Origin: Cephalotus follicularis
Taxonomy: Eukaryota; Streptophyta; Magnoliopsida; Oxalidales; Cephalotaceae
Direction: 5' to 3'
Assembly: GCA_001972305.1 (NCBI GenBank)
Contig: BDDD01000052.1
Location: forward strand, 530,143-594,142
Length of the DNA stretch: 64,000 nucleotides
This document shows, piece by piece, positions 1 through 64,000 of this stretch. The notes under the pieces were generated by a model. It worked only from the letters and a program-made list of their open reading frames with translations. It ran no database searches and had not been told where the DNA came from. Position 1 is the stretch's first letter. Each line of letters begins with the position of its first letter. The translations under genes were made by a program, and so were the position numbers.

Positions 1-229
1 TTCTTCTTGAAAGACGTCGACTTCTTTGCCCTGTTTTCTGCAGAATTTGGCATTTCTTCAACCTTTACACTTTTAACTCCAATTTTGCACACTTTTGGGT
101 AGTATTCTTGCACTTTGGTGTTTAAACACTTGTACCTGAAAATTATTAAAACACAACCAAAGTAGTCCATTCCAAGCATAAAAATATAACAAATATATCA
201 TTAAAAATCACACATTTTTATGCTAAACA
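1..229 (-). mobile_element. Athila-like LTR, partial
   Basis: This stretch is the reverse complement of the first ~230 bases of the LTR that starts at 61261. The match runs from the TGTTTAGCATAAAAATG terminus (here ending at 229) to the first AAGTCGACGTCTTT palindrome (here at the window start). The rest lies outside the window. The copy was inserted, minus orientation, into the LTR of element A, whose sequence resumes at 230; bases 230-234 (ttccc) would be the target duplication. Whether it is a solo LTR or the 5' end of a longer element cannot be seen. Confidence 0.8.
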
Positions 230-364
230 TTCCCTATCTCAAAATCAACATTATACAAAAGGGAAAACATCATCAAAGTTGGGATATCCGTCAATTTATT
301 AATTTCACGGTTAAATTACATTAACGTAGTAAAATTACAATATAGAAAATTCTCGGGCATTACA
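230..364 (-). repeat. Element A 3' LTR, partial
   Basis: It aligns with the last ~140 bases (plus coordinates) of the other A LTR at 8845-8983, including the shared CAAAATTCA/GCATTATAC and GGGAAAACATCATCAAAGT blocks and the GTTACA-type end (here gcattaca, 357-364). Read on the minus strand the LTR begins TGTAATGCCCGAG at 364. The remainder was displaced by the Athila-like insertion ending at 229. Confidence 0.85.
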
Positions 365-379
365 TCCACCCCTCCTTCC
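365..379 (-). other. Polypurine tract of element A
   Basis: On the minus strand this reads ggaaggaggggtgga and abuts the 3' LTR. That is the expected plus-strand DNA primer for a gypsy element. Confidence 0.8.
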
Positions 380-409
380 AGGAATTACATCCTAGAAATC
401 AAAACACTA

Positions 410-1900
410 CTAGAACAAGTGCGGGTAACGCTCTCGGATATCATCCTCGCGTTCCCAAGTGGCCCCATCTGGTAGGTGGAACTACCATTGAACCTTTACT
501 ATCGAAATGGTTCGGTTCCTCAATGCCTGCGTCTTCCAATCAAGAATTCACACTGGTAACTTCTCACAAGATAGGTCATCTCGCACAGGGACTGAGTCAT
601 GATCCAAGACATGTTTAGGATCTCAGATGTATCCTCTCAGCATAGACACATGGAAGACATCATGCACGTTTGACAGTGCGGGAGGTAAGGCAAGCTGATA
701 ATCCACCTCCCAAACTCTCTCTAGAATCTCAAAAGGACCAATATAGCGTGGAGCTTACTTGCCCTTCTTCCCAAATCTTTGCATGCCCTTCCATGGTGAA
801 ACCTTTAAGAACACATGATCTCCCACATCGAAGGTCAACAGTATCCTCTTGACACTGTCGACGTAACTCTTCTGTCAGCGTTGTGCCACAAGTAGCTTCT
901 CCTTGATAACCCAGAATTTCTCAGAAGTCTCCTCAACCAATTCCGACCCAAGCAACGGTCGCTCACAAACCTCATCCAAACAGTTGGGAGATCTACACTT
1001 CCTCCCATACAAAGCCTGGTATGGTGCCATACCGATACTGGAGTGATAGCTATTGTTATATGAAAACTCTATCAGAGGAATGTGATCCCCCCAAGTACCA
1101 GTAAAGTTGATAATGCAAGCTCGGAGCATATCCTCCATGGTTTGGATGGTATGCTCTGACTATCCATCAGTCTGCGGGTGAAAGGCAGTGCTCAGGTTCA
1201 GCTTTGTCCCGAAAGCTGTTTGAAACCTCTTCCAAAAGTTGGAAGTGAAAATTGAGTCTCTGCCACAAACTATACTTACGGGAATGTCGTGCAACCTCAC
1301 AATCTCCTTGATGTATAAACGAGCCAACTTACTCGCAGTATCCGTGACATGAGTAGGTAGAAAATGAGCAGACTTTGTGAGCCTATCCACAATAACCCAC
1401 ACTGCATTGTTGCAGTTTCAAGTCAGAGGAAAACCCGAAATGAAATCCATCGTCACATGTTCCCATTTCCACTCAAGAATCGGTAAAGGCTATAACAAAT
1501 CCGCTGGCCTCTGGTGCTCAGCCTTAACTCTCTGACAGGTATAACACCTCGTAACATAGTCGACAATCTCCCTCTTCATGCCAGACCACCAGTAGTTCCT
1601 CTTCATGTCTTGATACATCTTGGTGCTACCAGGATGTATGCTATATTGCGACATATGAGCCCCGTAAAGCAACTCACTCTTCAAACTGTCATCATTCGAT
1701 AGACAAACTCGTCCCCAAAATCTAAGGATGCCGTTAGAATGCATCTGAAAATCAGACTCTGTTCCCAGATTCTAACGAATCTCATTCAACTTAGGATCAC
1801 GTGCCTGTGCATCCTTTATCTAATCCAGTAGTGCTGGTTGTGCACGAATGCTTGCAACGAAGATCCTCGGTGCCTGATTAAATGGAGACCATTTCTGGAA
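410..1900 (-). pseudogene. pol: Element A integrase and chromodomain-like tail (broken)
   Basis: Integrase inserts the cDNA copy into the genome. Pieces in order on the minus strand: an HHCC zinc-binding region (IHPGSTKMYQDMK, then CYTC, 1744-1490); the catalytic core (VIVDRLTKSAHF, 1402 on; FHPQTDG near 1165); a second core part (MEDMLRACI to LYGRKCRSP, 1138-875); a GPY/F-type segment (LAPRYIGPFEIL, about 750-700); and a chromodomain-like tail ending in RYPHLF and a stop at 410. The usual SDRD around the second catalytic Asp reads CGRD, so that residue looks lost. A TAG at 1162-1160 replaces the Gln codon after TDG. Further stops and shifts break the frame. Confidence 0.85.
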
Positions 1901-1929
1901 GTCTTCTAACATCTTCCACTAAGATACCA

Positions 1930-2425
1930 TAGTGCTAGCAATCATAGCCTTATGGCTTAAGGCATCCGCGACTACATTCCCCTTCCCAGTGTGATACTGA
2001 ATGCTACAGTCATAGTCGTTGAAGAACTCCACCCATCGTCATTGTCTCATATTCAGCTTATCCTCACAGAACAAGTATTTCATGCTCTTGTGATCGGTGT
2101 AGATCTCAAACTGTTCCCCATACAGATAGTGCCTCCATTTCTGAAGAGCAAAAATAATCGCTGTTAGTTCAAGATCATGCGTCGGGTAGTTCTCCTCATA
2201 TGGCTTTAGCTTCTGCGAAGCATAAGCAATCACTCTGCCCCGTTGCATTAGTACGTAACCCAATCCCTTACCCGAGGCATCACTACAGACTGCAAGGTCC
2301 TCATTACCATCAAGTAATGCCAAGATAGGGGCAGAAATCAACCGATCCTCCAGCTCACAGAAACTATCCTCACAATCTTCATCCCAGATAAACAAGGTCT
2401 TGTTCTAGGTCAGTTTGGTCAAAGG
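1930..2425 (-). pseudogene. pol: Element A RNase H (broken)
   Basis: Encodes the domain that removes RNA from the RNA-DNA hybrid. Visible motifs are [17 protein letters not shown], the [19 protein letters not shown] helix and [10 protein letters not shown], all typical of gypsy RNase H. A stop (TGA, apparently from CGA) follows NMRQ near 2040. The terminal VVADALS motif is readable just downstream, near 1950. Its upstream neighbour, the RT, has been moved 1.2 kb away by the copia solo LTR inserted after the codons for the PLT motif (2426-2430). Confidence 0.85.
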
Positions 2426-2564
2426 CACAGTGTTGACGTTGAGTCTCAATCCTAAGTTTTAATGATTACAAATTTGCATTTAATAAGTTTACTTGATGTG
2501 CAAGATATTCGAAAGCTTCACATAAGGCAAAAATCAACTGCAAGGAAAAGACATTAACCTCTAT

Positions 2565-3012
2565 TGCAAAAGACATTGACGCCTTTGATCCAGCAAAGTT
2601 ACAGGCCACTTTTGGTGAAAGACATCGATCCCTTTCAACAAACAAGTCGACGACTTTAGTGCCCAAAGTTACAGGTCAAAATTTAGTGAAGACATCGATC
2701 CTTACAAGAAAAGACATCGACGTCCGTACAAAAGACATCGATCCCTTTCCTAAGACATCGACGTCTTTCTAGACCAATCTGCCAAAGCCAAAAAAGACAT
2801 CAACCCATGAAGAAGAAGTCGATGTGATACTCATATATTCAAATGCCTGGACAGATTCCCAGAAAAGACATCGACGCTTATAAAAAGACATCGATGTCTT
2901 TTTAAATGATTGACCTGGGAAACACGGGACGACTAGTTAACGCACTTACAACGGCTAGTAACAGTCAAAGACATCGAAGCCTTTATGAAGACATCGACGT
3001 CTTTCTGCCAGC
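2565..3012 (+). repeat. TCGA-centred palindrome array (AAGACATCGATGTCTT type)
   Basis: At least a dozen copies or half copies of aaagacatcga / tcgatgtcttt occur. Measured GACATCG starts at 2713, 2734 and 2754, at 2867 and 2887, and at 2970 and 2990 give spacings of 20-21 bp. The sequence between copies is not conserved. The array ends about 85 bp before the TATAAATA box of this solo LTR, so it sits in the proximal U3. Confidence 0.9.
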
Positions 3013-3095
3013 AGAGACAAAAACAAAGCTGCATCAACAGACTTTTATGTCCAAAATGCCCAAGACTTTTGCAACGGCTATAATCTGAAGAAAGC

Positions 3096-3103
3096 TATAA
3101 ATA
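3096..3103 (+). promoter_or_regulatory. TATA box of the copia solo LTR
   Basis: TATAAATA follows the palindrome array and precedes an A-rich stretch (acaagccaagaaacaag) as expected for the transcription start of a copia LTR. Inferred from position and sequence only. Confidence 0.6.
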
Positions 3104-3662
3104 CAAGCCAAGAAACAAGATCAAAGTGACTTAAGGAACAAGTCTTGAACATCCAATCACAAAAACTCATCTTGCACATCCACAAACAAAAGAGAAAGAA
3201 CATCAAGCTATAGTTTACACTTTCATATCCAAAGCTTGTAACTAGCAATAACTTTCATATCCAACCTTTAAGAGGTTATTGTAAACACAAACCAATTCTT
3301 TTCATCCTTCATTGTAAAAGAGGGGAGTGAACCCTTGTAAGGTGTTTGATTGATTTGCACCCGGAATCCAAAATCAAGTGTAAGGTGGTTTGCTTTGATT
3401 TGCACCCGTAAGCCGCAAATCAAAGGTTGCTAGTGGTATCTAGTGGAATCTCAAGGGGTTCTTGAGAAAGTGGACGTAGGCACGGATTTTGCCGAACCAC
3501 TATAAATCGTTTGCACACTCTCTATCCCTTATCTCTTTACTCATTATTGTTTACTTGTTCTTGTGTGCTTGTTTATATTCATAGCCTTAATTTGTTAGTT
3601 TCGCAAACAAATTCTACTTAGTAATTAAAGGTTGCCATACATACAAATTTCCCAACACACAG

Positions 3663-4689
3663 CAATCCTCGAGAAGTTCTGAATGAACCTCCTGTAATAA
3701 CCCGCCAAGCCAAGAAAACTACGCACCTCAGTCACGTTTCTTGGTTGCGGCCAATCACGTACCACCTCAGTCTTTGACGGGTCCACTGCAAAACCTTCAC
3801 CAGACACTATGTGACAAAGGAAGATCACATGGTCGAGCCAAAATTCACATTTGCTAAACTTTGCGTACAGCCGATGCTCCCTGAGAACCTAGAACTCTAG
3901 TCTCATAAGGTAAGTGTGCTCCTCCTCACTCCTTGAGTATACCAGTATGTCATTAATGAACACCACGACAAACTAGTCCAGGTATGGGCGAAACACGTCA
4001 TTCATCGATGACATGAAAGCTGCTGGTGCATTGGTAACACCAAAAGGCATCACCAAAAACTCATAGTGTACATACCTCGTTCGGAAGGTAGTCTTCTCTA
4101 TATCACCTTCCTTTACTCTCAGTTGATGATAACCCGATCTAAAATCGAGTTCGGAGAACACTCTGGACCCTTACAACTGGTCAAACAAATCCTCGATGTG
4201 GGGTAAAGGATACTTGTTCTTGATAGTTTCCTTATTCAACATCCGGTAGTCGCAAAGCCTCATCGACCCATCTTTTTTGTTCACGAATAACACAGGAGCA
4301 CCCCATGAAGAAACACTGGGCCGAACAAAACCCTTATCAATCAGGTCTTGCAATTGTAACTTCAACTCTCGCAACTTCGCATGAGCCATTCGGTAAGGTG
4401 CCCTAAAGATAGGAGCCGTTCCCGGTACAAGGTCAATGACGAACTCCATACTCCTCTTTGGTGGTAAAGACCCTAAGTTTGCAGGAAACACATCTAGAAA
4501 TTCACTCACAACAGGAATTTCTTCAATACTCATACCTTCCTCCTTTCTGTAATCAATCACGTAGGCCAAATATCCTTCGCAGCCCTTCTCTAGATACTTT
4601 GACGCAAGAATGAAGGATATAATCAGTGTAGAAAAGCCCTTGTCTCCCTTGAATTGAAACGTCGTTCCATCAGGCAGACAAAAATCCAT
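3663..4689 (-). pseudogene. pol: Element A reverse transcriptase (broken)
   Basis: Gypsy RT domain read from 4689 to 3663. Motifs include [52 protein letters not shown] and [19 protein letters not shown]. The catalytic box reads FINDIL at about 3965-3948 instead of F(I/V)DDIL, so one metal-binding Asp is replaced by Asn. The LCIDYR motif has lost a residue (LCDYR). A stop lies after PYLD near 3975. The segment ends with [19 protein letters not shown] immediately before the solo-LTR insertion. Its catalytic failure is seen, not inferred. Confidence 0.9.
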
Positions 4690-4698
4690 AGTCTTATT

Positions 4699-5140
4699 TT
4701 AGCAATCCATGCGAGCACGGTGTGCTGATAGCCAATCCATCCCCAGTATAACATCGAACTCACGAATAGGTAGCACAATCAAATCTCCATACAAAGAAAT
4801 GCCTACCATAGACATCTCACAACTCCTATATACCAAGTCAATGTACATAGAAGTCCCAGTCGGTGTACTCACATGAAGCATATATGACATGCAGTCAGGA
4901 GTAACATCTAAGCAAGATGCAAAACGTGCAGATATAAAAGAATGCAATGCTCCAGAATCCGTCAACACCCTAGCAGAAAAACCATAGATATACAGAGTAC
5001 CTCCAACAACAGAAGTCGACTCTGGAACCTCTGTCTGAGCAAGTATAAAGACTCTACCTTTTGTGATGCCCTTGCAGGTGTCTATCCTCTGTGACGGTGC
5101 AACTGCCGTACCACTACTATTCCCTGGCCCAGTAGGTACT
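4699..5140 (-). pseudogene. pol: Element A aspartic protease
   Basis: A retropepsin-like domain lies between gag and RT. The active-site motif reads LTDSGALHSFIS and the second conserved region reads FDVILGMDWLSAHRA, both classical for gypsy protease. This part of the frame (5259-4699) is open for 186 codons. It ends in a stop just before the RT segment, which continues after a few codons. It would cleave the Gag-Pol polyprotein; with the rest of pol broken it has no likely role now. Confidence 0.85.
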
Positions 5141-5149
5141 GTCGTGAAC

Positions 5150-6206
5150 TCTTCGGACAATCTTTCACCGAATGCCCTGGTGCCCCACACCTCAAGCACC
5201 AGACATTGAACTTCCAGCAGTCTTTTTGTTGGTGGCCCACACGACCATGATGGAAACAATCTTCGAATCTTGCATTACTCCCTTGGCTGGGAGAACCCTG
5301 AGAAGTTGTCTGTTGAGATTTGCTCTTGGACGATTTCGTCGGAGAACCACCATCTTGCCGTTTCGACGATGCTGGCCTGGATTACATCGGACTCTATTTA
5401 TTCTGTTGTGCACAAGCCCTCTCCGCTCAATCTTCACTGGATATGCTCTCCAGTAGTCTCACTTTTTGAGCGACCTCCACAAAAGTCCCCAGTTCCATAG
5501 CCCTGATTCTTGACCAAAGATCCGGCCACAGACCCCTCAAAATTCTCCGTATCTTTTTCCCATCATCAACCACCAGATAGGGTGAATGTCTGGCTAGCTC
5601 CATGAACCTTGCTTGATACTCTGTCACTGTCATCTCCCCCTGTCGCAACTCCAAGAGCTCCATCTCCCGTCATTCTTGCTCAATCTGAGGAACATAGGTC
5701 TCCAAGAATTATGTCTGGAATCTACCCCAAGTGCTATCAAGACTCTGAGATTCCCACTTCGCTTTGACCATCTCCCACCAATGAGTGGCCTCACCCCATA
5801 GATGATATATAGCAAACTTCAGTTTTTGATCGTTCGTATAGTCAATCACTTCAAAGATTTTCTCCAAATCCTGCAGCCATCTCTCTGCAATGGTAGTATC
5901 CAACTCACCTCTGAAACTGGGTGGATTCTATCTCATAAACCTTTCCATATTCCTTCCAATTGAGTTCCCATCTTCACGTGGGCAATGATCAGGAGCCCCG
6001 TGTTGTGGCCAAGCTTGCGCATAGTACTGGCGCATCTCCTCCGCATTGGCCGCATTAAAGGCCATCTGCTACTGAAAGTAGTTTGCAATACAGTTCATCG
6101 GATGTCTCTCATCTTAAGGGACATTCACCCCTTGTGGAACATTCGCTTCCTCAGGGGAATTTGCTTCAGCAGCTCTAGCACTAGCACGTGTCCTTCTTCG
6201 GTCCAT
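5150..6206 (-). pseudogene. gag: Element A gag with zinc knuckles (broken)
   Basis: The frame begins with ATG at 6206 (MDRRRTRASARAAEAN) and then meets several stops. Recognisable Ty3/gypsy capsid segments are WLQDLEKIFEVIDYT and ATHWWEMVKAKW (5903-5709), and LRQGEMTVTEYQARFMELA (5663 on). Near 5210-5165 a zinc knuckle CLRCGAPGHSVKDC (CX2CX4HX4C) is intact in one frame. A preceding knuckle is damaged (CFHHGRVGHQQKDC). Frameshifts separate the pieces. The primer site lies about 145 bases upstream. Confidence 0.85.
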
Positions 6207-6349
6207 TTGTTCCTATATGGAAAAGATGTCATTAGTAATCATCTCAAGGAACATTAGTCAATTGCCAAAGAATTCATTAGGTTGAATAGTTCCTTATCTA
6301 ATCGGTTGATTACCGAGGATAATATCCTAGCTAAGCATATATGGAATAT

Positions 6350-6361
6350 GCTCTGATACCA
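6350..6361 (-). other. Primer binding site of element A (tRNA-iMet type)
   Basis: The minus strand reads TGGTATCAGAGC, complementary to the 3' end of plant initiator tRNA-Met, three bases inside the 5' LTR. This fixes the orientation of the element. Confidence 0.9.
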
Positions 6362-7610
6362 TGCTATCACACCCCATTTTCCATAAACAGTATATATGGT
6401 AATGGCAATCAACATAAAACATTCAGCTTATGCAAAAAACCATGAAATTTAAACTTTTAAATCGGATAACATTGCGGAAGCATCTAAAACCATAAGCCGA
6501 AAAGCACGTAACGTGCATCCCATACTACACATCACCAAAATACATGTCTGTCATAGTTAAAAGCCCACAAAACGGAGCGTGATCAAAATACATTATCCAT
6601 CAACATAAACTTAGCCAACAAAAGTACGGTACATAACTTTCATTTATTACATACTAGCTCAAGAAAATCAAAAGAACATAACCCCAAATAAAACATTATT
6701 AAAACTTGTCCTTCGTCCATGCTGATCCATATCGGTGTCCACTGCATCAATTTGTAAAGCAGAGGGTTAGCCTTTGTCCTCACTTGGCTAAGCATAAGTG
6801 CAATTTGGGGTCAATATTAAAGGCATGTCATGTAATGTATGCATAGTGATGAAGTACAGTAAAATAACAGTTTATATGTATGTGAAAATATATATATATC
6901 AATAGTACAACAGTAACCCGACCAGGGCTACGTCATTAGTAACAGTGGTGTCCGTGAGGACCAGCAAATAGTATACAGTATGTACATAAAGGGACTAACA
7001 ACCAGTCACTCAGTACGAACAACGTCGCCAACTCCTAGCCCCACTACACACTCCTAACTTTGGCCCCGCCTCCGGACGGCACGAAGTAGGCCACAGTACA
7101 GTACAGTGAGTCACCCAGCTAACTCCTGGCCCCTAGGTCAACCCTGCCACTAGTCATTACTGGCAATCTCTGCCACGCAACTAGTACAGCGCAAACACAA
7201 ACACAACCCAAACACAGTATAGTCACAGTGCAAACACAGTAACAGTACAATTCAAGCAATTTTATAAAATAATTACTTGATCAAAATAAATCAGTTTACT
7301 TCAAGTCATTTAAAAATTACTTTAAATCATGCATTTCCATCTCATAGAAAATACTTTAACCAGTAACAGTATTGGGATTCATTCCCCAGTTTGTTAAAAA
7401 ATATGCATTTGTCTAATGTATATTTTCGTACTTAAATAATGATTTTCGAAATCATATAAGCATTTATAAAAAATTGAAACAATTTTAGAAACTAAACACA
7501 GTCAATAAACAGTAAGTATACAATGCATATAAATGCTCTAATGCACCCTAACTGACATCGGGATCATTTCGTATCGTTTAAGCGAGAATTATCCAAACAG
7601 TGTCTTAAAG

Positions 7611-7822
7611 CGTCGACGTTTAACCCTTAGGCATCAACGCTTATGTCCTCTAAGTGTCGACACTCAATCCTTAGTGTCAGCACTTTCCAATACCTTAGGC
7701 GTTGATGTTTACTCCTTAGGCGTCGACATTATAATGTAAAGCGTCGATGGTTCTCATGCATTTAGTAGCCATATCGCAATTTATAGTCCAAATCATCGAC
7801 GCTTATACCAGAGCTTCGACGA
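7611..7822 (-). repeat. TCGA palindrome array (GCGTCGACGC type), inner cluster
   Basis: About nine GCGTCGACGC-like sites occur, several decayed to TCAA or TTGA. Core positions 7613, 7634, 7657, 7677, 7703, 7723, 7744, then 7796 and 7816 give spacings mostly of 20-23 bp. Sequence between sites is not conserved. On the minus strand this cluster is downstream of the likely leader. Confidence 0.85.
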
Positions 7823-8380
7823 TTATGTTCACAGTTCGTCTTCTTTCTCACGATGCTACACAAACTGAGGACTCCCAACCATTGTACATGTAATTCGACA
7901 TGCAATATATCCAAGAAAACGACATGCAATGACAGATTACAGATCCGGTAAAACATGGCATTAATTCAGTGATAAAAAATAGTCCAAAAATCCATGCAAT
8001 CCACGCATAAACATCAATGATCAAACACTAAATATTGAACACAAAATACAATTATGGCTTCCCCTACCTCTGGCCTCAAGTTAGAAGCCAAAAGTCCACA
8101 ACTTCTAGTACCCAATCAGTCACTTTGAGCTCCCAGGTTTGACTTGAATGCTCCCAAGTTTGCTCCAGCAGTTGTTGTCCGAGCTCTAAGCTCTCCCTTG
8201 CTCAACAATGGAGTTTGAGCTTCTCTCTCTACACCTTCTCTGATTTTCTCTCACTCTCTGTGTTTCTCTCCAGTCTCCGGTTTCTCATTCATAGTAACAG
8301 ACGGAAGAGATGAGAGGAGCCGATTTTTATGCAGTTCCTTTTTGTTTTTCTCTACATGCATTCATTGATCCCCCACCCCC

Positions 8381-8407
8381 TCTCTCTCCCTCTCTCTCTC
8401 TCTCTCT
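8381..8407. repeat. CT microsatellite in element A LTR
   Basis: Simple (CT)n run with two CCC interruptions. On the minus strand it reads GAGAGA and lies between the two palindrome arrays, probably in the transcribed leader. Confidence 0.85.
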
Positions 8408-8640
8408 TGTGTAACCTGGTGCAACAGGTGTCCATTTCTTCCTTCTCCCAATTCATGCATGCTCAGAACCCCACTCCTATCTGCCTCTTTTCAGTCCTTC
8501 CCAGTCCTGGCAAGTCAGGCATCACATAGCATGCATTACACGTATCAAGATGCATGTGAAGGCGTCTGAAGGGTGGATTGAACATGCCCCCATGCGACAC
8601 GTTCACCTGCTGTTAGTGCGTGTCTGGAACAAGACACAAA

Positions 8641-8790
8641 GCGTCGACGCTTTCATTTAAGCATCCGTGCTTTGGTGTGTTGTACGAATTGCGTTGACAC
8701 GTATACTGTGCGTCGACGTTTTGGCCATTCATAAAACACGTGCGCATTTTAGTTTGTATGGCGTCGGCCCTTTGGTTTAAGGCATCAACG
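8641..8790 (-). repeat. TCGA palindrome array (GCGTCGACGC type), outer cluster
   Basis: Copies include gcgtcgacgc (8641), gcatccgtgc (8661), gcgttgacac (8691), gcgtcgacgt (8710), gcgtcggccc (8761) and gcatcaacgc (8782). Adjacent cores are 19-21 bp apart within pairs. It lies in the first 350 bases of the LTR on the minus strand, that is, in U3. Confidence 0.8.
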
Positions 8791-8983
8791 CTTAAGCCAT
8801 TTTTCTTCATTCTTTCAAAGTAAGGCAAAAGTTTAACATTTCTTTATGTACCCTATCTCAAAATCAGCATTATACAAAAGGGAAAACATCATCAAAGTCG
8901 GGATATCCGTCATTTTATTAATTTCACAATAAAATTACAATAACGTCATAAAATTACAATATAGGAAAATCTCGGGTGTTACA

Positions 8984-9140
8984 AAGCTTTTGGGCAAGGT
9001 GTCCTTTAAGAGGAATAGTTCTATTATAGCATTAGATTGTTGGGGTGGTAGGGCAAAATGATGTGTAAGTCCCATAATCCATCATAAAAAGTCCAAGTTG
9101 GCTATATAGTTCATTATACTTGGAAGTAGTGAGACCATAA
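8984..9140. other. Flank of element A, origin unclear
   Basis: This short AT-rich segment joins the end of element A to the pararetroviral relic. One minus-strand frame is open for about 35 codons and then continues past a single stop, but I do not recognise it. It may be part of the same viral relic in inverted order or ordinary DNA. Confidence 0.3.
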
Positions 9141-9486
9141 GCTTTAACATCTTTAATAATGAATAAATTGTGTAGGGCTATATCCTCTCATACTTTTAGT
9201 AGCTCAACAATTAGTAATAATTCAACCAGAGATAAAGAATTAGATGAAAGGATAAAACAATGGAAAAATTAGAAACCACCTAAGATTTCAAACAAAGAAA
9301 TTTATCAGTACAACCCATTTAATCGTTTTAATTTTACTGAAAGAATTCATACAATTAAACAAATAATAAAAATTACCAAAACATAACAGAATATCCAGTT
9401 ATTAGATGCTAAAACAATAAAAGAATTAGCTAAGTCTTTAAAATACATTCATTTTGCCTTAGTCCAAGTCACCATAAAACCGTTAA
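9141..9486 (+). pseudogene. Endogenous pararetrovirus movement protein relic, first part
   Basis: One frame from 9141 to 9486 has only two stops (near 9272 and 9388) in 115 codons. It ends with the segment KYIHFALVQVTIKPL, which resembles the start of the Caulimoviridae movement-protein domain (30K superfamily). Such proteins let virus genomes pass through plasmodesmata. The frame is cut at 9486 by element C and resumes at 19970. Family assignment is by motif recognition from the sequence; genus is not clear. No coat protein or RT of this virus is seen nearby. With its stops and the 10.5-kb insertion it cannot be expressed as an intact protein. Confidence 0.6.
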
Positions 9487-12350
9487 TGTAATACCCTGCT
9501 TATTCGTATGTGTTTTACGGACTTTTTATGTGTTCGTTTTGGGTTTTTAATATTGTTAATTCTAAATGTCCGGTTGCCCTATGTTTTGGGCCTATGTGAT
9601 TTGGACTGACTGATTCCAGTCCGAATTTTGGATGTGTTAATGCAATATTGGGTTTGGGTTTTTGATTTTATTTAATCAAAATTTTATATTATTAAAACAA
9701 TTAATTTTTATTTTAAAATCATTTTATTCCCTTTTATTTTATTTATTTTACTTATTTTTCCTTATTTTTCCTTTTTCTTTTCTTCCTTCTTTTCCTTCTT
9801 TCCTTTGTTTCTTCTCTTTCTCCCGAACTCACTCTTCTCCCTCATTATTTCTACATGGTGTAATCTTTGTTTCCACTCTAATTCCCTGGAAATCCTCTTT
9901 TCTTCCTTCTTGGTCAGATTTTGTCTCCTCTTTTCCCTTTTGGTGAGAGATATTCCCATTTTATATGTTACCTCCCTTTTCTACAAAGCCACTATCGATT
10001 CTGCATTGTTGGACTTGTTTGATCTGTTGTGGAGTCGTTTCATCAAGTTTGAGGAGGTAATCTCAGTCCTTTAGTTGTTCTTTTGGGTTGAATTCTTCTG
10101 GTTTGTTATGCATATTATGTATCTCCTTGTTTTGGTTTTCTTTGGCTTCCTTTTTGCACAGCCGGTTAACAAGTGTTGTGTAGTGCCCTTCTGCTATTTT
10201 CCGTGTTCTTTATACCATTACAGGTTAGTTAAATTCGTTCCCTACTGTGATGGTTTTGCTACAATGTTATAATTTTAGTTTTATGTTCTTACTGTCCCTT
10301 GGTTTTAATTCCTACATTTATATGTTTAGTCATAAGTGTTAGTAAGTCTGTTAACATGTTTGTTATACCTAGACTTGTCACAAACTGGTTTTAAAAGTCT
10401 GCAAATGATAATGGACAGGAATCTGGACATCATTGAATGCACATGTAAATGTTCTTCTTTCTTTCTCTTAAAGTTAAGCCATTGATCATCTTATTCTGTG
10501 TCAATTCTGTGTATCTATGTCATGTAAATGTCATATATGGTCATATATTTATGTCCTTGTGTCTCTGGCTTAACGTTGTACTCGTTTGAATCAGTTTCTG
10601 TATTGAAATTGTTAAGTTTCTGTTGTTCTGTCGTCCAGAACAGTCGAATATTCTTGTGGACAATCGGCTGGATTGGATGAGCAGTCGATTGCCATATGAA
10701 CACAGTCGACTGTCTTGGGTTGTGTAGTCAACTGGATCTATGTGCCAGTCGACTGCCTGCAATCTGGTTTGAGTAGTCGGCTGGCCCTTGTGATTAGTCG
10801 ACTACCAATCTTCCCCAGTCGGCTGGTGCTCTGTAACAGTCGGCTGTTTTGTCCAGAAAAGTGTTGTTTTCATTTGTTTTGATTCGTTTGTTCCTCTAAT
10901 CGATCCGGGTCTTTTGTAAACACAGTAATGAGTCTGTTTAATGTTTCTGATGTGTCTTAGACTCTTATATGAGTGTTTTTGGGTGTCTTTTAGATTGTTG
11001 TGCTTCAAGGAGGAGTTTGTTTTAAATCATCTATCCGTAAGTGCATTGTGAACGCATAAGTTACGGATCTTCGTTTCTTGATACCCTCATATCGGTTTTA
11101 CTGTAGTAAATAAATGATAGTTTTACTTTATGAATAATGTACGGATTTATATTGTTCCTTGGCTATCTGATTTTTAAAGTGAAAAAAGTTTTGCTTTATG
11201 CTATGCTTCTTCATTTATGAATTTGGAATTGTTTTATGATTTTCACATGTTTCGAAAACGAAGTTGGTTTGGACATTGTAAATGCTTCCGACTTTATTTA
11301 TATGATACGAAATGATACGATATGTTATGATCACCTCTTTATAGCGAAGTATAAATGAGTTGATGATTTGGTTATGAAATGTATGTTATGATACCGTTGT
11401 GAGCGGTTTCCAAATATGTTTTGTGAAAGCACACTTATGTGATTTTAAATTGATTTTGATAAATCAATATTTTTCAAATGATTGAATACTGAGTATTGTA
11501 CCCACCTTTGGGCGTACCATAGGCATGTCGTAGGACTGGCACAGGGACATGACACTTCCGTAGCGGTGTGATTAGTCTACGGCGTCTCTGAATGTTATGA
11601 ATAAATCCCATGAGGTGGATTTATGGATCCGCAATGTGCTAGAGACGTATGAATCAATTCTAGTATATGTTATGTGATCTGAAGTGTGATCATATATGTT
11701 ATATGTGAGAATTGACTTGTGTAGTGTCGTAGACTTCAATTGTAGTGGGCATGTGGAATTAACGCCTCCCTTGCCAATATATGATATGAAATGTGATATG
11801 TATGTGGCTCAGTATGATTCTGTGAATTGTGAAATGACATTTTGAAATATTTCGTAAATGTTTCAAATGATATGAAATTGGTATTTGAATATGATTAAAC
11901 TGTTTTAACTGCTTAAGATTTCCGTTATGAATTTTATTGAAATCTTACTTTTTTAATCTATTGTTTACTGTTTTATTCTCCCTTATCCATATTGAGGTTT
12001 GCTCAGCAGCGTTTTTGTTTTCCATGCGGCAGGTTATCGGGAGCAGCGGGGAAATGTGGGAATGAGAGATGACCACCCTATGTCTTTGGATCCCTAGGAG
12101 TGTGATCCCTGTGTTTTTATATCTAGTGGTTATAAACAATGATACTTATGTTTTTATGTTTTAAATTTTGAACTTAAACATGTTTTAAGTCTTTCCGAAA
12201 ATGCTTAATTGTTAAGTTTTAAGTTTCAATTATGATAAGACCGCCACATTTTGGCTGATATGTTATGTATATGATCAGATATGTTATGATACGTTATGAT
12301 AGGTTCTGTATTATGACCTGTGACGACTCCCGCCGTCCGGGGGTGTTACA
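9487..12350 (+). repeat. Element C 5' LTR
   Basis: Starts TGTAATACCC and ends GGGTGTTACA. A pyrimidine-rich stretch (9720-9960) probably belongs to the transcript leader. A palindrome array follows at 10641-10846. Beyond it the LTR has repeated ATGATA/GTTATGAT-like AT-rich tracts and a conserved tttgctcag...gcgtttttgttttccatgcgg block that is also found in element F. Confidence 0.92.
10641..10846 (+). repeat. TCGA palindrome array (CAGTCGACTG type) in element C 5' LTR
   Basis: Ten sites start at 10641, 10661, 10682, 10703, 10725, 10746, 10774, 10795, 10816 and 10837. Spacings are 20, 21, 21, 22, 21, 28, 21, 21 and 21. Variants are CAGTCGACTG, CAGTCGGCTG and one-base changes; the ~11-bp spacers are unrelated. 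Element F has the same 6+4 layout with the same 28-bp gap. Confidence 0.95.
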
Positions 12351-12355
12351 GATTG

Positions 12356-12366
12356 TGGTATCAGAG
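12356..12366 (+). other. Primer binding site of element C
   Basis: TGGTATCAGAG, tRNA-iMet type, five bases after the LTR end. The next ~150 bases to the gag ATG form an untranslated leader with no other feature I can see. Confidence 0.88.
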
Positions 12367-12520
12367 AATTAGGTTTTGTTTCCTTAGAAGACCTAACTAG
12401 GTTTGACCTGTGAGATTGGGTAGACACTGGGTTAGGCTGCTTCGTTATGATATTATGATATGTTTTCTGTTTCGGTTTCTTTTCCTTGTGATGTTTTATG
12501 TTTTGAGTGCCTTTTCGTAG

Positions 12521-13680
12521 ATGGCACGTACAAGGAACACTGCTCGGAGGACTGCACCTGCTGAGGCTCAAGAAGTTAGAAATGAGCCTACTATGGAGGA
12601 GTTGGTACGTCAGGCAGTCGCTCAGGAGGTACGACACGTGTTTGGTGAACAGAATCAGAATCAGGGTCGTAGGGAGCCGGTTGTGGAGGAGGATGCTCCA
12701 GCTGATGTTCAGTTGGGAAGAGAAGTTGGGGACAGGACTGACACACCTACTTATATCTGGCTAGAGCGGTTCCAGAAGCAGAGACCGTAGTCTTTCAGCT
12801 CAGCCGTGACTCCTGTAGAGGCTGAGCACTGGATTGCGCATATGGACAAGATCTTTGATGTGGTTGGTTGTAGTGATGAGAAAAAGGTTAAGTTAGCTGT
12901 TTACAAGCTTGAGGGTGACGCTCAGAAATGGTGGAAGGCTGTGGATTTGGCTAAGGGTGGTAGCTACGCGGAGAGTTTAACCTGTTCCGAGTTTTGTGAA
13001 GTCTTTTATCAGCAGTACTTTCCCACTGCTGATAAGGAGGCTTATGCCAGGGAGTTCATCAATACAAGACAGAAGGATGGAGAGTCGGTCACGGAGTTTT
13101 TGACCCGTTTTACTAGGCTTGCTGGTTTTGCTGGGTCCGCGGTAGGGACAACACTGGAGCAGGCAGAAAAGTTCAAGTGGAAGTTACACTATCAGCTCCA
13201 GGGTAAACTGATCAACACCAGGTTTGCTGATGTTTCTGAGGTAGCAAATGCGGCAAAGAACATAGAGCTGGAAAGGTTAGATTTCCAGCCAGCTCGTCAG
13301 GAGAGTGACAGAAAGAGAAACAGAGGAGATTCTCAAGGGCAAGGTTTTTGACAGAATAATAAGAATAGAAATGGCAAGCGAGGAAGGAGGAATGATAACC
13401 GGGGACAGCAACAGCCTGGTAATGATCAAAGGCAGACACGGGGAGCTGCGGATGTTCAGATTGCCAAGTGTGATGTTTGCGGTAGACAGCATCCGGTGGG
13501 AGTGTGCTACAAGGCTATCGGGCCCTGTTTTGTGTGTGGTCAGAAAGGACATTTCGTGAAGGATTGTCCAGACCCTCGTGCAAAGGAAATGAAGGGGAAC
13601 AATGCAGATCACGGACAGCGCAATGTGGGAGGTCGTGTCTTTGCTATCACGACTCAGCAGGCTGCTAATGCACCAGGTAC
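12521..13680 (+). pseudogene. gag: Element C gag (in-frame stops)
   Basis: The start is ATG at 12521 (MARTRNTARRTAPAEAQEV). The capsid core shows HWIAHMDKIFDVV, AQKWWKAVDL, FYQQYFPTADKEAYAREF and RQKDGESVTEFLTRFTRLA. A CX2C...H half motif (CDVCGRQHPVGVC) and a complete zinc knuckle CFVCGQKGHFVKDC follow near 13470-13570. Stops occur at 12788 (TAG; the homologous codon in element F is CAG) and 13349 (TGA). The protein would package the RNA into virus-like particles. Everything stays in the same frame as pol, so a single Gag-Pol polyprotein is the ancestral arrangement. Confidence 0.9.
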
Positions 13681-14060
13681 TGTTTCAGGCTTTATTTCTG
13701 TTGGTAATAGTAGGACTTATGTTTTGTATGATATTGGATCGACCCACTTAGTTGTAGCGAGGTCTTTTGTTTAGCATCTTGGGATGTCTTCACAATTGCT
13801 TGATCCGGCTTTGGTTCTTTCGACCCCTACAGGTACATCTGTTGTGATATCTGAGTGTTTTTATGCTTGTCCTCTAGTTTTCGATGATCGGGTCCGAGAT
13901 GCGGATCTCCTGCCTATTGACATGTATGACTTCGATATGATTCTGGGTATGAACTGGTTGGATCGTCATCGGGCTACGATTGACTGCTATGCTTGGAGGG
14001 TTCTGTTTGGGGATGTGAATAGACCTGATTTTGTTTATCAGGATTCACAGCCGAGGAAAG
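13681..14060 (+). pseudogene. pol: Element C aspartic protease
   Basis: The active-site motif reads YVLYDIGSTHLVV where D(T/S)G is expected, so the residue after the catalytic Asp is changed. A TAG at 13772 stands where a Gln codon is likely (before HLGM). The second conserved block [19 protein letters not shown] is present, with Asn for the usual Asp. The domain links gag to RT in one frame. Confidence 0.85.
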
Positions 14061-15076
14061 AAGTGAAAGTTGTCTCTCCTCTGAAGGCTAGGAAGTTGGT
14101 GGCTAAGGGCGCTGAAGGTTTCTTAGCTGTTGTGAAGGATGTCTCGAGGGTTGAGCCTCGCCTTGAAGACTATCATGTGGTCAGAGAATTTTCTGATGTG
14201 TTTCCGGAGGAGTTACCGGGATTGCCACTGCAACGGGAAGTGGAGTTTACCATCGAACTCATTCCTGGAGCGGCACCTTTATCTAAGGCACCTTACAGAA
14301 TGGCACCATTGGAACTGCAAGAATTGGAAGAACAGTTGCAAGAGCTGTTGAATCGGGGTTTCATTCGACCGAGTGTTTCGCCGTGGGGTGCTCCGGTTCT
14401 TTTTGTGAAGAAGAAGGACGGGTCTATGAGGCTATGCATAGACTACAGAGAGTTGAACCGAATTACTGTTCGGAATAAATACTCGCTACCGAGGATTGAT
14501 GACTTGTTTGATCAACTCCAAGGTGCTCGGTATTTCTCGAAGATCGATTTGAGATCGGGATATCATCAGCTTCGTATAAAGGAGGAAGGTGTGCCTAAAA
14601 CTGCTTTCTGTACTCGGTATGGGCATTATGAGTTTTTGGTGATTCCTTTCGGACTCACTAATGCACCGGCAGTTTTCATGGATCTGATGAATAGGATGTT
14701 TCATGAGTACTTGGATCAGTTTGTTATTGTGTTTATAGATGACATTCTTGTGTATTCCAAGTCGAAGGAAGAACATGAAGAGCAGCTTCGCATTGTGCTG
14801 GGTATTCTGAGGAAGAATCAGTTATACGCGAAGTTGTCAAAGTGTGAGTTCTGGTTGGAACATGTGGCATTTTTGGGTCATATGGTTACAGCTGAAGGTA
14901 TCTGTGTGGATCCTGCTAAAGTTGAGGCTATTACCAAATGGCCGAGACCTACCACAGTGACGGAGGTTAGGAGCTTCTTGGGCTTAGCCGGATACTATAG
15001 GCGGTTTGTGGAAGGTTTTTCCTTTATAGCCTTACCACTAACTCAGCTTATGAGAAAAGGAGCTAAGTTTGAGTAG
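14061..15076 (+). pseudogene. pol: Element C reverse transcriptase
   Basis: Nearly complete gypsy RT. In order: [85 protein letters not shown], the catalytic [16 protein letters not shown], and [16 protein letters not shown]. The YIDD-type box is intact. The frame is open from 13784 and stops at 15074 (TAG, probably from a Trp codon) at the RT/RNase H border. It is the best preserved RT in the window. Confidence 0.93.
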
Positions 15077-15530
15077 AATGAGGAGCGAGAAGCAAGCTTC
15101 AAGAAACTGAAGAATGGTCTTGTATCGGCACCGATTCTTCGTTTACCATCTAGGTCGGGCGGATACCAGATTTACAGTGATGCTTCTAAGAAGGGTTTGG
15201 GGTGTGTTTCGATGCAGCATGGTCATGTGATAGCTTATGCTTTGAGACAGTTGAAGCCTTATGAGGTAAACTATTCTACGCATGATCTTGAGTTGGCAGC
15301 AGTAGTGTTTGCATTAAAGATCTGGAGGCACTACTTATACGGTGAAACTTGTGACGTCTTTACCGATCATAAGAGTCTCAAGTATATCTTTACGCAGAAA
15401 AAGTTGAACATGCGTCAGAGAAGATGGTTGGAACTTCTTAAAGACTATGATATAAATATTTAGTACCATCCTGGTAAAGCAAATGTGGTAGCTGATGCTC
15501 TTAGTCGGAAGAGTTCTGGGAGTGTAGCGG
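15077..15530 (+). pseudogene. pol: Element C RNase H
   Basis: Motifs are [45 protein letters not shown] and VVADALSRKS. A TAG at 15461 replaces the codon before YHPGKAN, where Gln is usual. The same frame continues into integrase. Confidence 0.88.
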
Positions 15531-16890
15531 CTTTGCTTACTCAGCCGCAGTTGATAGCCGATATGGAGAGAATGGATTTGCATATGTATGTTCGGGGTTC
15601 TGAAGGTTGTGTTGCTGCAATGAATGTTGAGCCTACTCTTATATCTCGGATTAAGACAGCTCAGAGTGATGATGGTGAACTTTGGGCCTTAGTTCAGAAT
15701 GTTGAAAAGGGTAAGCAATCGGAATTCCGTGTGGATGAGCATGGCGTGATATGGCTGGGTAATCGGTTCTGTGTTCCGTCAGATTCTTCTATCAGAGGTG
15801 CTGTTTTGACAGAGGCACACAGTTCTCCATTTTCTATACATCCGGGTTCTACGAAAATGTATAGAGACTTGAAGAAGAACTTCTGGTGGAATGGAATAAA
15901 AATGGATGTAGCAGAGTACGTTGGGATGTGTTTGATCTGTCAGCAGGTAAAGATTGAGCACCAACGTGCTAGCGGTTTGTTACAGCCCCTAGAAATACCA
16001 GTGTGGAAATGGGAAAGTATTTCGATGGACTTCGTTACGGGCTTACCGAGAACTTTCAGAAGGAACTATGCTATCTGGGTAGTAGTGGATCGATTGACTA
16101 AATCGACTCACTTCTTAGCTATCCGAGAGGACTTCTCTGTTGATCATTTGGCTGAGGTGTTTCAGCAGGAGATAGTGAGACTACATGGGACTCATGTATC
16201 CATTGTTTCGGATCAGGATCCTCGTTTCACTTCGCGTTTTGGAAAGGGTTTCAGAAAGCTTGGGGTACTAGGCTCAGTTACAGTACATCTTTCCATCCAC
16301 AGACCGATGGGCATACTTAGAGAACCATCCAGACCTTAGAGGATATGTTGAGGTCTTGTGCTTTGGAGTGGACTGGGAGTTGGGATGAGTATTTAAGCTT
16401 GGTAGAGTTTGCCTACAATAACAGTTGGCACGCTAGTATCGGTATGGCTCCGTTTGAAGCTATTTATGGGAGTAAGTGTCGAGCTCTGACATGTTGGGAT
16501 GAGGTTGGAGAGCGAGTTATCGAGGGACCTGAGCTAGTGCAGATCACTACCGAGAAAGTGGCAATAGCAAGGGAGAGATTGAAAGCGGCTCAATCTCGAC
16601 AGAAAATTTATGCGGACAGACATTGGAGGGACTTAGAGTTCAAAGTAGGTGAACATGTGTTCTTGAAAGTTTCACCTTGGAAAGGAGTCCGACGTTTTGG
16701 GCTGAAAGGAAAGTTGAGCCCACGGTATATCCGGCCTTTCGAAGTTCTGGAGAAGATAGGCGCGGTTGCATATCGGTTAGCTTTGCCTCCGCAATTAGCA
16801 CATGTTCATAATGTGTTCCACGTGTCCTTACTGAGAGGTTATCAGTATCATCCCCTACATGTGGTTCACTATCCATTCGACAGTATTCGG
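15531..16890 (+). pseudogene. pol: Element C integrase (frameshift)
   Basis: The HHCC domain is visible (FSIHPGSTKMYRDLKKN and CLICQQVKIEH, about 15830-15960). The catalytic core has ISMDFVTGLP, WVVVDRLTKSTHFL and IVSDQDPRFTSRF. A one-base loss near 16236 shifts the frame. In the new frame the stop TAG near 16318 occupies the place of the catalytic Glu in the GQSER motif. The rest of the core (LEYL..EFAYNNSWHASIGMAP region) and the GPY/F module (LSPRYIRPFEVLEKIG) follow in the 16345-17064 frame. Confidence 0.88.
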
Positions 16891-17064
16891 GAGGATCTAT
16901 CTTGTGACGAGGAGGCCGAGGTTATTCTGGATCAACAAGAACGGGTGACACGTAGCAAGACCGTTTCTTTTGTGAAAGTGCTGTGGAGGAATCATCCCGA
17001 CCGTGAGGCTACTTGGGAGCTTGAGGAGCATATTCGGGAGCAATATCCGTACTTGTTTGTTTGA
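16891..17064 (+). pseudogene. pol: Element C chromodomain-like C-terminus
   Basis: The integrase ends in a ~50-residue module containing EAEVILDQQERVTRSK, VKVLWRNHPDREATWE and IREQYPYLFV. This pattern (KVLW..H...EATWE) is typical of the chromodomain of plant chromoviruses, which is thought to steer integration to heterochromatin. It is in frame with the integrase C-terminal part and intact. Confidence 0.85.
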
Positions 17065-17106
17065 GGTTTGTTTATGTTTGTGATTTCAGGACGAAATCTT
17101 CTTTTT

Positions 17107-17118
17107 AGGGGGGGTGGA
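17107..17118 (+). other. Polypurine tract of element C
   Basis: aggggggggtgga directly before the 3' LTR start at 17119; the upstream ttcaggacgaaatctt is the usual gypsy pre-PPT context. Confidence 0.85.
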
Positions 17119-19964
17119 TGTAATACCCTGCTTTTTCGTATGTGTTTTACGGACTTTTTATGTGTTCGTTTCGGGCTTTTAATTTTGTTAATTCTAAATG
17201 TCCGGTTGCCCTATGTTTTGGGCCTATGTGATTTGGACTGACTGATACCAGTCCGAATTTTGGATGTGTTAATGCAATGTTGGGTTTGGGTTTTTGATTT
17301 TATTTAATCAAAATTTTATATTATTAAAACAATTCATTTTTATTTTAAAATCATTTTATTCCCTTTTATTTTACTTATTTTTCCTTCTTCTTCCCTTTTC
17401 TTTTCTTCCTTCTTTTCTTTCTTTCCTTTCTTTCTTCTCCTTCTCCCGAACTCACTCTTCTCCCTCATTATTTCTACACGGTGTAATCTTTCTTTCCATT
17501 CTAATTCCCTGGAAATTCTCTTTTCTTCCTTCTTGGTCAGATTTTGTCTCTTCTTTTCCCTTTTGGTGAGAGATATTGCCATTTTATATGTTACCTCCCT
17601 TTTCTGCAAAGCCACTGCCGATTCTGCATTGTTGGACTTGTTTGATCTGTTGTGGAGTCGTTTCATCAAGTTTGAGGAGGTAATCTCAGTCCTTTAGTTA
17701 TTCTTTTGGGTTGAATTCTTCTGGTTTGTTATGCATATTATGTATCTCCTTGTTTTGGTTTTCTTTGGCTTCCTTTTTGCACAGCCGGTTAACAAGTGTT
17801 GTGTAGTGCCCTTCTGCTGTTTTCCGTGTTCTTTATACCATTACAGGTTAGTTAAATTCGTTCCCTACTGTGATGGTTTTCCTACAATGTTATTATTTCA
17901 GTTTTATGTTCTTACTGTCCCTTGGTTTTAATTCCTACGTTTTTATGTTTAGTCATAAGTGTTAGTAAGTCTGTTAACATGTTTGTTATACCTAGACTTG
18001 TCACAAATCGGTTTTAAAAGTCTGCAAATGATAATGGACAGGAATCTGGACATCATTGAATGCACATGTAAATGTTCTTCTTTCTTTCTCTTAAACTTAA
18101 GGCACTGATCATCCTATTCTGTGTCAATTCTGTGTTTCTATGTCATCTAAATGTCATATATGGTCATATATTTATGTCCTTGTGTCTCTGGTTTAACGTT
18201 GTACTCGTTTGAATCAGTTTCTGTATTGAAATTGTTAAGTTTCTGCTGTTCTATCGTCCAGAACAGTCGGCTGTTCTTGTGGACAGTCGGCTGGATTGGA
18301 TGAGCAGTCGATTGCCATATGAACACAGTCGACTGTCTTGGGTTGTGTAGTCGACTGGATCTATGTGACAGTCGACTGCCTGCATTTTGGTTTGAGTAAT
18401 CGACTGGCCCTTGTGATTAGTCGACTGCCAAGCTTCCCCAGTCAGCTGGTGCTTTGTAACAGTCGGTTGTTTTGTCCAGAAAAGTGTTGTTTTCAACTGT
18501 TTTGATTCGTTTGTTCCTCGAATCTATCCGGGTCTTTTGCAAACACAGTAATGAGTCTGTTTAATGTTTCTGATGTGTCTTAGACTCTTATATGAATGAT
18601 TTTGGGTGTCTTTTAGATTGTTGTGCTTCAAGGAGGAGTTTGTTTTAAATCATCTATCCCTAAGTGCATTGTGAACGCATAAGGTACGGATCTTCATTTC
18701 TTGATACCCTCCTATCGGTTTTACTATAGTAAACAAAAGATAGTTTTACTTTATGAATAATGTACTGATTTCTATCGTTCCTTGGCTATCTGATTTTTAA
18801 AGTGAAAACAGTTTTGCTTTATGCTATGCTTCTTCGTTTATGAATTTGGAATTGTTTTATGATTTTGACATGTTTCGAAAACAAAGTTGGTTTTGACGTT
18901 ATAAATGCTTCCGACTTTATTTATATGATACGAAATGTTATGATCACCTCTTTATAGCGAAGTATAAATGAGTTGATGATTTGGTTATGAAATGTATGTT
19001 ATGATACCGTTGTGAGCGCTTTCCAAATATGTTTTGTGAAAGCGCACTTATGTGATTTTAAATTGATTTTGATAAATCAACATTTTTGAAATGATTGAAT
19101 ACTGAGTATTGTACCTACCTATGGGGCGTACCATAGGCAGGTCGTAGGCCTGGCACGGGGACATGACACTTCCATAGCGGTGTGATTAGTCTACGGCGTC
19201 TCTGAATGTTATGAATAAATCCCATGAAGTGGATTTATGGATCCGCTATGTGATAGAGGCGTATGAATCAATTCTAGTATATGTTATGTGATCTGAGGTG
19301 TGATCAAATATGTGATATGTGAGAATTGACTTGTGTAGTGCCTTACACTTCAATTCTAGTGGGCATGTGGAATTAGTGCCTCCCTTGCCAGTATATGATA
19401 TGAAATGTGATATGTATGTGGCTCAGTATGATTCTATGAATTGTGAATTGACATTTTGAAATGTTTCGTAAATGTTTCGAAAGATATGAAATTGGTATTT
19501 GAATATGATTAAACTGTTTTAACTGCTTAAGAATTCTGTTATGAATTTTATTGAAATCTTACTGTTTTAATCTATCGTTTACTGTTTTATTTTCCCTTAT
19601 CCGTACTGAGGTTTGCTCAACCGCGTTTTTGTTTTCCATGCGGCAGGTTATCGGGAGCATCGGGGAAATGTGTGAACGAGAGATGAGCACCCTATGTCTT
19701 TGGATCCCTAGGACTGTGATCCCTGTGTTTTTATGTCTAGTGGTTATAAACAATGATACTTATGTTTTTATGTTTTAAATTTGGAACTTAAACATGTTTT
19801 AAGTCTTTCTGAAAACACTTAATTGTTAAGTTTGAAGTTTCAGTTATGATAAGACCGCCACGTTTTGGCTGATATGTTATGTATATGATCAGATATGTTA
19901 TGATACGTTATGATAGGTTCTGTATTATGACCTGTGACGACTCCCGCCATCCGGGGGTGCTACA
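17119..19964 (+). repeat. Element C 3' LTR
   Basis: Starts TGTAATACCC, ends GGGTGCTACA (one change from the 5' LTR end), followed by the target duplication GTTAA. Its palindrome array is at 18264-18469 with the same ordering as in the 5' LTR. Confidence 0.92.
18264..18469 (+). repeat. TCGA palindrome array in element C 3' LTR
   Basis: Ten CAGTCGACTG/CAGTCGGCTG-type sites in the same 6+4 layout as at 10641-10846, first spacing 20 bp (18264, 18284). Several sites that are mutated in one LTR are intact in the other. Confidence 0.93.
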
Positions 19965-19969
19965 GTTAA

Positions 19970-20238
19970 CCAGACAAGGCTTAAACACTTCTGTCTTGGC
20001 ATGTCTCCATGATACCATACATTTAAATTTTGATGATTCCCTTATTAGAGCCATTGAAACAAGAATTTGTAATGGTCCTGTCTATTTTGACGGGTATCTA
20101 GACTTAACCATTTCATTAACTAATACTAATATACTTTAAACTTTAAAAATAAACATTAAACTCCATGGTTACAACATGTTTCCTGGATCAGAAATCATAA
20201 CCATTATACATCATGGCCACTCTTGGTATCAGAGCTAA
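19970..20238 (+). pseudogene. Endogenous pararetrovirus movement protein relic, second part
   Basis: The frame resumes after element C with TRQGLNTSVLACLHDT, then GPVYFDGYLDLTISL and later KLHGYNMFPGSEII. These resemble the central and C-terminal blocks of Caulimoviridae movement proteins. One stop lies at 20138. The frame ends at 20236-20238, overlapping a TGGTATCAGAGC sequence (20224-20235). The break point coincides with the GTTAA duplication of element C, so the two parts were contiguous before that insertion. Genus is undetermined. Confidence 0.62.
20224..20235 (+). other. tRNA-iMet-type primer site after the viral relic
   Basis: TGGTATCAGAGC is the minus-strand primer site used by pararetroviruses and by many LTR elements. 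Here it follows the movement-protein relic and has no LTR end upstream, so a pararetroviral origin is likelier than an LTR element. It could be chance or a junction. Confidence 0.5.
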
Positions 20239-20279
20239 AACCCTAAACATTTATTCATTATTAATGAACAATAACAAAA

Positions 20280-20690
20280 AAAAAGAGATAAATTGCTAAA
20301 TTAAAGAAAGGTAGAAGGAGAGGCTACAAATAAATAAAAATAAAAAATGACATAAATATAAAAAATGAATGAAAATATTCCACATTAACAGGAAGTATTT
20401 TGCACTTTTAGATGGAACCTAGATGAATGGTAAAATAATAAATTTAACTTCTCCACATAGGGGCAAGCAGGAAGCAATAACTAAAAAAGAGATAATTTGC
20501 TAAATTAATGAAAGGTAGGAGGAGAGGTTACAAATAAATACAACTAATAAATGACATAAATATAAATAATGAATGAAAATATTCCTCACTAACATGAGGT
20601 AGTCCGCACTTGTAGATGAAACCTAGAAGAATAACAAAAGAATAAATTTAACTTCTACACACAGTTAGGTGGTAGAATCGATCATGTAGA
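20280..20690 (+). repeat. Two-copy tandem duplication, period 204 bp
   Basis: gagata at 20285 and again at 20489 start two diverged copies of an AT-rich, purine-rich unit (aaaggtagaaggagagg, then aataaatgacataaatata, then ttaacttct). No coding frame is visible. It directly follows the primer-site-like sequence and could be viral intergenic DNA. Confidence 0.85.
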
Positions 20691-21009
20691 TGGATCAGTT
20701 AAATAAATAATTTTGCCAGAAATTCAATGAATATGTACCGGAATAGTTTCCTAAAAACTCATTGAATAGTGACAAAAAAATCAATGAATAGTGTTGTTGC
20801 CAAAAATTTCAATGAATATTACTGGAATTGAAAATTTTAATTGGAGTAAATGAATAATACTTACAAGTTTACAACATAAAGGGTAGCTGGAAATTCACTG
20901 GAATAGTTACAAGGAGGGTTGAATAGTTACAATCAGAATGTTTATAATGATCGAAAATGGTTACAGTAATCGGGATCCGAATAGTTACAAGAAGGGTTGA
21001 GGGATTAGA
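20691..21009. other. AT-rich DNA without a recognised feature
   Basis: Contains short repeated phrases (aatgaatagt, aatagttaca) but no open frame, LTR end or RNA gene that I can support. Confidence 0.5.
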
Positions 21010-22420
21010 TGTGACACCCGTTTTCCATTCAGATAATAAGTGCATTACGTAAAATCATGTTTGATTATCGTTGCATGTTATAGCATATTATGGGTTTAAA
21101 AAAAGAGTGAAGCATCTGTGTTTTCTAGAAAACGACAGGTGCTTCACTCACAAAATAAAGGGAGAGACGCTGTAAGCCCCCAATATACATATATTTGCAT
21201 ATTTGCAAAAAAAAGGGGAAGCCATCAGGCGCATAACACAAGTGTGTTATGTGCCGGGCGCATCACTTGCGCTAAGAAAGAAAGGAAGACAGAGTGTGGG
21301 AGAGAAAGCGGGAGAGACAGGGAGAGATGGCGCTGGATAGAAGGAATGGCGCCGGGGGAAACGACCAGGGCTGGAGGACGTGCGGTACTCGCCTCTACCA
21401 ACGGTAACTCTCTCTTCCTCCTTTCTCTTTCCTTCTTCTTCGCTAGACCGCCTCTGTCACGCATAGCCATGCGTTTCACCGCCGGTTAGCATCGCGGATG
21501 GTGCTGGTTTTCATCTAGAAGGCTAGCTCTTCCCGCTTTGACCACTGTTGAGGCGCCATTCGGCCGGAAATGGCCGGATTCAAACTGGCAAGTTGACTCA
21601 GCGAACCAACTCGCTGCTGCCTTTGACCGCACGTTTTACGTCGAGTCTCGGCGAGTTAGAGGCATGGATGTGTTTGTCTGGTGGTTGTGATGCGTTTTAT
21701 GGTGGTAGCCAGAGTTGTGGACGACTGGCGAGTCAACTCAGTGAGTTGAACTCACTGGCCGGCCTTGACAGCGCATTTCACGGTGAGTCACAGAGAGTTT
21801 CTGGTAGTGACGCGTATAATTGATGGTTGTGTGGCGATTTCGGGTGGTGACCGAAGTTGTGGTTGTCCGGTGAGTTGACTCAGTGAGTTGACTCACTGCC
21901 AGCTGTGACGGTGCGATTCACGGTGATTCATGACTACCAGTGCATAGATTGGCCAATTTGGAGCCTATTTACGGCGTGGCTGGAGTTTCGATGTGTTGGC
22001 CGGAAATTGGTCGGAACTCCGGTGACGACAATGTGTATTTGCAACATTTGTGTAAGTCGTAACAGAATGTGTGATGGTTATTGCAGTGATACGAGGAGAG
22101 AAAGAGAACTCCGTTAACAAAAGATGGAGTTGTGCTCGTGACAGCAAGTGAAGCTTAGAGGAGGTGGCAGTTCGTGGATTCTGTTGCCAGTCCTCCCGAC
22201 TCGCAAGCTCAACCGTTAACAGGTAGGGTATACATTTACTCCGATGGTACGTGCCATATGAATAGGGACTTGATCCCATTTGTATACGCTGGTATGAGAC
22301 GGTAATATACAAATGGTAGCTCACTAGAGTAGGTTATACTACTTGTATTGCATTCATGCTTTCTAAATGGTTATATGAATTGATATGTGTACGAGTTGTA
22401 ATTGTATGGATGCATGATTG

Positions 22421-22440
22421 TATATATATATATATATATA
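22421..22440. repeat. TA microsatellite
   Basis: Ten TA dinucleotides within the outer repeat. Confidence 0.9.
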
Positions 22441-23135
22441 CGAGTATACGGAATAGTATTGTTATGCAATGTTTCTATGCTACCTCGTGCCCAAGAGGCC
22501 GAGGTATGTTTCTTTTCTACCTCGAGCCCAAGCGGCCGAGGGTAACCCATATATGTCTTGGAATGATTTTCAAGGTTATGAATTTAAAGTGGTATGTGGT
22601 TAACTACTTATATATGATGGTATGGGATGGTGTATATATCTAGCTAATCTCTTGACTGTTATTAGATGAATGGTATAGTTAAGGACCGACATAGATATGG
22701 ATCGTTATGGAATGGATCATACGATCATGGATGAATATGATTACGAATGGCAGTGGATATGATTACGGATGGTCATGAATATGATAACGGATGGACATGG
22801 ATATGGTTACAGATTACTATGGAAATGGCTTATGGATATGGAAATTAGCCTATGGCTACGGAAATGTTTCATGGATATGAAATATGACTTGTGACTAGGG
22901 AAATGATTCTAAATGGTTTGACGGATGTGGATCCATGAGATCCTTTGCAAATGGTCCCTATTACTTAAAAGCATACATGATTTTGGGGCACAACTACGGG
23001 ATGGATTATTGATTGTACTGTATGAGGCTATAGAGATAACCCATTCCTGGATTTCATTTCCGTCATGAACGTCATGAATGTTATACCACAGTTTATACCA
23101 CATTGTGATTATGGACCATACAAAAGAGCTTACCG

Positions 23136-23370
23136 CACTATTGTGGGAGGACCGATACGATGCGTGGACCCCACTATTGTGGGAGGACCGATATGTGGAC
23201 CCCACTATTGTGGGAGGACCGATACGATATGTGGACCCCACTATTGTGGGAGGACCGATATGATGCGTGGACCCCACTATTGTGGGAGGAATGATACGAC
23301 GCATGGACCCCACATGTTGGGAGGACCCATATACATTGCGTGGACCCCATACATTGGGAGGACCCATTCA
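23136..23370 (+). repeat. 36-bp minisatellite
   Basis: Seven units containing cactattgtgggaggacc and gtggacccc start at 23136, 23172, 23203, 23239, 23275, 23311 and 23348. Periods are 36, 31, 36, 36, 36 and 37. The last two units are degenerate. Since 36 is divisible by three, all frames look periodic, but no gene is implied. Confidence 0.93.
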
Positions 23371-24925
23371 AATCATGAAATAAACGACGAGGTCAGTGTT
23401 ATCTCATTCCTTACTCCCCCACGACACCAAAAGTGTATCGAGGGTGGGTTGGACCCTACAGACGGATTGTCCCTATGATCGATATGAATTGTTATATGGA
23501 TTGTCGACAGGCTTATGGCCTTGACGTGATTAGGACTAGATAAATATACCCCGCTTAGGGATGACTGGTATATTGAAGCTGTCCACGATTGTCATGTATA
23601 CACATGACATCACTTGGCATACTGATACACTTATATGTATATTGTTCACCACATGACATACGATTTCACTTGATGCATGCACAACACCTTACTACCCTGT
23701 GGCATGCATGGCATGTCTTTATATTGTTGCATTATGACATATTGTATGGTTTCGCCATACGGATCGTACGACTATGGATTCTACGTTATGAATCGTACGG
23801 CTTTGGTTCGTATGACGATGGATCATACAATTATGGAACCGATACCAAATGGTTATGGTACATCATGGGATGGATACAATATGGTTACGAATCGTGTCGT
23901 TACATGTCGTAATGGCCGAATTGTGATGATATATGGATATGGAGGGTGGCTATAGCTAAAGAGACCAGTTTTAGAGAATGTCCATCTTCTCTTCCCTTTT
24001 CTACTTATGGATTCTACTCTAATCCGCCAGTGGAATAAGAGCTTCTGCCTAGGTCGCTAAGAGCGCCTAGTCTGTTACCTCGGTAGAGGAAGCCGAGAAG
24101 AGCTTGTTTACGCTTGAAAGGATTTTGGAATGATATTGACGCCGAATGATAAGGGCAACGGTTATGGCGATGGATGGATACGATATGGTTATGGACCGTA
24201 TCGTTATGGATCGTGACGGTCCTGATTGTTATGGTATGGCTATGATATGGTTACGGTAGGACCATGGTATGTATCCCTAGATGGTTGTTGTTGATCTTAT
24301 TCTTATACGCCGGTATGGGACGGTTGTATACGAATGGTAGATCACTAGCGTATGTGAATCTAGGGGAATGGTTGTAGTGGGCTAGAACCTTTGGGGTCTG
24401 GCATTGGCCTGTTAAAGAGTGATGTTTGATTTGATCTCATTCCTATACGAATTCAATCACACAAATGCGGAAATTTAAAGAGTGAAGGGTTGAGAGAGAT
24501 GCAAACAAATTTATAGTGGTTTGGCAAACCGCCTACGTCCACTCCCCAAGGCCTCCCCTTGAGTATTTCACTATGTATGCCCCAATCCGGGCTTGAAACT
24601 CCAACTGAGCTTCAACGACCTTCGCTCCAACCAAGCGAATACAAATTTGCTCCAACCGAGCAATACAAGAGACAACCTCTCTTATTTATGTGTGAAATAA
24701 AGTGTTTAAAGATTACAAATTCACAATGAATTTGTTTACAATTTCTCTCAATTCTCACAAAGCTCTTAGTGATAGGAAATGTAAAGTGTAAAGGCTTTGT
24801 AATATGTGATGAGGCTTCTTTGATGCTTTCTTTTGATGTTTAGAGTGCTAGAAAGTTGCTTGAGATAGCTTAAATGAATATTCAACTTGAATGCTTGATC
24901 ACTTGTGCAAGAGCTCAACTTTGGC

Positions 24926-24932
24926 TTATATA
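24926..24932 (-). promoter_or_regulatory. TATA box of element D 3' LTR
   Basis: The minus strand reads TATATAAG about 45 bases after the last palindrome. The matching position in the other LTR is 33375-33382 (TATATAAT). Confidence 0.55.
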
Positions 24933-24975
24933 CTTGTGCTTCCAATGGATCTAATTTTAAAGTTCTGGTACAATC

Positions 24976-25487
24976 CAGTCAGTTGTATTCCTTGGGCAGT
25001 CATCTGGATTTGATGGCGCGTATTTCAAATATAGCCGTTGGTGATGGACAGTCGGCCGCTTCCTCTGGGCAGTCGGCTGGTGGAGCCTTGCAGTCGGCTG
25101 GTGCTCTGTTCCAGTCGGCTGGTTGAGCTAAAATTGGACTTACAGAAGCTACTGCCAAATGTTGCACAAATGGTGGCAGTGGGCTGGATTTATTGGCAGT
25201 CGACTGGTTGCCCTTGGCAGTCGACTGGTGACCTGCTTCAGTCGGCTGGATGAGGTGTTGTGAAGATACAGAAGCTACTGCCTGAAATTGTCACCCTTGG
25301 CAGTCGATTGGGCCTCCTTGGCAGTCGGCTGTCTTGGCCTGGCAGTCGACTGCTCCCCTGTGGCAGTCGGCTGGATCAAGTGTTCCTGCAGTTCCTGGAG
25401 TTGTTTGATGAACCAGTCGGCTACTCATCCCATGGCAGTCGACTACTCATCCTTGGCAGTGGGCTGCCCAACCTTGGCAGTCGGCTG
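24976..25487 (-). repeat. TCGA palindrome array in element D 3' LTR
   Basis: About 18 CAGTCGACTG/CAGTCGGCTG-type sites, including one CAGTGGGCTG, mirror the array at 33426-33916. Sites come in groups of about four with 20-21-bp spacing, separated by longer stretches such as ggacttacagaagctactg that also recur within the LTR. Confidence 0.93.
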
Positions 25488-25651
25488 GATTGCCCTGTAC
25501 CTGCAGAAATAGCCTTTTGCAAACTTTGGACACAAGATCAAGTGAGTATATGAAGTGATAGCTCAGATAATTATGCATACAAGTAATATATGTTTGTTAA
25601 TCATCGAAATAACATATGTTAATGCAATTAACGGGGTGGTAAAGGCTAACA

Positions 25652-25667
25652 ATCTCCCCCTTTTTGA
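25652..25667 (-). other. Polypurine tract of element D
   Basis: The minus strand reads caaaaagggggagat next to the 3' LTR start (TGTTAGCC), the form usual in Sireviruses. Confidence 0.85.
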
Positions 25668-26400
25668 TGATTGACAAAACTTGCTCATTTTGAATAAATT
25701 CTTGACAAACTAACCATTTTTAACTTCCAAAGTTCAATATTATCAAATGTGTCATAACCATTTCATGTGATAGTATAGGTCATCTCACAATACACTTGCA
25801 CATGATAGAAATCATAAAATTTCATAATGCACAACTTACATTTCTCCATTTCTATTTATATATGCCTTATGCAATGCAACTTCAACAACCTATCATTTAT
25901 AAATGCAGGTTTCAATAACATTATGCAGTATGCAATCATTTCAACATTCCAAACATTTCCCCCAAATGCAAAACATATATATATCTCCCCAAATGTAACT
26001 TTCAAAATATTTATGCACTAGTCATTTCTTCCCCAAACATTGTCATTTCTCCCCCAGCTGCAATGCAAAATATATCTCTCCCCCCTTTTGTCAAACAACA
26101 AAAAGAGAAACGGAAGCTCCCCCTCAACCAAAGCATGGATTGAAGAGCTCTCCCTCAACATATGCATACATATGCAATGAAATGAAAGTAAATATCAACA
26201 AGGTACATAATCCACATTCATTCAATATAAGACATTTAAGAGCAAAGCACATTTTCATTAATCAACAAAAGTAGCAATTACAAAAACCAACTTCCAATTG
26301 TCTCTTGCACTAAACACATTTCATAAACAACTTAAGAAATTCATTACATAACCAAGTTCGAAAAATAAAATGAAAAAACATGGAATGCAGCAAATGTAGC
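25668..26400 (-). other. Element D 3' noncoding region with repeated purine tracts
   Basis: Between the extra ORF and the main purine tract, several further G/A-rich tracts occur on the minus strand (opposite ctcccccttt, ctcccccag, ctccccccctttt and ctccccctcaac, 26030-26160). Multiple purine tracts before the 3' LTR are known for Sireviruses. No gene is seen. Confidence 0.65.
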
Positions 26401-27531
26401 TCAAGATGAATCGGGAGGAGGGTTTTGAGGGAACGCATTCTGGAACATCTGAAGAAGATTAGCTTGACCCTGAATAAGAGTGGCTTGACCCTCATAAATC
26501 TGGTCCACTCTCCCTCTAAAGTAGTCAATGTCGGCTTGGGCCAAATCCATCCTAGCCTGAAGTGACTCCAGAGTAGGTCTACTGCTGCTGTTGCTTGTTC
26601 TGACATTTGGTTGCATCTCAAACTGTTGACCATCATCATCCTCATCTTCCTCATCTTCTCCTCCAGCTCTCACATTTGCTTGTTCCCTTACTTGCTCTCT
26701 TCCCCCAGCTTGTAGCTTAACCCACAACCCATCCTCAAATCGAATATTGCAATTCCTAAGCCCGACCTTATTTATAAGTTGTTTATGAGATGGTTTGACA
26801 TTATGCTCATCATCGGGAATGTCTAGGTTTAGGGATGCAAAAATCCTACTCAAAAGCATAGGATAAGGAATGTGATTGGGTCTAGATAGCATGTGATTGA
26901 TTATGAGATAGGGAAGGTTCACTAGAGTCCCATTTTTAATGCAAGCTACGAATTTAAGGTCTCGCTCCGAAGGAAGAGTGTGCGAGCCTTCTCTAGGTAG
27001 TAGTGTGTTTGTGACAAGCAAAAGAATAATGCAAGTGGCTATCGGTAGATGGCTACTAGTCACATTCATAATTGGGTTAAAATTGGGTTGTTCTAAGCAA
27101 ATCCCTAAAGCCTCCAATTTCTCTACATCATTCAAGTGTGTGATTCCAAAATTGGGAATTCCTAGGGTTTCGGCAATTAATTCAGGGGTTATAGAAATTG
27201 GATTACCTAGGACAAAAGAGTTTGCAACACAAGTAGTAGAACTATCTAGGTTGGCATAAAATAGTTGGACTAGCCTAGGGTATATAATGTGTGATGAGCA
27301 TATGTAATCAAACCACCCCATACCCTCTAACCAAGTCTTAACAATTGCAATATTACTAATTAAAATATCACTTGCTAACCACTTCTCATTATGCAATTTA
27401 ACAAAGTTAATCACGGAATTATATCTAATTTCTTTCTCTTTGGAAAGAAAAAGTTCGTTGTCGTAGTCGATTGCCGCTTGAGAAGCCCTTGGTTGCCTAG
27501 TTGCCATGTTCTTTTGTCTCTTTGGAGCCAT
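26401..27531 (-). CDS. Extra ORF of element D, unknown function
   Basis: An intact 376-codon frame starts at ATG 27531 (MAPKRQKNMATRQPRAS). It lies after RNase H, where some Sireviruses carry an env-like gene. The body contains WLEGMGWFDYICSS, YPRLVQLFYANLDSS and ISITPELIAETLGIPNFG. This pattern resembles the family known as putative plant transposon protein, found in other plant elements; I name it from memory and cannot test it. A basic N-terminus is followed by this domain (~45-250), an acidic run (EDEEDEDDDG, ~300) and a C-terminal part with Gln-rich heptads (~325-365) that could form a coiled coil. No signal peptide or obvious membrane segment is seen, so an envelope role is unlikely. 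A palindrome array lies upstream. Confidence 0.8.
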   Translation of the reverse strand: MAPKRQKNMATRQPRASQAAIDYDNELFLSKEKEIRYNSVINFVKLHNEKWLASDILISNIAIVKTWLEGMGWFDYICSSHIIYPRLVQLFYANLDSSTTCVANSFVLGNPISITPELIAETLGIPNFGITHLNDVEKLEALGICLEQPNFNPIMNVTSSHLPIATCIILLLVTNTLLPREGSHTLPSERDLKFVACIKNGTLVNLPYLIINHMLSRPNHIPYPMLLSRIFASLNLDIPDDEHNVKPSHKQLINKVGLRNCNIRFEDGLWVKLQAGGREQVREQANVRAGGEDEEDEDDDGQQFEMQPNVRTSNSSSRPTLESLQARMDLAQADIDYFRGRVDQIYEGQATLIQGQANLLQMFQNAFPQNPPPDSS

Positions 27532-27648
27532 TAGAGTCGAATGCAGGTCAAAATTTTGAGAGTTTTAGGGTTTATGGCGTTTTTAGAATAGAGAGAATAA
27601 GAGAAAGCAGAAGGGAATTCTGGTTTAAAACCCTGATTCCCGCACTTC

Positions 27649-27720
27649 CAGTCGACTGGGCCTTTATGGCCAGTTGGCTGGATATGAGGCAGTCGATTAG
27701 ACAACGAGTCCAGTCGGCTG
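27649..27720 (-). promoter_or_regulatory. Internal palindrome array upstream of the extra ORF
   Basis: Four sites of the same CAGTCGACTG/CAGTCGGCTG type as in the LTRs start at 27649, 27671, 27690 and 27711 (spacings 22, 19 and 21). They lie 118-190 bp upstream of the ORF start on the minus strand. A TTTTAAA-like sequence and a pyrimidine-rich leader (cttctgctttctcttattc) lie between. This layout matches the LTR arrays and suggests an internal promoter; that is inference. Confidence 0.75.
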
Positions 27721-27938
27721 TTTTTTGCAGAATTTGGAAATGCAAAAAATTGCCTATCCAATTGGTTTACCAACCTTTGGTTAACTATTATGGACTAATA
27801 GCAACCTAGGTACAAGAGCTAATTGATGTCATTGAGTTAAAAACTCAATGTTAAATGCATGATGAATTTTGAAAATCATTTTTCATATCAATTCAATCAA
27901 CAATTAGCAAAGCATTACAATTGTTCATATATAGAAGT

Positions 27939-28340
27939 TCAAGAGGGATTTTTCATACCTAGCTCCCTTCGCAATGTGTAGAACTTCTCATTATCCAGCG
28001 GCTTTGTAAATATATCTGCAACTTGATTTAAGGTGTCAATATATTCAAGAAAAATGTCACCTTTTTCAACATGATCTCTAAGAAAATGATGTCTAATCTC
28101 AATGTGCTTAGACTTAGAGTGTTGAACAGGATTTTTACTTAAATTGATAGCACTAGTGTTATCACATTTTATGCAAACATTATTAATACTAATGCCGAAG
28201 TCACAAAGTTGTTGTTTTAGCCACAATACTTGTGCACAACAACTTCCCACCGCTACGTATTCGGCTTCGGTGGTTGAAAGAGCTACACTATTTTGTTCTT
28301 GGAAAACCAAGACACTAAAGAATTGCCAAGGAATTGGCAA
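27939..28340 (-). pseudogene. pol: Element D RNase H
   Basis: Copia-type RNase H with VALSTTEAEYVAVGSC, the KCDNTSAINLSKNP motif and the C-terminal block HFLRDHVEKGDIFLEY, then IFTKPLDNEKFYTLRRELG. The C-terminus is complete and ends in a stop at 27939. It is separated from RT by a frameshift near 28340-28435, where the SDADYGG-type segment is readable in another frame. The next 400 bases (27532-27938) hold no gene except the internal palindrome array. Confidence 0.88.
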
Positions 28341-29506
28341 GTGCCACTAGTGCTCTTTCTATCAAGCTTACAACCACCATAATCGGCATCGGAAAAAGCA
28401 TGTAAATTAAACAAAGAATCATTTGAATAAAACAATCATAGTAGAGGGGTGTATACAAGATATCTAAAGATTCGCTTAACCGCAATTAAGTGAGATTCTT
28501 TAGGTGATGATTGAAACCTAGCACATAGACATACACTAAATATTATGTCCGGTCTACTAGCGGTAAGGTAAAGAAGTAATCCTATCATACTTCTATAAAG
28601 TTTTTGATCTACCTCTTTACCATTCTCATCCTTGTCGAGTTTGGTCGTTATGCTCATTGGAGTCTTGCAAGGCTTTGAGTATTCCATTCCAAATCGTTTG
28701 AGTAAGTCCTTTGTGTGTTTGGATTGGTTCATGAAAGTGCCTTCATTTCCTTGTTGGATTTGAAATCCAAGGAAATACTTGAGTTCTCCCATCATGCTCA
28801 TCTCGAATTCACATTGCATAGTGTTAGCAAACTCAACGCAAAGAGAATCGTTAGTAGAACCAAAAATAATGTCATCTACATATATTTGCACAATTAAAAT
28901 ATCATTAAGCTTAGTTTTTACAAAAAGAGTTTTATCAACTAAGCCTCTTTTAAAATCATTTTCCAAGAGAAATTTTGAAAGCCTTTCATACCAAGCTCTT
29001 GGTGCTTGCTTTAAACCATAAAGTTCTTTTGATAGTTTAAAGACATGATCGGGAAAATGCATATTTTCAAAACCCGGAGGTTGTTTAACATAAACTTCCT
29101 CATTTATAATGCCATTTAAAAATGCACTTTTAACATCCATTTAATGCAATTTAAAACCTTTAAAACATGCAAAGGCCATTAACAATCTAATTGCTTCTAG
29201 TCTAGCTACGGGAGCAAAGGTTTCATCATAATCAATGCCTTCTTCTTGACTATAACCTTGTGCAACTAATCTAGCCTTATTTCTAATTACTAACCCATTT
29301 TCATCCATTTTATTTCGAAAAATCCATTTAGTTCCAATGATGGATTGATTTGTAGGCCTCGGAACTAGGGACCAAACATTACCTTTGTCGAATTGGTTTA
29401 GTTCCTCTCGCATGGCCACAATCCAACAATCATCTTTTAAAGCATCAAAAATATTTTTGGGTTCAATATTAGAAATAAATGCTACATTATCACAATACTC
29501 CCTAAG
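28341..29506 (-). pseudogene. pol: Element D reverse transcriptase
   Basis: Copia RT. The N-terminal part ends the 30661-29141 frame (WSLVPRPTNQSIIGTKWIF, QEEGIDYDETFAPVARLEA). A TAA at 29141 stops it just before MDVKSAFLNGIINEEVYV, where a Gln codon is usual. The second part (29140-28436) has YGLKQAPRAWYERL, the catalytic IYVDDIIFGST and GLLLYLTASRPDI. The catalytic YVDD is intact. One stop and a downstream frameshift disable it. Confidence 0.92.
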
Positions 29507-30661
29507 AGCGGAACGAGTTCTTACCCCTTCGGTAGGATTACCGATTACCTCGTTGTCTTTGACATACTCTCGTACCCTTGTAGCTACGGGCTCCTTGGTG
29601 ACTTGAGTTGGTTGGAGTTCTTCCTCATGTACTCCCTCCTCTTCAATTTTATCAACTTCACCATCATGTTTGTTGATGTCCAAGCCTTCCATTTGCTCCA
29701 ATATACCTACATCATCAACAACATCTCCCTTTCTCGGAGCACTATTAGACTCTTCAAATAAAACATGAATAGACTCTTCAATAATTATGGTCCTTTTATT
29801 AAAAACTCTATAATCTTTAGAATTTAAGGAGTACCCTAGAAAAATTCCTTCATCACTCTTGGCATCAACTTTTCCAAGATTGTCTTTCCCATTGTTTAAA
29901 ATGAAAACTTTGCAACCAAAATGTCTCAAGTGACTAACACTTGGTTTTCTATCATTAAAAAGTTCATATGGGGTTCTCTTCAAAATTGATCGAATCATGA
30001 CTCTATTTATTATATAACATGCGGTGTTCATGGCTTTGGCCCAAAGATATTTAGGTAAATTGTTTTCACACAACATGGTTCTCCCCATTTCTTCCAGGGT
30101 TCTATTTCTCCTTTCAACAACACCATTTTGTTGAGGAGTTCTAGGAGCCGAGAAGTTATGGTGAATACCTAGTTCATCACAAAAAATTTCAAAACCAAGA
30201 TTTTGAAATTCTTTGTCGTGATCACTATGTATGCTAACAATAGATAGACTCTTTTCATTTTGAATTCGTCTACCAAATTTAACGAAGGAATCTAAGGCAT
30301 CACTCTTTAAAGCTAAGAAAATAACCCAAGTAAATCTAGAATAATCATCTACTATTACTTGGCCATATTGTTTACAACCAATGCTCAAAGTTCTTGTTGG
30401 TCCAAGCAAGTCAATGTGTAAGAGTTGTAAAATTCTAGTAGTAGAAACAACATTTTTAGCTTTAAAAGAAGTTCTTGTTTGTTTGCCTTGTGCACAAGCA
30501 TCACACAATTTATCATTTTCAAATTTCATTTTAGGCAAACCAATTACTAAATCTTTTCTAGAAAGTTTAGCAAGAACATCCATGCTAGCATGGCCTAACC
30601 TTCTATGCCAAAGCCATTTATCATTTGTATTAGCATTAAAGCAAACATCTTTTGAAATCAT
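29507..30661 (-). pseudogene. pol: Element D integrase
   Basis: It has GAG-pre-integrase features (WLWHRRLGHASMDVL, then CDACAQGKQTRTSF) and the rve core with LLHIDLLGPT, IHSDHDKEF (usual form SDHGGEF) and PQQNGVVERRNRTLEEM. The three catalytic acidic residues are present. The C-terminal half contains FGCKVFILNNGKDNLGKV and EGIFLGYS, typical of copia. The frame is open from ATG 30661 through to RT. Its own N-terminus is joined to protease only after the stop at 30662-30670. Confidence 0.92.
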
Positions 30662-30670
30662 TTCTTTTAA

Positions 30671-31205
30671 TTAGACAACATACACATTTCCTTGCCTATG
30701 ACCAACAAAATTTACATCATTGGTGCTAGAATCAATAATGTGACAAAGTGAGGACTCAAAGTTAACCTTATATCCCTTATCACATAAATGACTAACAATA
30801 AGCAAATTATGCTTAAGGCCTACAACATATGAAAAATTTTCAATCAAAGTATTGAATTTGTTACCTATTGAACCAATGCCAACAATTTTGGCCTTGTTGT
30901 TATCTCCAAAGGTGACCTTTCCTCCATCAATTTCTTTAAGATCAATGAAGAGGCTTTTGTCACCGGTCATGTGCTTCGAGCACCTGCTATCCACGTACCA
31001 CGGTTGTTCCTTGTTGTGGTTTGCTTACAAGAACATTTCCACCTACAAAAACATCAAAATATTTTGACCTTGGTACCCATTGTTTATTGGGTCCATTATA
31101 GTTACTCTTTTGTTTAATTGTTCCCTTGGGAACCCACACTTGCCTAAATGTAATAGGATTGTGATTAGGAGATGGTCTAGTGTGTGAATATGAGTGAGCG
31201 ATCCT
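30671..31205 (-). pseudogene. pol: Element D protease region (broken)
   Basis: The frame after gag continues past a TAA (31206-31208) through KQWVPRSKYFDVFVGG and then shifts. The active site reads DSRCSKHMTG at about 30993-30964, where copia proteases have DSGCS.HMTG, so the catalytic triad Gly is Arg. HNLLIVSHLCDKGYKVNF follows. The changed triad and the shift make it inactive. Confidence 0.85.
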
Positions 31206-32771
31206 TTAAAAACATTTGTTAAATGCATGTCCTATCTTATGGCAATATGTACAATGAAGTCTTGTTTTTGTCTTCTTTAACTTAGCCTTAACCTCTAGAG
31301 GAGCATAGCCTATACAAGTTTTGTCTAAGTACGATCTTTGACTAGCTAGCATTTCCTCTAATTTCTTGCTACCTAGTGTGAATTTGCTAAATGATTTTTC
31401 TAAGTTCACATTCTTTTCTTTTAATGATTCTACTTCCTTTTCTAAAGCAATGTCATTAGATGGAGAAGGTTTAACTAAATTATCAACCTTCTTAGCAAGT
31501 TCATGTTCTAAAATACCAATATCATTTTTCAAATGTTCATTTTCAATAACTAGTAAATCCTTTTCTTTTTCAATACTAGTCATGTTTTTCTTAAGTGAAG
31601 AACATTGAGAACATTTCTTTTTAAACTCAACAAGCAATTCATCAAAATCAAACTGCAATTCACCAAAAGTGTAAGAATCGTCTACCTCATTGTCGCTTTC
31701 TTCATCGTCACTCAATGCCATGAAGCAAAAGTTTGCCACTTGCTCGATTACCTCATCATCGGAGGAGTCATCATCACTTAGGTGCCATGCTTTGAGGGCT
31801 TTCTTCTTGAAGAGCTTTTTCTTCTTTAATTGTGGACAATCCACCTTGATATGTCCCGGTTTGTTGCATTCAAAGCATGTGGGAGGATCCATTTTGCTTC
31901 CCTCTCCCTTGTTGAAGTTCTTCTTTTGAAACCTTCTAGCTTTGTTCATCTTTGCGAATTTGGTGAAACGTTTTGCAAAGAGAACGTAGTCCTCTTCTTC
32001 TAGCTCCTCATCGCTTGAGACTTCTTCTTTATGAGTGCTTTTGGGAGCTATGTCTTTCCTTCTTTCTTCTTGCGGCTTTGTCTCCACAAGGTTCACGGAT
32101 TTCTTGTTCAATTTTACTTCATGAGTCATGAGGGAGCCAAGCAATTCTTCAATCTCCATCACTTTTAAATCCTTTGACTCTTCAATTGCTGTCACCTTCG
32201 GTTCCCATTCATCGTTGAGACATCCTAGCAATTTCCTAACAAGTTCATCTTTTCCAAAGACCTTGCCAAGACCAAGTAAAGCATTAGTAATATCAAGCAA
32301 CCGATTATAAAAATTCTTGATAGATTCATTCGGTTGCATTTTGAACAAATCATAATCTCTATTTAATAGGGCAAGTTTGGCATTCTTAACTTGCTCGGTA
32401 CCCTCATGGGTAAGAATGAGCAATTTCCACACATCATGTGCGGAGGTGCATCTCCTAACTAGATTGTACTCGACCTTATCTAAGGAAACAAGTAAAATGT
32501 TTAAAGCCTTGTTGTCTATGGTCAATTTCTTAAAGTCATCCTCATCCCATTCGTATTCCGATTTGGCAACTAATTCGTTTTTATCATTGATTTTCATTGG
32601 GATGTGAGGGCCATTTTTCACACTAAGCCAATTCTTAAAATCTCTAGACTTAAGGTATATTTCCATACGACTTTTCCAATATGGAAAATCGTCACCACTA
32701 AAGAACGGTACCTTAAATTCGGAGACGTCATCATGATTTCTAGTTTGGTTGTTCATGCTAGTTGAGGCCAT
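31206..32771 (-). CDS. gag: Element D Gag
   Basis: An open frame of 521 codons starts at ATG 32771 (MASTSMNNQTRNHDDVSEF). The N-terminal domain (PFFSGDDFPYWKSRMEIYL; WKLLILTHEGTEQVKNAKL; FKMQPNESIKNFYNRLLDI) is the copia gag UBN2-type capsid, residues ~20-220. A zinc knuckle CFECNKPGHIKVDC lies at ~305. An acidic stretch and a long coiled-coil-like segment (~365-475) precede a second knuckle CTYCHKIGHAFNKC at the very end. The stop follows directly after it. Two knuckles and a long coiled coil are Sirevirus-like. The protein would form the particle that packages element RNA. It is the best preserved gene of the copy. Confidence 0.93.
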   Translation of the reverse strand: MASTSMNNQTRNHDDVSEFKVPFFSGDDFPYWKSRMEIYLKSRDFKNWLSVKNGPHIPMKINDKNELVAKSEYEWDEDDFKKLTIDNKALNILLVSLDKVEYNLVRRCTSAHDVWKLLILTHEGTEQVKNAKLALLNRDYDLFKMQPNESIKNFYNRLLDITNALLGLGKVFGKDELVRKLLGCLNDEWEPKVTAIEESKDLKVMEIEELLGSLMTHEVKLNKKSVNLVETKPQEERRKDIAPKSTHKEEVSSDEELEEEDYVLFAKRFTKFAKMNKARRFQKKNFNKGEGSKMDPPTCFECNKPGHIKVDCPQLKKKKLFKKKALKAWHLSDDDSSDDEVIEQVANFCFMALSDDEESDNEVDDSYTFGELQFDFDELLVEFKKKCSQCSSLKKNMTSIEKEKDLLVIENEHLKNDIGILEHELAKKVDNLVKPSPSNDIALEKEVESLKEKNVNLEKSFSKFTLGSKKLEEMLASQRSYLDKTCIGYAPLEVKAKLKKTKTRLHCTYCHKIGHAFNKCF

Positions 32772-32815
32772 GATCTTTTACTCAAGATGTTAATCTTAAA
32801 AATAAGAGCAACCTG

Positions 32816-32827
32816 GCTCTGATACCA
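32816..32827 (-). other. Primer binding site of element D
   Basis: The minus strand reads TGGTATCAGAGC (followed by CAGGTTGC), tRNA-iMet type, two bases inside the LTR. Confidence 0.92.
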
Positions 32828-33374
32828 ATTGTAGGAAGTCTAGAGGGGGGGTGAATAGACTTTTAAAAATTACACTAGAAAATATACTAGAACAATTTAA
32901 ATTCAATCACACAAATGCGGAAATTTAAAGAGTTAAGGGTTGAGAGAGATGCAAACAAATTTATAGTGGTTCGGCAAACTGCCTACGTCCACTCCCCAAG
33001 GCCTCCCCTTGAGTATTTCACTATGTATGCCCCAATCCGGGCTTGAAACTCCAACCGAGCTTAAACGACCTTCGCTCCAAACAAGCGAATACAAATTTGC
33101 TCCAACCGAACAATACAAGAGACAACCTCTCTTGTTTATGTGTGAAATAAAGTGTTTAAAGATTACAAATTCACAATGAATTTATTTACAATTTCTCTCA
33201 ATTCTCACAAAGCTCTTAGTGATAGGGAATGTAAAGTGTAAAGGCTTTGTAATATGTGATGAGGCTTCTTTGATGCTTTCTTTTGATGTTTAGAGTGCTA
33301 GAAAGTTGCTTGAGATAGCTTGAATGAATATTCAACTTGAATGTTTGATCACTTGTGCAAGAGCTCAACTTTGG

Positions 33375-33382
33375 ATTATATA
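33375..33382 (-). promoter_or_regulatory. TATA box of element D 5' LTR
   Basis: TATATAAT on the minus strand, immediately downstream of the palindrome array. Assignment by position and sequence. Confidence 0.6.
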
Positions 33383-33425
33383 CTTGTGCTTCCAACAGAT
33401 CTATTTTTAAAGTTCTGGTACAATC

Positions 33426-33916
33426 CAGTCGGCTGTATTCCTTGGGCAGTTAGCTGGATTTGATGGCGCGTATTTCAAATATAGCCGTTGGTGATGGACA
33501 GTCGGCTGCTTCCTCTGGGCAGTCGGCTGGTGGAGCCTGGCAGTCGACTGGTGCTCTGTTCCAGTCGGCTGGTTGAGCGAAAATTGGACTTACAGAAGCT
33601 ACTGCCAAATGTTGCACAAATGGTGGCAGTCGGATGGATTTCTTGGCAGTCGACTGGTTGCCCCTGGCACTCAACTGGTGACCTACTTCTGTCGGCTGGA
33701 TGAGGTGTTGTGAAGATACAGAAGCTACTACCTAAAATTGTCACCCTTGGCAGTCGATTGGGCCTCCTTGGCGGTCGGCTGTCGGTGCCTGGCAGTCGAC
33801 TGCTCCCCTCTGGCAGTCGGCTGGATCAAGTGTTCCTGCAGTTCCTGGAGTTGTTTGATGAACCAGTCGGCTACTCATCCCATGGTAGTCAACTACTCAT
33901 CCTTGGCAGTCGGCTG
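33426..33916 (-). repeat. TCGA palindrome array in element D 5' LTR
   Basis: Seventeen sites start at 33426, 33447; 33499, 33520, 33541, 33562; 33627, 33647, 33668, 33689; 33751, 33772, 33793, 33814; 33864, 33886, 33907. Within groups the spacing is 21 bp with at most one base deviation. Spacers differ from one another. The array ends about 45 bp from the TATA box on its U3 side. Confidence 0.97.
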
Positions 33917-34080
33917 GATTGCCCTGTACCTGCAGAAATAGCCTTTTGCACACTTTGGACACAAGATCGAGTAAGTATATGAAGTGATAGCTCAGAGAAT
34001 TATGCATACAAGTAATATATGTTTGTTAATCATCGAAATAACATATGCTAATGCAATTAACGTGGTGGCAAAGGCCAACA

Positions 34081-34910
34081 GTATACGAATGGTAGATTAC
34101 ATGTTCTATGGGTGTCTGGGCTATGGTGCATGACCTTTATATTTTGAGTTACATTGCTATGAATTAGCATTCATGCATCTCTTATCTTGCATATATCTCA
34201 TATATTGTACACATATCTGCTGCACTTCTATATGTTCATTGCATATGTATATCCTACACAGCCTTCGGGTTGCTGACCCATTGCATTGTATTGTAATGTA
34301 ATGGGTCAGGTTCAGGTCCAGGACGCGCAACAATGATCAGCCAGGTTAAGTCGCAGGGTAAGGATTTACCTCTCCTCCGAACTACTTTCTCTAAATGTAA
34401 TATTGAAAATGGACAGATATTGAATATGGATGTATTTATGGTTATTGTATAAGAGACAAATGTAAAAATGAAATAAAGATATGTTTATATTCAGCTACTG
34501 ACCTGCCAGCTTGTGGCAGCGCTTGTTTAATATGTGTGTTGATGTAAAGGACATGGAAGGGTCCATACATTGTGATATATTGCTGGTTTCCTCCTACGGG
34601 AGTGTGATTGTTGAGGGCTGAGCCCAAGATATAAACTGTGTTTTCTTTACAGGGGGATATAGTCCGATAAACGAATACTTCATGCCAAAATTTCGGGAGA
34701 TTTTAAGAGTTAGTTTTTATATGGATTGACTCTTCCACTTGTATGACTTTGATTTAAAGTTTTATACGTATAGCACTTTGGGGATATGATTGATAAATAA
34801 TATGGAGTATGAATTATGTTTGGTTGAACGGCCTGAATGGATGGTATCTCACGCGTCGGATCGTGGGGGCTCTCCTTCGCGGTTCGGGGCGTGATAGAAG
34901 CCGGGCAGAG

Positions 34911-34959
<49 letters not shown>

Positions 34960-35732
34960 GCAGCGCGAGGCACCGAGAAGAGAAAGCTCGTCGGTCGCAG
35001 TCTCCATTGTCGACAGTGACTCCCTTTCTCCTTCTTTCTGTTTCTCTTTTCTTCACTTTCACCTGACGGCAAAACTATAACTGCCATCTCTTTCCACCGC
35101 CGATGTCATCATAGGGGGAGCCAATCTTTATCTTGAGGCTCAGCTATACCCATCTTGATGTTACTCTAGGCATTTTTCAGCCGAAATCGGTCGGAATTAG
35201 TCGGCTGAGTCAACTCAGTCGATCTAACTTGCCATCGGCTGGGACTTTACGCTGTACATAGAGTCACGGCGAGTTTCAGTCACCAACAGGTAAATCTTAT
35301 GTTTTTTTGGCCAGCAGTGGCGAGACTAGAGCTCAGGCGACCTGGCCGGAGCTCCATCGAGGTGATATAGCTCCGAGTCTTGGCGGGTCTCGGGTGTAGG
35401 CTCATAGTTACGAAGGTTTTGTGGCGCTTTTATGAAGTTACCAGAACCAAGGCGTCATAGTCGAAACTCGCTGAGTTAACTCAATGAGTTTCTGAAGGCA
35501 CCAGCGATTCCTATACGATCCGTGGTGAGTTACAGCGAGTATCTGGCTGTAATGTGTAGATCGAGCCTTGTGGAAGCTTGTTTATGGTGTGGCCTTCAGT
35601 GTGTTGGATGGAGCTCTGGTGACAACAGTGTTTTGCTGCTTTTGTGAAGGATGTAACAAAAGCATGCTATACATGCAATATGAAGGAGGTGGCCAAAGAG
35701 GGTGGAGCCTCCAAATGACGACGAGGATCCCA
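34081..35732 (+). other. Outer repeat, continued
   Basis: Resumes the sequence interrupted at 24449 (gtatacgaatggtag, also at 24333). It contains a near-palindromic block around 34272-34315 (gacccattgcattg / caatgtaatgggtc), a long GA run and GAGTTAACTCAATGAGTT-like phrases (35470), similar to those at 21730-21900. No gene, tRNA or clear LTR end is seen. It is interrupted at 35733 by element E. Confidence 0.5.
34913..34954. repeat. GA microsatellite
   Basis: About 21 GA units in the outer repeat. The ORFs reading RERERE or LSLSLS across it are artefacts of this run. Confidence 0.93.
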
Positions 35733-36207
35733 TGTAATGCCCCATAGCTGTTTTGAAGTCTAAGAAAAACTTTTTCTACTGTGTATAATTTTTCTTTTAT
35801 GGGCTTTGGACTTATTTGAGTAAGAGAGGAAAGTTAAGTGTTGATTTTGTTATAAGCCCAAGTGTAAAGTGTGATTAGAAATAGTTGGAGGACTTTTATG
35901 CAAAGCTTGTTGAGGAAGATTCCAATTTTCAAGGCTTATGATGGCTTAAGTTGGGATTAGTATGGAGATATTTTGAGTTTTGGCTATCCTTTCTTCTAGC
36001 TTTAGCAGGTTAGAGAGTTTTAGAGAGAGAGATTTCAAGTTTTCTTTTGCTTTCCGTTCTTAGCGCCTGGACCAGTGGGAGCTTGAAGCGTCCGACCCCA
36101 GCAAGAAGAACAAGTGGTCAAGGAAAGAAGCAGTCAAGCCAGAGGAAGAGGGTAGCAGAAAAGAAGAGACGTTAGCGTCCAAGGAAATAGCAATAACTGT
36201 GAGTGGG

Positions 36208-39133
36208 TGTAATAACCCGTTTATTCGAGTGCTTATTTTTGGATTTTTATTTGATTTTATTTCGCTTTGTTATATTATGTTGGCCTATTTTAATTTATGG
36301 GCTATATGAAATTATATTTTTTTTGGGCTTTTATGTTTTGGGCTAAATGGTGTCACTTTTGGACTTTTGGATAATGACTTGAATAGCTACATGGATAAGT
36401 AGAAATTAATTGAATTAATTCTTTTGTATTGTGATAATAATTTAAGGCAGTTTTATTATGAAAATGGCAAAAGTATTTTATTTGGAACTAAAATAGTGTG
36501 ATATGGCAAATTGTGTCAATTTGGAAAATAAATCATGTACTTTTGGTTAAAAGTTTATTTGTTTTGTATTTTAAAATCATTTTTTATTCAAATATGGTAG
36601 AAGTATTTTGATGGAAAATAAAATAAAGTATTTTGGGCAAAATTGTTTATTTGGTATATATTAAATCTTTTTGTTATTGGAAAAACTTAATTGTTTTTCT
36701 ATTTCTCCCCTCCCTCTCCCGTAAATCTCTTCCCTCTCCCTCACAAAACTGATTTTCTCCCTCAATTCTCACCCTCAGTCCCGAAATTCTACCCTCTTTC
36801 CATATTCTATCATATTTTGGATTCCTTTTACCTTACCATGACCTAAATTGCCTTTATTCTTGGTTAAGTATGCTATATGCCCATTGTTTGTGCCTCCATT
36901 GTTTATATCTCTCCTGGTAGCCGAACCTGCAAGATTAGAATCTGTTTTGTTCTCCTTTGATCATCATACCAGGTTTGTTTTTCCTCCGTTGTTATGGTTT
37001 AGCAATTAAATTTAGTTTAATGTCATCCGAATTCTATTGCATATAGGTTGCTAGCGTGTTTTGGTTTTGATTTCTGAAACTCTAAGTTCTATCATGGCTT
37101 CTGAACCTATCAACATGCATTAGGTAGATGATACATACTGGTTTTGATTAAGGATAATGATTATTGACAGAAAACTTGATCATATAAGCATGTATGCAAT
37201 GAATTGAAATTGCCTCTCTTAAAAGCATGATCACTAATGGCATAAATTTCTTGTTTCTTTATGCTTTAAATACAACGGATATATCATATAAGTCCTATGA
37301 AAATAGCTATAATCATCTGGTATTGTAATATTGGAAGTTTTGACAGAAAAATTGCATTGAAACTGCTATGTTTTCTTGTTCTGTCGAGCATAACAGTCGG
37401 CTGTCCATTTTAACAGTCGGCTGTTTTTCCTTGTGTAGTTGACTGTCTTAAGAAACAGTCGGCTGGTTGCCTTGCACAGTTGACTGGACCCCTGTCACAG
37501 TCGACTGGATTCAACCAAGTTTGAGTAGTCGGCTACCTATGCAATAAAGTCGACTGCCAACTTTGAACAGTCGACTGGATTTTGATACAGTCGGCTGGTT
37601 CTGTCCAATAAATTTTCTGGTTTAAAGTTTTATTATCCGTTTGGTTTTGTAATGATTTGGAGTATGCAATTGACACTGCTAAAATACTGTTTGATGTTTG
37701 GAAGTGATTTTTTAATCCTTATATGAATGATATTGTATCTTTTAGATTTTTGTGCTTCGAGGGACTTTTAAAATTGTTGATCAATTCGTCTATCTTTGTT
37801 GTGATCGCTTAAGGTACGGATTTCTATCATTCCTTGGCTATCTGATTATCAAACTAAAATCAGTTTTATTCTATGATCTCGTTTTATAGACTTGGTTATG
37901 TTTTATGATATGTTTCGGAAATAAGTTGGTTTTTGACATTTTATGAAATTCAATGTTCCTAACTTTATTTTTATGCTAAGATACGTTACGATATGTTATG
38001 AAATGATCATCTCTTTACAGTGGAAAATAAATGAGTTGATGCTAGGTAATGATTTTGCTATGTCCCGAAAATGTTTAGAAAATGTGTTTACGTTTTTAAA
38101 TTGTTTTTAGAAATAAAGCAATGTTTTTGAAATAACGATATACACAGAGATATTTCCTACCTATGGAGGTACCACAGGCATGTCGTACGCCTGGCACAGG
38201 GACATGACACTTCCATAGCCGTGTGATTTGACTACGGCGTCTGTCTATGTTATGGATAAGTCCCATGAGGTTGACTTATGGATCCAATATGTGTGATAGA
38301 GGCGTATGGGCAGACTCTAGTATATGATATGTGATATGATATGAATTCTGGGGATTGATTTTGTAGTGCCGTACACGTCCTTCAGTTTGGCATGTGGGCC
38401 TTGCAAACCCCTTGCAAATACGTATATGTGTATTCGCTTTGGATCTCTGAGATGAGATTATGGAATCGGATAAGTCTCTGTTTTTTTTTTCATTTTGAAT
38501 ATGTTTTGGGATTTTGGACTTGGATTATGTTTTGAAATTGAATAACACTTTGAAAATTAGATATTCGTTTTGAATTGATTGTATGACTACTTACCTTCTC
38601 TTTTTGAAAATAATGTTAAATTATTTTATGTATAAGGTATATGATATTTAAAGGTTCAGGTATTTTCTATCTTTTAAATTATGGTTTTATGTTTTATGAT
38701 TCTATATCCGTACTGAGGTTTGCTCAGCCGCGTTTTTGTTTTCCATGCGGCAGGTATTCTGGGACAGCATTTGGGAAACGTGTGATGAGCGAGATGTCAC
38801 CTATGATAAGGATCACTTAGGAGATGGAACCGTTTACGCTTAGTTATTTTATAGTCATGTTAGAACCCTTATTTGAACAATATTATGCCTTTTAGTTTAT
38901 GACTTTAGATTATGTTTCAGTTTTTGGTTTATGTTTAAGTTTTTAGATTATGAATAAAGTTTTCAGACTATGTATTACATTATATATGTTATGTTTAGAC
39001 CATCACACAATTTGAATAAAAGATGAGTTAATATCTTGATAAAAGGAATAAAATCGAGTTATATTTCATGATAAGTTATGTTTAGTTTCGGACTATGAAC
39101 CGATAAGGACTCCCGCCGTTCGGGGGTGTTACA
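36208..39133 (+). repeat. Element F 5' LTR
   Basis: Starts TGTAATAACCCG, ends GGGTGTTACA. A pyrimidine-rich leader-like stretch is at 36700-36820, the palindrome array at 37394-37597, and the conserved tttgctcagccgcg block at 38720. Similar plan to the element C LTR, with diverged sequence. Confidence 0.9.
37394..37597 (+). repeat. TCGA palindrome array in element F 5' LTR
   Basis: Ten sites start at 37394, 37414, 37436, 37456, 37477, 37498, 37526, 37547, 37568 and 37588. Spacings are 20, 22, 20, 21, 21, 28, 21, 21, 20. The 6+4 layout with a 28-bp gap equals that of element C, although the spacers have diverged. Confidence 0.95.
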
Positions 39134-39137
39134 GAGA

Positions 39138-39148
39138 TGGTATTAGAG
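39138..39148 (+). other. Primer binding site of element F
   Basis: TGGTATTAGAG, one base changed from the tRNA-iMet-type site, four bases after the LTR. Confidence 0.8.
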
Positions 39149-39306
39149 AATAGGTTTTTCTTTCTTTGGAAGACCTGTCTAGGTTTGACCTGTGAGATTG
39201 GGTAGACCTTGGGTTAGGATCTTTTGTTGTGATATTTCTGACGTGTTTGTTGTTTCGACCTTGTTTTCTTTGTTGTTGTGTTATGTTTTGGATTTATGTT
39301 TCGTCG

Positions 39307-40440
39307 ATGGTATGAGCAAGGAATACCCCACAAGGAAACGAACCAACTGAGGCTCGTGAAGAAGTGCGAAACGAGCCTATGGTTGAAGAGTTAGTGCGAT
39401 AGGTAGTTGCTCAAGAAATAGATCGACTGATTCATGCTATGCAAAATCAAGGGCATGGATGCCAAGAGCAAGTCGCGGCGGAAAATGCACCCGCTGATAT
39501 TCAGGTTGGTAGAGAAACTGGGGACCGGCCTGACACTCCTTCATATGTTTGGCTTGAGCGGTTCCAAAAGCAGAGGCCGCAGTCATTTATTTCGGCCCTC
39601 ACCCCTGTAGAGGTTGAACACTCGATTGCGCACATGGAGAAAATTTTCAATGTGTTAGGATGTGATGACGAACAGAAGGTAAGGTTGGCAGCTTATAAAT
39701 TGGAAGGAGATGCTCAGAAGTGGTGGCAAACTTTGAAGTTAGGTAAGGGAGGATATTACATTAATGCCCTGACATGGTTTGAATTCTGTGAAGTTTTCTA
39801 TCAGCAGTATTTCCCCACTGCTGACAATGAACCTTACGCAAGGGAGTTTGTTAGCACTAGGCAGAAGGATGGTGAATCAGTCACCTAGTTTTTGGCCCGG
39901 TTCACTAGGTTAGCGGGTTTTGCTGGATCCGTGGCGGGGTCTGCATTGGAGCAAGCAGAGAAGTTCAAATGGAAATTGCAGTACCATCTAAGGGGAAAAC
40001 TGATAAATTCCAGGTTCGCTGACGTGGCAGAAGTAGCAAATGCTGCGAAGAATATTGAAATGGAGAGGTTGGACTTTCAGGAAGCTCGACAAGAAAAGGG
40101 AAAGAAGCGGAATAGGAGTGATTCTTATGGGAAGAATTCTGAACAACAAGGTGAAGGCAAACAGCATAAAAAGGATCATAATCAGAATAAGGATGGGGGT
40201 AACCCCAATGTTCAAATTTCTTTGTGTGATACGTGTGGGAAGCGACATCCGATTGGGACATGTTACAAGGCCACTGGGGCGGGTTTTGCTTGTAGACAAA
40301 TGGGTCATCTTTTTAAGAATTGTCCAAATCCTCGTACAAGGAATAAAGGAGGAAATGGCAATGATGTGGAGCAACGTAATGTGGGAGGTAGAGTTTTCGC
40401 CTTAACAACGCATCAGACTGCGAACGCACCAGGTATTGTT
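39307..40440 (+). pseudogene. gag: Element F gag (in-frame stops)
   Basis: Homologous to element C gag along its length. The start region reads ATGGTATGA, so the second or third codon is a stop. Readable segments include EEVRNEPMVEELVR, SIAHMEKIFNVLGC, AQKWWQTLKLGKGGYY, FYQQYFPTADNEPYAREF and RFTRLAGFAGS. Stops are TAG at 39400 (CAG in element C) and near 39888. Of the zinc knuckles, CDTCGKRHPIGTC is kept. The second reads GFACRQMGHLFKNC, with the first Cys lost. The frame ends after NAPGIVLVLF, exactly where protease should begin. Confidence 0.9.
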
Positions 40441-40609
40441 TTGGTTTTGTTTTGTTTTGGTAACCGTAACGAGTTTGATTTGTTGATAAGTCAACTTATT
40501 CTGTGATAATTGAGTTCTTTTGTTATGCATATTGGATTGCTTTTCTGTTATAGATTCGGATTGGTTTATGTTTAGATTTCAGGACAAAATCTTTTTAAGT
40601 GGGGAAGGA

Positions 40610-41282
40610 TGTAATACCCCGTTTATTCGACTGCTTATTTTCGAATTTTTATTTGATTTTCTTTCGCTTTGTTATATTATGTTGGCCTATTTTAATTTAT
40701 GGGCTATATGAAATTACATTTTTTTGGGCTTTTATGTTTTGGGCTAAATGCTGTCACTTTTGGACTTTTGGATAATGACTTGAATAGCTACATGGATAAG
40801 TAGAAATTAACTGAATTAATTCTTTTGTATTGTGATAATAATTTAAGGCAGTTTTATTATGAAAATGGCAAAAGAGCCGCGTTTTTGTTTTCCATGCGGC
40901 AGGTATTCTGGGACAGCATTTGGGAAACGTGTGATGAGCGAGATGTCACCTATGATAAGGATCACTTAGAAGATGGAACCGTTTATGCTTAGTTATTTTA
41001 TAGTCATGTTAGAAACCTTATTTGAACAATTTTATTACTTTTAGTTTATGACTGTGGATTATGTTTCAGTTTTTGGTTTATGTTTAAGTTTTTAGATTAT
41101 GAATAAAGTTTTCAGACTATGTATTAGATTACATATGTTATGTTTAGACCATCACGCAATTTGAATAAAAGATGAGTTAATATCTTGATAAAAGGAATAA
41201 AATCGAGTTATATTTCATGATAAGTTATGTTTAGTTTCGGACTATGAGCCGGTAAGGACTCCCGTCGTTCGGGGGTGTTACA
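40610..41282 (+). repeat. Element F 3' LTR with internal deletion
   Basis: Starts TGTAATACCCCG after the purine tract aagtggggaagga (40597-40609). It follows the 5' LTR to 40874 and then jumps to the block matching 38726 on. Bases equivalent to 36474-38725 (2252 bp) are missing, including the leader and the whole palindrome array. The junction shares AG. Confidence 0.92.
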
Positions 41283-43410
41283 GAGGGACATCCTTTCTAT
41301 GTTTCTAGTTGTTTCATGATGTTGTTGATAACTCATTCAGTTTTCAATTTCCAGTACAGTGAGAGATTTTTAACGGGAATTGTTTCCCTAGCGTCTTTGT
41401 ATGTTTTCCTTGACAGAAGAAAGAGAGAGAAAGAGAGTTTCCTTGCACTAGAGCTCAATTTTCTCCTAAGTGAATTAGTCACTTTCCAAGGAAGGTAACG
41501 AGTACGTGCTCAACCCCACTCCTCGACCTACTATTGTCTATGATGGGAAGTTGAGTGGGTCTGCCCCCAGGTCCTACCTGGATCTCCTTTACACTATTGT
41601 CTATGATGGTGTTTATGTTTTGAGTGTAGCCGAGCACTATGTACATAGCTCCAACCTCCTCGGTCTACTATTGTCTATGATGGGAAGCCGAGCAACACTG
41701 TCCCCAGGTCCTACCTGGATGTCCTTTACACCATTGTCTATGATGTTGTTTAGGGTTTGAGTACAGCGGAGCTAAGTTGCCAGAATAGAGATTAGAGCCT
41801 TCCAGTAAGTCTTCTAGAGGAGGACTTTGTCCTCGACAGTCATGCCATCAGCTCAGATAAGTAAGTAAAGCAAAGAAATAGCAAGCTTAGAGGAGAACCA
41901 TGGGTTCTCGACAGATACTGCCAAGTAGGCTTTAGCCTAGATCAGCTCAGCTCAGGCCACTATAAGTTGGCAACTATATTATGTAAACAGCAAAGCAAAG
42001 AAAAGTAAGTTCCAAGCTAGTATCATCCTTCTTGGCATCTCAGGCCAAGTTGGATCCTCTTCAAGAGCACTTCAGGAAGTCTTTATTTTATTTCAAGTTT
42101 TTCTCTAGCTTTTGTAAGTGTCTTAGAGCATCAGTTAAGCAGAGGAAAGAGTAAGCTTTTCTTTCATGACCTTTGAGCGTTTCCTCATATGTGAGCCATG
42201 ACAATATGTTTGTATAGTTGTTTTTCGCCAATTGGGATCCTTAATCATGTTTATGGCATGCTTTCTTTCAGCACATTCATTTTAAAGAATGTATCAGAGG
42301 ATGCTTTGTTCTCATTCACTTAGTCAGTTGGACTAATCCCCTCACAGATAGGTTTGCAGACCAGCTAGCCGGGGGAGATCCTCCAGCTCAGCAGTAGATA
42401 GCTAAGAAAGGTAGTTTTGAGCTCAGCATCATGGAACGTCAGTTCGGGCGTTTAGCATTGCATAGCATTGGGAATTCTTTGGGTTCCTTTACCCTTCTTT
42501 TCTAGTAGAGTAGCCGAGAGTATATCTTTTATATAGAAAGTCAGATATGTTACTCTTTTGCCTGCCAGGGAAGGCAGTGTATGTTATGCCAAGGATCAAA
42601 ATATGTAATGATTTTATACTTTCAAGAAACTTTATGGATGTTTTGAGTTGGTAGATTTGTTTCTCTTGTGATTTCATGGATATTTTCTGTTTTGAGTTTT
42701 GTGTTCCCAGGTCTGGCCGGGGAGCTAGAGAGTCCTCGGTTAGTATGCCAGAGATGAGCTTAGCGGAGGAGAGTAGTTAAGGCTAAGGTGGATGTTTTAA
42801 GTTTATAGGGTTTTACCCGAGGAGGTAGAGTGTCCTCGGGTAAGGTTGGGCCTTTGGCCTATGACACCGAGAAGGAGCCCTCAGGTCGATGTCAGAGGAG
42901 ACTAGTTAGAAGAAGGCTAGGGACGAGTTACATGTTTTAAGAAATAGTGTTTTAAGTTAAGCTGTGTGTTTTGTGGTTTAGTTTAGATGTGAAGTGCGGA
43001 GGAGAAAAGACCCGAGGTTAAGGAGTGTCCCCGGGCATGTTTTGTCTATAGGTGGTTAAGTGAGCTCGTGAGTTGCACGTGTGTGCTCTCCCCGGGCATG
43101 TTGTTGCGCATTTGGTCCAGGCCTTCTCGTCGGGCTTTTTGCACGATAAGTTAAGTGATCTTGTGAGGAGCACGTGGGTGTTCTCCTCGGGCATAAGAGA
43201 TGCGGCGCGTTTTGGAGCTTGGGTTAAGTTGTACTGGGACACAAGCAGGAGAGGAGTTGGATCCTTTGCCTCGGTTGCCCTGTTAGCTGCTCGCCTAGCC
43301 CAGGCTTTCTCCTCAGGTAGCTTTAGTTTGAGAGGGTTGTTGGCAAGAGGAGCGCCATCCCCGGCAGGACACGTGTCCCATAGTTAGGGCGGGAACGGGT
43401 CCTGACAACA

Positions 43411-43422
43411 TGGCATCAGAGA
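43411..43422 (+). other. Primer binding site of element E
   Basis: TGGCATCAGAGA, three bases after the LTR end. It is one or two bases away from the tRNA-iMet-type site. Confidence 0.7.
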
Positions 43423-43545
43423 GTAAGTTTGCGTTTTCCTTGTGCTTCCTATGTTAGTTAGTGGGGTTTTATGTGGGTTGTATTCATGCATTGCATCTAG
43501 GTTACGACGATATCGTTATACGTTAGTATGTTGTTGTAGAAGACG

Positions 43546-44436
43546 ATGCCGCCTCGGACTCGTAGCGTAGTTTGTGACAGAGGTCGCGGCAGAGGCAGAG
43601 GAAGAACGATCCCTCGCCAGACACTGGAACAAGAAGTTCCTATGGAAGCGCCAGAGGAACAAGTGCATGTGGGAGTTGAAGAGCAGGGAGCGCAGCAAGT
43701 ACCAGAGGAGCCTATCCCAGCAGCACAATCAGTCGCGCGTATGCCTCCGCCAGCACCTACCAGTGTACCTACAGAGATGATGCAGACGATGATGACTTGG
43801 GTCCAATCTATGGGTTTGGCCAGACCTCAACCTCTTCCTGTGGAACGCATGCAACGGTTGGGATCAACATCCTTTGAGGGAACAGTAGACCCCATGGATG
43901 TAGATACGTGGTTGAACCACCTAGAAGAGATCTTCGTTCAGTTGGAGATAGTTGAGGACATGAGGGCAAGGAATGCATGTTTCTTTCTTGCAAGAGGTGC
44001 ACGAAGATGGTGGGATGCTCGTGTAGCTCGGCATGAGATCCTGGCAGAGATCACGTGGGAGAAGTTCAAGAAGGAGTTTAGACAGTACTTCTTCCCACCC
44101 ACTTTCATTAAAGAGAAGAGAAAAGAGTTTTTGTACCTGCGGCAAGGTAATGGGACTGTATCTCAGTACGAGTATCATTTTATGGACTTGTCCCATTTTG
44201 CTCTAGCCCTGGTAGCAGATCAAGAGGAGCGATGTCAGAAGTTTCTTGAGGGCCTTAGACCAGAGATCCGACACATGGTATCCGTTTCCCAGTGGTCGGT
44301 GTTTGGCAACTTGGTGGAGTCCACTAAGAGAGTAGAGTCGAGCTTGGCAGACCAGAGGATGCGTCAAGAGCAAGGACAGAAGAGATCCTCATCTCAATCC
44401 GAGCAAGCAGAGAACCCCTCCAAAGTTCAGAAATAG
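43546..44436 (+). CDS. gag: Element E Gag capsid part
   Basis: Open frame of 296 codons from ATG 43546 (MPPRTRSVVCDRGRGRGRGR). An Arg-Gly-rich N-terminus (~10-22) precedes a Pro/Glu-rich linker. The gypsy capsid (retrotrans_gag) spans ~100-260, with STSFEGTVDPMDVDTWLNH, ARRWWDARVARHEI, TWEKFKKEFRQYFFPPTF and FLEGLRPEIRHMVSV. A stop (TAG after KVQK) splits it from the zinc-knuckle part, which follows in the next 100 bases. It could still yield a capsid without a nucleocapsid. Differs in sequence from element C and F gag. Confidence 0.85.
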   Translation: MPPRTRSVVCDRGRGRGRGRTIPRQTLEQEVPMEAPEEQVHVGVEEQGAQQVPEEPIPAAQSVARMPPPAPTSVPTEMMQTMMTWVQSMGLARPQPLPVERMQRLGSTSFEGTVDPMDVDTWLNHLEEIFVQLEIVEDMRARNACFFLARGARRWWDARVARHEILAEITWEKFKKEFRQYFFPPTFIKEKRKEFLYLRQGNGTVSQYEYHFMDLSHFALALVADQEERCQKFLEGLRPEIRHMVSVSQWSVFGNLVESTKRVESSLADQRMRQEQGQKRSSSQSEQAENPSKVQK

Positions 44437-44919
44437 TGGGGACCTCAGTCCTCAGGCAACGTCTGAGGAGGAGCTTCTTAGTAGACACAGACGGCTCCAG
44501 TTACTAGCAGTGATCATGGGGGTTCTTATCAGAGCAACAAGGTGCCTCAGTGTGAAGTTTATGGCAAGTTGCATTCAGGAGAATGCAAGAAGGGAAGTTT
44601 TTCTTGTTACAGGTTCGGCGAGGAAGGGCACATAAAGAGAGATTGTCCTCGGGAATCTCTTAGTGAAGCGATGACGCCTGCGATAGCACCAGTGAAGAAG
44701 CAGACCACGGGCAATGGTATGACCCAATCATCTCAGCCACCAGAAGCGCAGAGAATGAGTTATACAGCACCCCACACCGGTACAGCCAGAGCTAGTGGTG
44801 GCAGACCTCCAAGCAGACCAGGGGCTATAGCAAGAGTTTACTCCATTCTTATAGGGGCGAATATGACAGCACCAGAGATGCCACCAGGTGAGATCTTGCG
44901 TTCTATGTTTCTCCTTTAG
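44437..44919 (+). pseudogene. gag: Element E Gag nucleocapsid part
   Basis: After three stops (about 44434-44482) a frame at 44542-44919 shows a degenerate CX2C..H half motif (CEVYGKLHSGEC) and a zinc knuckle CYRFGEEGHIKRDC whose second Cys is Phe. The tail runs through ARVYSILIGANMTAPEMPPG and ends at 44917. The RVYS(I/L) phrase normally leads straight into protease; here nothing of protease remains. Confidence 0.8.
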
Positions 44920-45012
44920 TAGGATAAGTTAAGTTATAGTATCTGTTAGTTGAGCATAGTTACAGAGAAGCCAGAGATGATAGAATAGTTTTTCCTAAGG
45001 TTTGACTTCAGG
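44890..45012 (+). other. Intron-like segment between gag and purine tract of element E
   Basis: The gag tail meets CCAG|GTGAGA (44887-44896), a good plant splice donor, and gttt gacttCAG|GA occurs near 45012. The segment between is T-rich in part. Element F has a comparable CCAG|GTATTG (40433) and gatttCAG|GA (40580). Splicing is inference from consensus only. Confidence 0.3.
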
Positions 45013-46880
45013 AATTTTGAGGACAAAATTTCTTAAGGTGGGGAGGATGTAAAGCCGCGTAGCTATTTTGAAGCCTAAGAAAAACTTTTTCTATGGGGTA
45101 TAATTTTTGTTTTATGGGCTTTGGACTTATTTGAGCAAGAGAGGAAAGTTAAGTGTTGATTTTGTTATAAGCCCAAGTGTAAAGTGTGATTAGAAATAGT
45201 TGGAGGACTTTTATCCAAAGCTTGTTGAGGAAGATTCCAATTTTCAAGACTTATTATGGCTTAAGTTGGGATTAGTGTGGAGATATTTTGAGTTTTTGCT
45301 ATCCTTTCTTCTAGCTTCAGCAGGTTAGAGAGTTTTAGAGAGAGAGTGTGTGTTCTAGTTTTCTCCTTCTTTCCATTCTTAGCCCCTGGACCAGTGGGAG
45401 CTTGAAGCGTCCGACCCCAGCAAGAAGAACAAGCGGTCAATGAAAGAAGCAGTCAAGCCAGAGGAAGAGCGTAGCAGAAAAGAAGAGACGTTAGTGTCAC
45501 ACCCCGTTCATAGAGAACGCAACATTAAAGCGGTAAAGGCAATTAACATAAAATACAGCTCATGCGAAAACCATAAAATTTAAAACTTTTAAACAAACGG
45601 TCAGTTGCGGAAGCATAACGAGTTCATAAGCTGTCAACCGTAACGTGCGTCCCATACCGCACGCTACACAAATACAAGTCGTTAAGTTAATCGCCCATAA
45701 AACGGAGCGTGAAATACAGTACAAGTTTGAATTCCTTCAAGAACAGAACCATAATAACAGTACAACTCAAAAGCATAACCATAACAGGTTTGATACACAA
45801 CAGGAGAAGTAAAATCAAGAATACAACAACTGGATCTTCGCCCATGGTAGCTTGGCCGCTCCACGCATCAATCTGAAAGGTAGGGGGTTAGCCTTTGTCC
45901 TCACTCGGCCAAGTCATAACAGTAAATCGGGATCAACATAATGCATGTCATGATATGAATGCATAAATGATGCAGTACAGTGGAGACCCAGTTTATACAT
46001 ACATGAAAAATATATGTATATGTATATCAGTACAGTAAAATATCAGTGATACATATATAAGAAATATACGTATGCAGTAACAGTACAGTGGTAACCTGGC
46101 CAGGGCTACATCATTAAACACAGTAATGTCCGTAAAGGACCAATAAACAGTACAGTACAGTATGTCCGCATAGGACCACAACAACAGTCAGTACAGTATG
46201 TCCGCATAGGACCATGACAACAGTATGTCCACATAGGACTACAACAGGCAGTATGTCCACATAGGACCACAACAACAGTATATAACCCCGCCAACTCCTG
46301 GCCCCACGCTACACTCCCACTCGGGCCCCTACATCAGGCAACCGAGCGAGGCAACAGTACAGTGAGTCACCTAGCCATGCTCCTGGCCCCTAGGTACAAC
46401 CCTGCCACTAGTCATCGATGGCAACCTCCGCCACGCAACTAGTAGCTCAAACACAAACACATAGCAATTCACAGAGCACAGTGAATTCAAACAGTAACAG
46501 TACAGTAAACAGTGATGATCGATTAGATCGACAACAGGCAGTTGTTTTCCCAAAATGTTTCCAAAATGACAACATTTGAAAATAGACATTTGCAGTAGGA
46601 AATATCAATAGACGGTTTCAGTAGTGTAAATTGTTTATCCGTTCCATCGAACATACGTCATTTTATTAATACATATTTTCATACTCAAAACATCCTATTC
46701 CGAGTTCATATATGCATTTCCAAATAACAATACTTATAAATCATCAACAATTCACAATCAGTATACGAACAAGCAATAAACAGTGCATATGTAATGCATA
46801 CATATGCTCAAATGCATCCTAATAGGAATCGAGATCATTTCGTATCATTGGATGAAGAAAACCCCAAACAGTGGCAAATA

Positions 46881-47203
46881 CGTCGACGTCTTTCCCAAAG
46901 GCGTCGATGTCTTTTACGTCAGGCGTTGATGTCCAGGTGTCAGTGTCAGCGCGTTCCTCCACAGAAGGCGTCGATGTCATTTAATACGCGTCGACGCTCA
47001 AGGTCTGGATCCTTGAAACGACAGCGTATTGTTGATGGCGTCGACGCGTTAAGGTAGGAACCTTAGGCATCGACGTCCTCCATGTCTAATTCCAGGTAGG
47101 TAGCCTAGGGCGTCGATGTCTTTCCATGGGCGTCGATCCCTTTCAATCAGTAACAAGGCAAAACTTAAAAGACGTCGACGTTCGTTACAAAGACGTCGAT
47201 GTC
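46881..47203 (-). repeat. TCGA palindrome array in the solo LTR, inner cluster
   Basis: Cores at 46883, 46904, 46926 (TTGA), 46946, 46971, 46991, 47041, 47070, 47113, 47133, 47175 and 47196. Most adjacent spacings are 20-22 bp. The flanks read ACGTCGACGTCTTT or GGCGTCGATGTC, intermediate between the element A type and the Athila type. Confidence 0.9.
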
Positions 47204-47964
47204 CTTTTCAACAGCAGTCGTCTTCTACCTCGCGACTTAACAGACAGTGGCCTTAACAACCCATAATCATGCATAACAACAGGTAGACAAGGCAAGGAGC
47301 TAACATGCAGATACTCAAAACATATCTAGCACATCATAGCATCAATCCAGTAACAATAACATTCCAAGAATCATGCATTTGTACATCCAAAATCATAAAC
47401 CATGCATGGGTATCAAACTCGAATTTACAGTATGGCTTTCCCCTACCTTTTGTTCCAAGTTAGGAACAGGAAGGTCCACCTCTTTTTGTTTCCAACAGGT
47501 CACAGGAGCTCCAAGATCCTTCCCGTTGCTGCACCAGTGGTTCCAAGCTCCAAGCTCTAAGTTCAACAATGGTGGAAATGTTTCCTCTCTTTAGCTCTCT
47601 GTTTTCTCACGCAAGTGTCTCAGCCGAACCAGGGATGAAGAGAGGAAGCGTTATATGCAAGTAGGACCTCTCTCTTTCCTCTCTAATCCATTGCATGAAC
47701 TAACAGTTCCATTTTCCCATCATCCCTCTTTCCCAGTTCTGTCCCGTTTGTTTTGCAGGAACAGGCATTGAAGGTGGCACCATGGCCTGCATGCACACCC
47801 AAGTGTCATGCCCTTCCTTCCACACTGATACATGCATGACTGGTATCACCTAGCATGCACAACACGTATCCATCATGCCCCAAGGCGCCTGCCAAAGGCT
47901 CAAAACCAGACTTCCTTGCACGTTATTTATCAGAAAAGTAACATGCATGGCTTTCGAAGTTAAG

Positions 47965-48080
47965 ACGTCGCCGTCTTTCCAAAGATGTCGATGTCTTCGT
48001 CCGGGTCGATGTGCATGTGCATGCAGCTACGTGCGCCATTCTGCCTCAAAGGCGTCGACGTGATCCAAAAAGGCGTCGAC
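47965..48080 (-). repeat. TCGA palindrome array in the solo LTR, outer cluster
   Basis: Cores near 47968 (TCGC), 47988, 48006, 48055 and 48076. The pair spacings are 18-21 bp. Sites read gacgtcgccgtctttc, gatgtcgatgtctt and ggcgtcgacgtg. Confidence 0.85.
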
Positions 48081-49523
48081 GTGTTTTCCCCAGAACAACG
48101 TCGTTTAAGCCCTTGAGCATTCTTTTAACATTTAACACAACAATTCCACATTATAGAGATAGAAAAACATCACCAAATTGGAAAAATCCATCCTTTATTA
48201 ATTCCACAATTTAAAAGTACAAAGACATTGTGAGATTATAATACATGAAAATCTCGGGTGTTACAGTTAGCGTCCAAGGAAGTAGCAAGAACTGTGAGTG
48301 GGACAACCTTTCATGGTTTCTAATTGTTTCATGATGTTCTTGATAACTCATTCAGTTTTCAATTTCCAGTACAGTGAGAGCTTTTTAACGGGAATTTGTT
48401 TCCCTAGCGTCTCTGTATGTTTTCATTGACAGAAGAAAGAGAGAGAGTTTCCGAGCACTAGAGCTCAAGTTTCTCCAAAATGAATTAGTCACTTTCCAAA
48501 GAAGGTAATGCGTATGTGCTCAACCCCACTCCTCGGCCTACTATTGTCTATGATTGGAAGTTGAGCGAGTCTGCCCCCAGGTCCTACCTGGATCTCCTTT
48601 ACACTACTGTCTATGATGGTGTTTAGGGTTTGAGTGCAGCCGAGCACTATGTACATAGCTCCAACCTCCTTGGTCTACTATTGTCTATGATGGGCAACCA
48701 AGCGAGACTGTCCCTAGGTCCTACCTGGATCTCCTTTAAACTATTGTCTATGATGTTGTTTAGGGTTTGAGTACAGCAGAGCTAAGTTGCCAGAATATAG
48801 ATTAGAGCCTTTCAGTAAGTCTTCTAGAGGAGGACTTTGTCCTCGACAGTCACGCCTTCAGTTCAGCGGAGGACTTTGTCCTCGGCAGTCATGCCATCAG
48901 CTCAGATAAGTAAGTAAAGAAAAGAAATAGCAAGCTCAGAGGAGAACCATTGGTTCTCGACAGATACTGCCAAGCAGGCTTCAGCCTAGATCAGCTCAGC
49001 TCAGGCCACTATAAGTTGGTAACTATATTATGTAAACAGCAAAGCAAAGCATAGCCCCGGGCATGTTTTAAGTTAAGCTGTGCGTTTTGTGGTTTAGTTT
49101 AGATGTGAAGTGAAGAGGAGAATTGACCCGAGGACAAGGAGTGTCCCCGGGCATGTTTTGTCTACAGGCGGTTAAGTGAGCTCGTGAGTTGCACATGTGT
49201 GCTCTCCCCGGGCATGTTGTTGCGCATTTATCCCAAGCCTTCTCCTCGGGATTTTTGCGCGATAAGTTAAGTGATCTTGTGAGGAGCACGTGGGTGTTCT
49301 CCTCGGGCATAAGTGATGCGGCGCGTTTTGGAGCTTGGGTTAAGTTGTGCTAGGACACAAGCAGGAGAGGAGTTGGATCCTCTACCCCGGTTGCCCTGTT
49401 AGCTGCATGTCCAGTCCAGGCTTTCTCCTTGGGCAATTTTAGTTTGAGAGGGTTATTGGCAAGTGGAGCGCCATCCCCGGTAGGACACTTGTCCCATAGT
49501 TAGAGAGGGAACGGGTCCTGACA

Positions 49524-49680
49524 TCCGATAGCTGATCCAGCTTTCCAGAGGGGCTAGTCCGCAGTAATCAATGGCGTTGATGTTATGAGTAGAACTTCTC
49601 TTTCTTTTAGTATCATTTATTTACTTTCATTTCCTATTTGTTTCATGATGATTCCATACTCGTTTAGTTAAAATCCTTTA
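49524..49680 (+). other. Outer repeat between elements E and G
   Basis: Short noncoding stretch that belonged to the older sequence invaded by E and G. No feature seen apart from the two target duplications at its ends (tccga and cttta). Confidence 0.5.
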
Positions 49681-52600
49681 TGTAACGGCCGCATTAATTT
49701 CTGGGTAAATTGATGTTTGGGCTTGGGGGGAATTTTTTTTTCTTTTCTCCGTTGTTGTGGTTGGCTTGGGCTCTTTTCCTTGGGTAAGTGTTACTTTGTC
49801 TTGGGCTTGGTGGAGGCCCAATGTTATATGACGTGGTTAAGAGATAAGAGATTTTTTTTAGTGTCGGGATATGTGCAAAGCTTGCTTAGGAAGCTTGGCA
49901 GTTGACTTTCGACATATATCATATCCATCATATGACGCCTGAAGAAGCATTTGGGAGAGTGGGCTTTCATCTTTCATCTTTTTTCTTCATCTTTCTTTTG
50001 AAGCTTTGAGCGTTGTTTGAGGTTAGAACTTTCTTTCACCCGTCTACGTGTCTAGCAGGTGAGTGTCCTCCGCAGTACGTTTTGGTGCGTCGCATGGTTG
50101 GGGTTGTGACGATCTTTAAGGCCGAGAAGGAGCTTTGCCTTGGTTTTCATGGATGTATGTGGTTCATGCATAGCTTCAGAGATGTTTTTCATGGTGGCTA
50201 AGCATTGTTGTGTGTTGGTCTTGTAGAGGAAGATCTAGGCACGGAGTCCACGCAACAAGGAAGCTAGCTGAGGAAGCTACTGATACTAGTGAGTGGGATG
50301 TTCTTCTTTCTATCAATTGATAACTGAGAGTTTATTGTTTATATGCCTTTCCATGATATTATCTTTGACTAGGATTTCTTCTCCTGTCATCTTGTTGATA
50401 TTGCATGTGAATACTATTGTTTTTGAGCTGAGGGCTCAATGCCTGGGTTGAACTTGTTGTTTCCCCTCCCTTGTTAAGTATTCATGCTTTATTTGATATC
50501 ATGTGTTGTTGTCCTTGGGTACTGGTTACTTGGTTATGTATGGGATTGCTGGCACGAGATGGTCTAAGTGGTGATACACTTACCTCTGAGCCGATGTTCT
50601 CCCTTGTTATCTCGTCATGGGTGGAGCTGAGCGGTGATTCGCTGGCCCCTTGGATGATAATAACGTTATGTGATTGCCGATGAGGTAGCTTCTCAATCGA
50701 GGTTCACCTGGTGTAGTTCTGAGCTTGTGATTGCCAACGGGGGTGGGCTTGCGTATCACCTCGATCGAGGTTCATGTAGTGAGGTGCGCCAACGTATGAT
50801 TGCTAGGGAAGGATTGCTCGTGTAGCCCTTCTATAGATGTTCATACGGTGCTCTGGAAGTGGGTATCTATATGTGTATATGAGGGATGTGTTCAGTCCTG
50901 TATCCCATGACCGCGTTGATGGAACGCCAACGGAGTTTGTTATTTATGCTGCCGAGGTGGTTCCGGCTATGGAAGTGTGTGAGGCTATGTGTGCATAAGC
51001 GTGTTTGGAATGTGCTTGTGATTGATGCAGTACCAGTAGACCCCTTGAGAATTGTTGATCCTTAGAGTTGATCTTTTGTTGATCCTTGGCATGTTCTGAC
51101 ATATAAACTGTTGTTTATCTTCTTTCCTTGAGGTCAGTCATTGAGTTGGTAGCTCTGACGTCTCCTTGGGCCCTCTTTTTTATTGATATCCTTGTATATT
51201 TTCACCCATGCCTTGTTTTGTTGAGCAGTGGATATGGGTTGTCCTTTGGCCCAGTTGGGGTAGGGCATGTTTCTCCTTGGCTCTTGGCACCCCGCTGGAA
51301 GTGGGTTTGCCCAGGATATTCCTTGATCTTACTCACTAGTCAGTTGGACTAATCCCCTCTCAGTTTTGTGTGCAGTGGGAGTGGGGCAGCAGTGTTCTTG
51401 AGATCCACTAAGGATAGCGTTGACAGAGGAAGACGCCGAACGCAGCACCTTAGGATGATTCCTAGGCCATAGACACCTTCATGCATTTGGGGACATTCAT
51501 GGGGTTTTTGTATAGACTTGTTGATGTCTATGTTTTGTAAAACCTTCTTTGTAAACATGTATATGATTCTTTAATGTTGTGCATCCTTGGCGTTTTGCCC
51601 AGGACCGCGTATATAATTCGCTTGTTTTATATAATTGTTGTTATGAGTTGTTTTCCCAGCCCTGACGCTGTTTATGCTAAGTGTTTGGGTGTGCAGCGAC
51701 GACGTATGAGTTCGGGGGTTGTTTGACCCTGGGCAGCAGAGTAGGTCTCCCCAGCCCTGGCCTTGGTAAAACTTCAGTGTTTCTCCCAGGCCCTTTTGTG
51801 CGTGTCACCTCTGTTGAGATGCCAGGGGAGGGGTAGCTATGTTCATGTTTGGTCAAACCCTAGGTTGACTTCATAGCTCGGGTTGGTTGACCCTGAGCTG
51901 AGGTCTGGTGGTGTCCCCGGGTGTTGTCCCCGGGCATGCCGTAGGCGTTAAGTGGGAATTATTAGTTTTCTTTAGTTTTGCCCGACCTACCGACCTCGGA
52001 CCAACTCAGTCCCTGGAGATGTTTTGGTGGGTGACCCCTGGTGGATCCCCTGGGTACCTGGCCGGGGTTAGATTTCATCTCCTTAGTGTAAGTTGAGCAT
52101 TTGGGGGACCCCGGGTAATGGTCCCAATGCTTGGCGGTGTCCCCGAGCCCTTGTGTTGATCCCAGGCTTAGCTTATGTAGCGTTGTCGTTTTCTTGTGCC
52201 CGTGCATAATCTTGTTTGTATGGGTCATGCCCCGGGGAGGACATGCTCGGGGAGGACATGTCTGAAGTGGTCGTCCGATGAGGACAGCCCAGGGATGGTT
52301 TGTCTGGGGAAGGCATGTCTTAGGATGGAGGCGCTGGCCTGGCTTGTGTTACGTCATATTGTGTTGGCATCCCCTGCCCGGGACCCCAATCAAGACGTAG
52401 TGTTACGCTCTCTGCCCTGGTTCCCTCCCCTAGCATGTTCCTTTAGTGGAACGGTGCGTTTGAGCAGTGGGTGTTGTGTGTGTTCTCTTTAGTTAAACGG
52501 TGAGTTTTGGGAATGGTTTATGTAAGGGTTATTTGCAGTTTTACCATTCCTTTTTTGTTCCTTCCTGCTAGGCATATACTTGTTTGTATGCCTTAGGTGC

Positions 52601-52768
52601 GTTTGGCCTGGGGAGCGTGGCTCTCCTCGGCAGCCCGTTTTTAATGCCTGCCCTGGCCTTAGACTTAGCTTTTGTTGTTTGTTGGGGTTTGGTTAGGGGT
52701 CCAGGTGGGGATCCTTCCACCTGGCACGGCCGTCCCCGGGCAGGGGAGTTCGGGAACAGGGCGTGTCA
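49681..52768 (+). mobile_element. Element G: gypsy-type solo LTR
   Basis: 3088 bp starting TGTAACGGCCGC and ending GCGTGTCA, with perfect CTTTA duplications (49676-49680 and 52769-52773). The plan resembles the LTR of element E: gcaaagcttgcttaggaag near 49880, agtcagttggactaatcccctc at 51339 (also 42330), and a ccccgggcat-rich 3' half. No gag, pol or TCGA array is seen. GC content is higher in the 51700-52750 part. Orientation is given from the TG terminus and homology to E. Confidence 0.88.
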
Positions 52769-54201
52769 CTTTATGTGGTATTCCCGATATAACTCTCATA
52801 TTGATATGACGTGTTTATTGGTTGTATATTCATTTTACCTCTACAGATATATCCGTTTGGCTCCCATGGATATATATTTGTTTCCTTTGCTGTTGTTATA
52901 TTGATTCTATTTCCGTATCTTCATACTTGAACTCACGTTGGTGGCATCTTTGATTTATACCTATCTATTGTTGGAAATTGCCTTTGTATGAGCTATGTGC
53001 TTGTGAGTGGGACATTCCCTTCTTTTACTTTATTTGTTTTTGAAATTCCTTTGTTGTGATATGTGCCCTTTGGATGTTCTTGTGATGGTTTGGAGGCCGT
53101 AATTGTATTTGATTCCTATATTCAATTTATGTTATTGTGACAATCATTTTATCATTGTTGAGATATCTTGATGCAAATTTATGATTATTTCTGGTTCTGG
53201 GTGATAATGTCAGCTTCCCATATGTGCATTATTGTGAGATTATGCTTTGTATTTTTATGATGGTACCATTGTGATGTTGCTTACACATAGGCCAATCGTA
53301 CGAGGTGGGGAACGTGTCTCTTACATGTGGGCCCATCGTATGGGGTTGGGTATGTGTTGCTTACACACAGGCCCATCGTAAGGGGTGGGGTGCGTGCCGC
53401 TTACCTTTGCATTGTGCACCAGTTTCTGAAGTATGATGTACCCATACTGTAGCCTAATGGCCTATCATTATCATTACTATTATTATCTGATGATGACATT
53501 ATAGTTATACCAACATCTCCATATATTGTGTTTTTATGTGGGCACATATCTGGATCATATTTGTTGATCACATTTGCGGGTCTTGATTGTATTATGTACC
53601 TTGATTTCATAGTGATTCTTACTTATACTCGTTGAGCTCTTTCCTTGAGCATTGAGATTGTATTGTGAATTTACATTATTATCTACCTTGTGTTTATAGC
53701 CATGTTCAGATTATTGCTCATTTTATTCTTTATATTTGAGCATTCTTTCTGCAAAGCCATTTGTTGAGATTGAGATTCCTTTTAGTGGATGCATATTTAT
53801 TCATACGTGGGAAATTTTGTGGATTCTATTATATTGTAGAGCCCATTTATTGAGTATCGACATTCCTGTGGATCTTGTTTATATCTATGCATCCCATTTG
53901 TTGAGATATGAGTTTTCTTTCAATGGCTTTGCAGTTTATTCATCCTTGGGCATGTTTGTGGATCTTGTTTATAGTTGTGGAGCCATTTTTTGAGTGTCGA
54001 GATTCCTTTTTCGTGGGTTGACCTTCGTGTATCTCGTTTACATTTGTGGAATTCGTTTATATTTGTGTATCTCGTTTATGACACGACGCGTCCCTTCAAG
54101 CAGTATCCCGACAGAACGAGCCGTGCTTTACTACAAGTACTAACTACGCACACCAAACAACGGATTTTGCAGAGAACAGGGTGCTAAGCGCCGAGGTCTG
54201 C
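52769..54201 (+). other. Outer repeat, last part
   Basis: Noncoding, T-rich DNA with a 40-bp minisatellite (53281-53400) and imperfect ~110-bp repeats between 53740 and 54060 (phrases ttgttgagattgag, tgtggatcttgtttata). It ends at the LTR that starts at 54202. No gene is seen. Confidence 0.5.
53281..53400 (+). repeat. 40-bp minisatellite, three units
   Basis: Units start with ttaca at 53281, 53321 and 53361 (a fourth ttacc at 53401), each with gcccatcgta and ggggtgggg-like phrases. The content (gcccatcgta, ggggt) recalls the 36-bp array at 23136, but the units are not the same. Confidence 0.88.
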
Positions 54202-54780
54202 TGTCACACCCTGTTTCATTGACCACATAAAGGTCATGGCAATTTAACATAAATATTTAGCTTATGCAAATACAGTTAAAACTTTAAATACCAGTAACAT
54301 CTTGCGGAAGCATTTAAATATAATCTGAAAATAAACCGAATCATGCTTCCCATACCACATGATTCCGTCATTTGACTTTAACAAGTCATTATTAACTGCC
54401 CACAAACGGAGCGTGATCAAAGTCGATTAACATCATTAAAACATTAGTACAGTAATCCAAAATCAAACGTGTCTCAAAACATGGTTTAACATTGATTTTA
54501 ATCAAATAAAGCTCCATCTCCCCTTTGGTTCGGTCGCGCATGGTCGATATCCATATCACTGCATCAATTTGTAATAGTAGGGGGTTAGCCTTTGTCCTCA
54601 TTCGGATAAATCATAAGTGTAATTTAGGGTCAATGATAATGAATGTCATGTAGTGAATGCATTCGTGATGCAATATACCATATATCACAATACATATATA
54701 CATATATGTATCTATGCCAATATGTGCAACCATGCCAAGTGGCCACAACCATCAGATCATCAATCACGTCTCACTAGACA

Positions 54781-54815
54781 ATCAAATCAAATCAAATCAA
54801 ATCAAATCAAATCAA
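54781..54815. repeat. AAATC microsatellite
   Basis: Seven pentanucleotide units atcaa/aatca in tandem. Confidence 0.93.
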
Positions 54816-55370
54816 CTGTACGAAGAGCACCACCATCTCCTGGCCCCGACGTCGTACTCTTACTCCGGCCCCCGACTCCCGGGTCACGAAGCAAGGCAAC
54901 ATATCAGACTCATGATGCTCGCACTCTGTGTTCAGCAATCATGGTACCCGGTGTTACTTGCACTCAGTGTTTAGTAACATTGTATTTGGGCGTCCCTAGC
55001 CTTCTCTTGGCCCCTAGGTGAACATCCCCGCCACCAGCCATCGGCGACACTCTGTCACCCTAGCCAGTACGGCATCAATCACAATCAACAAATCAATTCA
55101 AATCAAATCGTTTCCAAGTAGTTTATAAAATACTGGAAATAATACATTTATTTTAAAATGTATTGCATCTTTGAAACCATGTTTCAATCCGTCGAAAACA
55201 TACATTTAACAAAATATACATTTTCATATCAAATAAGGATTTGTATAAAATCATGTACACATTTCTAAAATGAATAATACACTTTAGAATCATTCGCATT
55301 TCAATCATCAATTCATTTCATATCAAAATATGATGCAAACGTATGCTCAAAATGCAAGTCAGTCCCTCAA

Positions 55371-55855
55371 CAGTCGGGTACTCCTTCATGACAGTCGGCT
55401 GTTTCCTCATGACAGTCGGCTGTTTCTTTTAAACAGTCGGTTGTCCCAGATTTGGCAGTCGGCTGCCTCCCTCAACAGTCAGCTGTCTCATGTTTGACAG
55501 TCGACTGCTCGCATAACAGTCGGCTATCTCCTCAAGACAGTCAGCTGTTTCATGAACAGTACGTATCTTCTACATCGCCACTCAACCTAGCATTGCCACC
55601 TCAGCGAATCCAGGTAAAGTGACACGTGCACAGTCGACTGTCGTCCTAGATAGTCGGCTGTGCCATCAATCAGTCGACTGCCTTCGCTTGGCAGTCGGCT
55701 AATCACTCAGCAGGAGAAAATCTCCATTAAAACGCATGAATAGTCGACTGGCTCCTTAGCACAGTCGGCTGTTTCCTTTGAGCAGTCGACTGTTCGCACG
55801 GAACAGTCGACTGATAGGCTTAGGCAGTCGGTTGTCCTCTTTGGACAGTCGGCTG
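55371..55855 (-). repeat. TCGA palindrome array (CAGTCGACTG type), inner cluster
   Basis: About 20 sites. Starts are 55371, 55392, 55413, 55434, 55456, 55476, 55498, 55517, 55538, 55557; then 55631, 55651, 55671, 55692; then 55741, 55762, 55783, 55804, 55825, 55846. Spacing is 19-22 bp, most often 21. Longer gaps separate the groups. It is the largest array in the window. Confidence 0.96.
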
Positions 55856-56402
55856 GTCCTCCACGCAGCGTACAAAAGTAGTAGAAAATACTTGCAATCA
55901 TCAATCCAAATCCAAACACAATAGAGCATTTATAAACATCAACACATTTCATGCTCTTATCACAGTCCATTGCATGCATTTCATTAAAAACGTCCATTAT
56001 AACGGAACTTAAATCACAATTATGAAATTTCCCCTACCTTTGAATTCCAAGTTAGGAATTGCAATCCACCTCTTTAAGTTCCAAATCCGAAGCGTTCAAA
56101 GCTTCCAAATCTGTCCAACGACTCCAGCAGGGCTGACTCTCCCACTGGTGCGAGTCTCCATGCTTCCGGTCCAAGCGCGGAGCACTCTGGCTCAACCTCT
56201 TTCTCTCTTTTCTTCTCCTTTCTTCCTCACAACTCTCTGTCTCTTGGATTGCTGATGGGAAGAGGAGAGAAAATGTGTTTTTATGGAGAAAAAAATTGCC
56301 CCTCTCCCTCATCTCTTTCTTTCTATGCCGGCACAACCCTTTAAAATCACTTTCCATTTGTCATGCCAGGTCTGGCAGCACGTTATGCTATCTAACCCGT
56401 GG

Positions 56403-56433
56403 CAGTCGACTGCCCCAACTTGGCAGTCGGCTG
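56403..56433 (-). repeat. TCGA palindrome array, outer cluster, truncated
   Basis: Two sites at 56403 and 56424 (21 bp apart), immediately before the insertion point of element H. The CT-rich probable leader (56195-56330) lies between this and the inner cluster, as in the other family members. Confidence 0.85.
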
Positions 56434-56679
56434 TTGTAACGACCCGAATTTCCATTAAATATATTAATTAAGGAAAGATGATTTGCTATTGTGTAGTTGG
56501 GAAATATTTCAAGCGACCCGTATTATGACCCTACGCTCGGGGGGGTTTGGGGGTTCTGCTTCTAGGTGAGTGGATGGGGGGTCCTGCCACCTAGGCAGTA
56601 GGCAGGGGCTCGGGGGCAGTGCCCCCGAAAGAAAATTTAAATTGGTTATTGCTTTGGATTGGAAATTCTGGCTTAAACG

Positions 56680-56822
56680 CCGACGGTTCCAAGTAAAGAG
56701 TCGACGCTTTGGAGGCAATCGACGACGCTCCAAATGTAAGCTTCGATGCTTCTAGATCAAGTATTAAGGTTGAACTAGACGAGACTTAAAGCGGCGACGC
56801 TTTGTTGGAAAGCGTCAACGCT
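56680..56822 (+). repeat. TCGA palindrome array (GCGTCGACGCTT type) in element H LTR
   Basis: Sites: acgccgacggtt (56678), gagtcgacgctt (56698), aatcgacgacgct (56717), cttcgatgctt (56741), gcggcgacgcttt (56791) and gcgtcaacgcttt (56812). Spacings of 18-24 bp; a further gtctacgcttt lies at 56886. All are about 250-450 bp upstream of the TATA box. Confidence 0.82.
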
Positions 56823-57130
56823 TTAGTCGGGATAAAATTTGGAGAACTCAGAATAAGCCCGTGACGGGCGACGCCTAGGGATAAAGAGTCTACGCTTTGC
56901 CATGTGTCAGGTGCAGAATTCTAGTTTTTTGTCCCGTTTCGGAGGATTTAAATGGATTGTGGGACACATGTCAAGCAAGGGAATGAAAAATTATGTTTTT
57001 CTACTGGAAAGGGGCAGGTGGCATCATTGGATTGGATGGAATTCCATCACATGGGCAACTAGGACGCAAACTCACATGGGTGAGGTCATGGATGACACCA
57101 TGCAAGCTTGGCCTCCAAGTTTGCCTCTCC

Positions 57131-57138
57131 TATATATG
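57131..57138 (+). promoter_or_regulatory. TATA box of element H LTR
   Basis: TATATATG preceded by cctctcc, followed within 60 bases by a GA-rich leader. Assigned by position. Confidence 0.5.
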
Positions 57139-59089
57139 TATGTGTAATTTTAGCTTAGCAATGGTTAGTTTTCTGCTGAGTTTGGAGAGGAGAATTCGTG
57201 GGAGAGCAAGAGAGAAGGAGATCAAAGTGAGGTAAGGAAATTCTATACCCATTTTATCGAAGTTATTCCTCTGTTTTACTTCCAAATGATATAGCATATA
57301 GTTTTATCCATATCTCTCTCATTTCTTGATGAAATTTCAAATGGTTTAATGTTTTAGAAACTTCAAGATGTCTACTTTAACTTTTATGTTTTTTTCTTCT
57401 CGAAATTATGTCTACTTATTGATGAGAATCTATGTTTCATTCTACTGCTCATGCTCTGTTTTCATATAGAAGCTTTGACTTTAAAAATTCACAACGAATT
57501 CGATTCTCAACAAATTTTTATGATCTTGAGCTTTCTGAATTCGTAGAAATGTCTACTTTAATATTACAGTTTTAAGTTTTCTATGAAAGTGATTATTTCT
57601 ATATGAAATATATATTTTATAAAAGTTAAGCAAAGTTGTTTATAAATGTTTTTGAGTCAATTACTCAAAGTGATGAGAAATGTTTTATGATTGTGAAATG
57701 AACGTTTCTAGATGAGAAACCAGTTTTAGAAATGTTTTACAATGATGTTTTATGAATTCTTTGAGCTGATCATTCAAGGTATTAAGGAAGATGAAGAGAA
57801 ATGTTTTATGAATGCATTTGAGTTGAGTACTCAAATGAAGAGAAATGTTTTATGAATGCATTTGAGTTAAGTACTCAAATGAAGATAAATGTTTTATGAA
57901 TACTTTGAGTTGGTCACTCAAAGTATTAAGAAATGTTTTGTGAAATGAATGAACAACTACTTCATTGCGATCCAGTAAGGATTAATCTAGTAAAAGATTA
58001 AGGAATGAACTACCCTTGGATTGCAATCCAAGGGGAATGGAGCGAGATTCTCAATGTTAATAGATCCGAGCGTGCTCACGGACATGCATGTGATATAAGG
58101 ATAGTAATCGGGGAGTGCACCATGCGCCGGTGAAGCGGTGTGAAAGGGTTCATTAAAGGTTCATGACCATTAAGTTTTATGAAATGTCCTGTTTCATGAG
58201 ATATGAACAGAAAAAGAGTTCTAAAGATGTTTTATTTATGAATGTGAAGAAAATGATTTTACTGATGTTTTCCAGTATGGTTGTGATACAAGCCAAAAGA
58301 AGGTATGACTGGAAAACATTTTTGACTTTTTTCAAGTATGACAGTGTTATACACCAGAAAACGTATGATGTTGAAACGTTTTGATATAAATGATCAAAAA
58401 CAATGGATCTCGATAACGTTTTATGACTATGTTTCTTACTGGGCTCTTTAAAGCTCACTCCTTTTAATATCTTGTTTTCAAACAAATCTTCTAGGAAACG
58501 TTGAACGTGAAGTTGCGAGCTTTAGAGGAAGTTCGCAAATAAAGTGTAAGGAAAGGAAGTATGATATGCTATGAAGTTATGTTTTCATGTCATATGTTAA
58601 TGTTTTCCGTCATGTAGCGTTTTATGATAAACGATGTATAGATGTTAAAGTAAGTAAATGAATGCTATAGGTTATGATGTTTTTATGTAAGATGATGATA
58701 TCAAAAGTTATTGAACATACTTGAGAGCATGAGAAGTTAATGGTAAAGGTGAGTATATGATTGTTTTATGATGTAATAAGTTTATATTTTTCCGCTGTGT
58801 AAGGTTACATGTTAAGTGTTGTACAAATGCAAAAGTATTAGAAACGATTATGATAATAACAATATGATATCTTTGAAATTTGGTGTTCAAAGATGTTAGC
58901 ATATGTGATTCTGTGAAGTTATTGAGTAATAATGTTAGGTTTTAAATCTAAGTTAAGATTAAATGATATGAAATGGATCGTTAAATGGTTAAATGATTTG
59001 ACGGTCAAAGGTCACACCCATGTAACGCACCGATTCCTCGAGGCTCGCTTTGAGCATAAAGTGGACTCGGGTCGGGGGCGCTACAGTAA

Positions 59090-59100
59090 TGGTATCAGAG
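59090..59100 (+). other. Primer binding site of element H
   Basis: TGGTATCAGAG, tRNA-iMet type, four bases after the LTR end. Confidence 0.88.
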
Positions 59101-59599
59101 AGTTGATTTTGTTATATTTAAGGATATGAACTGTATGGAGACATTTGCGGATCTAATTTCTTTAGATATCATTAAAGATTGAATCAGTTCATTTTGGGAG
59201 TAGTATAAGATTTAACATCTGGGAATCAGAAACTTGTGAAGAGAGAATTTATACTCGCATATTTCAAATAGAAGAAGTGTATAGATAGAAGTTAGCAAGA
59301 AAGGGTGAATGCTTTAGAGAAGCTAAGTGAATGTTCTTTGAGGTTTATATGGGAATGAGTGGAATAGTTATGCGAGAAGTTAGAGAAAACTTGCTAATGC
59401 TGTTAAGGCGTATCTGAGAGGAGATACCCGGTGATGACGAGTCTAGCGATGAAGACTAGAATATTTGTGAAAGAGCTTTATGTAAGAAATGAATAGTGAA
59501 TGTAAGATATGTGCAAGGAAGTGTAGATGTTAGTTCCTTGTAAGGGTTTGAGTAGAATCATCAAAGGTTAAGGGCTAACTCATAAGTTAAAGTGATGAC

Positions 59600-60110
59600 C
59601 GACTTAAGACGAAGTCGCGGTCAAAGAAGGAACGTACCGGTCAATGAAGAAGAACCGTTTGCGTGGCAACATCTGAAAACCTTTTCGGAGTGACGTATCC
59701 TTTGGAGACCGAAGTATGGATCCATGGAAATTAAAAGATCTTCAGAGCGATGGATTGTACCGATCGTCAGAAGGAACAGTTTCCGTTTGAAAAGATAGAA
59801 GGAGAAGCATATCGACGGTGGGACATGACTGAGATGACGAAGACACATCGGGAGTTATAAGCGATGACGTGGGAAAAATTTAAGGAAAAATTTATGGACA
59901 AATATTTTCCTCAGCCGATGAAGGATAAGATGGAAGAGGACTTTCCTCAATTGGGACAAGGTAAGTCTGAATCGATAGCTCTGTACGAGGCGAAGTTGCA
60001 AGGTTGTCTCGATATGCGGCTCACATGGTGTCAACGGAGCAAAGAAGAACGAATAAGTTTTGCAAGGGTTTGGAACTCAACGTTCAAAGGTTGTTGATGG
60101 CGTAGGATCC
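59600..60110 (+). pseudogene. gag: Element H gag remnant
   Basis: A short frame (59864-60097) shows MTWEKFKEKFMDKYFPQPM, then LGQGKSESIALYEAKL, the core of a gypsy capsid. Upstream, 59600-59860 has other capsid-like phrases broken by stops. The C-terminal capsid, zinc knuckle and protease are not found. Confidence 0.75.
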
Positions 60111-60379
60111 GCAAACCTACGAAGCGGTGTTGATGGATGCAATAATCCTAAATACCAGCAAAAGTGAAAGGACCAAGGACAGGGAAAGATGAAGGTAGGT
60201 GAATCATACTAGTGTTGATTGGTATAAGAAGAAGGATAAGTTTCGATAACCAATCAACCGGAGTTGTTTACCAGGGAACAAAAGTTAGTAAATCCCTAAG
60301 TTTCATATCAGCAATCCAGGCTGGATGATTATTGAAAAGCGACTCCGAAGGTTGCCTTACTTAGGTGGTAAACACTAAG

Positions 60380-61255
60380 GAAGAAAGAATGAAGATGGAA
60401 GATGTTCACATGGATAAGGATTTTATGGATGTGTTTCCCGAAGATCTACCGGCTATACCGCTTGATAAAGAGTTAGAGTTTGCAATGGCCTTAGTACCCG
60501 GAATGACTCCAGTTTCAAAGAACTCTTATCGTATGATGCCGACTGAGTCAAAAGGATGAAAGAATCAGTTGTAAGAGCTTTGGATAAAGGACTTATCCGA
60601 CCAAGTGTATCACCATGGGATGCACCGGATTGGTGTGTAAGGAAGAAAGATGGGACAATGAGACTCTGTATCCATTGTCAAGGATCGATGATCTGTTTGA
60701 TCAGTTTCAGAAGGCTCGATATTTCTTAAGGTTCGACCTTGGATCAGGTTATCATTAAGAAAAATTTCAGAAGGAAAATGTACCGGAAACTATTTTCTGA
60801 ATGAGATACGGTCATTACGAGTTTTTGGTAGTATCATTTGGATTGACAAATACTCCAACTGCTTTTATGAAATTGATGAAGAGAGTGTTCAGCAATTGTT
60901 GGGCCAGTTTGAGATAGTTTGATTGACGACATTTTGGTATACTCCAAAAGTCAAGTGGAGCATAAAGAGCATTTGACCAATGTGTTGCAAACATTGAGGA
61001 GGGAACAATTGTATACTAAGTTCAGTAAGTGCAAATTTTGAATGAAGGAAGTATCCTTCTTGGGCCATGTAATTTCAAAAGAAGGTATTTTAATGGTCCC
61101 TGATAAGACTATGACAATGAAAGAATTGTAAAGACCAATGTTGGAAGCAGAAATATGAAGATTTCTTGGATTGATAAGCTACTACCGAAGGTTAATTGAA
61201 AGTTTCTCTCGCATTGCAAACCCTCTCACAAGGGTGACACGGAAGAATGGTCTGA
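60380..61255 (+). pseudogene. pol: Element H reverse transcriptase remnant
   Basis: A frame at 60365-60559 has DFMDVFPEDLPAIPLDKEL and [15 protein letters not shown] (RT start). Later pieces in shifting frames are [13 protein letters not shown], [42 protein letters not shown] and FLGLISYYRRLIESFSRIA. Stops and a missing segment around LCIDYR (60660) show advanced decay. It ends at the insertion of element I, at the same RT/RNase H junction region where the solo LTR cut element A. Confidence 0.85.
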
Positions 61256-61465
61256 TCAATTGTTTAGCATAAAAATGTGTGATTTTTAATTATATATTTG
61301 TTATATTTTTATGCTTGGAATAGACTACTTTGGTTGTGTTTTAATGATTTTCAGGTACAAGTGTTTAATCACCAGAGTGCAAGAATACTACCCAAAAGTG
61401 TGCAAAATTGGAGTTAAAAGTGTAAAGATTGAAGAAATGCCAAATTCTGCAGAAAACAGGGCAAA

Positions 61466-61857
61466 GAAGTCGACGTCTTTCAAGAAGAAGTCGACTCCTT
61501 TGCTGGTTTCATCAAAATGCATCGATGCCTTTCATACGAGTCAATGTATTTTCTGGGTTTATAGAATCACGTCGACGCCCTTCCAGATGAAGTCGACGTC
61601 TTTTCTGGGCAACACAACAATCTTCAAGGAGCTATGAAAGAGAAGTCGATGTCTTTCCAAAAGAAGTCGACGCTTTTCATGCAGACCGACGTCTTTCACA
61701 GAACACATCGATGTCTTTAAGCGAAATTGTCCTGTAACTTTTGACATAAAAGACGTCGACGCCTTTCAAGAAGAAGTCGACGCCTTTCTCTCGCATATCA
61801 GCAAAGTCGCGATTTTTACACAAAGAAGTCGACGCCTTTCCAAAAGAAGTCGACGTC
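61466..61857 (+). repeat. TCGA palindrome array (AAGTCGACGTCTTT type) in element I LTR
   Basis: TCGA or near-TCGA cores at 61470, 61491; 61522, 61541; 61572, 61593; 61646, 61667; 61686, 61708; 61756, 61777; 61829, 61850. Paired spacings are 19-22 bp, mostly 21. Flanks read aagaAGTCGACGTCTTTcc. The array ends about 90 bp before the TATA box. Confidence 0.94.
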
Positions 61858-61945
61858 TTCTTCTGCAGCAGAAATAGAAAGTTCAGATTTTTACCATATT
61901 TTGTAACTAGGATTACTTTTATTCCGTTTTTGATCAACTTAGTAG

Positions 61946-61953
61946 TATATAAA
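61946..61953 (+). promoter_or_regulatory. TATA box of element I LTR
   Basis: TATATAAA in the context tagtatataaacaatgc, downstream of the palindrome array. Confidence 0.65.
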
Positions 61954-62157
61954 CAATGCTATGGCCGGCAGAAATAGTAAGTAGTGTGTAGATTAGTGTA
62001 GAGGCAACCCTAATTTCTTTTCATCAATTTAGTTCTCTTCACAATGTTTAGTAGCTAAAGCTTTTAAGGTTTTGGGGAAGAACAAAGCCTAGATTGTTAT
62101 TGTTTCAATTCCATCAATAAAAATCCTTGAATATTTGATTTGTTCTTCAATATTAAC

Positions 62158-63990
62158 ATGGAAAAACAAATTTCGTAACTAGCATCCGCTCTGCATGAAA
62201 GAGAAAAAGGGAAGATGCCTTCCCAACCCGAACCGAATCCTAGAACTGTCTTAAACCATTCCGCTCAATTCCAACAACCTGTTAATCCGCAAAATTCAGC
62301 TTCCTCCTCGGGACCATCAAAACAAGTTTTTGCCCTAAGGAGTGGAACTGAATACCATCCAGCGGATCAAATGGAAAACGTGAGCGAGCAAATGGAAGAA
62401 CCTTTGGCGCAAGATGATTATCAAGAACCATTGGCTGACCATCCGTGCAACCAATGCAATTGAATGCGCACGAGGAATTAAGGAAGGAGAAAGAGGATGA
62501 AAAGAAGAAACAACCGGCCGAGGAGCCAAAACGTTCATTTAACCCACCAGCTCCCTTTCCAAAAAGATTGCAAAACAAGAAAGCCCCAGCAATGGAAAAG
62601 ATCATTGAAACATTTAAGCAAGTCCAAATTAATATTCCATTGCATGAAGCCATTGAAAAGGTGCCCTCTTACGAAAAAGTCCTAAAAGACTTATGCACGA
62701 AAAAGAGGATCCTTCAGACCCCGAAAAAGGCTTTCTTGGCAGCCATCATTAGTGCTTTGTTTTCGCAACCCACGATGCGAAAATATAAAGATCCTGGCTG
62801 CCCGACAATCGCTTGTGTTATTGAAAACACAAAAATTGAGCATGCCTTGCTCGATTTAGGAGCGAGTGTGAACTTATTACCGTCATCGGTCTATGAGAGG
62901 CTTGGATTAGGAGAGTTAAGACCTACGACGATGACATTGCAATTAGCGGATAGGTCTGTGAAGGTACTGCGAGGAAAAATTGAGGATGTGTTGATAAAGG
63001 TTGGAGAGTTTTTCTTCCCTGTAGACTTCGTTATCTTAGACACCCAGCCTGTTGCAAACTTAAATGATCAAATTCCTGTTATCCTTGGTAGACCTTTCCT
63101 CACTACAAGCAATGGATTAATCAATTGTCGAAACGGTCTGATGAGATTAAGCTTCGGAAATACGTCCGTGGACTTCAATGTGTTCCGATTAGGTAAGCAT
63201 GCCGGTGATTTCGATGAATTGAACGCAATCCATACCTTTCCCGATTATATTGAGACGCAATTCGACATTGATTTTGATGGAAATTTCAATGATTGCATGC
63301 GGGATTTAGAGGATGGAGATGGAGGTGATTTCGTTGATGTGTTTGGTATGCAGCCATTAGACCCAGTGGGCCCCTTGTCCACATCCTTGCCTAAACCATC
63401 AATTGAGGAACCTTTGAAACTTGAACTTAAAGAATTGCCCTCTACGTTGAAATACTCATTTCTAGGTGAAAACCAAACTCTTCCTGTTATTATTTCATCC
63501 GATCTTACTCCCAGTCAGGAAGAGGAGGTTATTGACCTACTCAAAGAAAACAAAGAGGCAATTGGTTGGACGATGGCTGACATCAAAGGAATTAGCCCTT
63601 CCATTTGCGAGCATCGAATAAATCTCATAGAAGGATCCAAACCTTCTAGAGAACCTCAGCGAAGAGCAAATCCTCTAATGAAAGAAGCCATCCAAAAAGA
63701 AATCTTGAAGTGGCTGGACAATGGGATCATTTATCCCATTTCGGATAGTCAATGGGTGAGTCCAGATTTGCGAGCATCGAATAAATCTCATAGAAGGATC
63801 CAAACCTTCTAGAGAACCTCAGCGAAGAGCAAATCCTCTAATGAAAGAAGCCATCCAAAAAGAAATCTTGAAGTGGCTGGACAATGGGATCATTTATCCC
63901 ATTTCGGATAGTCAATGGGTGAGTCCAGTCCACGTTGTTCCAAAGAAATCCGGAGTAACGGTAGTGTAATCCTCCACCGATGATTTACTT
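62158..63990 (+). pseudogene. pol: Element I gag tail, protease and RT start (broken)
   Basis: The gag tail begins MEKQIS, meets a TAA (62176), then continues LASALHEREKGKMPSQPEP. A frameshift near 62450 joins it to the open frame 62445-63812. That frame has a Lys/Glu-rich linker, NPPAPFPKRLQNKK (~30-45), an Athila gag/protease spacer (LHEAIEKVPSYEKVLKDL), and the protease (ALLDLGASVNLLPSSVYERL at ~135; IPVILGRPFL at ~220). The RT start follows (AIGWTMADIKGISPSICEH, ~375 on). A 163-bp tandem duplication shifts the frame at 63766. A stop then follows SGVTVV at about 63968. Confidence 0.88.
63603..63928 (+). repeat. 163-bp tandem duplication in element I RT
   Basis: Bases 63603-63765 are repeated at 63766-63928 with no difference that I can see. 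Because 163 is not a multiple of three, the RT frame is broken at the junction. The identity suggests a recent event or an assembly artefact. Confidence 0.92.
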
Positions 63991-64000
63991 CCTACAAAAA

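Follow-up and report, generated by a model that had tools for sequence, protein, structure and literature searches.

Arrays of short, nearly palindromic sites, with neighbours mostly 20-22 bp apart, are real and widespread in the Cephalotus follicularis genome. Sequence comparison within the window (the whole stretch of 64,000 nucleotides that was analysed) and at other loci indicated that these arrays look selected. Our preferred reading, with a probability of roughly 0.77, is that selection has kept them as cis-regulatory modules, both in LTR promoters and in a promoter-like stretch ahead of an extra ORF, bound by one or more putative dimeric factors.

Three motif classes were distinguished, with consensus AAAGACGTCGACGTCTTT for M1, CAGTCG(A/G)CTG for M2 and AAAGCGTCGACGCTTT for M3, all short, nearly palindromic and sharing a GTC-GAC-like centre. 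The preliminary description had placed TCGA at the centre of the sites, which proved too strict: this centre occurred in 28 of the 78 M2 sites (at most one mismatch) while TCGG occupied 43 (including three of the four sites at 33499-33562) and other centres 7, so that many sites are quasi-palindromes. Exact matches among the 78 were to CAGTCGGCTG (28) and CAGTCGACTG (19). Information content dropped from 1.05-2.0 bit in the core to at most 0.38 bit in the flanks of these M2 sites, whose spacers are thus unrelated, as first described; a satellite with homologous spacers, named beforehand as the contrary outcome, was not what M2 displayed.

Exactly 21 bp separated 17 TCGA pairs in the window, versus a mean of 0.41 and a maximum of 2 in 100 dinucleotide shuffles, and the series at 33499, 33520, 33541 and 33562 and the one from 55741 to 55846, both in 21-bp steps, were recovered where originally placed. 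Likewise, a sample of 20 other scaffolds, taking the first 10 kb of each (17,167 N among 200,000 bases), contained 51 TCGA pairs at 20-22 bp (100 shuffles: mean 3.72, maximum 8). When 4-mers seen more than 50 times in this sample were ranked by 20-22 bp excess, GTCG and CGAC came first and TCGA fourth. Strict calling yielded 12 arrays across 8 of the 20 loci and none in 3 shuffles, and arrays were present in two of four mid-scaffold control stretches. At the whole-genome level, CAGTCGACTG-N11-CAGTCGACTG (21 bp step) occurred at 25,896 sites versus 89 for the reversed control, which carries the excess beyond the window and goes against the other contrary outcome named beforehand, a lack of the 21-bp signal across the genome, and CAGTCGACTG-N10-CAGTCGACTG (20 bp step) at 8,471 versus 36. 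Helical phasing, also proposed earlier, held best between neighbours: distances of 20-22 bp made up 50 of 69 for M2 and 28 of 53 for M1/M3 in the window (the latter based on 60 sites hand-kept from 81 called, isolated sites being dropped), whereas for gaps above 25 bp (18 for M2, 22 for M1/M3) the fit to a 10.5-bp turn was weak (R of 0.50 and 0.38, respectively) and did not exceed that to neighbouring periods.

Arrays were encountered in copia and gypsy LTRs alike. The copia-type solo LTR S (2431..3657, plus strand, CACAG on either flank) carried an M1 array at ~2546-3004 and a TATA-like box at 3096, and its 3' part was common to D and to LTRs in locus L001. Element C, a Tekay-like chromovirus on the plus strand (Pfam domains RVT_1 and Tf2-1-type SH3, with a Chromo match slightly below cut-off), displayed M2 arrays at ~10640-10846 in its 5' LTR (9486..12351) and at ~18263-18469 in its 3' LTR (17118..19965), and a homologous Tekay-like LTR, F, contained another on the same strand (37393..37597). 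The same M2 sites were found in the minus-strand copia element D (pol domain RVT_2, Pfam), at ~25048-25487 in the 3' LTR (24450..25651, TATA-like box at ~24925) and at ~33425-33916 in the 5' LTR (BLAST-matched part 32900..34080). Three homologous LTRs lay on the minus strand, namely A (Tekay-like, 6330..8983), H (Tekay-like, 45500..48265) and T (54120..56434). Next to T, the start of another LTR, U (TGTAACGACCCG), followed on the plus strand from 56435 to 57260, carried an M3 array at ~56673-56898 and a TATA-like box at ~57131. Region I, presumably Athila-like (its Pfam scan gave an aspartyl protease alone), contained a plus-strand M1 array in an LTR-like region (61462..61860) with a TATA-like box at 61946; part of this region recurred as a 229-bp inverted copy at window positions 1-229. 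By eye, TATA-like boxes stood ~40-120 bp downstream of arrays in S, D, I and one L001 LTR. At a single scoring, site numbers per LTR were 16 and 14 in D, 19 in T, 14 in H, 11 in I, 7 and 9 in C and 8 in F, with fewer than 8 in S (6), A (7) and U (4). The lineage labels of the preliminary description stand provided that its D corresponds to 24450-34080 (copia, RVT_2) and its F to the Tekay-like LTR at ~37.4 kb, as we infer.

Single-class composition was recorded for 11 of the 12 strict arrays (20 loci) and for 11 of 12 LTR or internal regions in the window (H alone was mixed, with 12 sites of M1 and 2 of M3), a purity that varied with the scoring threshold: looser scoring added lone stray M3 calls in D and L012 and left 4 of 21 loose arrays mixed. 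Related TEs, in turn, differed in the motif arrays of their noncoding DNA. In each of the homologous LTRs A, H and T there were two arrays of essentially one class, a concordance resting on three cases, and the class was different in all three: M3 in A (~7606-7825 and ~8637-8794), M1 in H (~46875-47206 and ~47960-48086) and M2 in T (~55391-55855, the second group being a pair at 56402-56433). S and an L001 LTR were 94% identical over their first 53 bp and 85% over 569 bp near the other end, with no match across the arrays, which were M1 in S and M3 in L001. These comparisons suggest that class can be swapped as a module between homologous LTRs.

Between elements, motifs were better conserved than spacers, although picking site columns by consensus similarity somewhat favours motif identity: the C 3' LTR and F were identical at 86 of 99 motif and 54 of 103 spacer positions (p 1.2e-7), and F and L007 at 86/99 and 41/102. 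The same was observed among M1 arrays for S and L012 (201/234 motif, 124/170 spacer), S and L009 (187/236, 122/195) and L012 and L009 (201/234, 130/171). Within one element, i.e. after insertion, the bias was reversed, pooled differences amounting to 24 of 270 motif and 16 of 427 spacer positions (p 0.007), and the contrast in motif and spacer divergence within versus between elements was itself marked (p 1.1e-4). Of the motif changes in situ, transitions made up the greater part, with 9 of 10 in C and 9 of 14 in D. A relative of C in L008 kept 3 of 10 sites in the aligned stretch, with motif identity of 0.59-0.66. Counts and rate comparison together support the initial proposals of a layout common to copia and gypsy LTRs, of a 21-bp step and of arrays as putative factor-binding sites.

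According to the proposed mechanism, each array would be a run of near-palindromic sites, with some two helical turns separating most neighbours, occupied by a dimeric DNA-binding factor or by related factors with differing flank preferences, presumably with cooperative binding at neighbouring sites. Once bound, the factor may switch the element on or keep silencing away. The same factors would be used by unrelated lineages, and an LTR would change class by swapping the whole module.

Element D displayed further characteristics. It has the Sirevirus PBS TATCAGAGC (as TTGGTATCAGAGC, next to the 5' LTR; PBS TGGTATCAGAG at ~32827), two exact copies of the Sirevirus-type polypurine tract AGGGGGAG before the 3' LTR (26124 and 25661) and, by eye, a polyC-rich signal CACCCCCCCTCT close to the 5' LTR end. 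After pol it carries an extra ORF on the minus strand (26404..27531) belonging to PF20167 (Transposase_32), with an internal M2 mini-array of three called sites upstream (27648..27720, minus strand). An M2 array also preceded this ORF in all 20 fetched sister copies (four sites in 15 of them, two or three in the rest), a count that covers ORF-upstream regions as distinct from LTRs and whose cases are not of independent origin since the copies form one family, with a median identity of 87%. In L001, the PF20167 ORF of a diverged relative was preceded by six sites of M2 and two of M1, but this region is partly homologous to that of D and hence not an independent case. The L001 element contained gag and the PF20167 ORF, between which no pol domain was found in plus-strand ORFs of at least 120 aa; among the matches listed, its ORF was closest to P0093 (83%), which is 66% identical to the D ORF.

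In one version of the preferred reading, the binder may be this PF20167 product of D-type copia elements, acting in a VANC-like manner, also at its own promoter, and exploited by other lineages. We regard this as unlikely, and as more doubtful still the specific proposal that the ORF encodes a dimeric factor that, by recognising the arrays, protects both the element and its own gene from silencing, with classes shared and swapped by copia and gypsy elements. The occurrence of M2, the LTR class of D, before the ORF in D and its sisters would favour such a binder, as would the L001 arrangement, the match of all 107 scored candidates (out of 12,072 first-look candidates of the ORF search), the basic N-terminus of the D protein (P0001) and a possible C-terminal helix, predicted with low confidence. 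A PF20167 region also occurs in an Athila protein of sunflower that has a predicted nuclear signal (PMC11728184). Yet, the P0001 model was unusable (pLDDT 37), a Pfam scan of four family members detected no DNA-binding domain, and C gave no tblastn match to the family, whose 124 of 124 matches in the window fell in D. Comparison of P0001 with PDB sequences returned three weak matches, the best being PilJ (E 0.0027). Somewhat short of even odds, another version of the preferred reading would have as binder a host transcription-factor family with varied flank preferences, for which the arrays serve TEs as enhancer sites, much as ONSEN recruits heat-shock factors (PMC12859917). Arrays common to copia and gypsy, with the ORF family matched only in D within the window, are consistent with such a host factor, and Tnt1 offers a known case of U3 turnover in elements that are otherwise conserved (PMC1838419). 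A stable factor alone, however, does not explain repeated class changes. Furthermore, we know of no host family that binds all of M1, M2 and M3: the DRE core GCCGAC is contained in the G form of M2 and is absent from M1, M3 and the A form of M2, for which reason the DRE/CBF core was rejected as the array motif.

Other readings dispense with a factor-binding module. An origin as by-product of tandem duplication, i.e. a 21-bp minisatellite with decayed spacers, would suit the regular period and the single orientation of all 28 exact asymmetric M2 sites in the window, but was rejected because it is contradicted by the motif and spacer rates (motifs, unlike spacers, being kept between lineages, and decaying faster than spacers after insertion); site orientation was, moreover, mixed within single arrays of L007, L012 and L017. 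The faster decay in situ, mostly through transitions, and the CpG in the sites could instead designate the arrays as host silencing targets that mark TEs for methylation; this is very improbable, as one would expect TEs to shed sites of this kind, yet they are conserved across lineages. A function at the RNA level, as hairpins or siRNA sources, is improbable too. The M1 array of I folded better than its shuffles (z -3.86, 0/100), and siRNAs reportedly target palindromic Sirevirus LTR regions, as Bousios is said to have described in 2016, but the M2 array of D gave z -0.99 with 18 of 100 shuffles folding equally well, and promoter-side position and regular spacing suit DNA better.

The findings extend palindromic LTR motif arrays from Sireviruses to gypsy lineages and document, within a single genome, that homologous LTRs can differ in motif class, apparently through exchange of whole modules. 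The arrays also provide a very abundant, concrete DNA bait for finding the factor. A TE-encoded binder would extend sequence-specific anti-silencing to LTR retrotransposons, whereas with a host binder unrelated TEs would be converging on the same regulators. If the PF20167 reading were true, anti-silencing specificities would be a common currency of unrelated retrotransposons, over tens of thousands of 21-bp-stepped sites.

The layout itself was already known from Sireviruses, whose palindromic repeated motifs (RMs) are the closest known system. According to the available portions of Bousios et al. 2010 (PMC2829016), each element has between 8 and 32 RM copies, mainly in the LTR's upper half just before the TATA box, with further copies upstream of the 3' gene ENV; their flanks diverge and their role is still putative. 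The extra ORF here, by comparison, belongs to PF20167. The promoter-side layout appears similar, with TATA-like boxes placed by eye in four cases and 8 or more sites in some of the LTRs, many of them quasi-palindromes, and extra copies likewise stand before the 3' ORF in D and its 20 sisters. RM sequences include CGGTCGACCG in Vitis and ACAATCGATTGT in Tnd-1, and the CGG-CCG core signature, absent here (GTCGAC/GTCGGC), is also absent from Tnd-1. RMs are described in these portions as Sirevirus-specific and not found in classic copia elements, whereas Ty3/gypsy LTRs also carry the present arrays, and the two superfamilies have the same classes. Neither the 21-bp step nor an exchange of classes nor a difference in rates within versus between elements was encountered in that part of the account.

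Other likenesses are more remote, as far as the available portions of the sources extend. VANDAL elements share short motif arrays in noncoding DNA, varying among related TEs, and VANC6 also acts on the unrelated TE AT9TSD1 (PMC5735166, PMC10398659); these are, however, DNA transposons with YAGTATTAY-type tandem repeats and experimentally shown binding, whereas LTR elements are analysed here from sequence. In Tnt1, the U3 regulatory region likewise varies by subfamily with the remainder conserved, but palindrome classes common to unrelated lineages were not met in the part of its account consulted (PMC1838419). The MAIN/MAIL1 'DOWN' motif is similarly a promoter motif tied to TE-derived plant mobile domain proteins, but it reads CATGCAGTTT in the MORC1 promoter and sits in host-gene promoters (PMC7156037, PMC9899485); as a different sequence, it was rejected as the array motif. 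A literature search covering few subscription papers gave no recognised report of these motifs common to copia and gypsy. Compared with these systems, the gypsy lineages, shared classes, 21-bp step and putative module exchange appear to be new.

Array sites fell into three classes of short near-palindromes with a common GTC|GAC-like centre: M1 (AAAGACGTCGACGTCTTT plus variants), M2 (CAGTCG(A/G)CTG, 78 sites in the window with at most one mismatch, the exact forms being CAGTCGGCTG at 28 sites and CAGTCGACTG at 19) and M3 (AAAGCGTCGACGCTTT). Sites were found at the array positions listed in the preliminary description, and the 21-bp spacing proposed there for TCGA was borne out by 17 exact 21-bp pairs in the window (shuffles: mean 0.41, maximum 2). 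The proposed TCGA centring was true of a minority of M2 sites (28/78), TCGG occurring in 43 and another word in 7. Neighbour distances were 20-22 bp in 50 of 69 cases for M2 and in 28 of 53 for M1/M3 (from 60 of 81 called sites, retained by hand). Longer gaps fitted a 10.5-bp turn weakly, so the suggested presentation of all sites on a single face applies to neighbours at most. In the window, each of the 28 exact M2 sites of asymmetric form read on the + strand regardless of element direction; orientation was mixed within arrays of three other stretches of the genome (L007, L012 and L017).

A layout common to unrelated lineages, as previously claimed, was upheld by the presence of M2 in both element C (gypsy gag, RVT_1 and Tf2-1-type SH3 domains, with a Chromo match slightly below the Pfam cut-off) and element D (24450-34080; copia gag, integrase and RVT_2). 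A gypsy-type protease adjoins LTR A, as does a stretch that is 71% identical at the DNA level to C in its RT region; LTRs H and T (54.1-56.4 kb) are homologous to A. Other LTRs are the solo LTR S (2431), the Tekay-like F (around 37.4 kb), U (from 56435) and the LTR-like region I, putatively Athila-like. A matching LTR-like pair (41282-43407 and 48297-49523), with a TCGA array called in neither, is possibly an array-free element in the same window. An exact tandem duplication of 163 bp (63603-63928), and a 190-bp tandem duplication (86%) and short-period tandem repeat region (20266-20661 and 23132-23367), were also recorded.

Proteins resembling an ORF of the window came from Cephalotus follicularis in all of the 120 matches listed out of 286. 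In the genome assembly (1.577 Gb, 9,746 contigs; the window being C52:530143-594142), twenty scaffold-start stretches contained 51 pairs of TCGA separated by 20-22 bp (3.72 on average and at most 8 in shuffles) and 12 strict arrays, distributed over 8 of the 20 (0 in three shuffles). To allow for possible repeat enrichment at the ends of scaffolds where these begin, four stretches from mid-scaffold positions were included as well, and strict arrays occurred in two of them; looser scoring yielded 21 arrays in 14 of the 24 stretches, four of these arrays being of mixed class. The 21-bp step extended genome-wide, with 25,896 exact M2 pairs at 21 bp (reversed control 89) and 8,471 at 20 bp (control 36), counts that represent TE-family copies and not independent origins.

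Array class differed among some homologous LTRs. LTRs A, H and T each carried two arrays (the second of T being one pair), alike within an LTR but M3 in A, M1 in H (2 of 14 site calls being M3) and M2 in T. S and an LTR of stretch L001 (1703-2780, minus strand) matched in their first 53 bp (94%) and along 569 bp near the other end (85%), but not in their arrays, which were M1 and M3 respectively. A third copia LTR, in L001, bore an M2 array and had 418 bp in common near the other end (82%). The simplest reading of these alignments would be that the array is a module swapped within a conserved LTR frame. Unlike these cases, C and F retained both array class and site positions.

Array sites are promoter-side cis sequences better kept than their own spacers. 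Between the C 3' LTR and F, 10 of 10 sites lay at the same positions, with identities of 86/99 in motifs and 54/103 in spacers (p 1.2e-7; this and the following p values are guides only, sites of one alignment not being fully independent). Motif identity also exceeded spacer identity in the M1 arrays carried by S, L009 and L012 and in the remaining between-element pairs, excepting two of six L008 pairs (3/10 sites retained in the aligned stretch, motif identity 0.59-0.66), although choosing sites by similarity biases such comparisons towards motif identity. The relation of motif to spacer identity was reversed between the two LTRs of one element, which are identical at insertion (motif 90/100 and spacer 101/106 in C, 156/170 and 310/321 in D; pooled p 0.007, within versus between p 1.1e-4). 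Both contrasts persisted when CpG columns were dropped (between 69/79 versus 54/103, within 71/79 versus 101/106). Given this reversal, motifs are not mutationally cold, and are apparently retained during element activity.

Judged by eye, a TATA-like box follows the end of the array by about 40-120 bp in S, D, I and an LTR of L001. In D, an extra ORF of family PF20167 (26404..27531, minus strand) follows pol and is itself preceded by an M2 mini-array. Genome-wide, this ORF family gave 12,072 first-look candidates; all 107 scored copies matched (83-100% identity, many with stops). Among 20 sister copies hand-picked from these 107 (83-94% protein identity, one family, median 87%), at least two M2 sites occurred upstream of the ORF in 20/20 and four in 15/20, usually spaced by 21, 19 and 22 bp, against none in five mononucleotide-shuffled controls. 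A telobox-like AAACCCTA was observed upstream in 19/20 sister copies (L025-L044), and also in L001. L001 contains a diverged relative, its ORF read as two pieces (nearest listed protein P0093, 66% identical to that of D); the region upstream of this ORF displayed six M2 and two M1 sites and is in parts homologous to that of D. The copia-type element there (contig C1, 4378-10000) encodes gag (Retrotran_gag_2) and the PF20167 ORF; no pol domain was found between them among plus-strand ORFs of at least 120 aa, and a non-autonomous form retaining the extra ORF is possible.

The arrays are real and, judging from sequence comparison, apparently selected. We infer that a dimeric factor would bind the sites cooperatively and, once bound, would activate or protect the element. 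A host factor ranks somewhat above a TE-encoded one as the binder because, in the window, D alone matched the extra ORF family and because Sireviruses without ENV also have the palindromic repeated motifs termed RM boxes (PMC2829016). By contrast, an array preceding the extra ORF itself, and the changes of class, fit a TE-encoded binder. Nuclear localisation is predicted for an Athila protein of sunflower that has a PF20167 region (PMC11728184).

In PMC2829016, Sirevirus RM boxes, one being CGGTCGACCG, lie on the LTR promoter side and upstream of a 3' extra gene, the same anatomy as that of the present arrays; three Sirevirus features were found in D. Arrays linked to the VANDAL anti-silencing protein VANC (PMC5735166) and Tnt1 U3 turnover (PMC1838419) are functional parallels. 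Relative to the RM boxes as described in PMC2829016, what is new in the present arrays is their occurrence in gypsy lineages, the sharing of classes, the 21-bp step, the exchange of modules and the contrast in rates.
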